NCBI GenBank assembly: GCA_026075535.2
Contig: AP026544.2
Coordinates: forward strand, 1,674,001-1,738,000
Origin: Tricholoma matsutake
Lineage: Eukaryota > Basidiomycota > Agaricomycetes > Agaricales > Tricholomataceae
Direction of reading: 5' to 3'
DNA length: 64,000 bases
The notes under the pieces are model-generated. The model saw nothing but the letters and a program-made list of their open reading frames with translations, did not search any database and was not told the origin of the DNA. Shown piece after piece: positions 1-64,000 of the stretch (positions within the stretch are counted from its first letter, which is position 1; each line of letters begins with the position of its first letter). The translations under genes and the position numbers were made by a program.

Positions 1-187
1 GAGTTCCTAGGATTATTGATTGGCCCTGATGGGATCAAAATGGATCTGATCAAGGTACAAGTGATCACAGATTGGCCTGTGCCCACCTGTGTCAAGGAGG
101 TTCAAGCCTTCTTAGGACTTGCAAATTATTATCGTCACTTTTTTCTAAAATTGCTGAAGCCTTACATAACCTTATGCGAAAGCAGTC
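1..187 (+). pseudogene. Ty3/gypsy pol fragment (end of reverse transcriptase)
   Basis: The frame is open from the window edge. It encodes the segment joining reverse transcriptase to RNase H in Ty3/gypsy polyproteins: a [12 protein letters not shown] stretch, then [17 protein letters not shown], which matches the family signature (V)QxFLGxxNFYRxF. The reading is lost near base 188, where a 1.6-kb inverted-repeat element begins, and the RNase H part resumes at about 1834. The element itself starts upstream of this window, so protease and the RT core cannot be judged. This is a dead remnant. Family assignment is firm; the lineage is not. Confidence 0.85.
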
Positions 188-1833
188 CTGTGCCTGGCCT
201 GGCCTGAGGCCATGAGCTGAGCCAAGCCAAGCCAGGCCAAGTTGATGGCTTCATGATGGCTTTGGCCTGGCCTGGGGTTCTGAAAAGCCAAAGCCAGGCC
301 ATCAAGCCATGGCATTTTGGTGAGTGTAATTTATGCAGCTGGCTGAGATGTAATTGTATGTATGTTGAAAATCTTTGGTGGTGGGAAAGTAATCTTAATA
401 TGGTAACACATCATGCATGCATCACCAAAATTCAAACCAACCAATGCCACCACTTTGACCACAGTCAACCACTGTTCCCTATCAACCTGATCCAATGGCA
501 AAGCCTGTGGCATCAAACTTGTCACATCACTCACACACACTTTACATATGCACTAATTTTGCTAATCATAATTTATATGGTCAGGCAGTGTGATTTTAGA
601 TCATAATAAGTACTTTTTTAGTCCTTCTTTGCATATTCCTTACTAACCAATACAATGTTTTCATTAACCTAGGGGATCCAACTGTGTTACAATGACACAA
701 CAACATCGAAATGACAAGCCCACACCCAACGACACCACCACCACCACAGCAACCCCAACTGCTGCCATGAGCCACTGCTCGTGGGGTAGGAATGGGGAGC
801 AACGATAAAACAGCAAGGGAACAACAACAATGCCACCACATGACATTAGCACCCCCCAACCACCACCAGGGGCCCAACGAGGAAGCAGATGGCAATGATG
901 GGGACCAGGTCAAGGGAGAGGACAATGAGGGGGAGACAACGACAGGATGACTAGAACATGAAAATGGGGATGACAGGGAGTGAACAAAAGGAAGCCAATG
1001 AGACAAGGACAAGGACATTGGCAAGTAGCAGAGGACGACAGCATCAGTGATGATGGCGATGGGACAACCAGAATCAGGACCAGACTGTGATGACGACAAT
1101 GGCAAGGACCAGACGACAGGGAAGGGACAATGAGGACAATGACAACAACCTCAACATCAATGATGGATGGCCCAGCACCCACCCCTACCGCTGCGAGCAA
1201 CTGCTCGCAGGGTGGACTGTGGGTGCTATGGACAATGACACAGGAATTGGGGGAGACTTTACTGGTGAGTGACGAACTGCTTAGGTGGCCACAGTCACAT
1301 AAGACGACAATGATAGGGACCAGGATATGGGGATGTGTTGGGCATGGAGCCATTGGGATGACAGCAACGACAGCAATGACCCAACAGGATGATGATGGTG
1401 GGAGATAAGAAGCCCTTTTTTTCTTCTTTCTTTTTCATTAGTTTGTCATACCCCCGCTCACTCACAACATGACATATGACCACAAATTTTTAGTAGACAT
1501 GTATTTAATTCTGCCTCCCTTGTGTTTAGGTGAGTTTAATACATATTGTTTCTTTGTACATGGTGGCTCGTAGTTATCCTGAGTGAACATGGTCTGGGGC
1601 TGCTTATTGAATGAGGAAACTATGTATGTATTGTTATAATTAGCTTCCTGTACAACCAATGGACCTGTGGCCAAAATTTGAACATTTTACATACAAAAGC
1701 TGCAGCCTGGGCCAGGCCAAGCCAAGGCCAGGCCCTGGTTGACGGCTTTGGCCTGGCCTGTGTGTTGAGAAAGCCAAAGCCGCTTCAAGCCAAGCCAAAG
1801 CTGCAGCTTTCAGGCCAAGCCAGGCCAGAACAG
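188..1833. mobile_element. 1.65-kb inverted-repeat insertion in gypsy pol (foldback/MITE-like)
   Basis: This block interrupts a gypsy pol reading frame. Its outer ends are related in inverted orientation: the left starts CTGTGCCTGGCCTGGCCTGA and the reverse complement of the right starts CTGTTCTGGCCTGGCTTGG. Both ends also carry a GGCTTTGGC / GCCAAAGCC hairpin (258-295 and 1744-1781) inside GGCCTGGCC/GCCAAGCCA-rich DNA. The middle (about 640-1400) is rich in GACAAC/ACAATG-type triplets and contains no convincing gene. I see no transposase, so it would be non-autonomous. A clear target-site duplication was not found. The flanks CAGTC and CACTA are only loosely alike. Confidence 0.6.
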
Positions 1834-2153
1834 CACTACGTGAAAGGGAGTAGTGTGGAGGTGGGGAGAGCAACAGCAGACAGTGTTTGAGGAGTTGAAG
1901 AGGAAGTTTGTGGAGGGACCAATATTAGCCCCAGTGGATTTCACACACCCTTTGTGAGTGGAATCAGATGCATCCGATTTTGCTACTGGAGCGGTATTAT
2001 CAATGCTGTGTGAAGATGACAAATGGTATCCTTGTGCATATCTGTCCTGAGGGTTGAATGATGTGGAGAGAAATTATGATGTGCATGACCAAGAGATGTT
2101 GGGGATAATACGAGCATTGGAGGCATGGAGGCATTATTTGGAAGCGGAATCTT
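1834..2153 (+). pseudogene. Ty3/gypsy RNase H fragment (continuation of the fragment at 1-187)
   Basis: The frame beginning near 1845 reads EQQQTVFEELKRKF, then ILAPVDFTHP, SDASDFATGAVL, YLS, LNDVERNYDVHDQEMLGI and ALEAWRHYLE. These are the standard RNase H landmarks of gypsy pol: the first catalytic Asp in the DASD context, and the NY..HD.E(M/L)LAI block. A TGA interrupts it near 2050 (after CAYLS). Similarity ends at about 2153, where unrelated sequence begins. Together with 1-187 this is one pol gene split by the element at 188-1833 and truncated at its 3' side, so no integrase is left. Confidence 0.82.
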
Positions 2154-2835
2154 CCCAAGTTCGCAGATGTGATTGAGGAATACATGCAAGCCTTCATCGC
2201 TTCTCATTCATTCAAGGATCCTGCCACTAGCAGCATGAATGCAGAATGTCTCGATACGCAGATCTTTGCATCCATCAGAGGAGTATGTTACGTCTATAAT
2301 TCATAGCTGACTGTCACGAATCATCATTTCATAAGGTTCCTGGTCTGCTTCAAGAATGTAGTTGCCACATATCCATGCTTAGCAACAATGGTGGTTAAAA
2401 TCCGTCAATTTTTTGACAAATGGGGTACCAGCATAGCCGCAACTCTGCCGTTGTTCGATAACCCTCTTAAGAGCCTTCAGCCTATGGTTGGTGAACTTGT
2501 CATGAGGACGATCAAGGAGACTTTTGATCATCTCATATCGATTGTGGAGCACGAACAGGGCAAGTTGATACTGTCTGACCAGAGAGAACATCAATCTGAT
2601 GGCAAGGGCAATGGGCATATCCCAAGAAGGTGTCATAGCTGCCCTTCACACAAGTTATGAAGGACCTGGGGATCGTCGAGCAGATGGACCGCCATGATAA
2701 TGACTTCAAAGACATCTATGATATTCGTATTGCCCCAACTGATGCAGAACTTATGTGTCATGTTCCTCCTTTCTTGCCAGCAAATTTTTATGAAGCTCCC
2801 CACCCTGCCCCGCCAGATAGTATGCCACACTGTTC
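2154..2835 (+). pseudogene. Truncated gene fragment, possibly N-terminal part of an NFX1-type helicase
   Basis: Three frames are needed to follow it. About 2165-2310 reads FADVIEEYMQAF...NAECLDTQIFASI. About 2388-2640 has an alpha-helical stretch (VVKIRQFFDKWG, LKSLQPMVGELVMRTI). About 2657-2830 reads DIYDIRIAPTDAELMCHVPPF followed by LPANFYEAPHP. The last block (R-I-x-P-T-x-x-E then PPFLPxNF) recalls the segment before the helicase core in fungal NFX1/ZNFX1-like proteins, but no helicase motif is present, so this is only a suggestion. It is joined directly to the gypsy remnant, which implies a deletion or insertion junction at about 2154. Confidence 0.3.
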
Positions 2836-2889
2836 AGTACAAAACAATGGTATATCCATTCAGTGGATTTCTGCAAAACAACAATAGAT

Positions 2890-3600
2890 CCGTCAGTAGC
2901 GGATTGGCCCACGTCAGGAAAGACTCGTGTGGGCCCAGGGTGTGATGCATCCATGTGGGCCCAGTATACAGCTTCACTGAAGAATTCTCGGTGGCAGCAA
3001 CATCTGAATCACGGCGCCAGCTAGCACAGTCATCATTTTACTACATGTTACCACATATACATGGGCCCATGCAATGCATGTGATACTGCACAATCATATT
3101 GGCCCACCACTGGTTTTCTTATAGACATCGGCCTATACAGACATATCGTTGGTGCTGGTTCCCAGTGCTGATGATCATTGTAGGTTTGGTAGGAAAAAGT
3201 GCAGCAGCAGGTCAGCAGGTATCGGCAGTTGGATGCATACGGTGTTGGGTCACAGCAGATATGGTTGGATGCATGTGGCACCGGGACATGCCACACTAGC
3301 CGATTGTTTTAGACACCAATGTGATGTCCTGCTATAGATTATGGTTAGATATAAATGAATGTCCCAATGTTGGGGCCAGAATCTGGAGGTATGAGTGCAC
3401 AATTTTACTGACTTGACAGAGGGTGTAGTTAAGAGTTTGAACTGCTTACCACATATACATGGGCCCATGCGATGATTCCATTTGACAGGGAATGATTGTA
3501 TTGGCCCACCACTGGTTTTCCTATAGACATCGGCCCATACTGGCTTATCATTGGTGCTTGTTCCTGGCGCCGATGATAATTTTGTCCATTGATTACTTAA
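2890..3600. repeat. Two direct copies of a ~140-bp repeat, ~400 bp apart
   Basis: Copy one (about 3047-3190) and copy two (about 3446-3590) share the string ACCACATATACATGGGCCCA and a later block containing TTGGCCCACCACTGGTTTTC, CATCGGCC and a GATGAT end. The GGGCCCA and GGCGCCGG words are the same as those in the repeat blocks at 4673-5870 and 13300-14745, so this belongs to the same repeat family around KDZ module 1. No gene is evident inside. Confidence 0.6.
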
Positions 3601-3638
3601 TCGTCCAAACATTCTGTATCTACAACTGCATTGAAGTT

Positions 3639-4672
3639 ATGCTATCCCACTATACAAACCTCGAATCTGTGCCTTGCTGGCCATATAAACCTGACCCTGT
3701 TACTGCTGGCAAATTTGCTACCGCATTGAATCAAATAGAAGTCGAGCATCAGAGGAACACTGATTTCCTAGAGAACCCTCACCCTACAGTCAAACCTACT
3801 GAGTTCCATGAGCAGGCCATCGCTGCTCAACAGGTAGCTCATGATCTCAGCATTCAAGAGAGTACTATGGGACTACTACCAGCACGAAATGATCTAGCAC
3901 ATGGGCAGGAAGTGCTGTTGTATGGAACGTCACATCTCCATGCTGCAATCACTGCATGGATCCTTGCAGTAGATAATGATGAAGACTATGAAGAGTCACA
4001 GTTGGGGTGGGTGTCTGGCCTATTTTTTGAGACTGTAAGTGAACATATTGTGATTGCCAATTATCTGATCACCAATACCAACTTAGAAGGAATTCTTGAT
4101 GGCCACCGGAATTTATGCCTCTATGGGTGGCAGTGCTCCATACACTCCCCCACTCATCATGGAAACCATAAAGATGGTACAGGATGGGACTTTGTGGTGC
4201 TCAGAATGCAATGATCCTGAGGGCAAAGATTTTCTGGAACTAGAATACATTCCAGTGATACAAAGGTACTTGAAGGTTGATGCTGATGACCCCACCCATA
4301 TTATTGATAGCTATATCAATTCTTGGTGGAGTAAACAGAATGATCTGGAGAACTATGACTCATACCCATTTGCTCCACACAACTTCCTGGTGGTTCATCG
4401 GCCACAGGTGACTAACATGTTGTTGTCCTTTAATTTATCTTAAGTTTCATCAGATCCAGTTCACCTGGCAAGACCTATGGCCGGTCCCATATGCCACCGG
4501 TGACCTGGCCAAAATACAATTAATGATGAAGATCTTTGATGATCTGCATTTGACATGGAAAAGGATGACTGAGACAGTCCGAGAAAATGATGCCAAACTT
4601 CAGAAGGACAGGAAATTGTTGGCTTACTGGGAGGATGTGCGGAATCAGGTTAGGGAGCACCTTGACACTTAA
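3639..4672 (+). pseudogene. Gene D1, uncharacterised protein left of KDZ1 (frameshifted)
   Basis: From the ATG at 3639 the frame stays open to 4214 (MLSHYTNLESVPCWPY...). The message then appears to move to another frame at about 4195-4396 (DPEGKDFLELEYIPVIQRYL, IIDSYINSWW, YPFAPHNFL). After a probable intron it ends in a charged helical tail (TWQDLWPVPYATGDLAKIQL... ending at TAA 4670-4672). I do not recognise a domain. The PY/SY-x-x-x-WW motif is weakly reminiscent of gene D2 at 21354-22093, which has a similar place beside KDZ2, but motif order differs. It lies directly left of the repeat block at 4673, on the same strand as KDZ1. Whether it is one gene is uncertain. Confidence 0.4.
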
Positions 4673-5870
4673 CAAGTCATCTATGTAGGAAAAGATAAAC
4701 ATTGTAGTGACCAGTGCCGGTAGTGATAAAGTCACTTGTGGCGATAAGCATCCAAGTCAAGAGCTAAGTGAATAACTGGCACTGGTTATTGTAGAACCCC
4801 ATGAGCTACAAAAATGTGTATGGGCCTATCCTAAAATAATACAGGGAAATGGGCCCATATGAATGATACACTTGATGGAATGATCGGGTGGGCCCATGAC
4901 AGTAAAAGGAAAACAGTATGGGCCCACACGACTATAGCATACAGGACTTGAATTACTGCTGTTATTACAAATCATAAAGAATATATCCTAAAATAGTACA
5001 TTGTAGTGACCAGTGCCAGTAGGGATATACACAGGCATGTAACAGAAGAGAACAATCATTAGTCGAAGACAGTACTAATGTGCAATGAGAGTAGACGTAG
5101 ATTAATCCTGACACTGGCCAGAAAGCAACTGTCGCTTGTGTGGCAGTCAGCTATTTCCGAACTGTATCTCTCGGCACCGGAAAAGGTAAAGGCAGCACTG
5201 GTCATTCACATAGCTCTTAAAAGACTTGTATACTAATTGTGGCCGCTGTGCACTATAATATGGATAACAAATGCAGGAATGGTGACATGCTGTATGCTGT
5301 AGGAATGTGGGAGGATAAGGATATATGCAAAATCAGTACATTGTAGTGACTGGCACGCCGGTAGTGAAAGGTGCCTGGCGCCAGGAGTGAAAAGGTGACC
5401 GGCGCCGGTAGTGATAAAGTCACTTGTGGCGATAAGCATCCAAGTCAAGAGCTAAGTAAATGACTAATTGCAGCTGCTGTGCACTACAATATTGATAACA
5501 AATGCAGGAATGGTGACATGCTGTATGCTGTAGGAATGTGGGAGGATAAGGATATATGCAAAATCAGTACATTGCAGTGACCGGCGCTGGTAGTGATAAA
5601 GTCACTGGTGGCAATAAGCATCCAAGTCAAGAGCAAAGTGAATGACCAGTGCAGAATACATGCTAAAACAGTACATTGGGGTGATGGGCGCCGGAGAAGA
5701 CAATGTCACACTGATCATTCCCATAGCTCTTAGACTTGTACACTAATCGCCGCCGGTGGTCACTGATAACGAAAAGCAATGACATGCTGTAAAAGTAAGA
5801 AACTATTGACCAATGGGTATCACAAACACCGCCAGTGTAATTTTCCATTGGAAACATCGACAGTAGCTTT
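4673..5870. repeat. Left arm of long inverted repeat bracketing KDZ1 and C1
   Basis: This block is built from repeated words: GACCGGCGCCGGTAGTGATA, GTCACTTGTGGCGATAAGCA, GGGCCCA and CAGTACATTGTAGTGAC. About 4663-5250 matches the reverse complement of about 13530-14360, running collinearly through AAAGATAAAC, the GGGCCCA group, AATTACTGCTGTTATTACA, AATCATTAGTCGAAGACAGT and GGCAGTCAGCTATTTCC. A second level of direct repetition occurs at about 5260-5460 and 5500-5640 (AATGCAGGAATGGTGACATG in both). No gene is visible. The position and orientation suggest a terminal or subterminal repeat of a large transposon, or two opposed copies of one repeat. Confidence 0.75.
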
Positions 5871-6044
5871 GTGAGTATGACCTAGGTAACATGTTAGTAT
5901 GCTGTGTAGAACAGTCCCATAGTAACCTCTACATGGTACCATTGTCATTTACATCACCATGTTGCCATGTTTCCTCACTGCCTACAGTGCCTATATAATC
6001 CTGGAGATGCTTGTTCATGATTTTACATCGCTCTACAAACCATC

Positions 6045-9000
6045 ATGCCTAGAGGAACACACTCGCACCATCATTGGAAGAATCACCCAGATGACTGTCA
6101 TTCACTCCCAGACATTGCGGGGACCCAGGGATCGCCTTGTACCGGTTTGGCAAAGTCCTCAGTCAACTCCAAGGCATAAGAAGGCAAAGAGAAGTGCACC
6201 AGTGTCAGGATCGGCAACCACATCCAACACCAATATAACATCTCTGATGTCTGATGAACCAATTGAGCATCACGCTCTAAATTTCATTGCAGATCTTGAT
6301 CCCCCCTCTTCAAAGGTGACTTATTATGGCTACCACATTTACTATGCTAATATTACCCTCAGACACCTCAAGATTACATCGAAGAATGGTTGCCTAAAAA
6401 GGCCATGTATTTGGAAGCACTACTATCCAATGAAGTACCTGATTGCATGAAATGCAATTTGTGTGGGGATGATGCTGCTACCTGGCGATGTGGAGACTGT
6501 CTTTTCAATCCCATGTTCTGTACTGACTGCTGCCGTGATAACCATGCTTCTAACCCATTTCACCGCATCAACCACTGGACAGGTTCCTATTTTGAACCAG
6601 CTTGGTTGTTCCAAGTCGGGTTAGTTTTACATCTTGGTCACAATGGTGCAGTTACTTTCACCCATCGGCGCCAGATGTGGTTGGACAAGAGGCTGACAAT
6701 TATGAAGATGATTTGGATGATGCAACAGAAGGTGATGGAACCAACAACATTGTCAAGGAGATGAAAAGGTTTACCAGTGTTTATGACCTTGGTCCCACAA
6801 CTTTCCCAACACCGATGGATTGTCACAAATTGACAGTAATCAATGTTTCCAGTGTACATTGTATGTGGGTCAAGTGGTGTAATTGCCCTAATTCCTGTCA
6901 AGAGCAGGAAAATCACTTGTTGCAATTGGGGCTTTTTATGGTCAGCTACAAAAATATCAAGACCACGTTCACATTTAAAGTCCTCAATGATGCGCGATTG
7001 TCCAATCTGGAATGTAAATCTTCAGCCTATCAATACTACCAGAAGCTCCGGCGCATGACTTCACCCTTATTTCCTAGTGCCGTGGAGGTATGATTGATAT
7101 ACTACAGTTGTCAATATCTCTGACATCGGTACTTGAGGATTGATACAGGGAGCTTCTCAGGGCAAGCCAGCTATGGTGAATATTGAAACATTTGAAGTGG
7201 AGAGGCTGCTGGGGAGAATCACAGTCCAGTGCCGGCGGCTCATCGGTGGCTGCAATGCATGGTGCGACTGACATCCCAACATTCTGTGCTGCATGTCCTC
7301 AGCCTGGTGTCAATCTGCCGGAAGATTGGACCGAGGATCCTGACCAGTAAGTCAAATCGCATGAATTGGAATGTATTTAATGTAATCTTACCTCAGAATG
7401 GCATACACTTGGACTTTTGTCATGGATGGAAACTTCACCACTGTTCATCAGAAGCACAAAAATGCTCACCATGATATTAAGCTCAGTCATGGTGATTTTT
7501 TCATGACCAAGCTGAATCGCTACAAAGCACACCTCGCCGTTGCTAAGGAAGTCACAGAGGTAAGATATTTGAAAGACTTTCAGCATATTTACTAACTCCA
7601 AATTAGAAACTGACCTGCAATGAGCATCATGCTGTAAATGACCGCTTCATCAAATACAAGGGTCTTGATGTAACCAGTGTCGGTGCAACTGCTTGTGGCT
7701 GTCATGGTTGCTTCTGCCCCAGTGCGGTGGTTGACTTCCAAAAAGTGGAACAGTGAGATATCTTCACATTTTGAGAGACATTGTGTAATGTTTTCTAGAC
7801 AAGCAAACATAGACTATTCTTTATCTGAAGCCTTGAAAAACACTAATATCACCAGACTCAAGAAAATCATTTTGATTTATGATATAATGTGCCAGTATTG
7901 GAAGAGGCTCAGACTTCGGATGGAGGAGAGTCAGTATATCCAGCTACCACTCGGCATTGCCATTCTGCATGGTATTGGTCTTTTCCATGTCAGTGGCCAT
8001 GTCTGGCAATGTTTCTCACGCTTTTCACCGAGTTTCATTCCTGGTGCTGGACAAGTGGATGGAGAAATCCTTGAATCAGTGTGGTCAGTGTTGAATGAAA
8101 TCTCACCTAGTACCCAAAATGCTGCCATTTCTGGATGGATTGAAATCTTGGATGATCATATGGGGATTCCAACTTCAAAAAAATGCAGGACATAGGTGAA
8201 TAGATGTTTGTACCTTGTGCCAGATTGACTTGGAACCAGATGTAGTGGTTACCACTGCCCGCCGATTCAGAGCCGCTGTGGCAGATGAGGAGGAAAGTTG
8301 GGTGGACCTATTGCAGTACACGGCAAACTCAGACCCTGAGGAGATTGCAACCTGGAAAGAATTGGAAAAACACTCTCAGGCAACACATCTAACCAATCCA
8401 GAAGCAATGGACATCTATGATATAAACCCTGGTCAGGTAGTGGTCACACAAAGTGACCTTCAAATGAACCTTCTAGAGGATGAAGATGAAACCGGTGATG
8501 GAAAGGGTGAAACCACCTGGGTTGCTCTTGGCCTCAAACTTGAGGAAGCCCAGTGCATATCCAGCCATTGCAAAATATTCCTATGCTAACTAGTATCAGA
8601 CTGGCTCTTTGGACCTTTATATGTCAACAGTGTTTGGTGTTGTCCAAGGCCAATAAGCTGAAGATTGCAACAAAATGGCAAAACCTTGATACCAGAGTGG
8701 ATTCCTTCATTGCTAAATCAGAACAATTTGTGAACAATGACACATTGAATACACTGCAAAAGCTTAATGACTCGCCACTGAGACCAGTACTCCCATCACA
8801 AGCTCCCAATTACCAGACTAACTCGGATGACGATGATCAAAGCAACCCATTTATTACAAGGCCCCTGGTAGCAGCAGTCCATACCGCTGAAACACACCCA
8901 TTACCTCTTCCCTCTACATTTGGCTTTCCACAAATTACTCAGCTTGGTTTGGATTCCCTGGACAAGAAAGAGTTGAGATTGAGGGAAGGACAAGCAAATG

Positions 9001-9689
9001 ATGAGCTCCAGGGTGTTAGAATGGCCCTCGGTGAGAAATCTTTCTTATTCAGAAAGAATTTACATCTCGCCACCTCCAAGAACAAAAAGGGAAGGGCTTG
9101 GTCAAAGGTGCATGCTATTAGCCACTGGGTTCAAGCACATCATCAGGTATACAATGCTGCGAGGGCTGCAATGGTATCATTGGGATGTTCACCTGAGATG
9201 CAGTCCAAGTATCAGGTATTGCACTGGGACGAACTCAAGATTTCAACTGCTGCAGTGAGGGGTGGTACCGGCAATGCTGAGGGTAGAAGCTGGAGACAGG
9301 ATGAACCATTGCCATGGTTTTGGACCATTAATGTCCAAGCCGATGTCGAGGCAAGCGAAATGATGAAAGAATGTAAGTACACCTCAATTCACTTTAATGA
9401 GCGACTTCACTATTATTTAGTCTACAGGGTGCACTGGTTATGGGCGAATGCCAAACATGATAGATGGTCGGAGGAGTTATCAATTACTAGTCATGAAATG
9501 GCTTGGATCCCACATTATTTTCTTCACAGAGCAGAGGTCTGGGTTAACTGCTTGGAGACTCAGACCTCGCCGGGAGCTGTGGCATATACCAAACATCAGG
9601 CGGCAAACTGGAAAAGGATGGCCACTTCCTCTGTGCATATTTTCAAAGCCATACATCCATGGGTAGGAAATGTCTGGGGTTTTGAGTAG
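6045..9689 (+). pseudogene. KDZ1: KDZ-family transposase with CxC2 cysteine cluster (frameshifted)
   Basis: KDZ transposases are RNase H-fold DDE-type enzymes of large eukaryotic DNA transposons. The likely start is ATG 6045 (MPRGTHSHH). A CxC2-like zinc region lies at about 6450-6640 (CNLCGD, WRCGDC, FCTDCCRDNH, HRINHW, HLGHNG). The catalytic domain follows: VMDGNFTTVHQKHK (about 7420), GCHGCFCPSAVVDFQKVEQ (about 7710), YDIMCQYW (about 7878), FHVSGHVWQCFSRF (about 7984) and GAGQVDGEILESVW (about 8047). The C-terminal helical part runs to TAG 9687-9689. An intron at 7753-7798 restores frame neatly. Frame breaks near 6670, 8160 (a G-run one base short) and 8565 argue for a dead copy. The neighbour downstream on the same strand is gene C1. 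Confidence 0.85.
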
Positions 9690-10742
9690 CCAGGTAATTG
9701 GAAGGATGCTGTGTTTGGCAGCCTACATTAGACTTATGTTTATGGGAAAGACAGGATCAAATTATCTTCGTTGGATGGAAGTAGGAACCATAAGTTACTA
9801 CAATTAAAAGAACTGGAAGTTACTATACCTTTGTTGCATGGAAGTAGGCATGAAGGTTAAGGAATAAAAAATAAGTAATATATAAGAAAAAGATCGACCG
9901 TGCAAGTAAAAGGCTGCATCAAGTGTAGTGTGTGATTTTGGAAGGCCACATCGGGCATAGTCACATAATAGGAAAATACTGCATCAATAGGATAATGTCG
10001 GTGCTGCTGGATGTGGATGGAAGGGTAATAAAGATGTATGGTGCCATTGCCAGGATGCATATCGCCGGCGTGTTGTTGTTGTATTCACCTGTGGCTGTGC
10101 CAGTGGCGAGGGTGATTGTGTCGGTGATGTGTGTAGCTGTGCTGGCACCGTGGGAGTGTGTTGGTAGCGTGGGGTGGTCATAACTCACTGTAACACATAC
10201 ATTGGTATATCAGGTGTTGGTGAGTTGGTGATGCACCATAGGTGGCTATGCTATTGCCGGTGGCTGTGTCAGTGATGTGTGTGGTGTGCCAGCATGGTGG
10301 AAGTGTGTAACAGCAGCATAGGTAAATTAGCTCATTGTTTGTGATATTCACATACTTGCTGCATGTACCCTGCCACCAACATTGCAATTGCGGCCCCACT
10401 GACAACACATCCATCTATCAGCAAATGGCTTGAATGGCTCAATTGGATCCATGACTGAAGACAACAAATGATGGTTTACTAATCTTACCTTTTTTTTTAT
10501 AAAATTCTAAATAATTGGCAGACCACCCAGCTAATAATACTCCACTACTCGCTGTTCTGCTCAGGGACATTGTGATATATTAAGGTGTGGTGAGAGGATT
10601 AAAGGTGTACCGAGCGAAGTCGTGGGTATATTAGGGTATATTGAGGCTGAAATATGACCTGTAAATAGTCCTCAGGGACAGTCTGATGCAATATCAAGGT
10701 ACCTAATGTATTTGCCAGCACAACCTGTCTACTGCATCCACA
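9690..10742. repeat. KDZ1-C1 intergenic region with imperfect ~150-bp repeat
   Basis: No gene is seen. About 10060-10190 and 10210-10340 are imperfect copies rich in GTGTTGGT, GTGGCTGTG, GTGATGTGTGT and TAACTCA-type words. A poly-T run is at about 10491-10500. The stretch just before 10740 would be the promoter region of C1. Nothing else can be supported. Confidence 0.4.
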
Positions 10743-10751
10743 TTGACTATC

Positions 10752-13290
10752 ATGTCTGCTGAGGATGCTGATCAAAGCGGGGAAGACTTTGGCAGCTGTC
10801 CTTCAAGTTCTAGTGCAGAATTTCAACCAGTTGCCCATAAGTGGTCACCAGCAGAACTGAATGTGCTACGGCAACAAGTGGACGACTGGAAGACATCAAA
10901 AAACTGTAAAGTGCAACAACTAACCTTACAAGGTGCCATGACGGACTTATTTAATTTACCTGTTAGACCTCCAATGGATGGCCTGCAGGAAGTGAGCAAT
11001 AAGCCCTTGATGTATATTCTGCTCTTTGACAAACATGATTATCAGCGTGTTAGAGCTTGGTACAGACAAAATGCTTGCAAACCACCAAAGGCAGCGGTCA
11101 GCAAGGTCCCTCCATGGTGCAAAGTAATTATCCACCTGTATGGGTCAGAAATAGAGGCGGTGATTGGGCGGGAGGCTCCAGATCTGGAGAAAGGATGACC
11201 AGACTGGATGGCCAAATATTCGCAGCAATATGCCAAGGTCAACAAAAGAATCTCCAATGATTCAAAGGAAAACGCAAAGATTGAGGCACTTCAGCAACAA
11301 TGGATGAATACTGGCCCACCATCGGCTGTTCGGTGAAAGTACGTGTATTGCCCGTAATTCAGTAACTTGGCTGAATTGATCTTAGGGATGCCGAGAAAAT
11401 GCTCACAAAGTGTATAAATGAATTTCAAAATTCAATGTACCTTGAACTTGGGGTTCAAATGATTGTGTTGGGCAGTTGGGTAAATCCAGCAGGCAAGAGG
11501 AAGTGGAGTGTGTATGCCCATTCACCTGGCATTTAACAGCGACTAATGAAGAATTTGTAGGTTTGAAACAAATAGCTTTCTAGGCAACAATAAGCCAAAT
11601 TTCATTGCCGATGAACCTGGGTGGCATGAAAAGCCTATTGCAGACACATTCGGGGCATACATTGAGGAATATCTCACTGCTGATGAAGAGGAGAAATCAG
11701 TGATATGACCTGCTGGTGGGGCAAAGCCTAAACAAATCCTGGAGACTGGAGTGAAGGGACAGCCACTGCTACTGGCAAACTGTCTTATCTGCCACGGCGA
11801 CAATGCCCAGTTTTTGAACTACCAAAAACAAGTTTTACGGGCATACATTGAAAGGATGTACAGTGAGTGAACCATTTTTGATTAATGAAGATACTGATCC
11901 CCGGCAAGATTTAGCTGCAAGGAGAACCTCCGGTCATGTCCTGTGGCTTGATATTCACACATGGCAATCTGAATTTATCAACCAGGTGGACTATATGCCT
12001 CTGCAGAAAGGAGGAAAGAGCTGTGCAACTTCCTCGGTGCTGGGGAGATCACGAGCATCAACTGCGGCACCAGAAGACTCAGATGAATCACTGGATGAGG
12101 AGTTTGTATTATTGCGGGAACCATTGAAAATGCATAAACATGATATCGAGGCATGTTCTACCCATTAAATGGGAAGGCAGGAAGAAGGAAAGATTGGTTT
12201 CGAATTTACAAATGTCCTTAATTCATGGGAGGGAACACTTTGGCTGGCAGTTCGATTACAAGAACTTACAGACTTGGATGACATGGAGACCAAAGGAATG
12301 ACAGCAGCTCCACACAATCCGTCAAAGTGCAAACGAACCAAAAAGAAAACAAAAGGCAAATGGTCCAAGGCCACCACACAGCAACCCGCAAGTGAGAGTG
12401 CACCAGTACCGAAACAACAAAAGAAAAAGCAGCCCGACACTCCTCCACCGGCTATTACACCTATCAACCAACAAGCCGCTGGGTTAGCTCCACTGCTACC
12501 GGAAAACCTGATACCGCTGGAATGGGACCTTTTGGTCGATCCCATACTCCAGAAGGCACTCATTCCACCTGGCTGATACATAACAGCAGGGGATCACAAT
12601 ATTCTGGCGATGATGGGTTTGATGACCGGTCCTACAGGAGTCAACATGACAGAGCCTACCTACGCTAGCTATCTTGCAGATTTGGAGCATGGGGGTCATT
12701 TAATGAACAGTCTGGTTCCTGCATGGATGGAACATGGTAGTATCCATGATTCCACTGCACCTGCCCTCTGACCAGCCATTCAGCAAGGTCAAAATTCTCA
12801 CCAGAACATGACACTAGCTTCATTACTGATGGATACCATCCCTGAGGCAACATCAGTTGCTTCAACCGATAGGTAGCGTTGGATGAAAACACGATCAAGA
12901 TCCCACGCTCACAACACCGATGAAGTGACTACAACACAGGATGCTGGAACAAGTACACCAGCGGAAGGAAGCAAGGGAAAGCTGAAAAGAGCACGGTTGA
13001 ATGACCACAGATCCCGCACTCACAACACCGATGAAGTGACTACAACACAGGATGCTGGAACAAGTACACCAGTGGAAGGAAGCAAGGGAAAGCTGAAAAG
13101 AGCATGGTCAAATGACCACAATAGTCATGGCCAGCGGCCTAAAAAATCAAAGCCCAGCAACACTGATGTCCAAGTGATGAATGTGACAATGGATCCCAGC
13201 CTCTGTCCAAAGCCAAGACCAAAAGCTCATGGAGATGCATCCACTGACCCCCAGGATACATTTGACTTAAGACACCAACATGCACAATAA
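10752..13290 (+). pseudogene. Gene C1: KDZ-associated family C protein (broken, multi-exon)
   Basis: It starts at ATG 10752 (MSAEDADQSGEDFG) and has KWSPAELNVLRQQVDDWK at residues ~35-55. The frame has a TGA at 11196-11198 where reading continues as PDWMAKYSQQYAKVNKRI. Later pieces include a block near 11398-11510 (KCINEFQNSMYLELGVQM then VLGSWVNPAGKRKW), a block near 11580-11680 (FIADEPGWHEKPI), LNYQKQVLRAYIERMYS (about 11815-11865), EEGKIGFEFTNVL (about 12180), a Lys-rich segment (12340-12440) and a tail with a 37-residue tandem repeat (12911-13115). The blocks align with genes C2 (28032-30259) and C3 (61258-63145), so the family is real although I recognise no named domain. It lies between KDZ1 and the right inverted-repeat arm. 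Confidence 0.6.
12911..13115 (+). repeat. 111-bp tandem duplication in C1 tail (37-residue repeat)
   Basis: Two consecutive copies start at 12911 and 13022 with a period of 111 bases, an exact multiple of three, so frame is preserved. Each encodes HNTDEVTTTQDAGTSTP, then EGSKGKLKRA and NDH. The copies differ at only a few bases, which indicates a recent duplication relative to the decay elsewhere in the gene. Confidence 0.85.
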
Positions 13291-13299
13291 ACCATGCCT

Positions 13300-14745
13300 T
13301 TGGATATCACCGCGGTCGGTGGATAGGTTTTTTTTGGCACTGCCATGGATGCAATACATTCAATATATCCCTTATATATTTCATCTACTAATGAAATAAC
13401 CATGGATATATTCTTCAAACTATGTGCCCCTAAGTGCTGGTGCATTATCACTGCCGTTGTCACTACTATCACTGGTCCCTACAAAGTACCGTTTGTGTAT
13501 AGATTCTTTTATGAGAAGGGCCCATAGACATTTCCTTAGGTCATGTACAGTGACCGTCGCTGATCATGGCACCAGTCATTTGCTTAGCTCTGAACTTGTA
13601 TGCTTATTGCCCCTGGTAACATTATCACTACACCATGTCGGGCACCGACTTTATGTTTTCCGGTGCTGAGACATCCTGTTAGGAAATAGCTGACTGCCAC
13701 ACAAGTGACAGTTGCTGTCTGGCCAGTGTTAGGATTAATCTACATCTACTCTCATTGCACATTACTACTGTCTTCGATTAATGATTGTTCTCTTCTCTTA
13801 CTTGCCTGTGTATCTCCCTACTGGCGCCGGTCACTACAATGTATTGTTTTAGGATATATTCTTTATGATTTGTAATAACAGCAATAATTCAAGTCCTGTA
13901 GGCTATAGTCGTGTGGGCCCATACTGTTTTCCTTTTACTGTCATGGGCCCACATGATCTTTCCATCCAGCGTATCATTCATATGGGCCCATTTCCCTGTA
14001 TTATTTTAGGATGGGCCCATATGCATTTTTGTAGCTCATGGGGTTCTACAATAACCGGCACCAGTCATTCACTTAGCTCTTGACTTGGATGCTTATCGCC
14101 ACAAGTGACTTTATCACTACTGGCTCCGGTCACTTTATCACTCCTGGCGCCGGGCACTTTTCACCACCGGCACCAGTCACTACAATGTACTGATTTTGCA
14201 TATATCCTTATCCTCCCACATTCATACAGCATACAGCATGTCACCATTCCTTTGTTTGTTATCCATGTTCTAGTGCACACTGGCCATGATTAGCATACAA
14301 GTCTTTTAAGAACTATGTGCATGACCGGCGCCCACTTTATCTTTTCCTAAATAGATGACTTAAACCAGTATGGGCCCCCACAACTATAGCATACAGGACT
14401 TGAATTACTGCTGATATTACATTACAAATCTTTTAAGAGCTATGTGAATCACCTGTGCTGACTTTATGTTTTCTGGCGCCGAGAGATGCACTGAAGTCGT
14501 GTGGGCCCATACTGTTTTCCTTTTACTGTCATGGGCCCACCCGATCATTCCATCTGGCGTATTATTCATATGTGCCCATACACATTTTCTTAGCTCATAC
14601 AGTAACCGGTGCTGGTCATTCGCTTAGCTCCACTGTTATGCTTATGGCCACCGGCAACTTTATCACTACCAGCATCGGTCACTTCAATGTACATTTGTTG
14701 TATCTATCCTTGTAGCCTCCTTCCACATTCCTACAGCATGATGAA
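13300..14745. repeat. Right arm of long inverted repeat bracketing KDZ1 and C1
   Basis: This is the reverse complement partner of 4673-5870. It contains TGGGCCCATACTGTTTTCCT, GTCATGGGCCCAC, GACTTTATCACTACTGGC, ATTTGCTTAGCTCTGAACTT and GGCGCCGG words. The part from about 14360 to 14720 is a second, shorter direct copy of the 13840-14130 stretch (again with TCCTTTTACTGTCATGGGCC), so the arm is internally duplicated. No gene is seen. It ends about 65 bases before the stop codon of gene B1. Confidence 0.75.
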
Positions 14746-14810
14746 TTCAATATATACACAAATAGGCGTAGTATAAAAAATGTTGTTATTTATTATCCAA
14801 GGTAGAAGAA

Positions 14811-16106
14811 TTATGCCAGGGGTGTTGATGATTTCGAAGTCAAGATGGTGGTATCCGGCGGGAGGGGGTGCATTGGCATATTGTCTTTTGATATTGGATC
14901 TGGGGAGGTCGAAGTTGCACATGTGTCACCAAAAGAGGCGGCGTCAGCGATCACCGATGTAGCTGTGGTCATAATATTGGGAACAGGCGATGGTGGGGAG
15001 CAAATGGATTCATGCAAATGGGCTGGATTGATGAACATTGATGACTTCGGGAGATGGATCATCAACGGCACCGTGGCATCTGCATTCTGTGGATCTTCAC
15101 TTTCTGATTCCTCCTCGGAGCTTCCCTCTTTCTCCAATTTGGCCAGCTGCTTGTTTGTTGCTGCCAATTGACCACGCAACATGAAAACCTCCTGCTTCAT
15201 CTTCTCCAACTCCATCCCATTCCTCAACCCCCTCATCTCAGCCTCCAGCACTGGAATGCTCACCAGCACCTTTTCTCTCAACTCACCCATCTCAGCCTCC
15301 AATGCCGGAATGCTCACTGTCATCTTTTCCTTCAATGTGTTCAGAACTTCCATGTATCCACACAACATGAGGCTTTCCTTATCCAATTTCCCTTGATTTT
15401 CTGCCAAGACCAATACAAGCGTGCAGAGGTCTTGGAGCTCCTGTTGTAAACCACTGATGGTGGGCATGCGATTGGGATGGGTGACACGACCTGGTGGCGG
15501 TGGCACAGGAAGCGTGGTGTCAATGGATTGGGGGATCATGAGGCTTGTTGATGGGACAGGCTCAGGGGTTGGTATATGGTCGGAGATGCATGAAGTTGAG
15601 GGGACGGGGGCTGGTGTGACAGGGATGTACTCATCTGACTCACCAGTGGTGTCTGCTGCCCAGCGTTTTCTCTTTGGCGCCATTCTCGGTTGTTCACTTT
15701 CCTCTGCCTTCACCTTTTTCTTCCCAACGACCTTTTTTCTCCCCTTGAGCTCCCCTGCCACTATCAATTCATCCCACCGTGCTGTATGTGATGCTGTATA
15801 TGAGCATTTTGTCTTGCCCTTGTGGCACGTCACGCAAGCAATCTGGATGCCTGTCATTCGGCAGGCTGTCAGGCCCCTCAAACTGCAGGTGTCGCACAGA
15901 GCAGTGGGCCATTCCACAACAGACCTCCATATATCATCTTCAGGTAGAGCAGGAGTGGCCATCATGATTGGCAGGTTGGCATGGATGAATGGTGGCTCTT
16001 TTGTGACGTTGCTGTCCTCTGTTTCAGGCAGCACCAGCTGTGGCGACACCTTTCGGCATTTCGACTGAGGTGGAGCCAGGTGTTCTATGACCTTGTCACG
16101 ATTCAT
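14811..16106 (-). CDS. Gene B1: Zn2Cys6-like coiled-coil protein
   Basis: This is a single open frame. I prefer the ATG at 16106 (MNRDKVIEHLAPP) to an upstream non-ATG start, giving about 431 residues. Cysteines at residues ~71, 74, 82, 91, 94 and 101 (CDTC...C...CVTCHKGKTKC) give Cx2Cx7Cx8Cx2Cx6C, close to the fungal Zn2Cys6 pattern. A basic stretch follows (KGRKKVVGKKKVK, PKRKRW), then a Pro/Thr-rich linker and a long predicted coiled coil (about residues 205-330, with ELQDLCTLVLVLAENQGK, LKEKM, EMKQEVFMLRGQLAATNKQL), then an acidic SEEESESED run. The inferred role is a dimeric DNA-binding protein. It is the most intact member of family B and lies right of the inverted-repeat arm, opposite to KDZ1 and C1. 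Confidence 0.75.
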   Translation of the reverse strand: MNRDKVIEHLAPPQSKCRKVSPQLVLPETEDSNVTKEPPFIHANLPIMMATPALPEDDIWRSVVEWPTALCDTCSLRGLTACRMTGIQIACVTCHKGKTKCSYTASHTARWDELIVAGELKGRKKVVGKKKVKAEESEQPRMAPKRKRWAADTTGESDEYIPVTPAPVPSTSCISDHIPTPEPVPSTSLMIPQSIDTTLPVPPPPGRVTHPNRMPTISGLQQELQDLCTLVLVLAENQGKLDKESLMLCGYMEVLNTLKEKMTVSIPALEAEMGELREKVLVSIPVLEAEMRGLRNGMELEKMKQEVFMLRGQLAATNKQLAKLEKEGSSEEESESEDPQNADATVPLMIHLPKSSMFINPAHLHESICSPPSPVPNIMTTATSVIADAASFGDTCATSTSPDPISKDNMPMHPLPPDTTILTSKSSTPLA

Positions 16107-16149
16107 TCCTCGTCCACTCAGAACCCGCAACCTTCCGATCCTTTTCTGC

Positions 16150-16816
16150 TTTTCCTAACCCAACTCCTTCTGTCTTCATTCTGGCCCCCTTGCACTGCCC
16201 ACACTGCTGTGTACCAGGCCGCCTTGTACAGCAACCATGGCTGCCTTCCAAGGCTGCCATCTAGTTTTGCAAATTCGACTATGGATTCCTGTGTGGCCTC
16301 TGCTAGGCAATTTATCTACACAGTTGAGACACTGCCACAGTTTCTGTTTCCATTCTGCTCTTATTCCAGACTTTAGTATCTAAGCTTAGTTAGTTTTGCC
16401 TTGTATTCCTCAGTTTGTATATTGACATAGACTTGACTCTAACTTGTCAATCCAAATCTCCTTTTACTCCTACCTCTGTTCCCTAAGAGTCTGAACTTAA
16501 TTTCGACTCAACCTCTAGTCTCTCCTTGAAGTTCTAGTCTCATCTGAACTTAACTGAAGTCCTTCCATACTCCCTCCTGCATTTACCCACAACTTTTTAC
16601 TTCCTCTTCTAAGCCTTCATCCTGAAATTAGGACACCAGATGAGGTGAAGGGCACAGCTTCTTATAAGCTGAAGCCAAGTCCTTTCCGTTACCCCTCCAC
16701 CTAATCCGCTATGACCTGACAACCTCCCGCTTCCAACACCTGCCGGGTCTGACAAGCCTTCTCGGATCAGTTCTTAACAGTATATACGAACTCACACTTC
16801 ACTCGTCTTTTCTCCT
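16150..16816 (+). other. Leader or 5' LTR region of gypsy element 2 (boundary not determined)
   Basis: This is pyrimidine-rich sequence with no ORF, running into the gag frame at 16817. It contains TATATACGAAC near 16780 and a CTTATAAGCTGAAGCC stretch near 16660. It has the composition expected of an LTR plus untranslated leader, but no second LTR copy exists downstream because the element is 3'-truncated, so the LTR limits cannot be set from this window. Confidence 0.35.
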
Positions 16817-18055
16817 ATGACCCCAACCGAAACTTTCCAGCGCACAACCAGAAACTCTCAGCGCGCCGGTACCATTCCAGGGATCTCTGCAATTCAGCAA
16901 TCCACACTTCCTAGCCCAAGACCCACTTCAACATTCAGAGTATCTTCCAGACCTTCCAACATTTTCCAACAAATCAGCTTCAGAGCCCCATCAATCAGTG
17001 CAAACCTCATGTCTACTCAAGCTCAACAATCTTTGACAAATCTGGAAGAACCCCGACCCACAACCCCCCTTGAGTATGTAGGGGACATCAACCAGCCTGA
17101 ACCCTATGGGTTGGAAGATCATGGTCTAGAGGACGGTCCTCCTGGTGGACCCGATGACCCTAGCGGTCTGGACAGCCCTGGGGGTGACCCTGATCCCAAG
17201 GACCCTGACGATCAACCTCCCACAACCCAAAGAAACTTAGAGACTTCCTAGTCTTGTGTAACCTTCATTTCGGCGACCGTCCGCACATATTTTCTTCTGA
17301 TGAGAAAAAGATCATATTTATCCTTTCTTATCTCAAGGGATCAGCTCTCAGTTGGTTTGAGCCCGGCCTTAATGACCCTACTGATTCCACACACTGGATG
17401 TGGGATTATGAGGCTTTCTTCGCCGAGCTAGAGAGCAACTTTGGCCCTCATGACCTGGTCAGGGATGCGGAAAAAGCTCTTTCCGACTTAGCAATGAAGA
17501 AAGGTGGTCGCATCACAAAGTATAACGTTGACTTCTGGGAGTTAGCTTCTAGGGTCAACTGGAATGAGGCAGGCCTAGGTGACCGCTATTTCTGCGGTCT
17601 GCCACTCCAACTTTGAATAGAAGTCCTTCGGGGAGGTAAACCCGACACCCTTGCAGGACTGCACTTGAAAGTGCAGGACTGTGATGACATCTACTGGATG
17701 CAGGAAGATGAAACCCGGTTGAAACTAAGAATTCTGGGAATTCTTCTAACCCTGCCAAGAAGGACACCCCCAAAAGCTCCTCCCAGTCCACCAATCAATC
17801 CTCGTCGAGCTCTCCTCAGAGAAGTTCCTCCAACCAGCAGTCCTCCACATCACAGAACACTTCCAAGTCATCCATCTCCGATAAATTGGGGCAGAACGGC
17901 AAACTTACTGCGGATGAACAAGAACGTCGCATGCGGGAAAGACTTTGCCTCTACTGCAGTGAAGAAGGGCATGTAGCAGGAAACTGCCCGAAATCTAAAG
18001 CCGCAAAAGCCTGCACACCAGCTGTGATTCCCAATTCTGCGGACTCGGAAAAATA
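16817..18055 (+). pseudogene. Ty3/gypsy element 2 gag (frameshifted)
   Basis: ATG 16817 starts a Pro/Ser/Thr-rich N-terminus with an acidic, glycine-proline segment (PGGPDDPSGLDSPGGDPD). Near 17225 the frame shifts into the retrotransposon gag domain (LCNLHFGDRPHIF, LKGSALSWFEPGL, AFFAELESNFGPHD, at 17254-17616, ending with an early TGA). A CCHC zinc knuckle, CLYCSEEGHVAGNC (Cx2Cx4Hx4C), follows at about 17945-17990 in yet another frame. Order and motifs are those of chromoviral gag. Several frame breaks make it inactive. Confidence 0.85.
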
Positions 18056-18112
18056 GTCCGCAACCCTCAGGATACAGCCATTAGGGCTGGGGGTTGCGTT
18101 GACCTTACCCAT

Positions 18113-20350
18113 TTGGCTGCCTATGTTCATCTCAATGCATCCGCTCTTTCCGACCCTGACTCCCTAACCATTCTCTTAACCTTTCCCGACTCATCTGATC
18201 CCTTCCGAACCCTTATTGACTCTGGCTCCTCCCACTGTTTCCTTGACTCCTCTTTCGTGTTGGATAACCAACTCAGCATGGAATCCATAAACCTGATCAG
18301 TTTACGACTCTTTGATGCATCTTGCAACTCCACCATAACTCAAGTCGTCCAACTTCTGGTCACCTTTCCTACCAGTGAAATGTTCAATCTGTCATTTTAT
18401 GTAACCTCACTAGACTCTTCCTGTTCCGCTGTACTCGGTCACAACTGGCTGAAGCAATACAATCCATTGATTGACTGGTCTTCAAGCCAACTCGCTTTCC
18501 GCTCTGCAGATCATAGAGGTCCAGCACCCCTGACATCACCTTTGTCCCTGAACCTTCCGGTAGAAATCCTGGAATCCTCCATGTTTTCCGAACCCCCCAT
18601 TCCTCCTAAGTCTACACCTCCCGACATCTCTTTCATCAACGCTGCCGCTTATGCGTGTGCTAGCAAACTCCCTGGGGCAGTAGCCTTCCAGATGACCTTC
18701 ACTCCAGAAGGGCTATCTGCCCACTCTACCCAATTTTCAACCCTGCCGGATTTATCCAACATTCCCACCGAGTATCATGAATTTGCCAATGTCTTTAATA
18801 AGAATAAGGCAGACACCCTTCCTCCACACCATCCTTACGACCTCAAGATAGAGGCGGAGGATAATGCTCCCCCTCCTCCAGGTTGCATGTACTCCCTCTC
18901 TCCCTCTGAATTAGAAGCCTTACGAGTCTTCATCAACGAAAATGTCCACTCAGGTTTCATCCGTCCTTCTAAGTCTCCGCATGGAGCTCCAATACTCTTC
19001 GTCAAGAAAAAGGACAGAAGCCTCTGACTTTGTGTCAACTACCGAGGACTCAATTGTCTTATGAAGAAAGACCACTATCCCCTTCCTCTCATTTCCGACC
19101 TCCTTGACTCCCCCTGAAAAGCCCGCTTGTTCACCAAGATAGACTTGCAGCATGCTTACCACCTAGTCTGCATCACGGATGGTGACGAATGGAAAACTAC
19201 TTTCCACACCCACTATGGATCCTTCGAGTGGTTGGTGGTTCCCTTTGGACTCACTAATGCACCCACAGCGTTCCAGTGTTTTATGAACGACATCTTCAGC
19301 GACATGCTGGATGTTTGTGTCATCATGTACCTCAATGACATCCTGATCTATTCAGATGACAAGTCCCAGCATGGGGCTCATGTTAAAGAAGTCCTCCGCC
19401 ATCTTCGGAAAAACAGACTTTATGCCTCCCCACAGAAATGTGAGTTCCACAAAGACACCATTGAATATTTAGGTTTCATCCTCTCACCGGATGGACTTCA
19501 GATGTCCAAGGATAAAGTCAAAACCGTGCTTGACTGGCCCGAGCCTAGGAAAGTTAAGGACATTCAATCCTTCTTAGGCTTCTGCAATTTTTACCGCCAT
19601 TTCATTAATGGTTATTCAGACATTGTCATCCCACTTACCCATTTGACGTGGAAATCCGCACCTTGGGACTTCAACAAGAAATGCCACGATGCCTTTGAAA
19701 GGCTCAAACAAGAATTCACTCACGCACCCGTCTTAACCCAATGGGTACCCAACTCACAGATGGTACTCGAAACTGACGCTTCCGACTATGCCCTAGTGGC
19801 TATCCTTTCAGTTTATACAGCAGATGGAGAAATTCATCTGGTTGCTTTCCATTCCCACTCCTTTAACCCCGCTGAACTAAATTATGACACCCATGACAAA
19901 GAACTCCTGGCTATCTTTGAAGCCTTCAAACACTGGTGGCAATACTTCGAGGGTTCTGCAAACCCAGTGGATGTGGTCACCGATCACAAAAATCTTGAAT
20001 ACTTCAGCACTACTAAGTTGCTCACCCGTCACCAGGCCCATTGGTCTGAATACCTTTCTCAGTTCAACCTAGTCATCCATTTCTGCCCTGGAAAATTAGG
20101 AGCCAAGCCAGATGCGCTCACTAGACGTTGGGATGTCTACCGCAAAGGGGGAAATAGCGACTTCGCCTCTGTAAACCTGACCAACTTCCAACCTGTATTC
20201 ACACAGGAACAACTCTCCTCTTCCCTCCACACCACTTATCTCACCACACCCATTCTCTGACAAGCAGTAATCATGGATGTTGAGAAACTCCACAATGACA
20301 TCCGCACCTCTCTTCCCCTTGACCCTATAATTGATATTGCCAGGATAAGG
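18113..20350 (+). pseudogene. Ty3/gypsy element 2 pol: protease, RT, RNase H; integrase missing
   Basis: The aspartic protease motif LIDSGSSHCF is at about 18210-18240. The RT begins with the SPSELEALRVFINENV and GFIRPSKSPHGAPILFVKKKD block near 18900-19020. A TGA at 19025-19027 stands where family members have Arg (SL-R-LCVDYRGLN), and another is at 19115-19117. RT continues with FTKIDLQHAYHLVCI, then YLND at 19328-19339, where the catalytic YxDD has Asn at 19334-19336. RNase H follows (ETDASDYALVAIL, HDKELLAIFEAF). The similarity stops near 20345, so integrase and the 3' LTR are lost. Confidence 0.9.
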
Positions 20351-21353
20351 CTGACATTTTCCAGGAGATTTATAATATTGAGGATCTGAACGCCATTTTG
20401 TGCGAGTCGGATTCATAGTAAGGGATCCTCTGAGAGATTGATCCATCTTCAGTGCAGCCTCCCAAAGAATTCTCTACAAGCCAAGTGATAGTCGAATGAA
20501 TCAGAGGGGGGTATTATTATATCAACAAGTTCTCACCTGTCTTTCAGGGATCAGGATGCCAGGCAGGAACCAAAGTATGATCCATTCATGCATGTCTAGG
20601 ACAATGGTCAGCTGGGTAAGTAGTCTCTGTCCACCATAACAGCTTGTCATGATCAAGGAATCCTCCTTGGAGTCGTTCTGACCAGTCAGTCTCTTCGATA
20701 ACATGTTTGAGTCATATCTTTGCACATCAAGATCATCAAATTTCACTGAAATCATTTAGCCAGAAATTTCAAATTGACAAAATCTAAATATTACTTCTAT
20801 TGCAATAAGCATCAGCTGCCATTGTTGTCATTTGTTCACAGTCAACTGCGAGTTGAACTGATAGTGAAAGTGGAGGAAGTGGGCCAGGATTCTCTTGGTT
20901 ATAGATCAGCCAAATTGCCTTCATCTTTGCAAGATCGGGAATGTTCTGATTCTCATGGAGCTTCCTTGAAATCACCCACCAAAATCGGGCTCAGAGGTAG
21001 TCCAAAACAGTGTTTGTCAAGAAGAAAGGTGAGTTAGATGGTAATGACATGTTGAATCCGATGAATCTGACATAGACAACAGATTGTATTTATATAAATC
21101 AGAGGGGCCTTTATCTACTGATCACTCAAATCAATCTGATATCTGACATTCCAATTGTCAAGAATGTCCAGTGAAATGAAATGTCACTGTGATTGTTGTC
21201 CATCCTGATCCTGATCCCGATTGATGTTATCTTTCATCTATGAACATCATCTGAACATCATCAGTGACTTTGATCTCCGATACCGATAAGTGATCAATGA
21301 TAGATGTTGATTTCTCTAATCATTCTCATCAATATCTATCATTACTCCCGACA
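20351..21353. other. Intergenic region left of gene D2
   Basis: No convincing gene is seen. Short open frames on both strands have no recognisable motif. Near 21190-21330 the sequence is rich in TGATC, CCTGAT and GAACATCATC-type words, like the GATC-rich stretch at 27830-27915. Confidence 0.3.
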
Positions 21354-22093
21354 ATGAGTGCTCCAAAAGTAACATGCCAGGCAGTTGTTGATTATCTCTG
21401 CTCCCGGGCTAGAGCAGCGACACTTGAAGGTAAACAGCCTCATTGTGAGTCGGGTCTCAATGAGTATTATCATATTTGGAAAGCCAGGATGAAGCAAGAA
21501 CTTGTAAGTTGCATTACTCCTACATAACTACATTTTTATCCAGTGTTAGGGGATTCTGGAAATTATACTTGGATGGATGATCCTTGAGAACAAGTTCTTT
21601 TATCTCACCCCTTTTCAAAAAAGACTGCACTCCTTGGTCATGGATGTATCAAGTTCAGACATTGGCACATTCAAGGGAAGCCTTTTGTTGCTCAGGGAGG
21701 CTACTACCGACATTGACTTGACAAGGATTGTGGAACCATACCTCGATCCTTGGTGGATCATCAGTACTCCCATGGTCATCAATCCAGACCTTTTCCCAGA
21801 TGTACCGAGATTCCGGAACGTGGTATGTAGCACTACATCTCATTATTAGATACTAGAATGATAATATTTTTTATTGATAACAGGTGGGGCCAGGTGTCAA
21901 TGAAATTGCCCCTTCCTTCCGATCAAGGGTTTTGCTTGATGTCAGCCAAAGTCAGCAGGACTTGTTGCTGGCATTGGGAATGGTACATGTGGCTGTGGGA
22001 GAGCTCTTGATAGAAAGGGAAGATCTTGTAGATGATGAGGAGGTCTCCAATGTGGAATGTCCAGTCCGACTTACCTTGCCTTTAACCCGGTGA
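21354..22093 (+). CDS. Gene D2: uncharacterised three-exon gene beside KDZ2
   Basis: The proposed exons are 21354-21503, 21550-21822 and 21884-22093, joined by GT-AG introns of 46 and 61 bases that keep frame, giving 210 residues. It starts MSAPKVTCQAVVDYLCSRAR. Exon 2 has WMILENKFFYLTPFQKRL, SDIGTFKGSLLLLREATTD and IVEPYLDPWW. Exon 3 has SQSQQDLLLALGMVHVAVGE and an acidic EDLVDDEEVSN. I do not recognise the family. The clean exon structure supports a real gene. It sits left of the foldback array that flanks KDZ2, in the position that D1 has beside KDZ1. Homology with D1 is weak (Y-x-x-x-WW and an LL...H-x-A segment in different order). Confidence 0.6.
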
Positions 22094-22211
22094 TCAAGAG
22101 TAGATAATGGAGTCTTGATGATTGGAAGTCTGCTTATGGCTATGCAACTTATGTAACGATCAACATTGGATATATTTACTTGAAACTTGAGAGATGGTCA
22201 AATAACCAACC

Positions 22212-22665
22212 ATGAGCATCAACTGGAATGTATTGCCAGCATTTATCCATGAAGGTGTCGTTGATTTCCCCTTTTTGAACAATGCTGAAGCACAGGAATT
22301 CATGGATCTTCTCTGCTCATGGAGTTGTTCATGGCAGCAATCAGTCCCAATAGTAATCATTCAATGGAGCATAAATTGCAATATCTGCAAATGATTAGAG
22401 AAGAATCAGTAAGTAAACCAATGGGAACTGTCATTTCATTCGGTTTTCTAAAATCAGACAGGCTGCAGGTCGACAATTCCTGGGGAAATGTTATCTGAAG
22501 AGTTTCCACATTATAGTTCCAGAAGTTTATAAGCAAATGCATCATATTGTCAAGGCAGAAGAAGAGCTCCTTGGACTCCTTGAAAAGATTAGAGGATTGC
22601 ATTCTAATTACTTACAAGAACATCCACCACTAGTGGCCAGAAAAGACAGCCCTGGTTCACTAGAT
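22212..22665 (+). pseudogene. Helical ORF pieces following D2 (possibly its continuation)
   Basis: ATG 22212 opens MSINWNVLPAFIHEGVVDF with FPFLNNAEAQEFMDLLCS. The coding signal then moves frame to ELFMAAISPNSNHSMEHKLQ with YLQMIREES. After a likely intron (GTAAGTAAACC to AAAATCAG) it continues QAAGRQFLGKCYLKSFHIIV and a charged helix (HHIVKAEEELLGLLEKI). It then runs into the foldback array. No domain is recognised. It could be the 3' part of D2 or a separate gene. Confidence 0.4.
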
Positions 22666-22667
22666 GA

Positions 22668-23390
22668 CCCAACACTAGATAACCCGATAAAATGACCCAA
22701 CAAAATGACCCGGCAAAATGGCCAGATAAGTATTCCGACCCGACACTAGATGACCTGACACTAGATGACCCAATAAATGACCCAACAAAATGACCCAACA
22801 AAATGACCCAACAAAACGACCCGATGCAATGACCCAACAAAATGACCCGACAAAATGATCACCTGACAAAATGACCCGATGACCCGACAAAATGACCCGA
22901 CAAACAACCCAACATAATGACCCAACAAATGACCCGACATAATGACCTGACAAAATGACCCGACAACAGATGACCTGACCATAGATGACCCGACAAAACA
23001 AGTCATTTATCGGGTCATAGTGTCAGGTCACCTGGTGTTGGCTCATTGTGTCGGGTCATTTTGTCGGGTTATTTTGTCGGGTCATCGGGTCATTTTGTCA
23101 GGTGATCATTTTGTCGGGTCATTTTGTTGGGTCATTGCATTGGGTCGTTTTGTTGGGTCATTTTGTTGGGTCATTTTGTTGGGTCATTTTGTTGGGTCAT
23201 TTTGTTGGGTCATTTTGTTGGGTCATTTTGTTGGGTCATTTTGTTGGGTCATTTATTGGGTCATCTAGTGTCGGGTCATCTAGTGTCGGGTCGGAATACT
23301 TATCTGGCCATTTTGCCGGGTCATTTTGTTGGGTCATTTTATCGGGTTATCTAGTGTCGGGTCATCTAGTGTCGGGTCAGGACACTTATG
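22668..23390. repeat. Foldback array 1: palindrome made of 13-bp tandem units
   Basis: The left half is made of AAAATGACCCAAC-type units and the right half of their reverse complement, GGGTCATTTTGTT, with the turn near 22995-23015. The arms also match in their irregular parts: CACTAGATGACCC and GGCCAGATAAGTATTCCGAC on the left are mirrored on the right as GTCGGAATACTTATCTGGCC and GGGTCATCTAGTG. Each arm is roughly 330-380 bases, so one strand could form a very long hairpin. Because 13 is not a multiple of three, open frames through the array repeat every 39 bases (GHFVGSFCWVILL) and are not genes. Confidence 0.9.
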
Positions 23391-23400
23391 TACTACTACT

Positions 23401-26400
23401 CTAATCAATATTCACCCCCAATCTAATAAATGACTTCCTTGCTGTATCAGCAAAATCCTCCCACATCGCCTCCTGTTGTGCAGCATAGATCTTATGTCCA
23501 TGAGAGTAATCAGCCGCTTTTCTCTTCCTCCACTCTGCTGCCCAATGATTGAAGTATGCTGTTGTCCATTTCATCTCATACTGAACAAGGGTGTTTTCCT
23601 CCATTGTTCATTCAAATGCTGCTTTTGCTCTCAGCCAGTTCACCCGGTGAACTACATATATATCTTTAGTTTTACACATCAGTCAATCTTTCATCCACTC
23701 ACATTCTTTCATATAATTAGATGACAAAGTGTCACCCTCGACATCCATATACCAGAACCATGGCAATGAATCATGCTTCCATCCAGACTCCTTTGGGTTT
23801 ATCAATGTAGTACTCATCTTTAGATGGCTCTGATCAAGGATTTGGAATCGATCTAGCATTTCTTTTGAAGCTCCCGATGACACCAGGGCTTCCCTACCAG
23901 CCCGATAGTTTTGAGCATAGAGTCGTAAGGTCTGGTCAGTAGAGTGAATACCATCCCAAGATTTCGTTTTTCCTGTTTTAGGTCCCTTGGGTCGGATCTT
24001 CATAATGAACAAGAAAGCTTTCTTTCCCAGCATGAGCCTGATCCCTTTGAGGTTGTCGTTGCACTGCCCACTCCGAAGTTCTGTCTCAAACTTTGCCAGC
24101 TCCACCAGCCCTCTCTCTCTGAGTGCTTTGGCGGTCAGAGATAATGGCAATGCAATGACGGAAGTCTCAGGCCTGTTCCCCAATCCCACATCATTGAATG
24201 GGTTGGATGAAACAGGGCAAGAGATTAGATCAATCTCACCATCGTCATCAGTGACGAAGACTTTGGAGGGTTCATAGGAGGAACTGATATTTTCCGATGA
24301 TGAGTCAGGTCGGAGAAAGTGATTTGCTTTCCTCTGATGATCCAAGATTCTTGTGAGAAGCCGACTTCATTTCTTAGTAATTTCGATTTGCTCAGTCATT
24401 GTCAGGACACCACCAACCTGTCTCAGGTAACTTTGTAATGACAGCCTATCCCAAGAAAGGAGTGAAAATGCTGACAATAGCTTTACTAAACGCTTACTGA
24501 GACTCTTGAATTGAGATCCCTTCTGAAAGGAATTCCACTGAAGAGACTTTGCCTAAAGGCTGTTCTCGGCTCAATTGTAACTGCATCTTTACCTGGGGCT
24601 GATCCAGGTAATGCTTCAGTTCAGGGGATTGGAAATAAGAAATGAAGAGGACAGTACCTTGTTTGCATTTCAGGGCATAGTAATCCATACTCTTGACATT
24701 TTCATCCCTATTTTGTTGCGCCATCATCTCACCCTCTCTCCAAGCTTCTAAATCTGCTGGTGCCGCTGACTCAGTCAGTTTCTTATAGGATTCTTCCAAC
24801 CCCTTCAACAAATTCATTGCCCATTTCATCTTCCAAACCAACGATGATTCTACATTGAATAACACAGTCAATATTCAGTGTAGGGGAAGGATGATGAGAC
24901 ATTTACTCATGCCAATTAGCTTTTTCCAGTTCAAGTGATTCATGTGGTCATCCAGAATTTCATTCCGATGGGCCATAGTTGCACTCTTGGCACTTTGGGA
25001 TGTTTCATTCAAGACAGCCCACAAAGTTTCCACAATTTCACCATCAATTACACCACTCCCTGGCACATACACCAATGTATATCTAGGAAGGCAATCATCA
25101 ACGTGTCCTACCACATGAAAGTCCCCGATTGCTCCTGTGATCCTAAGACCTTCTGGGATAGACAGAAAGGGTGACTGATTCACTCGGAGGCGAAAGTTGA
25201 TTATCCACTGACAAAAGATGTCGTATATGAGTAGCAATCAATTGATCCCCTTCATCATCTTGCTGTTCAGGGCTTTACAAATTGCACAGTCGATGTTTTT
25301 CTGCCTGTAAATTCAGATGAAAGGGCTTGTAAATTGAGGATTCATGCTGGGAAGAGACTTACTGCTCTCCTTTTTGAAAGTCAACGGTGGCCTCAGGTTG
25401 AAAAAATCCATGCCGAAGACAAACCACCAATCCGATACCAGTTGCATCATAGCCAGCAACATTGACATTCCGATCACCTTTGAACTTGTTCCATGTACAG
25501 GGAGGCTGCTTGAATTCCCTGGCTATCTTGAGGTGAGCTTTATAATCCAAGCTCTCTGTCATAAAGCTCTGGCCATTTGTCAGTGGACATCATCCTCGGG
25601 TCGTTTCTGATGTTGATGAGAAGCTGTAAAATTCCCATCAATGGCAAAAGACCAAGTATAAACCCATCTAAAATATCTTTAGTGTTTATTGGGGACTTGG
25701 TGTAAAAGTAGTGCTTGCTGTTCTTCATCATTCTTCCAATCTTTGGGCAAATTAATCCCAACCTGTGGACAGGCGGGGCAAAGGACAGCGAGATCCCCAA
25801 GTCCTGGACTTTCAACGTTATGCCCAAATCCATGCCACTTCAGATGTTTGAGGTTCTGGAATTGCCTTGTACATCGGAGAAGTTCCTGATATTGGTCCTG
25901 GCAGATTACATGAGTATCAGTGTTGTGATGATCAGTATTTCAATTGGTGGGATGGATCTTACTGGAATAGTTTTGGGAAAGCATGTGGAGGTAAATCTCC
26001 TCAGCTTCTGGTAGTAGTGCCAAGCAGAGGATTTGCACTCCTGGTTTTCGGCAAGGAAGGAATCTAGACCTTCAAATGTGAACAAGGTCTTGACTTGCTT
26101 GAAGATGGCAGGGAAGAAGTGCAGATCAAGGGCCTGTATATCATCAGGTATGTGTCCAGGGCACCTGCACCATTGGATCAGAAGATGGTGGACACCATTG
26201 CTATGAACGATGACTAGTACATTCTTCACATAGGTAGTTTTATCCCTAACATCTCTCTCCAGCAACAATCCATCATCTTCCAATTCCATTTGAGAGAAAG
26301 GAACTGAGCCAAACTCAAGGTCATCATCATCATCCAATAACTCAGATGGGAGATCAGGAAGGCTGAATAGCCATTCATCCTCACCCTCTTCTTGGTGGGA

Positions 26401-26936
26401 GTCATCACTGGGGTTTGAGGGGCATAGCTTCCCACCATGACCAAAGTGAAGGGTAAGACCAGCCTGTAGAAGGGTGGAATCTTTGAAGTACTCATTTTCC
26501 CAGTGTTGAATCTTGTGAAAGGGGTTGTTCCGATGAGCCTTCTGACAACAGTCCTTGCAAAATATCAGACATCCAAGACAGTCCAAACAATGCCAGTCTC
26601 CCGATGACCCACAGCTGCTGCAAAGCATCTCGATCAGAGGCGCCTCAGATGAGAGAATATGTGCTAAATAGAACTTCCTTTTATGCAGGTAATCCCTCAT
26701 GTAGTCATTTTGTGACTGAATACAAAAGGTCAAAAAGGTATTGAGGCCCAAATGGGTAAGGCTCTCACCTTAGACTTGGGAAGTTGGAGGGGTTCTAAGA
26801 GCACATTGTCAAAGTTAATATTTTGTCTATCTTCAACTGAAACCAAGGGAGTCAATCCTTTGATAGGTTTGGAAGGGGACATGGATGGGGACATGGAGGA
26901 GTGTGAATTTTGCTTGCTAACTTTTGTCTTCTTCAC
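23401..26936 (-). pseudogene. KDZ2: KDZ-family transposase with CxC2 cysteine cluster (decayed)
   Basis: Read right to left. Exon 1 is 26936-26769 (basic, Ser-rich, ending PLQLPKSK), with an intron at 26768-26716. Exon 2 from 26715 begins SQNDYMRDYLHKRKFYL. The CxC2 cluster (CSSCGSSGDWHCLDC, CLIFCKDCCQKAH, HKIQHWENEYF, HFGHGG) is at about 26625-26425. Catalytic-domain landmarks follow: AIDGNFTASHQHQK (about 25620), YDATGIGLVVCLRHGF (about 25430), IYDIFCQWIINF (about 25230), GDFHVVGHVDDCLPRY (about 25115) and SGVIDGEIVETLWAVLN (about 25050). A C-terminal helical region ends at 23401. A TGA and a frame change near 25580 suggest inactivity. It is opposite to gene C2 and enclosed with it by foldback arrays. 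Confidence 0.85.
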
Positions 26937-26952
26937 CAGGCCTCGAGCTGTG

Positions 26953-28031
26953 TAATGGCTGGTAGTGCTGATAATTAGAGTGTCACCACTGGCTATATTT
27001 CTGAGATTAGGATTGAATTTTTTGATAGGCGTTGATCAATTGGCATATAATCGAAACCTAGAGACATTGCGGGAGGGAGGCGGAGAACGAAGTCTTTTGG
27101 CACCTGCCGGCAGGTTACCCTCTGTAAAAAAGGAAATTTCTCAGTCACGTGATAGTTAGGTGCAAGTCAACAAAGTCAGGTAAATGTTAAAAAACTGGTC
27201 AAAATGTCAGGTCAAAGAATGCAAAGCTAGTAGTAGTAGTAGTAGTATTCAAGTAGTATTGAAGAAGATGGTAGGGAGATTTAGTGGCTATCATGTGACT
27301 ACACGATCATGACATATCAAGTCTATCACACAAATGACATTTGTACAATATTCTAACTCCATAAGTTCTGAATACATTGTTAGACATGTTAAGAATTTAA
27401 GGTTTTAACTCAAAAACTCCAAGTTTTGCTTTGTTCAGAACATAAGTAGATGGTGATGTACAAACTGCAATTTACATTAGATCAGAAACTTCTAACCATG
27501 AAACAACCAACGACACTTGTTCCTCATGAACTCATCTTATCTTTGAAGAATGTATATTATGGGGATTTATGATTTAGACAGTGCTTTTTTTCTTATGCCT
27601 TTTTACAACCAAACTATCTAGAAGTGATGCCAACTGACTCGAATATATGACTTCATACTAGGTGACAAAAAGAAAGTTGACAAGTGGTTTGATTAAACTG
27701 AAAGATTGGTCTCCAAATGATCACTGATGTGATTTCTGAGCATTTCTGAGCATTCCTTGGAGCATATTGGTCAATATGTGTGATCAGTGACTGGACTCAT
27801 ACAATTAGGGGCTTTTCAAGACTCAGGATCGATGGATTAATTAATGATCGACAATGATTGACAATGATCAAAATTGATCAACCATGATCGACCATGATCG
27901 ACAATGATCGGTATAATTGATTCCATAATAAAATGATTTCCCCTGCATCCTGATTTGTACTTGTTTCAATACCACAACACCAAAATACACTTATCCACCA
28001 TCACATCACATACATTACATCACTATATGCT
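26953..28031. other. Intergenic region between divergent KDZ2 and C2
   Basis: No gene is seen. It holds a (TAG)n microsatellite at about 27229-27248 (AGTAGTAGTAGTAGTAGT) and a GATC-rich short tandem stretch at about 27838-27915 (GATCGACAATGAT units). Because KDZ2 and C2 point away from each other, this 1.1-kb segment would hold both promoters. Confidence 0.45.
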
Positions 28032-30259
28032 ATGCCAGCTAAGCCCATGTTCCTCCTGAACTTGTCCACTTTAAGCTGACAGGGGAAGATGTGGAAATCC
28101 TAGAAGCCAGAAAGGAACAATGGCGAGAGGGAGATCGTTCACAGCGGAACAGAATTGGTCAGAAAGTTTATGACAAAATGAAGAAAAAGAATCCCCACTG
28201 GTCTAGGGAAGATAAGGAGTTGAGGAAGAAGGTCAGTTCATGAATTGGAAAGTATTTTGCAACACCTTTGAACAGGGCATTTTTGAACAGGGTGTATATG
28301 CTTGGTTCCATACATATGGAAGAACTAGAGAATTGTCCGAGAAATTTAAGGGGATCAAGAAATGGATGGGTAGAAGGGTTCTTGGCATTCAGGCAAAAGG
28401 GGAGTTAAAGGAAACGATTCAAGGAAAAACGGGTGGATGGGTAGAAGATACTTCATGCAAGGTGGACAATCAAAAGGCATTTGGCACATACCAGAAGGAG
28501 TTGAGTAACCTTTGGGGGAAGACATCGGAAGCAGAGAAAAGGAAGATGGAGGACCTGGCCAATATATGGAATCAAATGTGTCCCCCAGCTGAGGAGCAAG
28601 CAAGGTAGGTCATTCACGTTGAATATTGGTATTATCAATACTAATGCAGAACAGGAATGCAAAACAGGCTCATAAGCATGTGAAGTCCTTCTGCAAGCAA
28701 ATGAAAAAGTCTTGTGGAATGGACTGTTTGGTATTAACATGCCACAAGGAAGTGAATGGAGTACTTGTCATGAACACGTTAAGTCTGTTCACTGTCTGAA
28801 TTTGTTTCTGCCAGTTAAACCTTTTTCTTTGTAGGCATGAATTTATGGGAGATCTCGGAGGGAAGTCTTTCTTCCAAGCAAACAAAGATTGGGATACCAA
28901 GCCAATCATGGGGCTTCTAAACATGCATGCAAAGGAGATGTATTGTAAATGGATAATTTCTCATCGGAAAGATTCAAAATAATTGTCTTTTGTTAGCTGC
29001 AGCTGAAGAAGCAAAGTTCCAAGTTCCTATTGGAACCTCAAGTCGAAAGCCATATGTTCAGTGGGATATGGATGCCAATGGGAATCCATTGCTTCCTGAG
29101 CCGACTGACTGGCCGAGCAAAGGGATGGATAAGAAAGCGTTAATCAGGTCATATGTCGGGTCAGCATATTGTGAGTGGGTCGGCAATCATTCGTTCATTC
29201 TCATCCTGGATGACTTGTCAGGTCTGGCTTGCAGTAATGAATGTGCAATCCCTCCTTGGATGTCGTTCATTGAAGATGCAGATAAATACTTTGGGGAGGA
29301 TCAGGTTCCTGATGGTTTCAAGCTTATGGATCCATCGAGGATGAAGGACCACCAGATCAAGGAGATTTTGACATTTTGGTACTCTAATCAGGAAAGCGAT
29401 GGTTTCAGTTTCAAATTCTATCTGGACAAAAAATTGAAGGGAAAGAAGAGATCAAGAGATGATTCCAATTCCAATTCCAATTCCAATTCCAATGCTGATT
29501 CCGATGCCAAAACACCAAGCCGCCCAAGCCGCCCAAGGACCAAGAAGAGTGAGAGGGAGGGTAAAGGCAAGGAAAAGAGGGTGGAGAAGCCTGAGGAAAG
29601 GTGGACTGACCATATTGTTCCAGATTCAAGAAGGCGTAAATGGAGGGCTCCCACATTAAATGAGGTTGAGGAATCGGGTGAAGTGTTTGATTTCACATTG
29701 GTCGATCAGATGGAGTCATCGGAAGAGGAAGATGTAATGCAGTCTGGACAACCAAAGGTCGGGCCAAGCAAGACACCAATTCCGATCACAGGAAATTCCA
29801 GAAATAGCAAGATGCATCCAGTTAGGAAACGGCAGAAGCTCAGCCTGGCGACGGAACTTGTTCAAAAGAGTACAATGCGACCTTTAAGCAAACAGACTGG
29901 TAGGGCCATGGATGCTGGGAAGAGTGCCAACACTGCGACAAATGAGTATGAGATTCAGGGGGGGGATCAGCAAGAACCAGAGATGATGCAGAAAGGAAAG
30001 GTGATGAAATCGAGGTTGGCTGAGAAGATAAAGGAACCACCGAAGAAGAAGCCAAAAGTTTCTATTGATGTGCCTGCTCATTCACAGTCATTGGGTAAGC
30101 TTGGTCTATTTTGTCCAAGATGATGAATAATTGAAATGTCCTGCAGTTTTGAAGCCCCCTCAAAGGCGGTCTACTTGAAACACAACTGAAAAACCAGTAC
30201 CAATAAGTGAGCAGCCTAATTTAAAGATAATTCCAAAGAAGGCAGAGATGAAGAAATGA
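28032..30259 (+). pseudogene. Gene C2: KDZ-associated family C protein
   Basis: A likely start is ATG 28032 with a one-base frame slip before PPELVHFKLTGEDVEILEAR and KEQWREGDRSQRNRI. Then come GVYAWFHTYGRTRELSEKFK, FGTYQKELSNLWGKTSEAEK (28460-28560), CKQMKKSCGMDCLVLTC (about 28690), FFQANKDWDTKPIMGLL, KALIRSYVGSAYCEWVG (about 29130), IKEILTFWYSNQESDGFSF (about 29360), an (NS)n run (29462-29494), basic segments and a Lys-rich end. The last exon, 30147-30259, contains a TGA at 30176-30178 (RRST-stop-NTTEKPV). The blocks align in order with C1 and C3. The function is unknown; the charged, basic C-terminus would suit nucleic-acid binding. Confidence 0.65.
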
Positions 30260-30339
30260 AAGGGAAGGAAAATGTAAACGTAGAATAGTATCCAGACAAG
30301 CATAGTGGTCTTTGTTTGGAATTTTCGAGCATTCACTAT

Positions 30340-31150
30340 AGACAAACGACCTGACAAAATGACCTGACAGTAGATGACCCAACCAGATGATCTGACAAAA
30401 CGACCCGATGCAATGACCCGACACAATGACCTGACCAAAGTGACCCAACAAACAACCCGACAAAATGACCCGACAAAATTACCCAACAAAATGACCCGAC
30501 AAAATGACCCGACACCAGATGACCCGACAGTAGATGACCTGACAAGATGATCCAACAAAACAACCTGACAAAATGACCCAACAAAACAACCTGACAAACT
30601 GATCACCTGACAAAATGACCCGATGACCTGACAACATGACCCGACAAAACTGACCTCACAGTAGCTGACCCGACACTGGATGGCCCAACAAAATGATCTG
30701 ACAAAATGACCCACCATTAGATGACCTGACAAAATGATCTGATGAAATGACCAGACCCAATGATGACCTAACAAAATGACCCGACAAACTGATCGCCTGG
30801 CAAAATGGCCTGATGACCTGACAAAATGACCTGACAAAACCAACCTGACACTAGATAACCTGACACTGGATGGCCCAACAAAATGACCCGACAAAATGAT
30901 CACCTAGCCAAGTAACCTGAGGATGTGACAAAATGACCTGACTAAAGGACCCGACAAATTGACCCAATAAGTATTGTGACCTGACAATAGATGACCCGAC
31001 ACAAGATGACCTGACACTAGATGACCCAACAAAATGTCGGGTCATTTTGTTGGGTCATGTTGTCGGTTCATTGTGTCGGGTCACTTTGTCGGGTCATTTT
31101 GTTGGGTCATTTTGTGAGATCATGTCAGGTCATTTTGTCAGGTCAGTTAT
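30340..31150. repeat. Foldback array 2 (same 13-bp unit family as array 1), asymmetric
   Basis: About 30345-31025 consists of AAAATGACCCGAC / TGACCTGAC-type units and ACTAGATGACC variants. At about 31030 the sequence turns into the reverse-complement units (GGGTCATTTTGTTGGGTCAT) for only about 115 bases. Both arrays end on the right with a TTATGTACTA word (31146 and about 23386) and both contain ATAAGTATT. Together with array 1 it brackets KDZ2 and C2. No gene is seen. Confidence 0.88.
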
Positions 31151-31220
31151 GTACTAGTTTGCATGCAGTAATCCATGAATGCCTATCTTACCAAAGCTGT
31201 TGACAATAATCATTTTAACA

Positions 31221-33855
31221 CTACAGTAATGTTTCCCATTTATACTGACAATCCCTGTCCAATTCTTCATCGGATTCGTCGATTGCCATGGCAAAAGAAT
31301 CTCTATCATATTCATCTTCCATTCCTGATGCCGGAGATTCCATTATCCTGGGCATGACCATCCTAGGTCTCTTGGCCTCCTGTTCCTTTGTTATTGCGCC
31401 ATCACTCTCATCTACATTCTCAACCTCTGGCATGGTATTCAATGCAACCTCTGGGGCTACCACTTGTGAAGCCATCTCTTGTACATCCTGTCCACTTGCC
31501 AAAGCTGCATGGGATGGTCCCGCAACAGGTCGTTCTTCCTCCATTGCAGCATCAGAGGTTCGATGATACTGACCGGAAGGATTCGGACTTGGTGTAATCC
31601 TGAGTTTGTTCAGCTGTAACATGCTGGGCTGAATAATGTCATTGAAGACTCTTGAACTCCTCGGAGTGATAATGGGTGATGTGAAATCATTAGGGGGATA
31701 AGGGGAGGGATATGGGACAATGTTCATAGAATGTGAGGGATAGGGTGATGACGAAAAGCGGGATGGTGGCATGCTGAGACTCTCCATGGCACCTCCATCC
31801 TCAGGTGTTCGGCGGTCAGAGGGCGTTGTAGGTTGGGACATGACTTTGGTCAACGTTTGCCGATGCTGTTCCAGGAGTGCAGTATGGGCATTGTGGTTGC
31901 TGATAAGCACCCTTTGGCTCATTTCCATTGCTACCATCATCTCCTTCATCTTCCTCATCTCCTCTCGCATCTCTGTGACCTCCTTAGTCAGTTGGTTATT
32001 CTCCCATTGAAGCTGTTGCACCATCGCCATTTCTCCCTCAACACTCACCTCACCATTGTTGACAACTCGGACAGCCTCACTGACCTGTTCCCCTTTCCGA
32101 TTTATGAAGTAAAGGTACTCTGATGGTACCTGCCCCAATGGATGCACTGTTACCACCCCTGGACTCCCTCGGCAAGTCTCTCCACCATCTGACATGGCTT
32201 CATCCTCATCCGTCTTCCTGGATTTCAACTTGGATCGACTTCTTGGCTTTGCTTTTCCTTTCGCCTTTGGTGTCGCCACTGCTGCCCTTGTTGGTTTTGA
32301 AGTCGTCCCTCTCTTTGGTGTCACTGGTGGCTTTGGCATCGATCCTCTGCTTGGGGTTGATGAAGCCTTAGCTGCCTCAGGTGGCCTTGAAGTGCTTCAG
32401 GTCCTGGTTGATCGGCGTAGGCTTGGGTTCAATGGGGAGGGTTCCAACATGTTTTCATCACGCAACGCAGGTGTTGTTGGGGTTGCTCTTGGTTCTGACT
32501 TGATGACCTGTGTCCTTCCTTCCTTCGTCACTGTTGCTTTCCCTCTTGTCCGCCACTCCCCAACAAGTACACTTCTGCTTGCGACCCCGACTTGACAAAC
32601 AAGCGGTGTTGCCTGCATACACGCATCTCACCTCCAGCTTCACACACCTTGCACAAGCCTCCGTGTTGCCCAAATTTGGCGGACGCATGGTCTCTGTTCC
32701 AGGCTTCATGCTTGATTTTGACATTGTTGCCTTGGGTTGTGATCTTCTTGAGGGTGGTGACGACCCCTCCGCAGGCTGGTCGACCTCCTCTGAATCCACA
32801 TCCATCGCCTCTGCTGTATCCTTCTGCTTTCCTTTAACATCCACCTTCTTCATCCTGCTCCGCCCTCTCTCTCCTGCTTCTTCCAACCAGGCCTCTTCCT
32901 TTATCTCATCAGAAGAGTCATTCACATACTCACTGCTTTTGATATGAGTCTGTGAATGGCTCCTCCATCCCATGGGAGTCATCTTCAAAAGCTGGTATTG
33001 TGTTGACAGATCCACTGTCATTCTGGCCAAAGGAATGCTACGATGACTTGAAGCCGGGCCAGTTGAAGTGGGTGGTGGGGGAATAATTGGCAACATTTCA
33101 TCCCTCAAACAAATCTGGATGTTGCCTGGGATGACAATTGGATTTATTATAGAGGCAGCTACTCTGTTCCAAACTGCATGAGGTACTATATGTGATTCAA
33201 TATGTAGATAATTCAAGCTAAACTGAGTGAAACCTACCTGGTGTCTGATGCCCTTCTGAAAACCACTCCTGAGTACTGCTGCCCTCCTCTGAAAGCATCA
33301 GGTGGTACCACAACAAGGGGTCGTCCCACTTTATCTTGCCAAAGTCAACTTCCATTCCTTGAGTATCAGCTTGGTCGAGCTGCAAGGCCGCGCTGATGAG
33401 CAGACGAGATGGGACAAAGTCATATCTGCCATCTCCCTCACATTCCGGTACATCTTGAGGACCCGATGAAGTAGTGTACTAGGAAGTACAGTTAGAAACT
33501 CATTGACAGGTAAATTGAGTTAACATACAATCCAACTCTTCAATTTTTCCTCATTTACTGTATAGCCTTGGCCATGTTGTAGAAGAACAATCTCCAGCTT
33601 GGACTTGTCGATCCATACCAACAACTGTTGCCCGACGAGGGTATTCAATCCCTGATTTGATAGAAATGATATGTTATAGGATGAAATTTGGATAGTTAAC
33701 AGACATACTGGTGAGTTTGGAAGTTCTTGAAGGAGTAGTAAAAGATCTTCATCACCTCCGAAGATGTCCTTTGTGATGGATTGATGGAGATGTGGTTGAA
33801 TGGAAGGGAGGATGTCATTGATGTAAGATTCAGCAACTTGATTGTAGGAAGGCAT
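31221..33855 (-). pseudogene. Gene B2: Zn2Cys6-like coiled-coil protein (nonsense and frameshift)
   Basis: Read right to left. ATG 33855 gives MPSYNQVAESYINDILPSIQ and LLQELPNSP; after introns come LVGQQLLVWIDKSKLEIVLL and LLHRVLKMYRNVREMADMTL ... EWFSEGHQTP. An intron (GTAGGT to ATGCAG) then joins VWNRVAASIINPIVIPGNIQ. The zinc region near 32660-32570 is CARCVKLEVRC then CLSSRGRKQKC: Cx2Cx6Cx7Cx2SxxxxxxC, so one expected Cys is Ser. A frame change near 32560 follows, then a basic segment, a TGA at 32397-32399 (RRSTRT-stop-STSRPP), KGKAKPRSRSKLKSRK, a coiled coil (MREEMRKMKEMMVAMEMSQR) and an acidic C-terminus (EDEYDRDSFAMAIDESDEEL). It has the same layout as B1 and B3. It lies just outside foldback array 2. 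Confidence 0.65.
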
Positions 33856-34035
33856 TTGCAGAGTTGATATCCAAAGCTGAAGGGCAAAGTATTGTTAATT
33901 GATTGAGTGAACAATGTTGAAGTACTGGATCGTTATTGTTTGCGAGAATCCGATCAGAACCACATGGTAAGTCAATTGATCGATTGAGAACTTGTGTACT
34001 AAAACAATTCGAACATCCCTGAAACCAATATTCCA

Positions 34036-35350
34036 ATGCCAAAGATCAAGGTAAGTGAATTGTAATACTAATTTAGTTGTAATTACATTGTTTTCAGGTG
34101 GTCCCGAAATCAAAACAACCTGCTCCCTCTATGCCGGACTACCAACCCTCATCCAGACTGACAAAGTGTTGAAAGTTGGACTTATCTTTGGATGGCAGTA
34201 CATCTGCTGTCCCCAACCCCAACACAGCTCCGCTAACTCTTTCTACTGCTGAAATCGAGCCTCCGATGGTTCATTCTGGATTTCAGCCATCTTCAAAACT
34301 GAGAACTCATCCGAAACTGAGCAGATCGATGGTCACCAGTACCTCCACCCTCCCTGAAACACTGGCACCTCCTCAGGTTCCAATAGCCATGATGAGACTG
34401 CCAGCTATCCATCCCCAATTTCAAGAGGGTTCTGTGGGGGGACTCATTCTGTCTTCCCAATTCACTGGCATGCCAGCACCCACACTTCCACTTGGTGAAT
34501 ATGTTGAGGAGGGTGATGATAGACATGTGAGGTTCAAGAGTCCACTGGAGGAGGGAACCCCACTCCACATATGACAGGCGACTATAAACAAGCACCAGAT
34601 GGAAGGAATTATGGAAGGAAATGTTAAGTTGGATTCGCTACTTCCACTGCTGTTACTGCCGTTGCTGCCCCCGCCTCTTCCTCTCAGGACAAGGCCTGTA
34701 TTCATTCCTCACCCACCAACACCCCCAATTGTCACCATCCCAAAACTCTGTCATCTCCAGCCTCTGACCCCATCGACTTTGCTTCTACACCTGACTATGA
34801 CGTCAGAACAACAATATGCGGCAAGGAACAGCCATCCCCAAAATGGCCATGATCTCATACACCGCCTTCTCTGACCTCTGAAGACAATCGATCACCCGAA
34901 CTAGAAACTGAGGAAGAGGAGCAGGTGGACCAGCTGGGGGATGATGGTGGCAATGAATCGGATGAGGTGGAGTTTGTGGAGGAGGAGAATCTGCAGGAGA
35001 TGGTGGGGATAGTGGAAGTGGATGACATCATGCTGGGATCTGGGAAAGCGGTGAAGGGAAAGGGGAGAGCAGTAGAGGATCAGGGGGAAGGAATGATTGA
35101 AGAGTCGGCAGCTTCAGTCCACTCCTTCCTCTTGTGGCCTGGCATCAAGGAGTTGATGAAGGATTTGGGTTTGGAAAGTGGAAGTGGAGAGGCAATAAGA
35201 GGCATTGAGGTAAGGACAACAGCAAAGGAAAAGCAGGCCATCCTGCTCTCCAGGTTGTTGGAAGCAGAGTTATATCTTGCAGCTGGTGTTGAACAACTGC
35301 ATGATTGCCTCAAGACATATGTAGCTAACAATTCAAAATTTGAGTTGTAG
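34036..35350 (+). pseudogene. Gene G2: acidic protein divergent from B2 (uncharacterised)
   Basis: Exon 1 is only 15 bases (34036-34050, MPKIK), followed by a GT-AG intron and exon 2 from 34098 (VVPKSKQPAPSMPDYQPSSR). A TGA occurs after LTKC, then reading continues LDLSLDGSTSAVPNPNTAP to 34574. A frame change follows in a Pro/Leu-coding stretch. The C-terminal half (about 34875-35350) is acidic (ELETEEEEQVDQLGDDGG, VEFVEEENLQ) and ends in a helical segment (RLLEAELYLAAGVEQLHDCL) before TAG 35348-35350. No domain is recognised. It starts about 180 bases from the B2 start and points away from it, so the two may share a promoter. Confidence 0.45.
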
Positions 35351-36300
35351 TTTACATTATTTTAATGAATGCCAATATTGGGATGTAAGCTTGAAGCAGG
35401 AATGAGTACATCAGAGTGAATTATATTATCACTGACACTAACACTACTTAAATATATTAGGCTGGAACAGTCCAACAAAAGTAAAGAAAAGTGGAAATAT
35501 ACTGATGTTCTGATCTGATGTTCCCACATTGATGAACCAATTCCAATGGTACTAACCTCAATGAAATTCCAACACAATGAACTTACATCAATGGAACAAT
35601 CTTCTCCCAATGTACCTACCCTGATGGTTCAATCCCGACATTCTTACCCCAATGGACCAATCAAGATCTACTCACCGAGATGGTTTAATCCTGATGTACT
35701 CACCCCAATGGTTCAATCCAGCCACAAGTAGAGGACAAATAAATATTCAAGGTCTACTATGAATCTATGATGCTGATATGTAATATGGGCATTTGCTACC
35801 ATGTAGTCTCTTGGAAGGCTAAGATGTAGCAATGGTAAGAGCCTCATCTCATTGTCTAATACACTGCTAACATGACCTACATGGGCCTACCATAACATTC
35901 ATAGTCTACTGCTTCAATATGTCCTATAGGCCCACCCATCAGCCATGGTCTGCTCCAATGCTAACATATCACATAGGCCCACCCATTATACATGATCCAT
36001 ACCAGTCCCAAAATTACACTTGGGCCCACCCCATCATCCATGGTCTACTGCTAAGTCCTCATGTCCTATAAGCCCGCCCATCATCTATGGTCTATTCCAA
36101 TACTAACATATCCCATGGGCCCACCCATCACATGTGGTATAAAGCTCTACTCATTTCACCCATGAGCCCATTCTATTTAAATGAACTTATACCTGCCAGA
36201 TGAGCCCACACATCTTCTATGGTCTATTACAGTCTATGGGCCCACATTAGCTGGACCATTAAATACGGCCTAAAGCCACCATTAGTTAGTCCATATATAA
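35351..36300. repeat. Two degenerate minisatellites
   Basis: About 35530-35730 has ~30-base units around CACCCCAATGGTTCAATCC / ATGGACCAATC. About 35860-36280 has ~60-base units around CATGGTCTACTCCAAT...TATAGGCCCACCCATCA, also written GGGCCCACCCATCA. The GGGCCCA word recalls the repeats around KDZ1 but the surrounding sequence differs. No gene is seen. Confidence 0.6.
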
Positions 36301-36347
36301 TGGTCTAAAGTCACTGAGAGTTGTGCCCAGAGTTCTTGTACGTGGAG

Positions 36348-36503
36348 TCAGGACTCTACAAATGACTCTTCATTCCACTGTGCATGCTTGTACATGTCTT
36401 CCTCCAGTTGGTATAGATGTCCAGTGAAGCTGGCATAGTCACGGGCAGAGGGGTAGGGAGTCAGGGCAGAGAGGGCAGTCAGCTCGGGCTCGGGATCGGC
36501 CAT
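36348..36503 (-). CDS. Small ORF of 51 residues abutting the gypsy 5' LTR
   Basis: ATG 36503 to TGA 36350-36348. The product begins MADPEPELTALSALTPYPSA and continues RDYASFTGHLYQLEEDMYKH, ending SFVES. The even, natural-looking composition (acidic start, then an aromatic/charged helix) suggests it is a real or recently real coding piece, perhaps the start of a longer gene that the LTR insertion or the TGA (possibly from CGA) shortened. The LTR begins 16 bases upstream of its start codon. No family recognised. Confidence 0.35.
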   Translation of the reverse strand: MADPEPELTALSALTPYPSARDYASFTGHLYQLEEDMYKHAQWNEESFVES

Positions 36504-36519
36504 GTTGATATCCTCTTCC

Positions 36520-36903
36520 TGTAAGGGGACTAGGGGGGTGCCCTGTGTGTTTTTCCTATTTTTTATGTTTGTCCTATATTTTTCCCCACCTCATTTCCTT
36601 CTATTCTTCATTTTCTATGATTTTTCCGGATTTTATTACTATTTTTCCCTTGCTATCATGTTTGTACATGTTGACACTTTTATATTTAGAGGCGGAGTAC
36701 CCCTTCCGACACATACCCCTTAGTATGATGTCATTTGGCGGCCTTGATCCGCCTATCTCCGCCTTTTTCTATTTTTAGGTTATATTTGATTTTTGTCGTC
36801 TTCACATATACTGGGCATCAGCAAGGGGATCATTAGAGTTTTCTCTTCGGATTTCCCTTTGCTAGAGGCTTAGGTTGCCCTTATAGTAGAAAACTCTCCC
36901 CTA
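36520..36903 (+). repeat. 5' LTR of chromodomain gypsy element 3 (3' limit approximate)
   Basis: It starts TGTAAGGGGACTAGGGGGGT and is repeated almost identically from 42074. It is T-rich in the middle and carries the 21-base word CTTCGGATTTCCCTTTGCTAG once (36845-36865). The downstream copy has that word twice, 60 bases apart. The 3' limit is set at about 36903 from the change to leader-like sequence, because the second copy continues into internal sequence and does not define the border. Confidence 0.8.
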
Positions 36904-37015
36904 AGGCCCGAAAATCGCGAACGCGCTGCCCAAGATAGGCAGGTACGGACTGGATGACACTTCCCAAAGCTCCACAGAGTCCCTACACACCGTTCCAGAT
37001 AATCTCGCCTTTATT

Positions 37016-38168
37016 ATGCCACCATTTTTGCCAAATGCGCTCCCTGGCGACATGGACACATCAGAATGCTTCGACGCGCTTGAAAGTGACGTTTCCGGAA
37101 TGCGTGTGCAAATCGACTCGCTTAAATCTACGATTGAAAACTTCGTTAGGACCCTCCAGGCAAACCCTATGACCAATAGTTCCCCCTTTACAACTCCAAG
37201 CGCACCCAACAACGACATTTTGCCAAATGCATCCACTAAGGAATGTGCCCAGATCAAACCATCCCCCCCCTGCCAAATTTAATGGTGCACATGCGCAGGG
37301 ACGTGCATTCCTTAATTCCTGTGAGTTATACATTAGTCTCCAGTCGCATCAATTCATCAATGAGGCTGCAAAAATTTATTGGGCCTTCACATACATGAAA
37401 TCTGAACGCACCTATCTCTATGTGGACCGTATCCTATGTCAAACTAAAGAACTCGGTTCTCTACCTTTCTCCACTTGGGGTGACTTTCGAGCTGAGTTCG
37501 TATGCCACTTCTGCCCCCTCAATGAACGCCACTGAGCAGTGACACGACTTGAGTCATCCGCTTACCACCAGGGACGTCGATCCATGGACGACTATATCGA
37601 TGAGTTCAAGGATTTGGTGGACATGGCAGGATATGGGAGTGGGTTACCAGTGGTGGTGAAGTTCCGATGGGGACTCAACCGAGAAATTCAGGGCCAGATT
37701 GCACAGATGTTGGAAGGGCGCCCAGCGGACGATGATATCCTTGCTTGGTATGAAGCTGCTTCACTCTGTGACGAGAACCGACTCACAAATGCGGCGTTTA
37801 ATGCTGCATTCTGTGCTCCAACTACCACTCATATGCCCTACACCTTCAATCGAAGCCTCCCCCACCCTAACCCCATTCCTGTTCGTCAAACTCCCACACC
37901 AGCTGTCAATGTCCCAGTACCAATGGATGTTGATGCAGCCCACAGCCATGCACGTACACTGGATCTCTGCTACCATTGTGGGGAACCTGGACACAGGGCT
38001 GGAGCATGTCCCCATCGTCAGGATATCTGCATGCTCACCCCCAAGGGACGAGATGAACTCCTGCAAGATTTGTTGGCGCTTGTAGATGTTGAGGAAGCGA
38101 AGGATCAAGTTGCAGAGGAGATTAAGTTGGAAGTTGTAGAGGAGCAGGATTTTCCTATTTGCAGCGAG
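37016..38168 (+). pseudogene. Gypsy element 3 gag with CCHC knuckle (two frame breaks)
   Basis: ATG 37016 starts MPPFLPNALPGDMDTSECFD with a short helix (ALESDVSGMRVQIDSLKSTI). A C-run at about 37262-37271 shifts the frame into FNGAHAQGRAFLNSCELYI and AAKIYWAFTYMKSERTYLYV. A TGA at 37533-37535 (NERH-stop-AVTRL) precedes the rest of the gag domain (HQGRRSMDDYIDEFKDLVDM). The zinc knuckle CYHCGEPGHRAGAC (Cx2Cx4Hx4C) lies at about 37968-38010. The stop at 38169-38171 is followed by the pol frame, which overlaps by a few bases. The C-run frame break is also present in the second copy at 42868-42890. Confidence 0.85.
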
Positions 38169-38171
38169 TGA

Positions 38172-41100
38172 ATCGTACGCCCTCACTGCCTGTCCATAAC
38201 CGCTTTGAAGTCTTGTCAGTTGAATCCCAGGAGAATGAATCCATTTCTGTGACTGCTCCCCTCTCTGATCCTTCGAAGTTGGCTAAAGACGTACCTGCTC
38301 TCCCCATCTCTCCTTCTACTCCACGTCCCAAAATTAAATCATGGGAACGTAAACTACCACGCAAGTATATTGTGGCATCCACTCCCTCTGCACATTCCTT
38401 AAACCTAGCCATCGAACTGCAGACGACCGACACTGGACAGATGCTTGGTGTCTCTGCGCTCCTGGACTCTGGTGCAACTGGTCTCTTCATCGATTCCCAT
38501 CTGGTACAACAACATCGCCTAATTACTCGCTCACTCTCACGTCCAATACCTGTATATAATGTGGATGGATCCCCAAATGAAGCTGGTGCCATCCGAGAGG
38601 TTGCAGACCTGGTTCTCCATTACAAAGATCATAGTGAGCGTGCCCTTTTTGCTGTCACTCAATTAGGAAAGCAAAAGGTGATTTTGGGATATCCATGGCT
38701 TCGAGACCATAACCCAGAGGTCGACTGGCATACCGGGGAGGTTACCATGAGCTGATGTCCATCCCGCTGTCGGATGTGTTTCACAGAAGCCAGGCAAGAA
38801 CGTCGTGGACAGAAGGCGGCAATATGACATACTCAGAAGTGTCATGCTGGACCCCTGCCTATACCTGAAGTGGAGTTGGAAGGGGTTCCTGATCTAATGC
38901 CAGACTCGGATGATGATGATGAGGACCCAGAGGAAGTGGAGGAGGGTGATCGGATCTTCTACACTGCGATTCGCTCATCGCATGAGGTGTGTGCCACATC
39001 AAACATATCCCAATGCCTCGCCGAGGCCTTCCACAAAAACAATGCTGCTAAATCCTCTACTAACTCCTTACTCCCTCATCTCCATGAGTTTGTTCTCCAA
39101 GGAGTCATTTGACTCTCTTCCTGTGCGCAAGCCATGGGATCACGCAATCGAACTCACCCCCGGTGCAACCCCTTCATCCTGCAAGGTCTATCCTCTCTCT
39201 CCGGAAGAACAATGGCAGCTTGACCAGTTCATCGATGAGCACCTGGCCTCTGGATGTATTCGACCATCGAAGTCACCCATGGCCTCTCCCTTTTTCTTTG
39301 TCAAGAAGAAGGATGGCTCACTTCGACTGGTTCAAGACTACAGAAGGCTCAACAACATCACGGTCAAAAATCGCTACCCACTACCCCTCATCTCTGAACT
39401 CGTAAACCAGCTCCATGGAGCCTGATACTTCACCAAGCTTGATGTCCATTGGGGCTATAATAATGTGAGGATAAAGGAGGGAGATGAGTGGAAGGCAGCC
39501 TTTCATACCAACTGTGGTCTTTTTGAACCGCTTGTCATGTTCTTTGGCCTTACTAATAGCCCTGCCACCTTTCAGACCATGATGAATGACATCTTCCATG
39601 ACCTCATCCTCGAAGGCGTTGTCTGCATCTATCTCGACAACATCCTCATCTTCACTTGCACGGTTGAAGAGCACCATCGCATCACCTGCCTCGTCCTAGA
39701 GCGACTTCAATGGTACAAACTCTACCTTCGTCAGGACAAATGTGAGTTTGAAAGGACCAAGATTGAGTACCTCAGCCTGATTATCTTGGAGGGTCAAGTG
39801 GAGATGGATCCTATCAAGGTAAATGGGGTCACAGCTTGGCCGACGCCCACAAACAAGAAGGAGGTGCAGTCTTTCCTGGGCTTCATCAATTTCTATCGGT
39901 GTTTTATCAAGGATTTCTCACATCATGCACAACCACTGTTCGACTTGACAGGAAAGGAGGCATGGAGGTGGAATAATGCACAACAGGAGGCGTTCGAAAA
40001 GCTTAAGGAGATGGTCACTTCCGCTCCGATCCTTACCTTTGCTGACGATTCGCATCCTTTTTGTGTAGAAGCCGACGGTTCTGACTTTGCGATGGGCGCC
40101 GTGTTGTCTCAGCAGTCTCCAGAGGACCAGAAGTGGCATCCTGTTGCGTTCTACTCCAAAAGCCTTAGTGCTGTAGAGCAAAACTACGAGATCCATGACA
40201 AGGAGATGTTGGCGATAATGCATGCGCTTGAGGAGTGGCGACACTTCCTCGAGGGTGCCCAACACAAGGTGGAAATTTGGATGGATCACAAGAATCTCGA
40301 GTACTTCATGACAGCCAAGAAATTGAACCATCGTCAAGCTCGTTGGTCCCTGTATCTATCTAGATTCGACTTCTCCTTGCACCACCATCTGGGTCACAGC
40401 ATGGGGAAGACCAATGCCCTATCCCAACGTGCAGACCATGGGGATGGCAGCGGTGACAACCAAAACATTGTGCTGTTGCAGCCAGACCTGTTCACCATTT
40501 GGGCACTGGAAGGCATCGCACCCCAGGGCGAGGAGCGGGACATCCTACGTGACATTCGTCACGCAAACCATAGCAGTTTACATGAGGATGTTGTCGCCCG
40601 AGCTGTTAAAGAACTGAGGAAGGGATCGACCCTTTCCTTATGTGTGGCAGAGTGGGCTGACAAGGAGGACTTGTTGTATTTCAGGGATCGCATCTATGTT
40701 CCCAATGACCCAGACCTTCACTGGCGCATCATATTCCAACACCATGACTCACAGATTGCTGGCCACCCCAGACACTGGAAGACCTTGGAGCTCACCTCAC
40801 GGAACTATTGGTGGCCACAAATGTCACAGCTCATTGGTCAGTATTGTCACACTTGTGACCTTTGCTTATGCACCAAGGTTCCTCGTCGCAAGCCTATTGG
40901 TGAGCTACACCCTCTTCCTGTTCCAGAGAGTCATTGGGATGTCGTCAGCATTGACTTTGTGGTGGAATTGCCAGAGTCAAACGGGTTTGATGCGGTGATG
41001 TGCACAGTTGACTCAGTGGGAAAACACGCTCACTTCATTCCCACTCACACCACTGTCAGTGCCCTAGGTGCCGCTCGACTCTACCTCCACCACGTGTGGA

Positions 41101-41986
41101 AATTACATGGACTTCCTGGTGCCTTCCTCTTGGATCGTGGCCCTCAGTTCATGGCAGAGTTCACTCGTGAGCTGTACCGACTCCTGGGGATCAAACTCCT
41201 CGCTTCAACCGCTTATCACCCACAAACTGATGGCCAGATGGAGCGAGTCAACCAGGAACTGGAGCAGTACATCCGCCTCTTTGTCAATGAATGCCAGGAC
41301 AATTGGGACAATCTTTTCTCCTTGGCCAAGTTTGCATACAGCAACCATGTCCATGCTTCCACTCAACAGACCCCTTTCCTCTTAGACACTGGACGACATC
41401 CATGCATGGGATTTGAACCTCGCCAAACTCCCTCACACATCGAGATGGTGAATGAGTTCACAGAATGCATGAGGGATAGCTTGGAGGAGGCAAGGGCAGC
41501 CTTAGCAAAGGCGAAGGATGACATGGCGCAATTTTACAACCAACGCCACTCCCCAACCCCTCAGTACAAGGTTGGTGATCGAGTTTATCTTGACTCCAGT
41601 GACGTCTCCACTACATGTCCATCCAAGAAACTCGCTCATCGCTTCTTGGGACCTTTCCCCATTGTCAAGTGCGTTGGAACACATGCCTATCATCTATGCC
41701 TCCCAGCCTCCATGTCCAGACTCCATCCCATCTTCCATGTCATCAAATTGCTTCCAGCTCCCCCAGATCCGTTCCCAGGATGCCATTCACACCCACCACC
41801 ACCACCTACAGTGATCGAGGGAGAACCCCAATACGAAGTCGAGTCAATCTTGGACAGCCATTTGTGTTGAGGAAAACTCCAGTATTTGGTACATTGGAAG
41901 GGTTATGGGTATGAGGAGAACTCATGGGTCGAAGAGTCTGATGTAAATGCCCCTCAGTTAATCAAGGAATTCCACTGACGGCACAC
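38172..41986 (+). pseudogene. Gypsy element 3 pol: PR, RT, RNase H, integrase, chromodomain
   Basis: Protease LLDSGATGLFIDSHLV is at about 38460. A frame break falls near 38757-38870. RT starts at [19 protein letters not shown] (about 39200); a TGA at 39423-39425 replaces Trp/Arg before YFTKLDV. The catalytic site reads YLDN (39630-39641, Asn at 39639-39641) instead of YLDD. RNase H follows (EADGSDFAMGAVLS, HDKEMLAIMHAL). Integrase keeps a zinc region (H...H...CHTCDLC) and D (40953), D (41133) and E (41241), with 35 residues between the last two. A chromodomain ([31 protein letters not shown]) spans 41830-41985, split by TGA 41868-41870. Complete in domain order but inactive. Confidence 0.92.
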
Positions 41987-42073
41987 TGCTGCACCGCATC
42001 GCATTCAAGTCACGGACTTTGGTCATATACAATTTCGAATGCATCGGGGCGATGCATCTTAGAGAGGGGGTGA

Positions 42074-42512
42074 TGTAAGGGGACTAGGGGGGTGCCCTGT
42101 GTGTTTTTCCTATTTTTTATGTTTGTCCTATATTTTTCCCCACCTCATTTCCTTCTATTCTTCATTTTCTATGATTTTTCCAGATTTTATTACTAATTTT
42201 CCCTTGCTATCATGTTTGTACATGTTGACACTTTTATATTTAGAGGCGGAGTACCCCTTCCGACACATACCCCTTAGTATGATGTCATTCGGCGGCCTTG
42301 ATCCGCCTATCTCCGCCTTTTTCTATTTTTAGGTTATATTTGATTTTTGTCATCTTCACATATACTGGGCATCAGCAAGGGGATCCTTAGAGTTTTCTCT
42401 TCGGATTTCCCTTTGCTAGGTGTGTCCCCAATGCCTGTATTATGTAGTATAATTTTAACTTCGGATTTCCCTTTGCTAGAGGCTTAGGTTGCCCTTATAG
42501 TAGAAAACTCTC
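42074..42512 (+). repeat. Second LTR copy of gypsy element 3
   Basis: It repeats 36520-36903 from TGTAAGGGGACTAGGGGGGT onward with only scattered differences. It has a 60-base extra segment: CTTCGGATTTCCCTTTGCTAG occurs at 42399-42419 and again at 42459-42479, with GTGTGTCCCCAATGCC... between. It acts as the 3' LTR of the upstream copy and at the same time as the 5' LTR of the truncated copy that follows. Confidence 0.85.
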
Positions 42513-43113
42513 CCCTAAGGCCTGAAAATCGCAAACGCGCTGCCCAAGATAGGCAGGTACAGACTGGACGATGGTTCCCAAAGCTCCACAGAGTCCCTAC
42601 ACACCGTTCCAGATAATCTCACCTTTATTACGCTGCCATTTTCGCCAAACGCGCTCCCTAGCGACATGGATGCATCAGAACGCTTCGACGCGCTTGAAAG
42701 CAACGTTTCCGGAATGCACGCGCAAATCGACTCGCTTAAATCTACGATTGAAAACTTCGTTAGGACCCTCCAGGCTAACCCTACGACCAATAGTTACCCC
42801 TTTACAACTCCAAGCGCACCCAACAACGATGTTTTGCCAAACACGTCCACTAAGGAATGTGCCCAGATCAAACTGCCCCCCCCCTGCCGAATTTAATGGT
42901 GCACGTGCGCAGGGACGTGCATTCCTTAATTCCTGTGAGTTATACATTAGTCTCCAGTCGCATCAATTCGTCGATGAGGCTGCAAAAATTTATTGGGCCT
43001 TCACATACATGAAATCTGAACGCGCCTATCTCTATGTGGACCGTATCCTATGTCAAACTAAAGAACTCAGTTCTCTACCTTTCTCCACTTGGGGTGACTT
43101 TCGAGCTGAGTGT
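42513..43113 (+). pseudogene. Truncated second copy of gypsy element 3 (leader and start of gag)
   Basis: This follows the internal LTR directly and repeats the leader and gag N-terminus of the first copy (DMDASERFDALESNVSGMHA, then FNGARAQGRAFLNSCELYI and FSTWGDFRAE). It carries the same C-run frame break before the FNGA block. Similarity stops at about 43113 within GACTTTCGAGCTGAGT, after which unrelated sequence begins. The arrangement LTR-internal-LTR-partial internal fits unequal recombination between copies or a nested insertion followed by deletion. Confidence 0.88.
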
Positions 43114-45590
43114 TGAATTAAATGTACACATGGCACATGGGGGGGTAAGATTTCCTTCTTTCAAAGTCTCATTGCCACCAGCCTAGCTGTCTTAACCTGA
43201 TGCCATCCTTGGGCTGATGCCATGTCTTAGCCGATGCCGCATCTTGGCCAATGCCGTTTCTTGGCCAATGCCATGTCTTGTTTGCCTTGTCTGCACCCAT
43301 TGTGCATCTGGTTTGCTAATGCCCATTTCCAATGCTCTTGATATATAGATTTCCACCCCAAAGTGTCTGTCTGCTGCTGCCAATGTTGATGTTGATGTTG
43401 ATTTCTGTGCTGACATGTCTGCTGATGCCGATGCCGATGGCTGTGACTATTTCATCAATGGTATTAGATTCTTACCACACATCTATGCCAATGCCAATGC
43501 CAAATACTGTGTCCAATGCTATCTCATAGGTACAAGCAAGAATTGTAAAAGACCCGTTTGGTAGGTCTGCACTACATAGAATGAATTATTGCATCATTGC
43601 CCATAGCTAGGCCATACAGTCTCCTATGCACATCTATACCAATAGTACACACAGCTAGGTTGTACTGTTATGGCAAAGTGGTGCCTGATGCCAATGCCGT
43701 ACCTCTATGCCAATGCTGTTGCCAATGCCAATGCCGTTGCTGAGTACCATGTATGCTATCTCTGATCTGTATATTATTAACATTCTTCATAGTGTATCAC
43801 AAGCAAGAATTGTAAAAGTGTATTCATTTGATACTAGTACATGTTATACATACTATGAGAGCGTTCAACAGTGTCCACCGAACCTGTATCATTCAGTACA
43901 CTGTATGCATTCAATAGACTGTATTATTTGGTACAGTGTAGCTTACATATGTGGTCGAGGGAGGCCCACAACACAATCCATGGACTGAACATCATGTCAC
44001 CATTGCCCCATTTACTCAGGACATGTGAAGGGATGCCTCGACTTGGGGCATTGTTCTTAACTTCCATGTTATTGGCGGTCTTGCCAACAGCCTGGGGTTC
44101 TCCTTCATGACTTGCAGCAAAGGCAAAGGAGATGGCCCACCCGGTAAGTGCATTCATAATCGCCAAAGTTATACTTTGATCATGGGAACCCAATCATAGG
44201 CCAGCCTGGAGCTCTAGTATGCTGATGGCTGTCTCGTCCCCACTCCTCGCCAGATCAGGGATGGGTGGCTATGGACCCTATAAAGGATTCCACAAACCAG
44301 GTTAGTCACTCTTGCTGGATTTGGTGTGAGAGGAACTCATTTTATTGCTTGTATGGTAGTCCCTATCTATGATGGTTGGGCTTTGCCCAACGTGACCGCA
44401 TTCACATTTTCAGATACAGATTTCAAACATCTGGCAAGATGACCACTGTACAAGAATGGTGTGGAAGAACTCCCTTTACATTCAGTCATTTCAGTGGGAT
44501 ACACAGTGGCAGTCTACTCAGGCTCGTCCAGCTGCAGTTTGTCCTCCAACATTCAATTTGTGATCGTCCTTGCCATCCCTGGCAAAGCTTGATTTTCAAG
44601 ATGTTCTAAGACTAGTCTTCCATATCTGCGATCTTGGGGCAATGGATGCTGAAATATGCACATGAGCCCTACAGACACTGTATTACTACCTTGATTTATT
44701 GTTTACTTTCACCTTACCTGACTCGAACAATTGATGATAAATTTTGGCCCCTTTCGGAGAGCATAAGGTCTTATTCCACTGACCATTGTCTGAGACACAA
44801 CACTCAGTACCATTTTCTACCATCACACACTGCATATACAACTTGACATGATATTTTGCTTCATCTTTCGAAACCTGTTGGTTTTGTTCTCAACCGTTGG
44901 TTCAGGCCAACATGTTTTACACCAACAGCCGAATGCCATGTATGCTTTTCCAATCATTGAACATGAAACCGGTTTGACCTACTGATGTTCATTAAGCCAT
45001 GTCATAGACATCGTTAGTAACCATTTTCTGCCAAGAAACAACTATGCAGGGCGAGCTGGTTTGTTGTCTGCCTCCCAGTACATTGGCAACACATTTTAAC
45101 AAGCTTACATACCAACACTTTATATACATAGGACTAACAGTGAAACTTGGTCAGGTGTAGGTGACCGACAACCAGTGATTCACCCTTCACATAGCTCAAT
45201 GTATGGCATGGACATCATTGATAAGTTTCCTATGCTGACAACAGGCCTTGGAGCAGTTTTTGAGATGTTGTTGGGCCTGCAGTGCATTGACTTGTCACAT
45301 CCCGCAATCATAGCCAAACTCTGACTTGGTGTGCATGTAGTGCCAACAATGAATTTGCATGGGTGAAGCAGTGTGACAACTAATGATTCAACTATCATTC
45401 ATCTCAATGTATGTTGTGTGTTGGTTGTACCCAATCTGTCATGCTAATGACAGCCATCTTAGTGATTTCTATCAAATTGCTAACAACCACACTTGCCTGG
45501 GTACTAAATCAGTTCTCATTGCAAAGTATGCCACATCCCATTTGCCCCACCTACCACACTAACAATCTCACCACTCAGAAATGACATCCA
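43114..45590. repeat. Gene-poor region with degenerate GATGCC/GCCAAT hexamer tracts
   Basis: About 43195-43265, 43380-43510 and 43685-43745 are built from degenerate hexamers (GATGCCGATGCCGATGGC, CCAATGCCAATGCC). The rest holds no gene I can support. A minus-strand open frame at 43924-44193 (QAVGKTANNMEVKNNAPSRG) has plausible composition but no recognised motif. TTTCAAACATCTGGC-type and poly-T stretches are ordinary. Confidence 0.45.
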
Positions 45591-45597
45591 GAACAAA

Positions 45598-46593
45598 TTG
45601 GACAACTCTGTGGTGACTAACAAGTCTGCATCTTCCAATCTTGCTGCATCAATGTATGCTGGGATCAAGCCCTTTCAAGATGGTGTCCCAATGGCCCAAT
45701 ACCTTACTGCACAAGCTGTGGACACAGTCCATAACCTATCATTTGTGGATACCATCCATGCCACATCTTTGATACACTATGACATAACCCTGCTTCTTGT
45801 TCAGCATTATCTGAATGATGTATGGCTAACTCCCAAATCACAGCCCTGGTGTTTTGTATACAAATCTGTGTTGATTATTGCACCTGCCAACTTTTTCCAC
45901 ATTATTCACAGATTAATCACTGTTGATAATTTTATTTGCTTTCAACTACCTTGGGAGCATTTGCATATAGACATTCCGGCTGCCTTCAAATGGCTCCTGT
46001 TTACACAGCATTTCTCACAAAATGGTGTGAAAAAGTGTGTGCTCAGGATTGTCAGGCAACAGATGCAGAATGTAATGAAAAAACATGACTATTACTGCAC
46101 TAGGCTTACATGCTTACAAGTCAAGACAAGAAGCATCTATAGGCATCTAAAACACACCAAACAACAAAACAAACAATTGAGACTGCTGCTTGCATGGCAC
46201 AGTGTCATGACTTCTGATAATGCTAATCTATTTGGTTGGGTCTTTTCTTTCATGAAAGTATCCAAGGCTTGTGGCTATACAAGGTTGAAGACAAGATGGC
46301 AGCTTGTGCAGACATACTGGTCAAGATTGTCAACTGCCCAAACATCAGCTCTCCAGCCACCTGCTGACAGAATAGTCCTAACTGGTGGTGGCAGACCAGC
46401 TGTATTCCCAGGCAGAACACTGGAGACATATAGCATAGCAGGATGTAAGGCTGAATGGGGTGGTGGATTTCATTTTGTTGACCATGTTGATAGCACAGGA
46501 CTCTGTACATATCCTCTGTCAGCAGGATTTGTTCATGTAAACTTGCTGTTGCAACAGTTGGTACCATTACTTTCCAATAAAAAGATAGCCTAA
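45598..46593 (+). CDS. Orphan ORF of ~330 residues upstream of the Helitron fragment
   Basis: This frame is open and unusually long for the region, with no internal break. The start is uncertain because no upstream ATG is favoured; an internal ATG lies at 45652 (MYAGIKPFQDGVPM). It has LLLVQHYLNDVWLTPKSQPW, a basic middle (QMQNVMKKHDYYC, KTRSIYRHLKHTKQQNKQLR) and a C-terminal VLTGGGRPAVFPG. No domain is recognised. It ends 18 bases before the Helitron-like frame on the same strand, so it could be an N-terminal exon of that gene or an unrelated neighbour. Lack of breaks next to a decayed gene is noteworthy. Confidence 0.45.
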   Translation: MDNSVVTNKSASSNLAASMYAGIKPFQDGVPMAQYLTAQAVDTVHNLSFVDTIHATSLIHYDITLLLVQHYLNDVWLTPKSQPWCFVYKSVLIIAPANFFHIIHRLITVDNFICFQLPWEHLHIDIPAAFKWLLFTQHFSQNGVKKCVLRIVRQQMQNVMKKHDYYCTRLTCLQVKTRSIYRHLKHTKQQNKQLRLLLAWHSVMTSDNANLFGWVFSFMKVSKACGYTRLKTRWQLVQTYWSRLSTAQTSALQPPADRIVLTGGGRPAVFPGRTLETYSIAGCKAEWGGGFHFVDHVDSTGLCTYPLSAGFVHVNLLLQQLVPLLSNKKIA

Positions 46594-46611
46594 GTTGGGA
46601 GAATTCACAAT

Positions 46612-48570
46612 ATGAAACTGGGCTCTTGTGACTCTAAGGCAGATCTTTGTCAGAAATTTGACCCCCATAACTGTGTGGCCTGTAATTTATACTGTTCTGT
46701 TTTTAAGCCAGTGATCACCTATGACAATAAACTGCCCAAGAGCCCACTGGCAGAATTAGCACAGGAACTAAAAAATTTATACTGTGAAGGAGAAATTCCT
46801 CAACAAGAAACAGTGTTTCCCCCCCCCACCTATCAAAACTAAGGAGATCCACCAAGTCATTAGTAACTTTTGCAGTGAATCACAACCTTCTGTATTACAA
46901 GAGTCTGGGTGTGCTGTTTGTGCCAAAATAGTTCCCTGCACACAACTGTCACAACTAAATGCTGTGAAAAATCTTCTACATGTATTGGAAGTCAAAGGCA
47001 TAACAAGAAAGGAACAGCAAAAGCCTACAGACCCAATTGAAGAGTGTAAAGGCCCTGTATTGAACAGACATTCTAATCGAATATGTGACAACTGCAGGCA
47101 GCACTTGCATGGCAACAAGATTCCCCAAAATGCTCTTGCTAAAGGCTTATGGATTGGTGATTGTTCACCACAGCTGTCAGGACTACAATTCGTAGAGAAG
47201 TTGTTGATACAATGAGTGCGAGTAAATGGCTGCTTTGTACGAGTGGTTTCATCTGGCCTTAGAAAGATGGTCTCCCATGTGATTGCATTTGAGTCCCCCA
47301 TGCCAAAAGTCTATAATATGTAGTGTTGAAGGGTCCAGTCCATAGGACCGAAAAAAAGACCGAAATTGGACTGAATTGGACTGGAAAAGACCGGACCAGT
47401 GGTCTATTTATGGACCGGGCTTTGGCAGTTCAGTTAGCAGTCTTTCCATTTTGAAAAATGTTGTAAACCTGAAGAAAACCGGTCTAAACCGGTTAGAACC
47501 CGTTCTATCGTGGGAACATATATTGGACCATGTTCCCATATGAAATCCGGCGAATTCAACCTCTGGTTCATAAAAAATGGTTAAGAATTGAGCAAGATAT
47601 AACCAAATCTATTTTTGTATGAGTATTTTGTTGTATCAGATTGATTTTCATTTCATCTTACTCATATGTTGATCATTTGCTTGATTCTATTAATGATCAT
47701 AAAACTAACATGTATAATAATACTCCCACCATTTGTCAATGCATGCTATGCATCACATAATTTATGGTTGTCACATTACATTTCTTGGTGTTCAGCATGA
47801 GTCATTCAGTAGATGTATTTTTTTATTGATCATAGCCAAGTCAAATCTTGATGAAATGTCCTAAAAAAGTTAGACCAAATGATGGAGAATTACAATGTAT
47901 ATCCATCTGTACAGTGGCTATAAGGTCCGGGTAATATTTGCTAAGATATATATGGGTTATATTAATACAACACATTTCATGACAAAACATCGGTCTGAAC
48001 CAGTCTTAACCAGTCTTTTTCGGTCTTTTAACCGGAAAGGACCGGTCCTAGGTGGTCCAGTTTGGCTCTAGCAGTATCTGGGTCGGTCCTGGACTGGTTT
48101 ATGTTGCAGTCTTTATGTTTTTGGGTCAAAAAACCGAACTGGACTGGACCCTTAAACACTATTAATATGCTGCCCCCCCCCCAAAAGAAGACTTGGATGA
48201 TGTACTAGCAGTCCTATTTACTGGCCCTTGTAAGCCATCAGAAAAAGACATCAGAAGGACTCCCTTGTTGGTAAGAAGAAAGGAAGTTGCAAATGCTCTA
48301 GAATGGCTGAAGCTAAACCACAGTGATTATGCTGAGCTGACTATATCATATCTCCAGTGACAATAGAATATAAGCAGTCTTCATCAAACAAGGTGCCAGA
48401 AGCTACAAGTGTCTTTGATCTCACTCCTGATGATGGAGTACAAGATGGAGACTGTCCTTTTGTGGTTCATGGAATTACTGGTGAAAAACTTATGACTAAA
48501 ACTGTTGCTGCCCACAAGGGCATTGCACTTCAACATTGGAACAATAAAGGAGTACTTTACACTCCCCCAC
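46612..48570 (+). pseudogene. Helitron-like RepHel N-terminal fragment (DUF6570 region), interrupted
   Basis: The N-terminal pieces are FDPHNCVACNLYCSVFKP, then after a one-base excess in a C-run (46819-46827) IKTKEIHQVISNFCSESQP, CAVCAKIVPCTQLSQLNAVK, ICDNCRQHLHGNKIPQNALA, KGLWIGDCSPQLSGLQFVEK, RVRVNGCFVRVVSSGLRKM, ESPMPKVYNM. A hAT-like MITE (47321-48161) splits it here, and LPPPKEDLDDVLAVLFTGPC, VRRKEVANALEWLKLNHSDY, KVPEATSVFDLTPDDG and CPFVVHGITGEKL follow. This order is that of the DUF6570 segment before the helicase-like domain in basidiomycete Helitrons. A small deletion lies near 48350. The HUH Rep and the helicase are absent: sequence stops near 48570. Confidence 0.88.
47321..48161. 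mobile_element. hAT-like MITE, 841 bp, with 8-bp target-site duplication
   Basis: It starts TAGTGTTGAAGGGTCCAGTC and its end, reverse-complemented, reads TAGTGTTTAAGGGTCCAGTC, a near-perfect terminal inverted repeat. It is flanked by ATAATATG (47313-47320) and TTAATATG (48162-48169), an 8-base duplication with one difference. The Helitron reading frame runs straight across once the element is ignored (KVYNM then LPPP). The inside has repeated CCGGTC / AACCGGT words near both ends and no ORF. 8-base duplications and a TAGNG-type terminus are hallmarks of the hAT superfamily. Confidence 0.88.
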
Positions 48571-48577
48571 CTATTCT

Positions 48578-48800
48578 GGTTGGATTCCAGTTTGTCTGGC
48601 TGGAATTTCTGGAATTTCTGGAATCCAGTGGAATTTTTTTTGTATGTAGTTTTCCCTATGCAGCATAATTCCAGTCGGAATAAAGATCCAATTTACACCC
48701 AGAATCCCTGGAATCTGACCGGACTCATTACAACTGGATTCACCAGAGTCACCCGGATGCATGACCAACTGCACAACTGGACAAACTGGACAGCACATGC
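48578..48800. mobile_element. Short repeat element rich in GGAATCC/CTGGAAT words
   Basis: Helitron similarity ends where this starts (TGGATTCCAGTTTGTCTGG). The far end, reverse-complemented, reads TCCAGTTTGTCCAGTTG, so TCCAGTTTGTC is a likely inverted terminal word. The interior has CTGGAATTTCTGGAATTTCT. A relative with the same vocabulary (ACTGGAATCCACTGGAATCC, CCAGAATAACTGGA) is at 54297-54450. Probably a small non-autonomous element. Limits are approximate. Confidence 0.45.
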
Positions 48801-49086
48801 TTTACCAAATCAAAGTTTCACATCCAACAAGAATCAAACACTCGACCATGGGTTGAGCCATAAATAGAACAGCACACTTAACCACTTAGCTACCAAGTCA
48901 TTCTCTTTACCCAACATTTGACACTTTTATTACCCAATTAAGGTGCATGGTAACAAATCATCATCAGTAATAGCACATCACAGCTGTGTGATGTGTCATC
49001 ACAAGTGCTCTCACACACAACCACACCACAGTAACCCAACACCAACACATCGCGACCCCATCCACCAACCCCCCCCATCAAAAACC

Positions 49087-50285
49087 ATGTCAACCACCCA
49101 TGCCAACAAATGCAACAAGGGATCCAGCCCATCGCCATCGAAATCCCTGCCCAAATTGGGATTGCGAACCCACAAACGTGCCATATCAGCACTCGAAAAG
49201 GACAGCTCAAAGAAAGTGAAGCGAGATGAGGAGAAGGAAGAAGAGGAACGGTCTGGGAAGGGGAAAGGTAGCAAAAGGTAAGTAACCCAGCTCTTCTACC
49301 CAGCCATTATGGTACTAACATTCTGTTCCTTTTTACAGGACCTCGAAAAAAGGCTCGAAAGGACAGGGTGTGGTTTTGGCCACCCCTTTAAGGTATGTTT
49401 CTTTTTTATCATCATTATGGTATACTAACATGCTATTCCTTTTACAGGACCTCGAAAAGAGGCTCGAAAGGACAGGGTGTGGCTTTGGCTGCCCCTTTAA
49501 GGTATGTTTCTTCTTTATTAATATCTTTTCTCATTCTTTTTTTCTTTCATAGAGCTGAACTCGCTCTCGAAGCGAGCAGAGTTTCTGTTGCCCCCCCCAA
49601 ACATGCTCAAGCGGCCAAGGTGAGTTTCCTGCCCCCTCCTCCTGGTCAGGGTGGCGCTGGTCGACCCCGAGCCCTGCAGGCCCCATCCAGTGACAGTGAG
49701 GAGAGCAAAGAGGAGACCAGCGACAAATCCAGCAACAACAATGGCACTGATGACAGCTCGAGCCACAGGGAGCCTGCAGCCGACAACAACAATGACAGGG
49801 AGGCCGACAACAAGGACAACGGCAAGGCTGACAACGGGAACAATGGCAAGCCCACCAATGACACCAACAACGACACCAATGCCAACACTGACAATGGGGA
49901 GTGCCAGGACAACAATGACAACAATGGCAATGGGGAGCGCCAGGACGACAATGATGAGGAGGCCCAGTGCGACAACGATGAGGAGGCCCAGGACAACAAT
50001 GATGAGGAGGCCCAGGACAACAACGTGAACACCAATGATGACGCCAGCCACGGGGAGGGCTGGGGTGACAACCACAACAGAGGCCCCAAACCCTGCAATG
50101 ACACCACCAACGACAATGCCAACGATGGGGTCAACACCACCAACACCAGCAGCAGGAAGGCCACAGATGACAATGCTGGCGCCAATGCCAATGATGGGGG
50201 TACTAAAACCACTAGCAAGCCCCCATTTTCTTTTTCTTTTACTGGTTACATCCTGACCATCCCCTGTCTCTGTAGTAGCCCTTAG
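49087..50285 (+). CDS. Gene F: Lys-rich/Asn-Asp-rich protein with duplicated exon
   Basis: ATG 49087 is preferred over upstream non-ATG codons. The exons are 49087-49277 (MSTTHANKCNKGSSPSPSKS, basic), 49339-49392, 49448-49501 and 49553 onward, with GT-AG introns. All junctions are phase 2, and the reading KR-TSKKGSKGQGVVLATPL-RTSKRGSKGQGVALAAPL-RAELALEASR continues without a stop. Exons 2 and 3 are tandem duplicates. Exon 4 encodes a low-complexity acidic region (DNNNDREADNKDNGK, repeated DNDEEAQ) to TAG 50283-50285. It may be spliced further into 50538-51878. No domain is recognised. A basic N-terminus plus acidic tail suits a nuclear protein, which is only inference. Confidence 0.6.
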
Positions 50286-50537
50286 ATCCAAAGGTATTTT
50301 AATTTGTTGTAGTTGTAATTTAAAATCTAGAATTAGTATTAGATCATTTACTGGGTGGCTCCTCGATGGGTGACACAGGTAATGAAAAAATAATATTACT
50401 TGGTCTTTTTAATATATCATTGTAGTTGTTCCTGGTGCAACATCCATGGTCCGAGCCAAAGGGTTTCAAGATCCAGGTAGGAGGTCTTTACTTTTGCTTT
50501 TGCTTTTTAGCATTGTAAAACATCCATAGATGTTCAG

Positions 50538-51878
50538 ATGACTAGTCCATCATCCAGTCCACCACCTGCTCTCCTTGGATCATCCTGCACTACTGGTGGA
50601 CATATGCATGGACATGCCACTGGGAATGTCTTCAATTTTGCTGATGCAGGTGATGACAGCAATCTCAAGACTCCAGTTTTGAGGATGGGCAGAGTACATA
50701 TTTATAACTCACTAGTTGATTCTATCGAAGTCAAGCCATTCCAGATTCTCAAAGTCGATGTTCAGTTTTCTATGGCACCCATCCTCAAATCTATTGCTGC
50801 AAAGTGGTCTCCAATTGAAAGTATGGAGCCTTCATGCATACCTATTATTGTTTATAATAATCCCATGATAGAAACCAACCCTCAAATATCTGTTTATGAA
50901 CAAGGAGAGTGGACTGACAAAGGCCGATATGAGGCTGCAGTATCATTTGATGAAGACATTGAATGGATTAAGAGAAAGAAAGACTATATTCTTCCAGTCT
51001 GTTATGTGAGACACTTTTACAGTCTCCATCAAGATTACTTGATGTTTATTTCACATAAGGAACAACAACCCACATTCCTTCCTGCATTATCTGTCTTGAC
51101 TCCAGTTGGTTCTACTAGTACTGCCCCACCTGAGACTCGCATGTCTACACCTCTTTCTGTCACTGGCTCTCCATTCAAAGACAAGATGGTTGCTTCTCTC
51201 AGTATTCCAGTTGAGTTAACCGATCACAAGGATGTAAATTTGGGTTATGCATGGCAGAAGTACTAGGCATGGTTGGTGGCTTTCAAGACCTGCGATATGT
51301 TATGGGAGACTGGAAAGTTGAAAGAAGTTTTTGATCGGAAGCCAACACATGAAGATATCATCAGCATTTTCAAGGGAAAATCACAGTGGCACTTGATGTA
51401 TAGCAAGGCTTTTCCAAAGCTTTCTGGTTATCCTACAATGGTGTCTTGGCTTGAGGACAGTGACGACAAGCTCTCGGATATTGAGTTGTGGGGAATATTG
51501 AAACCTGCATATGCATTTTCTGATCTTCTGGAATGGCTGGCAAATGGGGGAGAGGGTTTGACAAAGGGAGAGACAGAGGCAGGATCTGACATGGGAGAAA
51601 CTCAGAAAGGAAAAGGAAAAGGAAAAGGAAAAGGAAAAGGAAAAGGAAAAGGAAAAGGAAAAGGAAAAGGAAAAGGAAAAGGAAAAGGAAAAGGAAAAGG
51701 AAAAGGAAAAGGAAAAGGAAAAGGAAAAGGAAAAGGAAAAGGAAAAGGAAAAGGAAAGGGGGAAGGGAAGGAAAAGGGGAAGGGGAAGGAAAAGGAAAAG
51801 GAGAAAGAGAAAGAGAAGGGAAAAGGCAAAGCAAAAGAAGTAACTGGCAGAAAAAAGCAGAAGTCTAAGGCTGTGTAA
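50538..51878 (+). pseudogene. Gene F 3' part or separate gene with (Lys-Gly)n repeat; one internal stop
   Basis: An acceptor (TTCAG) precedes ATG 50538. A small exon at 50427-50477 (LFLVQHPWSEPKGF in phase 0) could link it to gene F. The protein has TPVLRMGRVHIYNSLVDSIE, PIIVYNNPMIETNPQISVYE, YEAAVSFDEDIEWIKRKKD and, after TAG 51264-51266 (AWQKY-stop-AWLVAFKTCD), HEDIISIFKGKSQWHLMYSK, then the (KG)n tract and a basic end. The stop is one base away from CAG (C to T). No domain is recognised. It lies just upstream of, and on the same strand as, the CxC5/CxC6 KDZ-clan gene. Confidence 0.5.
51609..51752 (+). repeat. (GGAAAA)24 hexanucleotide microsatellite inside a coding frame
   Basis: Exactly 24 uninterrupted GGAAAA units (144 bases), followed by degenerating GGAAAGGGG / GAAAAGG units to about 51830. 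In the gene's frame it encodes alternating Lys-Gly. On the opposite strand it gives Phe-Ser/Phe-Pro frames that are not genes. The perfect tract implies recent expansion. Confidence 0.95.
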
Positions 51879-51954
51879 GTAGATACAATGGACCAATCCA
51901 ATCATGTTATAGTTCTAAGTGCCCTTTTTTAGTAACCCCAATTGCCCAAATGCA

Positions 51955-54237
51955 ATGCTCTGGCTGTTTTCAAGTCTTTGCTGTCTACCTTTGCCATTGT
52001 GGATTTTGCTGGGTCTTAGTTTTTTGCCCACAGCTGCTGCATTGTCAGAATTCAGCCCATTTCCAGAATTGACTTTCCTTTCACTCAGTCAATTCATCCA
52101 GAAAAACTTCCCAGATGACATCTCACTCTCAACAGTTTTATTACTGTTGTTTACAATGACTGAAAATCCCGATCTTCTCAGTTTACGTGCAAGACAACAG
52201 TATTTGCTTGCAAAAGGAGAAAACATATCTACCATCAACAGTTGGATCAAAAGCTTGTCACGGGCAGTACATGCAAAAGTGAACAACAGTGTATCCCTAT
52301 TGCATGAATCTGACCAGTATGAAGGCATTTCTGAAAACCACATTGTCAGCAACATTGCAACCAAACTTGATGAATTGGCATGGCACTTGGGCCTCATCAA
52401 ATACAACAAAAAGGGCCATCTAAAGACTGCTCTCAAGCCAATATTATATACAGCAATTGACGCTGTGCATATCATTTGTCCTCAATCATATCAATGTGTC
52501 ACAAGTGGATGTGGATTTCGGTCTCTGGTTCAGACACCCAAACAAAGAGACATTCCCCTGGTAACACTTGTGAAGAATAATACCACTCACAAGGATGTTC
52601 CAGTTCTTACTGGAAGATGCCCCAATTGCATGACATTATATAGTGCCGATCATGAGCGCACTCCAGAAATCAATGAAGAGAACCAGTTCACCAGCTTGTA
52701 TTTGAATTCTGCTAAATTCCTCAAAGTTGGTCAAAGTGTATGGGTTGATCGGGTTTTCTCAAATGCTGTTGTGAATGCCATGTACAGCTTTCATGCTTCA
52801 GCCTCATCATACATGGAATTCTGGAACAATTCTTTTGGAAAAACACAGCAACATGGGTTTCATTGGATGTCACATCATCAAATATGGCAGGCCTTTGTTC
52901 AAGAGTCCATCCACACCATTGCTGGTTCTGCTGATACAGAGCTGTCAGTTCAGGATAATCTTGCAATTGGTGAAATTACAAAAGAAGCTTTCTCAATTCT
53001 TGGTGAAAATGGAGTTATCAGAGCTGCAGATCAACATGCTTGTTCAGAATGCACTCATGACTACATTGCAACAACTGCTGATACTGCTCCAACTGCTCTT
53101 TCTGCTGCTGTGGTTGGAGTTGATGAGGTTGAACAATCCTCTCCACAACCTGCCGATTCCAGTTCTTCATCATCTTCTGGTTCAACATCTGCATCCACCT
53201 CTGAAGATGGCATGGACATTGACAAAGCACCAGTAAAGATGGTAGTTGTTGATGGAACATGCTTTGGGCCAAAGCACTGTGCTTATGAAAACTGTGCAGA
53301 TGATCTCATAAACTATCGTGGTGCCATCTTTTGTGCAATACATGAACAAGCCCATGGTGCAAAATGCCGTGTTCACAACTGTGACAATGAAAAAATCAGA
53401 GCAACACAAGCATGTCAACAGCATCAGCCACAATGGAAGAAATACATTGCTCAACACAAAAGACAATCTGCACCTGGTTTCCGAAGAATTACACAAAGGC
53501 CAGCTGAAAACCTGCCATGGATTTCAAGAAATGAGCAAACTGAACAACCACATGATGAACCAATGGAGGAAACAGAGCACAAAAATTATTTCAGTGCTCC
53601 TAGCTTTTACTGTGTTGAAACAATATGTGCACCATGTGGTGTTGTGGTTGCCTGGGCAAATTTTCCAAAGGCTGAATCACCAACCAATATTTTGGCATTT
53701 TTGGAGAAGGTTTTTCATACTGAAGAGTCCAGACCAGATTACATTTGCATTGATAAAGCATGTCTGGTACTTCGAACTGCGCTCAGGAATGGATCATGGG
53801 AAAGGCCATGGGAAATGACAACATGATTTATTGTTGATGCTTATCATTACATCAACCACCAAGATGATGATGAACTTTGCAAGAAATGGTGTAATCCTGC
53901 ACCAGCAGATGGCTCTGCACCTAATCTGGTTGTTGAAGCCAAAGATAAACAAGGCAAATCTTGTTTCAGATGTGCATTCAACACACAGGCAAGCTTTTAT
54001 ACTTGTTTCATGTAACAATAATACTGACTAACATGCAACAATCAGGCTTGTGAACAGTTAAATGCATGGATGGGAGGATATGAATCAACGTTGAAGAAAA
54101 TGACAGCTGGTAACTTCAACTGGTTTCTGCATAGCATGCTATTTTATCATACTAGACATGTTATTGCAAAACAAGAGGAAAAGGCAAGTAAGGCAAACAA
54201 TAGTGATAGTGATAGTGATAGTGATGATGACATGTAA
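51955..54237 (+). pseudogene. KDZ-clan gene with CxC5- and CxC6-like clusters; single internal TGA
   Basis: ATG 51955 is chosen over upstream non-ATG codons. Residues ~1-150 are hydrophobic then helical. A CxC5-like cluster lies at residues ~175-225 (CPQSYQCVTSGCGFRSL, GRCPNCMTLY). A Ser-rich linker precedes a CxC6-like cluster at ~435-490 (CFGPKHCAYENCADD, CAIHEQAHGAKCRVHNC, ACQQHQPQW). The C-terminal RNase H-like part has FYCVETICAPCGVVVAWANF, then IDKACLVLRTAL. TGA 53824-53826 stands before FIVDAYHYINHQ, CKKWCNPAPADGS and PNLVVEA. A GC-AG intron (53989-54045) leads to the last exon, ending TAA 54235-54237 after an Asp-Ser run. Apart from the TGA (one step from CGA) it is intact. Confidence 0.8.
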
Positions 54238-54289
54238 CAATTCTGTCTATGTTCAATGTTATTTATATGGATACATTTCTAAAACCAGG

Positions 54290-54455
54290 TTAGTCTATTA
54301 TACCAGATTCCACCAGAGTCCACTGGAATCCACTGGAATCCACTGGACTCTGGTCGGACTCCAGTTATTCCGGTTAGTCCAACTGGAATCTGACCAGAAT
54401 AACTGGAATAACTGGAGTCCGACCAGAATAACCAGAGTCCGACCAATGATAGGTC
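54290..54455. repeat. Short repeat element related to 48578-48800
   Basis: Built of ACTGGAATCC, GGACTCCAG, GACCAGAATAACTGGA and GAGTCCGACC words in both orientations, so the segment is partly self-complementary (about 54345-54400 against 54395-54445). No gene. It begins 50 bases after the KDZ-clan gene. Confidence 0.5.
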
Positions 54456-55682
54456 GTCTTCTCAGCTCAAGGACCAATTCAACACTTTAGCATCATTTTA
54501 ATCACATCAGCTAACTCCTACGACGTCCCAGACGCAGCGCGACACACTCTATCGATCGCAATATCATATCGACCGCATTGAAACATCACCAGCGACATTG
54601 ATAGTATCAAAAGACCACATCGCACAACCTTAGGACTACCCCAAAAGTCCCTAAGATTCCCCTACACGACCACCAAACATCCCCGACCAACTTTGAACAA
54701 GCCACAACCGTGATCGAGCATTGTCGAGCATTGTCGAGTGTCATCAATCAATATTGAGAAACTACAATTGATATTGAGAAACTACGATCGATATCAAGAA
54801 ACTATGAGCAACATCGGGTGCCGCCTTCATTATCTAAATGGTGGAAGACCATGCACTAGGACGTATTCCAACTTGTGCTCAAACCTGCTGATCATAGGTC
54901 AGCCTCGTTCCAAGTCCCTATCGTGCACAGAACCCGCTGGATGCATTATTGCGAGACTTAGTGCAGTTTATACACAAAGGACAGTCTCTTTTAGTTCTTT
55001 CCTTTTATTACTCTTTCATCATATGATATATATATCTTTCTTGTTCAGATTCCAGTCTCCTTTATGGCCTTGTGCCTTAACTCATATCTTTTGCCTCATG
55101 TTCTACACATGTTTCTCATTCCATTTTAGGAAGTTTCTTTAAAACATATAAAACTCTGTAGTATCTACTTGGAAATAACAAGAAATTGTCTTCACATATC
55201 GTCTCGTATACAGTTCTAAGCATCTGATCAGCTTTCTAAAAACAATCTAAGTCTCTGCAGGTTTTCTCGATTGATGAGAAACCTCTGCAATTGTTGCATC
55301 CTCGATCCTCCCTCGATTCTCTCATCATTAGTTCTAGCAACCCTTCCAACACTTCATAGCAGTTTGCCGCACCCTTCATATACCATCGACCTATCGAAAG
55401 GTCCCCATAATTCACATATTGACCATCGACAATAAAACTCGTTCGCCGTCGATCTCGTCGATCGCCCTCGATATCAATTGATACTCAATCGGACCACGAC
55501 AAATGCCTTTGTCTCACATAACACTACCTTCGCAACTAGTGTTAACTAGTAATCTTCTCAGAGGTTTGACCACGAACTTTCGGAACGTCTCGCAACCCTC
55601 CTCTGACTCATCGCAAACATCATTGATTGCCTCATCGGCAGTTCTGGTGGTTTTCCCAGGTTGAGCATCATCACTGGCATAG
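54456..55682. other. Non-coding stretch before the Copia remnant
   Basis: Contains repeated TTGTCGAGCA, ATATTGAGAAACTAC and GATATC(A)AGAAACTA units at about 54708-54805, a pyrimidine-rich stretch at 54980-55130 and CGATCTCGTCGAT-rich sequence at 55430-55500. It may include a Copia LTR and leader, but no second copy is available to define it. Short open frames here are not convincing. Confidence 0.35.
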
Positions 55683-56800
55683 GTGGGGCAGTGTAAATTA
55701 CAGGAATCATGGAGAATCCTTTTACACATTGCAGCCTCTCTAGGTTGGGACATGCAGCAAATCAACATGAAGACCGCTTTCTTGTATGGTCTACTACCTG
55801 AGGATGAGGTACAGTACATGCAACAGCCTGTTGGATTTGAAGAGCCTGGGAAAGAAGACTGGGTATGGCAACTTCAGCGTGGCCTGTATGGTGTGAAACA
55901 AAGCAGACACATCTGGAGCCAGACTCTCAATGCCCAGATGATCAAATGGGGATTTACGCACCTGGCCTGTGAGTTGTGCATTTATTACTGAAAAACTGAT
56001 ACTGGCATCATTATTTCAGCCATCCATGTTGATGACTATCTCTCCATTGCTGACTCAAAAGAGGAAAATGAACACTTCAAAGCCCAGATGCATAAAGTTG
56101 GACGATCTCCAAACTGGGTACTGCGCAATTTATTATGGGTATTGCTATATCCTGGGACAGAATCACACAAACCATCTCACTTTACCAGACCACCCTTATT
56201 GACAAAATCATCGAACAGTTTGATCAGAGAGATGCACACCTGGTATCAGCCCCCCTCAAACCAGGTTGTAAATTTCATCATGTTAATCTGCAATCCACTA
56301 CTCCCGAGGATCGACTACAGCTTGACAAACTACCCTACTGATCCCTTGTTGGCTGCCTACTTTATCTGGTGATTTCCACTCAGCCCAACATTTCTTATGC
56401 CATCCAACAACTTTCCCAATACCTTGACTCCTATTCCTTTGAACACTGGGGTGCAGCCATCAGGCTTGTCTGCTACCTCAAGGGGACCAGAGTCTTAAAC
56501 TGCACCTCAGGGGCAATTTCCCTATTATGCTTTGTGCGTGCAGTGATTCCAATTGGGCTAACTGCCTTGATACCCATCGCAGCATTGGGGGTTATGTTTG
56601 TTCCCTTGGTTCTGGTGCTGTGTCATGGACCACACACAAACAGAAGGTTGTCACTGCTTCCTCTTGTGAGGCAGAATATACAGCAGCATTTGAGACAGCA
56701 AAAGAGTGTATTTGTCTGTGAACCCTACTGGACTCTATTCATCATAACCAAACTACTCCTACCATAATATTATGCGACAACACTGCAACCAAAATACATA
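55683..56800 (+). pseudogene. Ty1/copia pol fragment (reverse transcriptase and RNase H)
   Basis: It reads MQQINMKTAFLYGLLPEDEV, MQQPVGFEEPGKEDWVWQLQ, RGLYGVKQSRHIW, then, after a TGA near 55989, IHVDDYLSIADS (the copia version of the YVDD catalytic block, Asp-Asp kept). SLYQTTLIDKIIEQF, a TGA near 56340, LVGCLLYLVISTQPNISYAI and an RNase H end (SDSNWANC, SIGGYVCSLGSGAVSWTTHK, SSCEAEYTAAFETAKE, ILCDNTAT) follow in shifted frames. gag, integrase and LTRs are not seen. The remnant breaks off near 56800. Confidence 0.88.
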
Positions 56801-56869
56801 GGTAAGCTACATTGTATCAAATGATACGACCTATCAAATGTATACATTGTATCAAATGATACAGGTTTG

Positions 56870-57600
56870 ATGGACACTGTCAAACTCACTATATAAAGTC
56901 ACTATACTATATTAACCAATGACTACATTGTACACTGATTATTATACCTTACAATAGACATGCATTAGGAATGTAATACACATATTAGTAACATTTGAAA
57001 TGCAACAGGCACAGACATGGCCACAGCATCGCCATTGGGCACAGACATGGGAATGGGCAATATTAACCTATGAATACTATTGACTGTACATTGTATTATC
57101 TGTTTCAATGGACACCATTGAACTCACTATATATTTGTACATACTCTATTAATTAATTAACCAATGACTACATTACTACTTTACTTGCTGTACCATACAG
57201 ATAGATGTGCATTAAGAACATAGTACAGACATTAGTAATGTTTGAAATGCAATTGCATGGAAGGGGACGGGGACAGGGACAGGAGCGGGGATGGGAGTGG
57301 GGATGGGAGCGGGGACAGGGACTATTGACTGTACACATTGTATTGTCTGTTTCAATGGATGCCATTGAACTCACTATATATTTGTACATACTCTATTAAT
57401 TAACCAATGACTACATTACTACTTTACTTGCTGTACCGTACAGATAGATGTGCATTAAGAACATAGTACAGACATTAGTAATGTTTGAAATGCAATTGCA
57501 GGGAAGGGGATGGGGAAGGGGATGGGGAAGGGGAAGGGGACGGGTATGGGGACAGGAACGGGGATGGGACTGGGGAAGTGGCACTGACATCAGAGCTTGA
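56870..57600. repeat. Three tandem ~240-bp units, each ending in a G-rich minisatellite
   Basis: The units begin about 56870, 57111 and 57356 and share TTGAACTCACTATATATTTG, AACCAATGACTACATT, AGATAGATGTGCATTAAGAA and GACATTAGTAATGTTTGAAA; the first copy is the most diverged. Units two and three end in GGGGACGGGGACAGGGACAG and GGGATGGGAGTGGGGATGGG-like runs, which could fold into G-quadruplexes on the + strand. No gene. Confidence 0.75.
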
Positions 57601-57712
57601 CAGGACCACAAAAACAATGATATTACTACAATGATGTGCATTAAGAACAGAATACAGACAAAAGCTACATAGATGTATATATAATGAGTAAGGTATTAAT
57701 CATCCTTCCACA

Positions 57713-58587
57713 TCACTGGGAATCAGCAGAGGGATCAGCCATAGCATCTGAGTGGGATGATGGCATAATTTCTGAGAACCTCCTTTCAAATGATTTCAAC
57801 TTATTTTCAACCCTTTCCTTCAAAATGGCATATGTTTTCAATGTTATATCTTGTTGTTCGAGCTTCTCCAGCTCGGCCATGTACAGACAATGACTGGCAT
57901 CCTTGTATGATGTGCCAAGCTGGCCTTGAAGGGCCTTCACTTCAGCATGGCAGCTCAACAACTCCCTGTCTGTCAAGTCCTGCAACAGGATGAACTGATG
58001 TAGAAACACAAATGAGGATGACACTTACTGGATCAGCAGGTAGGGTGACCTGGTTGTGGGCCACCAGGTAGTATGGCAGTGTGGTCATGTTGCCAGATTG
58101 CAAATTGATCATAATGTCAGTTGGGATAGACAAGACATTGGAGTGGATAGAGAAACAGGAGCGGGAGCAGCTAGTATATGGGAGTGGCCAGGATACGGGA
58201 GTGGCCAGGACACAGCAGTGGCCAGAGACATGGCAGCAGCCCTTAACTTCAACCTGATTTGAAATAAATGAAGCTTACCCCTCCATCTGCATTACAGACA
58301 TCAAGTTCCAACTTCTAGTGATAGGCATTCATCGCCTGATGAGTGGCGGGAATCATAAAGTGGGGCACTAAATAGTGGTGCCCATCGTCGGCTTGGATAG
58401 GGATGTAGCCATCTAGAACATTGCCTTGCATTTGCTGCTGGTTGCTCATTGTGGATGGATCAATGTAACAGAGGTTATAATGTGCATCTAATCTAGTGAT
58501 CAGATATTGATTGGATGTTATTTGTTTGGCCTTGATGAGCACATGTGATGGTTGATTTTCATTGTTCCAACTTTCATTGACTTTCAA
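57713..58587 (-). CDS. Uncharacterised minus-strand gene left of B3
   Basis: Read right to left: 58587-58315 gives WNNENQPSHVLIKAKQITSN, LITRLDAHYNLCYIDPSTMS and GYIPIQADDGHHYLVPHFMI. A further piece at 58102-58030 gives TTLPYYLVAHNQVTLPADP before an apparent GT donor, and 57978-57713 gives a coiled-coil-like segment (LTDRELLSCHAEVKALQGQL, YMAELEKLEQQDITL, RVENKLKSFERRF), ending at 57713. Two introns are assumed. No domain is recognised. It would correspond in position to G2 of module 2, but sequence similarity is not evident. Confidence 0.4.
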
Positions 58588-58637
58588 ACCCCATCACACC
58601 CATCCCCATTCCTGTCCCCACCCTGACTCATCTCAAC

Positions 58638-60714
58638 ATGAACATTACAGCTCAACAAGTCCTTGGCCACATCAGCCAGATCAAGCAGGCCATTCAAAAT
58701 GGCCTTCAAACATGAAACATCAAGGCCATCATGAGGGAACAAAAATGGGCACTTGTAAGTAAAATACTATCAGGACGACAGTGGGACTAATATACTGTAG
58801 AACACATTATTTTCATGGCAAAGACAGGATCTCGGGGAGGTTTTGAAAGCGACATTCAGTGCCAAGTCTTTCTTGTGGGGTTTTTTGGTAGCATGGGGAA
58901 GTTCTGATAGAACGGGGGATGAGATTTTCATGGAAGGTCAGCTGTGTGCAATGAAGAAATTTGATGAGAAAGGTGGGATTGTGGGAACCTCAGGGGGTTT
59001 GGCATCGGGAGCAGGAGGTGGAGTGGCTGCTGGTCCTTCAAGATCAGGAGTGGGAGCAGCAGGTGGGGGTGCAGGAATGGGAATGGGAACAGGAGCGGGA
59101 GTGGGAGCTTGAGGGGAGAGCAGGCAAAGGAAACCACAGGTGCCAGTGGAGCCATCGGGATCCAGGTCACGCCAGCCAGAACATCAACACCCAGATGCAT
59201 GCCCATCAGCACCACCCACTCCAACCACTCCAGCAAGACCAAGTGGGAGTGGCAGGACCAGGTGGCTTCAGAGCAGCAGTGGGAGCTCTGGTGAGGATTT
59301 AGAAAATGATGGGGAATCAGAGGGGACAGAAAGCAATGGAGATGGATTGTTGGAGCGAAAGGAGCAAAGGGAACAATGCCGACAACCAGCACACGGGGCA
59401 GTAAGGCCCACTCCCTGCATATGATGCTTCCGGCTTGGGCAACAATGTCACAAACAGGTCAATGGGAAGGGCCCATGTTTCGAATGTGGGAAGGGCAAAG
59501 TCAAGTGCAAAAAAATGAAAGATGGTCATGGAGGGGACAAGCCAGAGAAAGGAAAGGGTGCAGCCAGAAGAAAGGTGAAGAAGGCTGGATCCTCATGGAG
59601 AGGAAAATTGAAGCGTTAAGTACTATGTATCACCATACAAATAACCACTGAACATTGACCACAGCAACATATTCCTCCGACATCGAGATGGTTGACGTCG
59701 CACACGAACTCCCACCCTTGCCCTCTCCCTCACCCTCTCCTGCTCCTGTGACTGCTGGGGAGCTCCATGACTTCAACAACCATATACAAGAACTGGAGCA
59801 TCATCTGTACAGTCAGAGTGATTGGCTCCATCAGAACTTCCCCAGAGCAATGTCCAACATACAGGAGAATATGGCCAGCTTGAGCAGGAGGATGGATGAG
59901 ATGGAAGAGTACATGGGGTTCTGCCCACAACCCCTTGTGTTGTACAATGGTGCAGGTGAGCTGCACTATCTTGGAGAGGGTCCAAGCTATAGGCAAAGAT
60001 ATGGTATGGAGGTCAATGAAGATGAGCAGGATGTTGGGGCCACTGTTTGGGAGGATCACTGGCACATGGCTTGATGCTGATAGTGAGGAAGATAGACATG
60101 AGGTGGCTGGGCCTGAGGAAGACAGAGGCAAGGTTGCTCCCACTCCCACTCCTGCCCCCATTCCCACACTTCCATCTGCTGCCCCACCTCCCACTCCCAC
60201 TCCCATTCCTGCACTTGCACCCCCACCTGCCGCTCCTGCTCCCACTCCTGCCCCCATTCCTGCACTTCCACCTGCTACCCCACCTGCCACTCCTGCACTG
60301 CCACCTGCTGCTCCCACACCTGCACTTCCACCTGCTGCCCCACATGCCACTCCCGCTCCCACTGGGCTTGAGGAAGAAGGACATGGTCCTCAAATCAAGG
60401 TCATCCCTGCCACGCTGCAAGATTCTCAGGAATCAGTTTAATGTATGACCTCTGTGGATGTGCCCCTTCCTCCCCTCCTTCAACCCACCTCAATCCCCAA
60501 TGCTGACCCTGTGGAACCAGTAATGGTATCCACCAGCAATGTGTTCGTACTACCCGCCCCTCCTTCACCACTGGCATCGCATTCCCCTCCTCCTCCACAA
60601 TTATGCCAGTCCCCTTGCCATTTGTCACCCACCCAGCCTTCGAGAAGTACCACCCCTCAGCCAAACCTGAAGATGAGAGTGGGAACATCCGAGGACAGAG
60701 AGGAGGTCAAATGA
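58638..60714 (+). pseudogene. Gene B3: Zn2Cys6-like coiled-coil protein (several stops)
   Basis: ATG 58638 (MNITAQQVLGHISQIKQAIQ) is followed by TGA 58713-58715, then KAIMREQKWAL and a GTAAGT donor. The next exon has LKATFSAKSFLWGFLVAWGS, Gly-rich sequence and a TGA at 59110-59112. The zinc region (59416-59500) is CI-stop-CFRLGQQC then CFECGKGKVKC: Cx2Cx6Cx9Cx2Cx6C with TGA 59422-59424 inside. It continues with a Lys-rich segment, an intron joining TYSSDIEMVDVAHELP, a coiled coil (HIQELEHHLYSQSDWLHQNF, NIQENMASLSRRMDEMEEYM) and Pro/Ala repeats (60140-60360), where the frame has shifted. It has the same order as B1 and B2. It is adjacent to C3. Confidence 0.65.
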
Positions 60715-60829
60715 GGCAGAAAAAAGTAATGGTTGGACCATTTTATTTTACATTCATACAGAAATATTGTTGTATACTTAGTCTGAAAATTTCACATTTT
60801 TCCTCTTCTCTCTTTTACCATGGGTTGTA

Positions 60830-61200
60830 ATTAAAATGGCCTCCTGTTGCACAAGGTCATCAGCTGTCTTTTGGTGTCAACCCTCTGATTGGTTGATTGT
60901 CAGGTTTTGTTGGGATGGGGGTGGGGTCATTGGTTGATCACTAACTGTTGATGATCCTATGTTGGCCAAGCTGGCCGCTGCCATGCTGGCTGCTGCTGAT
61001 GTGATCACCTGATTGTCAGGCTTTGTTGGTATGGGGGTGGGGTCATTGGTTGATAGCTAACCATTGACAATCCTATGTTGGGTATGCTGGCCACTCCCAT
61101 GCTGGCCACTCCTGTGTTCTGGCCACCAAAAAGGGGGTGAGGTTTAGGACGTTGTGATGTTTGTTGAGGAGGTGGAGTGGAGTTGTTGTTTCAGAACAAT
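60830..61200. repeat. Two direct copies of a ~125-bp repeat between B3 and C3
   Basis: The copies at about 60882-60980 and 61005-61095 share CTGATTG...TTGTCAGG, TTTTGTTGGGATGGGGGTGG / TTTGTTGGTATGGGGGTGGG, GGTCATTGGTTGAT and ATCCTATGTTGG. GCTGGCC words continue after each. No gene. This is the module-3 counterpart, by position, of the repeat blocks between B and C in modules 1 and 2. Confidence 0.7.
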
Positions 61201-61257
61201 AGGGGGGTCATTCACATTGTTGCCTGACATGGATCCCATGTACCTCATGTACGTGTC

Positions 61258-63145
61258 TCAAGGTATAAGATACTGTGGTTCACCATTACCTGGACCATTA
61301 ATTGGCTGTGGCTGAGCGACACCAGCTCTACAGAGTATGTCCATTGTCATTTGATGGACTTGTACATCATTCAACAGAGTTGCACTTGTGTTCAAGTTGT
61401 GTTCCTGTTCTGCCATCGACCTTTGGCCAGGTTTCTTTGGCTTGGATTTGCCTTTTGCAGCTTTTATGGCTCTTGATTGTGAATGTGGGTTGGGTGAAGA
61501 TGCAGCTAAGCCTTGGGCTTGGACCTCGGGGTCAGGCATGGGCATGGGCATGGGAGCAGGAGCGGATGAGTCAGCACTGGCCACTGGGTTGTCTGCACCA
61601 GGCATGGCAGCGGGGGAGTCTACATCGGGCCCAGCAGCAGCATCTGCATTATGTCGGCCAGTGTGTTTGTGCATCCATCGAGAAGGTGTAGGGCTATTCA
61701 AATCATTAGAATATTGTGCAGGAGAGACACTACCATCGTGTAGCTTGATTCTTTTGAACCTGAATGCCTTCTCAGGGCCCTGTGCCATTTGCCACTGCAG
61801 AATGTGGTCAAAGAAGTCGTCTATGACACTCTTTTGCATGTTCCATGGGTCTGTCCATTTGAACCTGGCTGGGAGATATTCAGGATTGATGAATGTCAAT
61901 GTGTGCTCGGCAATTGCTGTGAATGGGACATGGTGAGTACGACCATTGTTTGCTAGTTCTGCATGCAGATAAGTAACAACTCATTGAAAAGGAAGTGATC
62001 ATACTGTAATGCTGCCCAACATACAACTTAAACCATTCCTCCAGCTCTTTTTTCTTGTACAGTGAGCCTTTCCATGGTGTGGGTAGGATGGGGAACCCAT
62101 CACTAGTCATCTCAAGTCAGATTTGTGTTGAGTCACCATGCGCTGTTGACCTTGAAGCAATGTCTGATGCACGTAAAGCCTTGATATAGCCCATGAAGTG
62201 GTGCTTGAGCTCTGTGATCTCATTATTATATGTGTCCTTGAAGGATTGTGCAGGGGTGGCCATCAACGATGAAATATTTTTGTGACTGTGATTGGGAGCG
62301 GGATCAGCAATGGCAGCGGAATATTTTCACTCACGCATCAACAACCATCAAACCATCAGGTGCAGTGTAGGCTGTGAATGTCACAGAAAGCACCCCCACT
62401 TCTAGCCACTGTTGTCATGCAGTCTCCTCCACATGCTTAACCAGGTTCTTCTCTGCTCGACTGCGAAACATCAATAACATCATTGGCAGCAGCAATGGCA
62501 ACAGCAACAGGTTAACATACATTCACTTTGTTTTCTCTGGATAACCTTCCCCCTTGATTTTCTCCTGCTCAGCCTCAAGCACTGCCTTTTCCTCTGCAGT
62601 CATGCTTTCAAAAACCCTCTTGATGGCTGGCAGTCAGTTCTGGAACCATCCAGCCATACTTGTGGATGCATCCTGAACACCTAACATATCTCCAATCTCT
62701 TTCCAAACTTGGTCCTGGTGTAAGCTCCAGATCACTTCTGATCACTTCACTTTGAAGTTGTTTGACTTCCTTGAGGAGCCTTTCGTCATTTGCTAGTTGT
62801 TTGAAAGCCAGTTTGTTAGTTCCTAGCAATGTGATCAATAATACAACATTGAATGGGATGATAGCCAACCTTGGCATGCATGCAACTCTCCTCTGGATCT
62901 ATTGGGGTCATCTCAATTGACGCCCAGTAATTAAAGATGGTGGGGAGAATGTCAGTCTTGAGTATTTGCAATCAGGCAGCTTTTGATTCCTGAGATCGGA
63001 ATCCATCTTTATAAGGCTTGATGATCTTCCGCTCTTTGACCGTATATCAGCTCCCCTTCCAGTACCGTCTGTGTCCTGGGTTCTCTGATGGCTCAGGTGG
63101 CATTGGAGGGGATTGATGTGGAGGAAGGAATTGTCCTTGCCATTG
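61258..63145 (-). pseudogene. Gene C3: KDZ-associated family C protein (decayed)
   Basis: Read right to left. From about 63110: GHRRYWKGS, a stop, YTVKERKIIKPYKDGFRSQ, LKTDILPTIFNYWASIEMTP. Then 62850-62610: LAFKQLANDERLLKEVKQLQ, GWMVPELTASHQEGF. Then about 62460-62340: AEKNLVKHVEETA, a stop, QQWLEVGVLSVTFTAYTAPD. Finally an open frame at 61899-61258 reads INPEYLPARFKWTDPWNMQK, DFFDHILQWQMAQGPEKAFR, a Pro/Ala/Met-rich low-complexity stretch, and KGKSKPKKPGQRSMAEQEHN to TGA or end at 61258. The blocks align in order with C1 and C2. It points away from KDZ3, whose start is about 100 bases off. Confidence 0.6.
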
Positions 63146-63243
63146 GCTTCACTTGTTATTTGGCATGAGGATCACATGAGGATCACATGAAGTCAATAGT
63201 ACAATAAATAGCCCATCACCACAATTGATTCCCCCCAATCATC

Positions 63244-64000
63244 ATGAGCCTGACAAAAGCTCCTTACAAGCAAAAGAGAAGATCAAAGAACAATGCCACC
63301 CTGCATGAGGATGATGATGGTGCAGTGGATACTGTCACACATAAGGAAGTTGAGGTCAACACGGGACATGGACCAAAAATGAAGCATATCAAGGTTCCCT
63401 TTCTGGTTACAAAAGAATGTGGTGAATTGAGTTCAGCTGGTATCCATGACAATCCAGGTCTTGCTCCAGAATGGGATATGCAAGAACCTCAGGTGGCCCA
63501 TAAGCCGGTTCAGCCACAGATTTGCATGGTCAGTTTCTGACATTGATTGACTTACCGAGGCTCATGTACAAATAACAGAAGCAGCGAGACTATGTCTTGG
63601 AGTTTGTCAGATGAATAGATGAGCTGCTGCAAGCATCCCTGTCTCGGCAGGCATGGTCAATCGACAAACAAGTTTGCAATCACTGTTCATTCAATAAATG
63701 GGCAATTTGGAGATGTGTCAATTGTTCGCTAGGAAGAACACTTTGCCAAACATGTATGTGGGTAACACACAGGCAAAATCCCTTCCATCACATTGAATCT
63801 TGGACTGGCATGCACTTTTGCAGGGCCAGGTTATGGGAGGTTGGCACATACCTCTTGGTTCAGCACCAGACAGATCAACCAATTTGCAATGCTCTTCAGT
63901 TCCAAATGGAATATCTGGAAACATTCAAGGACATGAAGGATAAAGCAGAACAAGAGTCGGCCAATTGGGAAGGTGATGATCAGCATCAGCCTTCATCACA
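63244..64000 (+). pseudogene. KDZ3: N-terminal part of a third KDZ transposase with CxC2 cluster (runs off window)
   Basis: Exon 1 is 63244-63528 (MSLTKAPYKQKRRSKNNATL ... VQPQICM), with an intron at 63529-63578 (GT-AG). Exon 2 begins KQRDYVLEFVR, then a TGA, IDELLQASLSRQAW and the cysteine cluster CNHCSFNKWAIWRCVNC, LGRTLCQTCMWVTHRQN, HHIESWTGMHFCRARLWEVG. This matches the CxC2 regions of KDZ1 and KDZ2 position by position, including the (R)DY helix before it and the W after the HxI motif. The catalytic domain would lie beyond 64000. The TGA could be TGG or CGA changed by one base. Confidence 0.82.

Follow-up and report, generated by a model that had tools for sequence, protein, structure and literature searches.

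KDZ transposons make up a large and little-studied share of mushroom genomes, and those that carry TET are thought to escape methylation. The Kyakuja DNA transposons of Agaricomycetes, some of which are TET-positive, were reportedly described by Iyer et al. in 2014. In plants, En/Spm encodes an accessory DNA-binding protein, TnpA, beside its transposase, and has short, subterminal repeats.

We took the KDZ transposase domain (PF18758) and a zinc-chelating CxC cluster as the marks of KDZ transposons, and 5'-CA..TG-3' termini without terminal inverted repeats, together with a 7-bp target-site duplication, as those of Kyakuja. Two Laccaria Kyakuja families are reported to start with CA in the accessible part of a recent account (Kojima 2025, PMC12730594), according to which TET transposons encode no extra protein, such as a glycosyltransferase, that would modify the base further. 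A TIR motif is mentioned for KDZ or Plavaka elements in an accessible section of another paper (PMC8290104). The Cryptococcus KDZ1-3 elements, of about 9-11 kb and shown to move, share the KDZ transposase with the elements described here; unlike these, they carry CxC1, and their terminal inverted repeats measure 139-241 bp; in the accessible text the transposase is the sole gene named (PMC12810828). VANDAL/VANC is similar in being a multi-gene DNA transposon with a fast-changing accessory gene and family-specific non-coding motif arrays. Its transposase and proteins are different, the accessible text describes no catalytic demethylase, and the anti-silencing effect is demonstrated there, whereas for the matsutake families it would be a prediction (PMC5735166, PMC10398659). 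How TET/JBP would find its own element is not addressed in the accessible portions of the KDZ transposon literature.

The window (the whole stretch of 64,000 nucleotides analysed here) is part of chromosome 7 of T. matsutake, assembly TMA_r1.1; unclassified repeat makes up 25.4% of this genome in the assembly listing. It holds three modules, each a copy of a different high-copy KDZ transposon family. An earlier note on this DNA had described three KDZ genes, each with a gene C adjoining and a gene B next to C, and all are present as described. Read with B first, every module runs B, C, KDZ. The features are as follows.

2826..2839, + strand: left end of element 1 (family 1), CACACTGTTCAGTA, placed where homology to other copies stops
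3639..4670, + strand: gene D of element 1, without a Pfam match above cut-off
4699..5652, no strand: repeat array of element 1, inverted relative to 13520-14739 (self-comparison)
6045..9689, + strand: KDZ1 transposase gene, with CxC2 in 6596-7093 (Pfam, 2e-18) and KDZ core in 7674-8195 (Pfam, 2.5e-23)
10752..12301, + strand: C1, several exons, in-frame stops (profile homology)
13520..14739, no strand: second repeat array of element 1, between C1 and B1 (self-comparison)
14811..16118, - strand: B1, N-terminally shortened, with Zn2Cys6-like motif and coiled coil (by eye)
17999..20260, + strand: pol frames of an LTR retrotransposon, right of B1, with RT and RNase H domains in 19118-20257
22658..23389, no strand: array A of family 2, with two inverted arms, built of the 13-bp unit ACCCGACAAAATG
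23401..26769, - strand: KDZ2 transposase gene, with CxC2 in 25906-26769 (Pfam, 2.5e-19) and KDZ core in 24875-25237 (Pfam, 1.7e-22)
28043..30120, + strand: C2, several exons (profile homology)
30344..31145, no strand: array B of family 2, between C2 and B2, 13-bp unit as in array A
31224..33297, - strand: B2, with frame changes and a Zn2Cys6-like motif in which one Cys appears as Ser (by eye)
51919..53826, + strand: fourth KDZ-associated gene, CxC5 and CxC6 (Pfam)
59113..60441, + strand: B3, coiled coil preceded by a Zn2Cys6-like motif that an in-frame stop cuts (by eye)
61261..63130 (ends approximate), - strand: C3, several exons (profile homology)
63229..64000, + strand: start of the KDZ3 transposase gene, which continues past the window in locus L010

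PF18758 is above cut-off and CxC2 is present in each of KDZ1, KDZ2 and KDZ3, the Pfam matches of KDZ3 (CxC2, 1.3e-16; KDZ core, 9.8e-19) lying in the next 10 kb past the window, in L010. The families resemble Kyakuja in the KDZ transposase, the CxC2 cluster, the CA left end (family 1) and a TET/JBP gene beside KDZ (family 2). Unlike TET-positive Kyakuja, families 1 and 3 are as a rule without an adjoining TET, and B, C, gene D and the 13-bp arrays find no mention in the accessible part of the Kyakuja account (PMC12730594).

Our preferred reading, held with moderate confidence, is that the modules are multi-gene, Kyakuja-like elements of the form KDZ-C-B, in which B and C are accessory genes acting on DNA and not host cargo. 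Modules 1 to 3 would be copies of three large families of such DNA transposons, each family having a transposase and two non-transposase genes in the order KDZ-C-B and replicating as a multi-gene unit of which B and C are part. We read B and C as accessory genes encoded by the transposon, probably with a DNA-binding function. B would most likely bind DNA sequence-specifically, as a coiled-coil protein with a Zn2Cys6-like motif, and C would be a further accessory protein working with it; both may act on the element's own DNA, serving its excision or its expression. The TET/JBP protein, which is present in one family, would help against cytosine methylation.

Throughout the genome the linkage of these genes is far above that obtained by rotation, and C is not found mainly away from KDZ. 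KDZ lies within 15 kb of 215 of the 309 typed C places (rotation mean 21.8, maximum 34 of 200), B lies within 12 kb of 206/309 (mean 13.1, maximum 26), and B and KDZ are linked at 167 of 281 B places (mean 25.9). One or other partner, KDZ within 15 kb or B within 12 kb, is found at 272 of the 309 C places, which supports, within this genome, the earlier proposal that B and C are fixed companions of these KDZ genes. The relative strand of C and KDZ at linked places varies among families, being the same in family 1 and opposite in families 2 and 3: upstream of C there is a same-strand KDZ within 12 kb at 76/94 C1 places, and an opposite-strand KDZ at 47/65 C2 places and 77/150 C3 places (C3 among the matches listed). 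B nearly always faces C in the linked sets, with KDZ on the other side of C. It is opposite to and downstream of C in 61 of 64 linked cases for C1, 45 of 45 for C2 and 88 of 88 for C3, these being drawn from 94, 65 and 150 places respectively.

Counting from KDZ, C1 lies within 12 kb of 79/92 KDZ1-family places, C3 within the same distance of 79/150 KDZ3-query places, and C2 within 15 kb of 46/58 KDZ2 places. The module rule of the earlier note describes these families but not every KDZ gene: among the matches listed, neither C nor B occurs within 20 kb of 154 of 391 KDZ places, and only 44 of the 150 KDZ places scoring best with Pfam have one within 15 kb. Such absences are upper bounds, C3, B3 and KDZ being represented by the matches listed only. 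The fourth KDZ-associated gene of the window, which the earlier note does not list, likewise has no C or B place listed between 34000 and 59000.

The typed places comprise 94 of 105 matches for C1, 65 of 78 for C2 and 150 of at least 150 for C3, 94 of 109 for B1, 56 of 66 for B2 and, among the matches listed, 131 of 151 for B3; rows taken for further pieces of one place were left out. KDZ places are the best 150 of 165 with Pfam, 148 of at least 150 with the KDZ1 query, 150 of at least 150 with the KDZ3 query, and the first 58 of 150 rows with the KDZ2 query (at least 57% identity by eye, leaving out C1:11058546 at 54% and KDZ1- and KDZ3-like rows). For TET all 61 matches were used.

Homology among the C genes, which the earlier note had expected to exceed that of shuffled sequence, does so for C1-C2 (profile alignment E 2.5e-5) and C2-C3 (E 4.3e-5), both above all 40 column shuffles, and fails to do so for C1-C3 (17.4 vs 20.0, 40 shuffles). 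The family likeness that it saw among the B proteins stands for B1-B3 (E 2.7e-5, above 40 column shuffles), is weak for B1-B2 (E 0.017; score 26.8, shuffle maximum 21.1), and is not found for B2-B3, which falls within the shuffles (18.7 vs 24.1, 40 shuffles). The unrelated pair C2-B1 gave a null result. On these alignments, homology across the families is partly chained. Relatives were added for this comparison, in which B2 and B3 stood as single sequences. B2 was assembled from two frames, and B3 ended in a piece that lies past a stop and outside the aligned part. When fewer sequences were used, C2-C3 scored 38.7 (shuffle maximum 31.3) and C1-C3 gave no signal. Protein searches gave 7 relatives for C2, 16 for C3 and, among the best 7994 candidates scored, 10 for B1, all in records that carry no gene order.

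The Zn2Cys6-like region of B, also put forward in the earlier note, is a six-Cys spacing seen by eye only. Its scores stay below the Pfam cut-off for Zn_clus (21 bits) in B1 (13.9) and in the sequences P0026 (18) and P0028 (11.6), and Pfam does not list the domain for P0027. Structure predictions are of low trust, with a mean pLDDT of 40 for the C1 N-terminus and 53 for a C3 relative (14 sequences). Searched against PDB sequences, the C3 alignment found nothing and a B relative a single match at E 0.39. The N-terminus of C was considered, by eye, as homeodomain-like, a reading that was dropped for lack of support.

B and C diverge faster than the KDZ core in the family-3 sets, while the order is kept. 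Identity to the window copy in family 3b is 84.5% for the KDZ core, 66.6% for C3 and 33.4% for B3 (20 sets), a contrast exaggerated by comparing a catalytic core with other exons, and obtained from sets (20 of family 3b, 7 of family 3a) selected by hand among those with all three genes. In family 1, pN/pS is 0.34 in C1 exon 1, 0.79 in C1 exon 2 and 0.70 in gene D; two intergenic controls gave 0.79 and 0.86. The results are mixed and confounded by CpG change, and constraint shows only in part. When family-1 copies are compared with the window, 2193 of 5039 differences are CpG against TpG or CpA.

For element 1, 20 C1 loci were fetched, chosen randomly among the 59 places with score ranks 2-60. 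KDZ1 is at the expected place in 19 of these; the odd one, L026, has only a KDZ1 fragment, which lies 8.6 kb away in reverse orientation. Matching DNA for gene D is present in 17 of 20 fetched family-1 loci. Homology ends at 2823-2827 in 11/20, the other nine breaking off at other points, and CA is located at 2826. The 11 loci have this end in common and unlike flanks (TACACTG in L018). No inverted match over 14 bp to the left end was found in the window, L009 or L010. The right end and the target-site duplication were not found: the 7 bp left of the element, looked for after TG, have no exact copy, and there are two one-mismatch matches between 16000 and 30000. A break common to L009, L033 and L011 at TGTTAGGAAACC was rejected as an element end, being a shared insertion. 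B1 is 447 aa in the window, compared with open frames of often about 563 aa in other copies, and the adjacent LTR-retrotransposon may have caused the shortening.

Family 2 is the main TET/JBP-bearing family genome-wide, with TET at a constant position. KDZ2 lies within 12 kb of 41 of the 61 TET places and C2 is near 46 (rotation mean 1.1, maximum 4); TET, KDZ2 and B2 are all near 30 C2 places. C1 is within 25 kb of none of the 61 TET places, and C3 of three. The window copy of family 2 gave no TET match. The TET genes lie outside the window.

Repeats occur in or beside all three window modules, those of families 1 and 3 being less regular than those of family 2. The 13-bp unit of family 2 contains one CpG and has no occurrence in the window outside the two arrays, where the central dinucleotide of 57 units is CG in 20, CA in 22, TG in 13, TA in one and TC in one. 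A 32-base array pattern, which admitted only CG, TG, CA and TA centres, has 681 exact matches genome-wide and none in the control. The first 100 of these, grouped by hand into 13 clusters, all adjoin family-2 genes, and family 2 therefore has element-specific motif arrays in non-coding DNA, as far as these 100 matches go. Five clusters lie between C2 and B2 and one just past C2 with no B2 listed; six lie between KDZ2 and TET and one just past KDZ2 with no TET listed nearby.

These observations allow other readings of B and C. Within a family, most full-length copies are 75-98% identical to that of the window, and all copies come from one genome, so that they do not count as independent cases; only the three families and their subfamilies do. 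The linkage could then be mere copying of three elements after one capture of host genes or passengers, and riding along does occur, as the DDE_Tnp_4 insertion described below illustrates. We regard this as very unlikely, because homologous B and C stand in equal order beside KDZ cores that are only about 36-50% identical between families, which would need repeated capture at the same place. The same recurrence gives B and C the appearance of long-standing genes of the element, and the word cargo used in the earlier note is wrong. A possible, if somewhat unlikely, role is that of co-factors like TnpA of En/Spm, with B and C binding the repeats and assembling a complex that is cut by the KDZ transposase; the arrays would be binding sites for excision. 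The DNA-binding look of B, the fixed order and the presence of repeats at all three modules fit such a role. Unlike the subterminal repeats of En/Spm, however, both arrays of element 1 (4699-5652 and 13520-14739) are internal, the left end at 2826 being 1.9 kb outside the first.

Alternatively, B and/or C might bind family-specific arrays and cause local loss of methylation in the manner of VANC, using TET in family 2 and host factors in families 1 and 3. The family-2 arrays, whose units are confined to them within the window and whose 13 clusters all lie beside family-2 genes, point this way, as do the large CpG share of the differences among family-1 copies and the faster change of B and C relative to the KDZ core; the accessible VANC reports offer a precedent of motif arrays with rapid co-divergence (PMC5735166, PMC10398659). 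On the other hand, families 1 and 3 usually lack a listed TET in their neighbourhood, their arrays are less regular, the genome-wide pattern was itself restricted to four centres, and the arrays could be transposase sites or transcription ends. We consider this role unlikely. Its narrower form, an anti-silencing kit of TET/JBP, fast-evolving B and C and 13-bp CpG-bearing address arrays in one family, is more doubtful still; B and C would there bring TET/JBP to the arrays, and families 1 and 3 would keep the addressing genes without the enzyme.

For annotation, the analysis adds three element families and two families of genes that lack a Pfam model. With two accessory genes in a fixed place and, beside TET, a CpG repeat specific to the element, the question of how the enzyme would find its element becomes directly testable.

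Locus L031 has an extra 3 kb between KDZ2 and C2, which was considered as a further element gene and rejected, since it is a DDE_Tnp_4 insertion of about 3.0 kb, presumably of Harbinger type. Such an insertion, read in L031 only, would, if present in many family-2 copies, fit the C2-KDZ2 spacing, whose median is 7.2 kb compared with 4.1 kb in the window.

The genome searched is an assembly of 161,040,721 bases in 13 contigs, with the window on chromosome 7 (for the Tricholoma matsutake assembly TMA_r1.1, see the available portion of PMC10211490). B1-3 and C1-3 were found at the positions where the earlier note had placed them, next to KDZ1, KDZ2 and KDZ3, all three of which pass the Pfam cut-offs for both a CxC2 cluster and a KDZ core. 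For the C and B frames searched, no Pfam family passed its cut-off. The Zn2Cys6-like region proposed for the B proteins is seen in B1 as a stretch of 13.9 bits, below the Pfam cut-off of 21; two relatives score 18 and 11.6 bits there, and a third has no listed match. The window also contains a fourth gene associated with KDZ:

51919-53826, KDZ-associated gene carrying the clusters CxC5 and CxC6 (Pfam)

This gene is of another kind than KDZ1-3 and has neither C nor B nearby among the matches listed. Just left of the window (C7:1664001-1674000) there is a further family-3 KDZ and C3 pair, with no B found in that locus. Repeat sequence at 36520-37143 of the window is matched in the first 625 bases of that locus.

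Searches with exon queries gave 105 matches for C1, 78 for C2 and at least 150 for C3, 109, 66 and at least 151 for B1, B2 and B3, and at least 165 for KDZ; rows that looked like extra pieces of one place were omitted from the typed places. The corresponding B lies within 10 kb of 64 of the 94 C1 places, 45 of the 65 C2 places and 88 of the 150 C3 places listed, and is opposite and downstream in 61/64, 45/45 and 88/88 of these. KDZ is upstream of C, on the same strand and about 3.0 kb off for C1 (76/94 places), and on the opposite strand for C2 (about 7.2 kb, 47/65) and C3 (about 3.4 kb, 77 of the 150 listed). Seen from the transposase, C1 is within 12 kb of 79 of the 92 KDZ1-family places, C2 within 15 kb of 46 of the 58 KDZ2 places, and C3 within 12 kb of 79 of the 150 KDZ3-query places listed.

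When places were rotated within contigs (200 rotations), the linkages observed were far outside the chance range: C-KDZ 215/309 (rotation mean 21.8, maximum 34), C-B 206/309 (13.1, 26) and B-KDZ 167/281 (25.9, 41). Copies within one family share descent, and the independent evidence is therefore that the order recurs across families. The association of B and C with KDZ is upheld for these families but may not extend to KDZ genes as a whole: 154 of 391 KDZ places have no C or B within 20 kb, and only 44 of the best 150 by Pfam have one within 15 kb, among the matches listed in both cases.

Homology between families was assessed by profile alignment, with exons joined, copies and metagenome relatives included where obtained, and 40 shuffles each; the profiles are shallow, and B2 and B3 are represented by one sequence each. 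C1-C2 (E 2.5e-5, score 43.7, best shuffle 25.0) and C2-C3 (E 4.3e-5, 42.7 against 21.3) exceed all shuffles; C1-C3 falls within them (17.4 against 20.0). B1-B3 scores 45.1 against 22.7 (E 2.7e-5), part of which may be owed to coiled-coil composition; the B1-B2 match is weak (26.8 against 21.1, E 0.017), and B2-B3 (18.7 against 24.1) and the unrelated control pair C2-B1 (17.5 against 18.2) are inside the shuffle range. The three families share about 36-50% identity in their KDZ cores.

Similarity to the window ends at 2823-2827 in 11 of the 20 family-1 loci fetched, and breaks off at other points in the remaining nine. The common left end of element 1, the module-1 copy, is CACACTGTTCAGTA (TACACTG in locus L018), and the flanks preceding it differ. 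Two Laccaria Kyakuja families have 5'-CA..TG-3' termini and 7-bp target-site duplications (Kojima 2025, available part of PMC12730594). A right end of element 1 was looked for and not found. Given the end at 2823-2827, a further gene belongs to this element, which also has two arrays:

3639-4670, gene D of element 1; 17 of the 20 family-1 loci fetched have DNA that matches it
4699-5652 and 13520-14739, repeat arrays of element 1, matching each other in inverted orientation

Gene D has no Pfam family above cut-off. The window's B1 is shorter than in many other copies, and is followed by retrotransposon pol frames. Inverted repeats also lie either side of the B3-C3-KDZ3 module (window 56796-57628 and locus L010 4977-5974), and are possible outer arrays of element 3. 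Of the 5039 differences between the window and the family-1 copies, 2193 pair CpG with TpG or CpA, a sequence pattern which suggests that family-1 elements may be methylated.

Within family 1, pN/pS is 0.34 for C1 exon 1 and 0.79 for exon 2, 0.70 for gene D and 0.52-0.59 for parts of KDZ1; the intergenic controls give 0.79 and 0.86. Identity to the window copy is 92.3% for the KDZ core, 88.4% for C3 and 84.7% for B3 in family 3a (7 sets), and 84.5%, 66.6% and 33.4% in family 3b (20 hand-picked sets), a contrast that is partly built in because the KDZ query is the most conserved part of KDZ.

Family 2 has arrays of a 13-bp unit:

22658-23389 and 30344-31145, family-2 arrays of ACCCGACAAAATG

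The 57 units counted, with one mismatch permitted outside the centre, have the central dinucleotides CG (20), CA (22), TG (13), TA (1) and TC (1), and none occurs elsewhere in the window. Methylation of CpG and the decay of methylated sites would be expected to leave centres of CG, TG and CA. Genome-wide there are 681 occurrences of a 32-base pattern that has centres of this kind, and 0 of the same pattern reversed. The first 100 of these matches, grouped by hand, form 13 clusters, of which five are between C2 and B2, six between KDZ2 and TET/JBP (a DNA-demethylating enzyme), one just beyond C2 with no B2 listed, and one beyond KDZ2 with no TET listed nearby.

TET/JBP has 61 matches genome-wide. 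A C2 place lies within 25 kb of 46 of them (500 rotations: mean 1.1, maximum 4), KDZ2 within 12 kb of 41, and C2, B2 or KDZ2 within 25 kb of 51; the corresponding 25-kb figures are 0/61 for C1 and 3/61 for the C3 places listed. TET, KDZ2 and B2 occur together at 30 C2 places, and the median span there from TET to B2 is 16.8 kb. The window's own family-2 copy has no TET match.

We favour the view that B and C are putative element-encoded DNA-binding accessory proteins. They might serve excision. Alternatively they might serve anti-silencing, which is attractive because family 2 unites the enzyme, the arrays and fast-changing proteins. Iyer et al. 2014, reportedly the founding Kyakuja paper, may hold a prior mention of genes like B and C. 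Such genes are undescribed in the available portions of the Kyakuja literature examined (PMC12730594, PMC12810828, PMC8290104, PMC12062965). Plant VANDAL elements likewise have arrays, together with VANC proteins (PMC5735166, PMC10398659, both in part).

Between KDZ2 and C2, locus L031 carries an inserted DDE_Tnp_4 (Harbinger-type) stretch, about 3.0 kb long (about 3307-6339 of that locus), which the window copy lacks (27024-27035). The common KDZ2-C2 spacing of 7.1-7.2 kb suggests that many family-2 copies may carry it. There is also a second TET-bearing subfamily (C8:5331197, C4:7940142, C6:195212, C3:9959151, C6:6911273), in which B2 is absent nearby among the matches listed, the C2 relatives are at 43-46% and the KDZ2 relatives at 69-70%, and the TET nearby is oriented opposite to KDZ.
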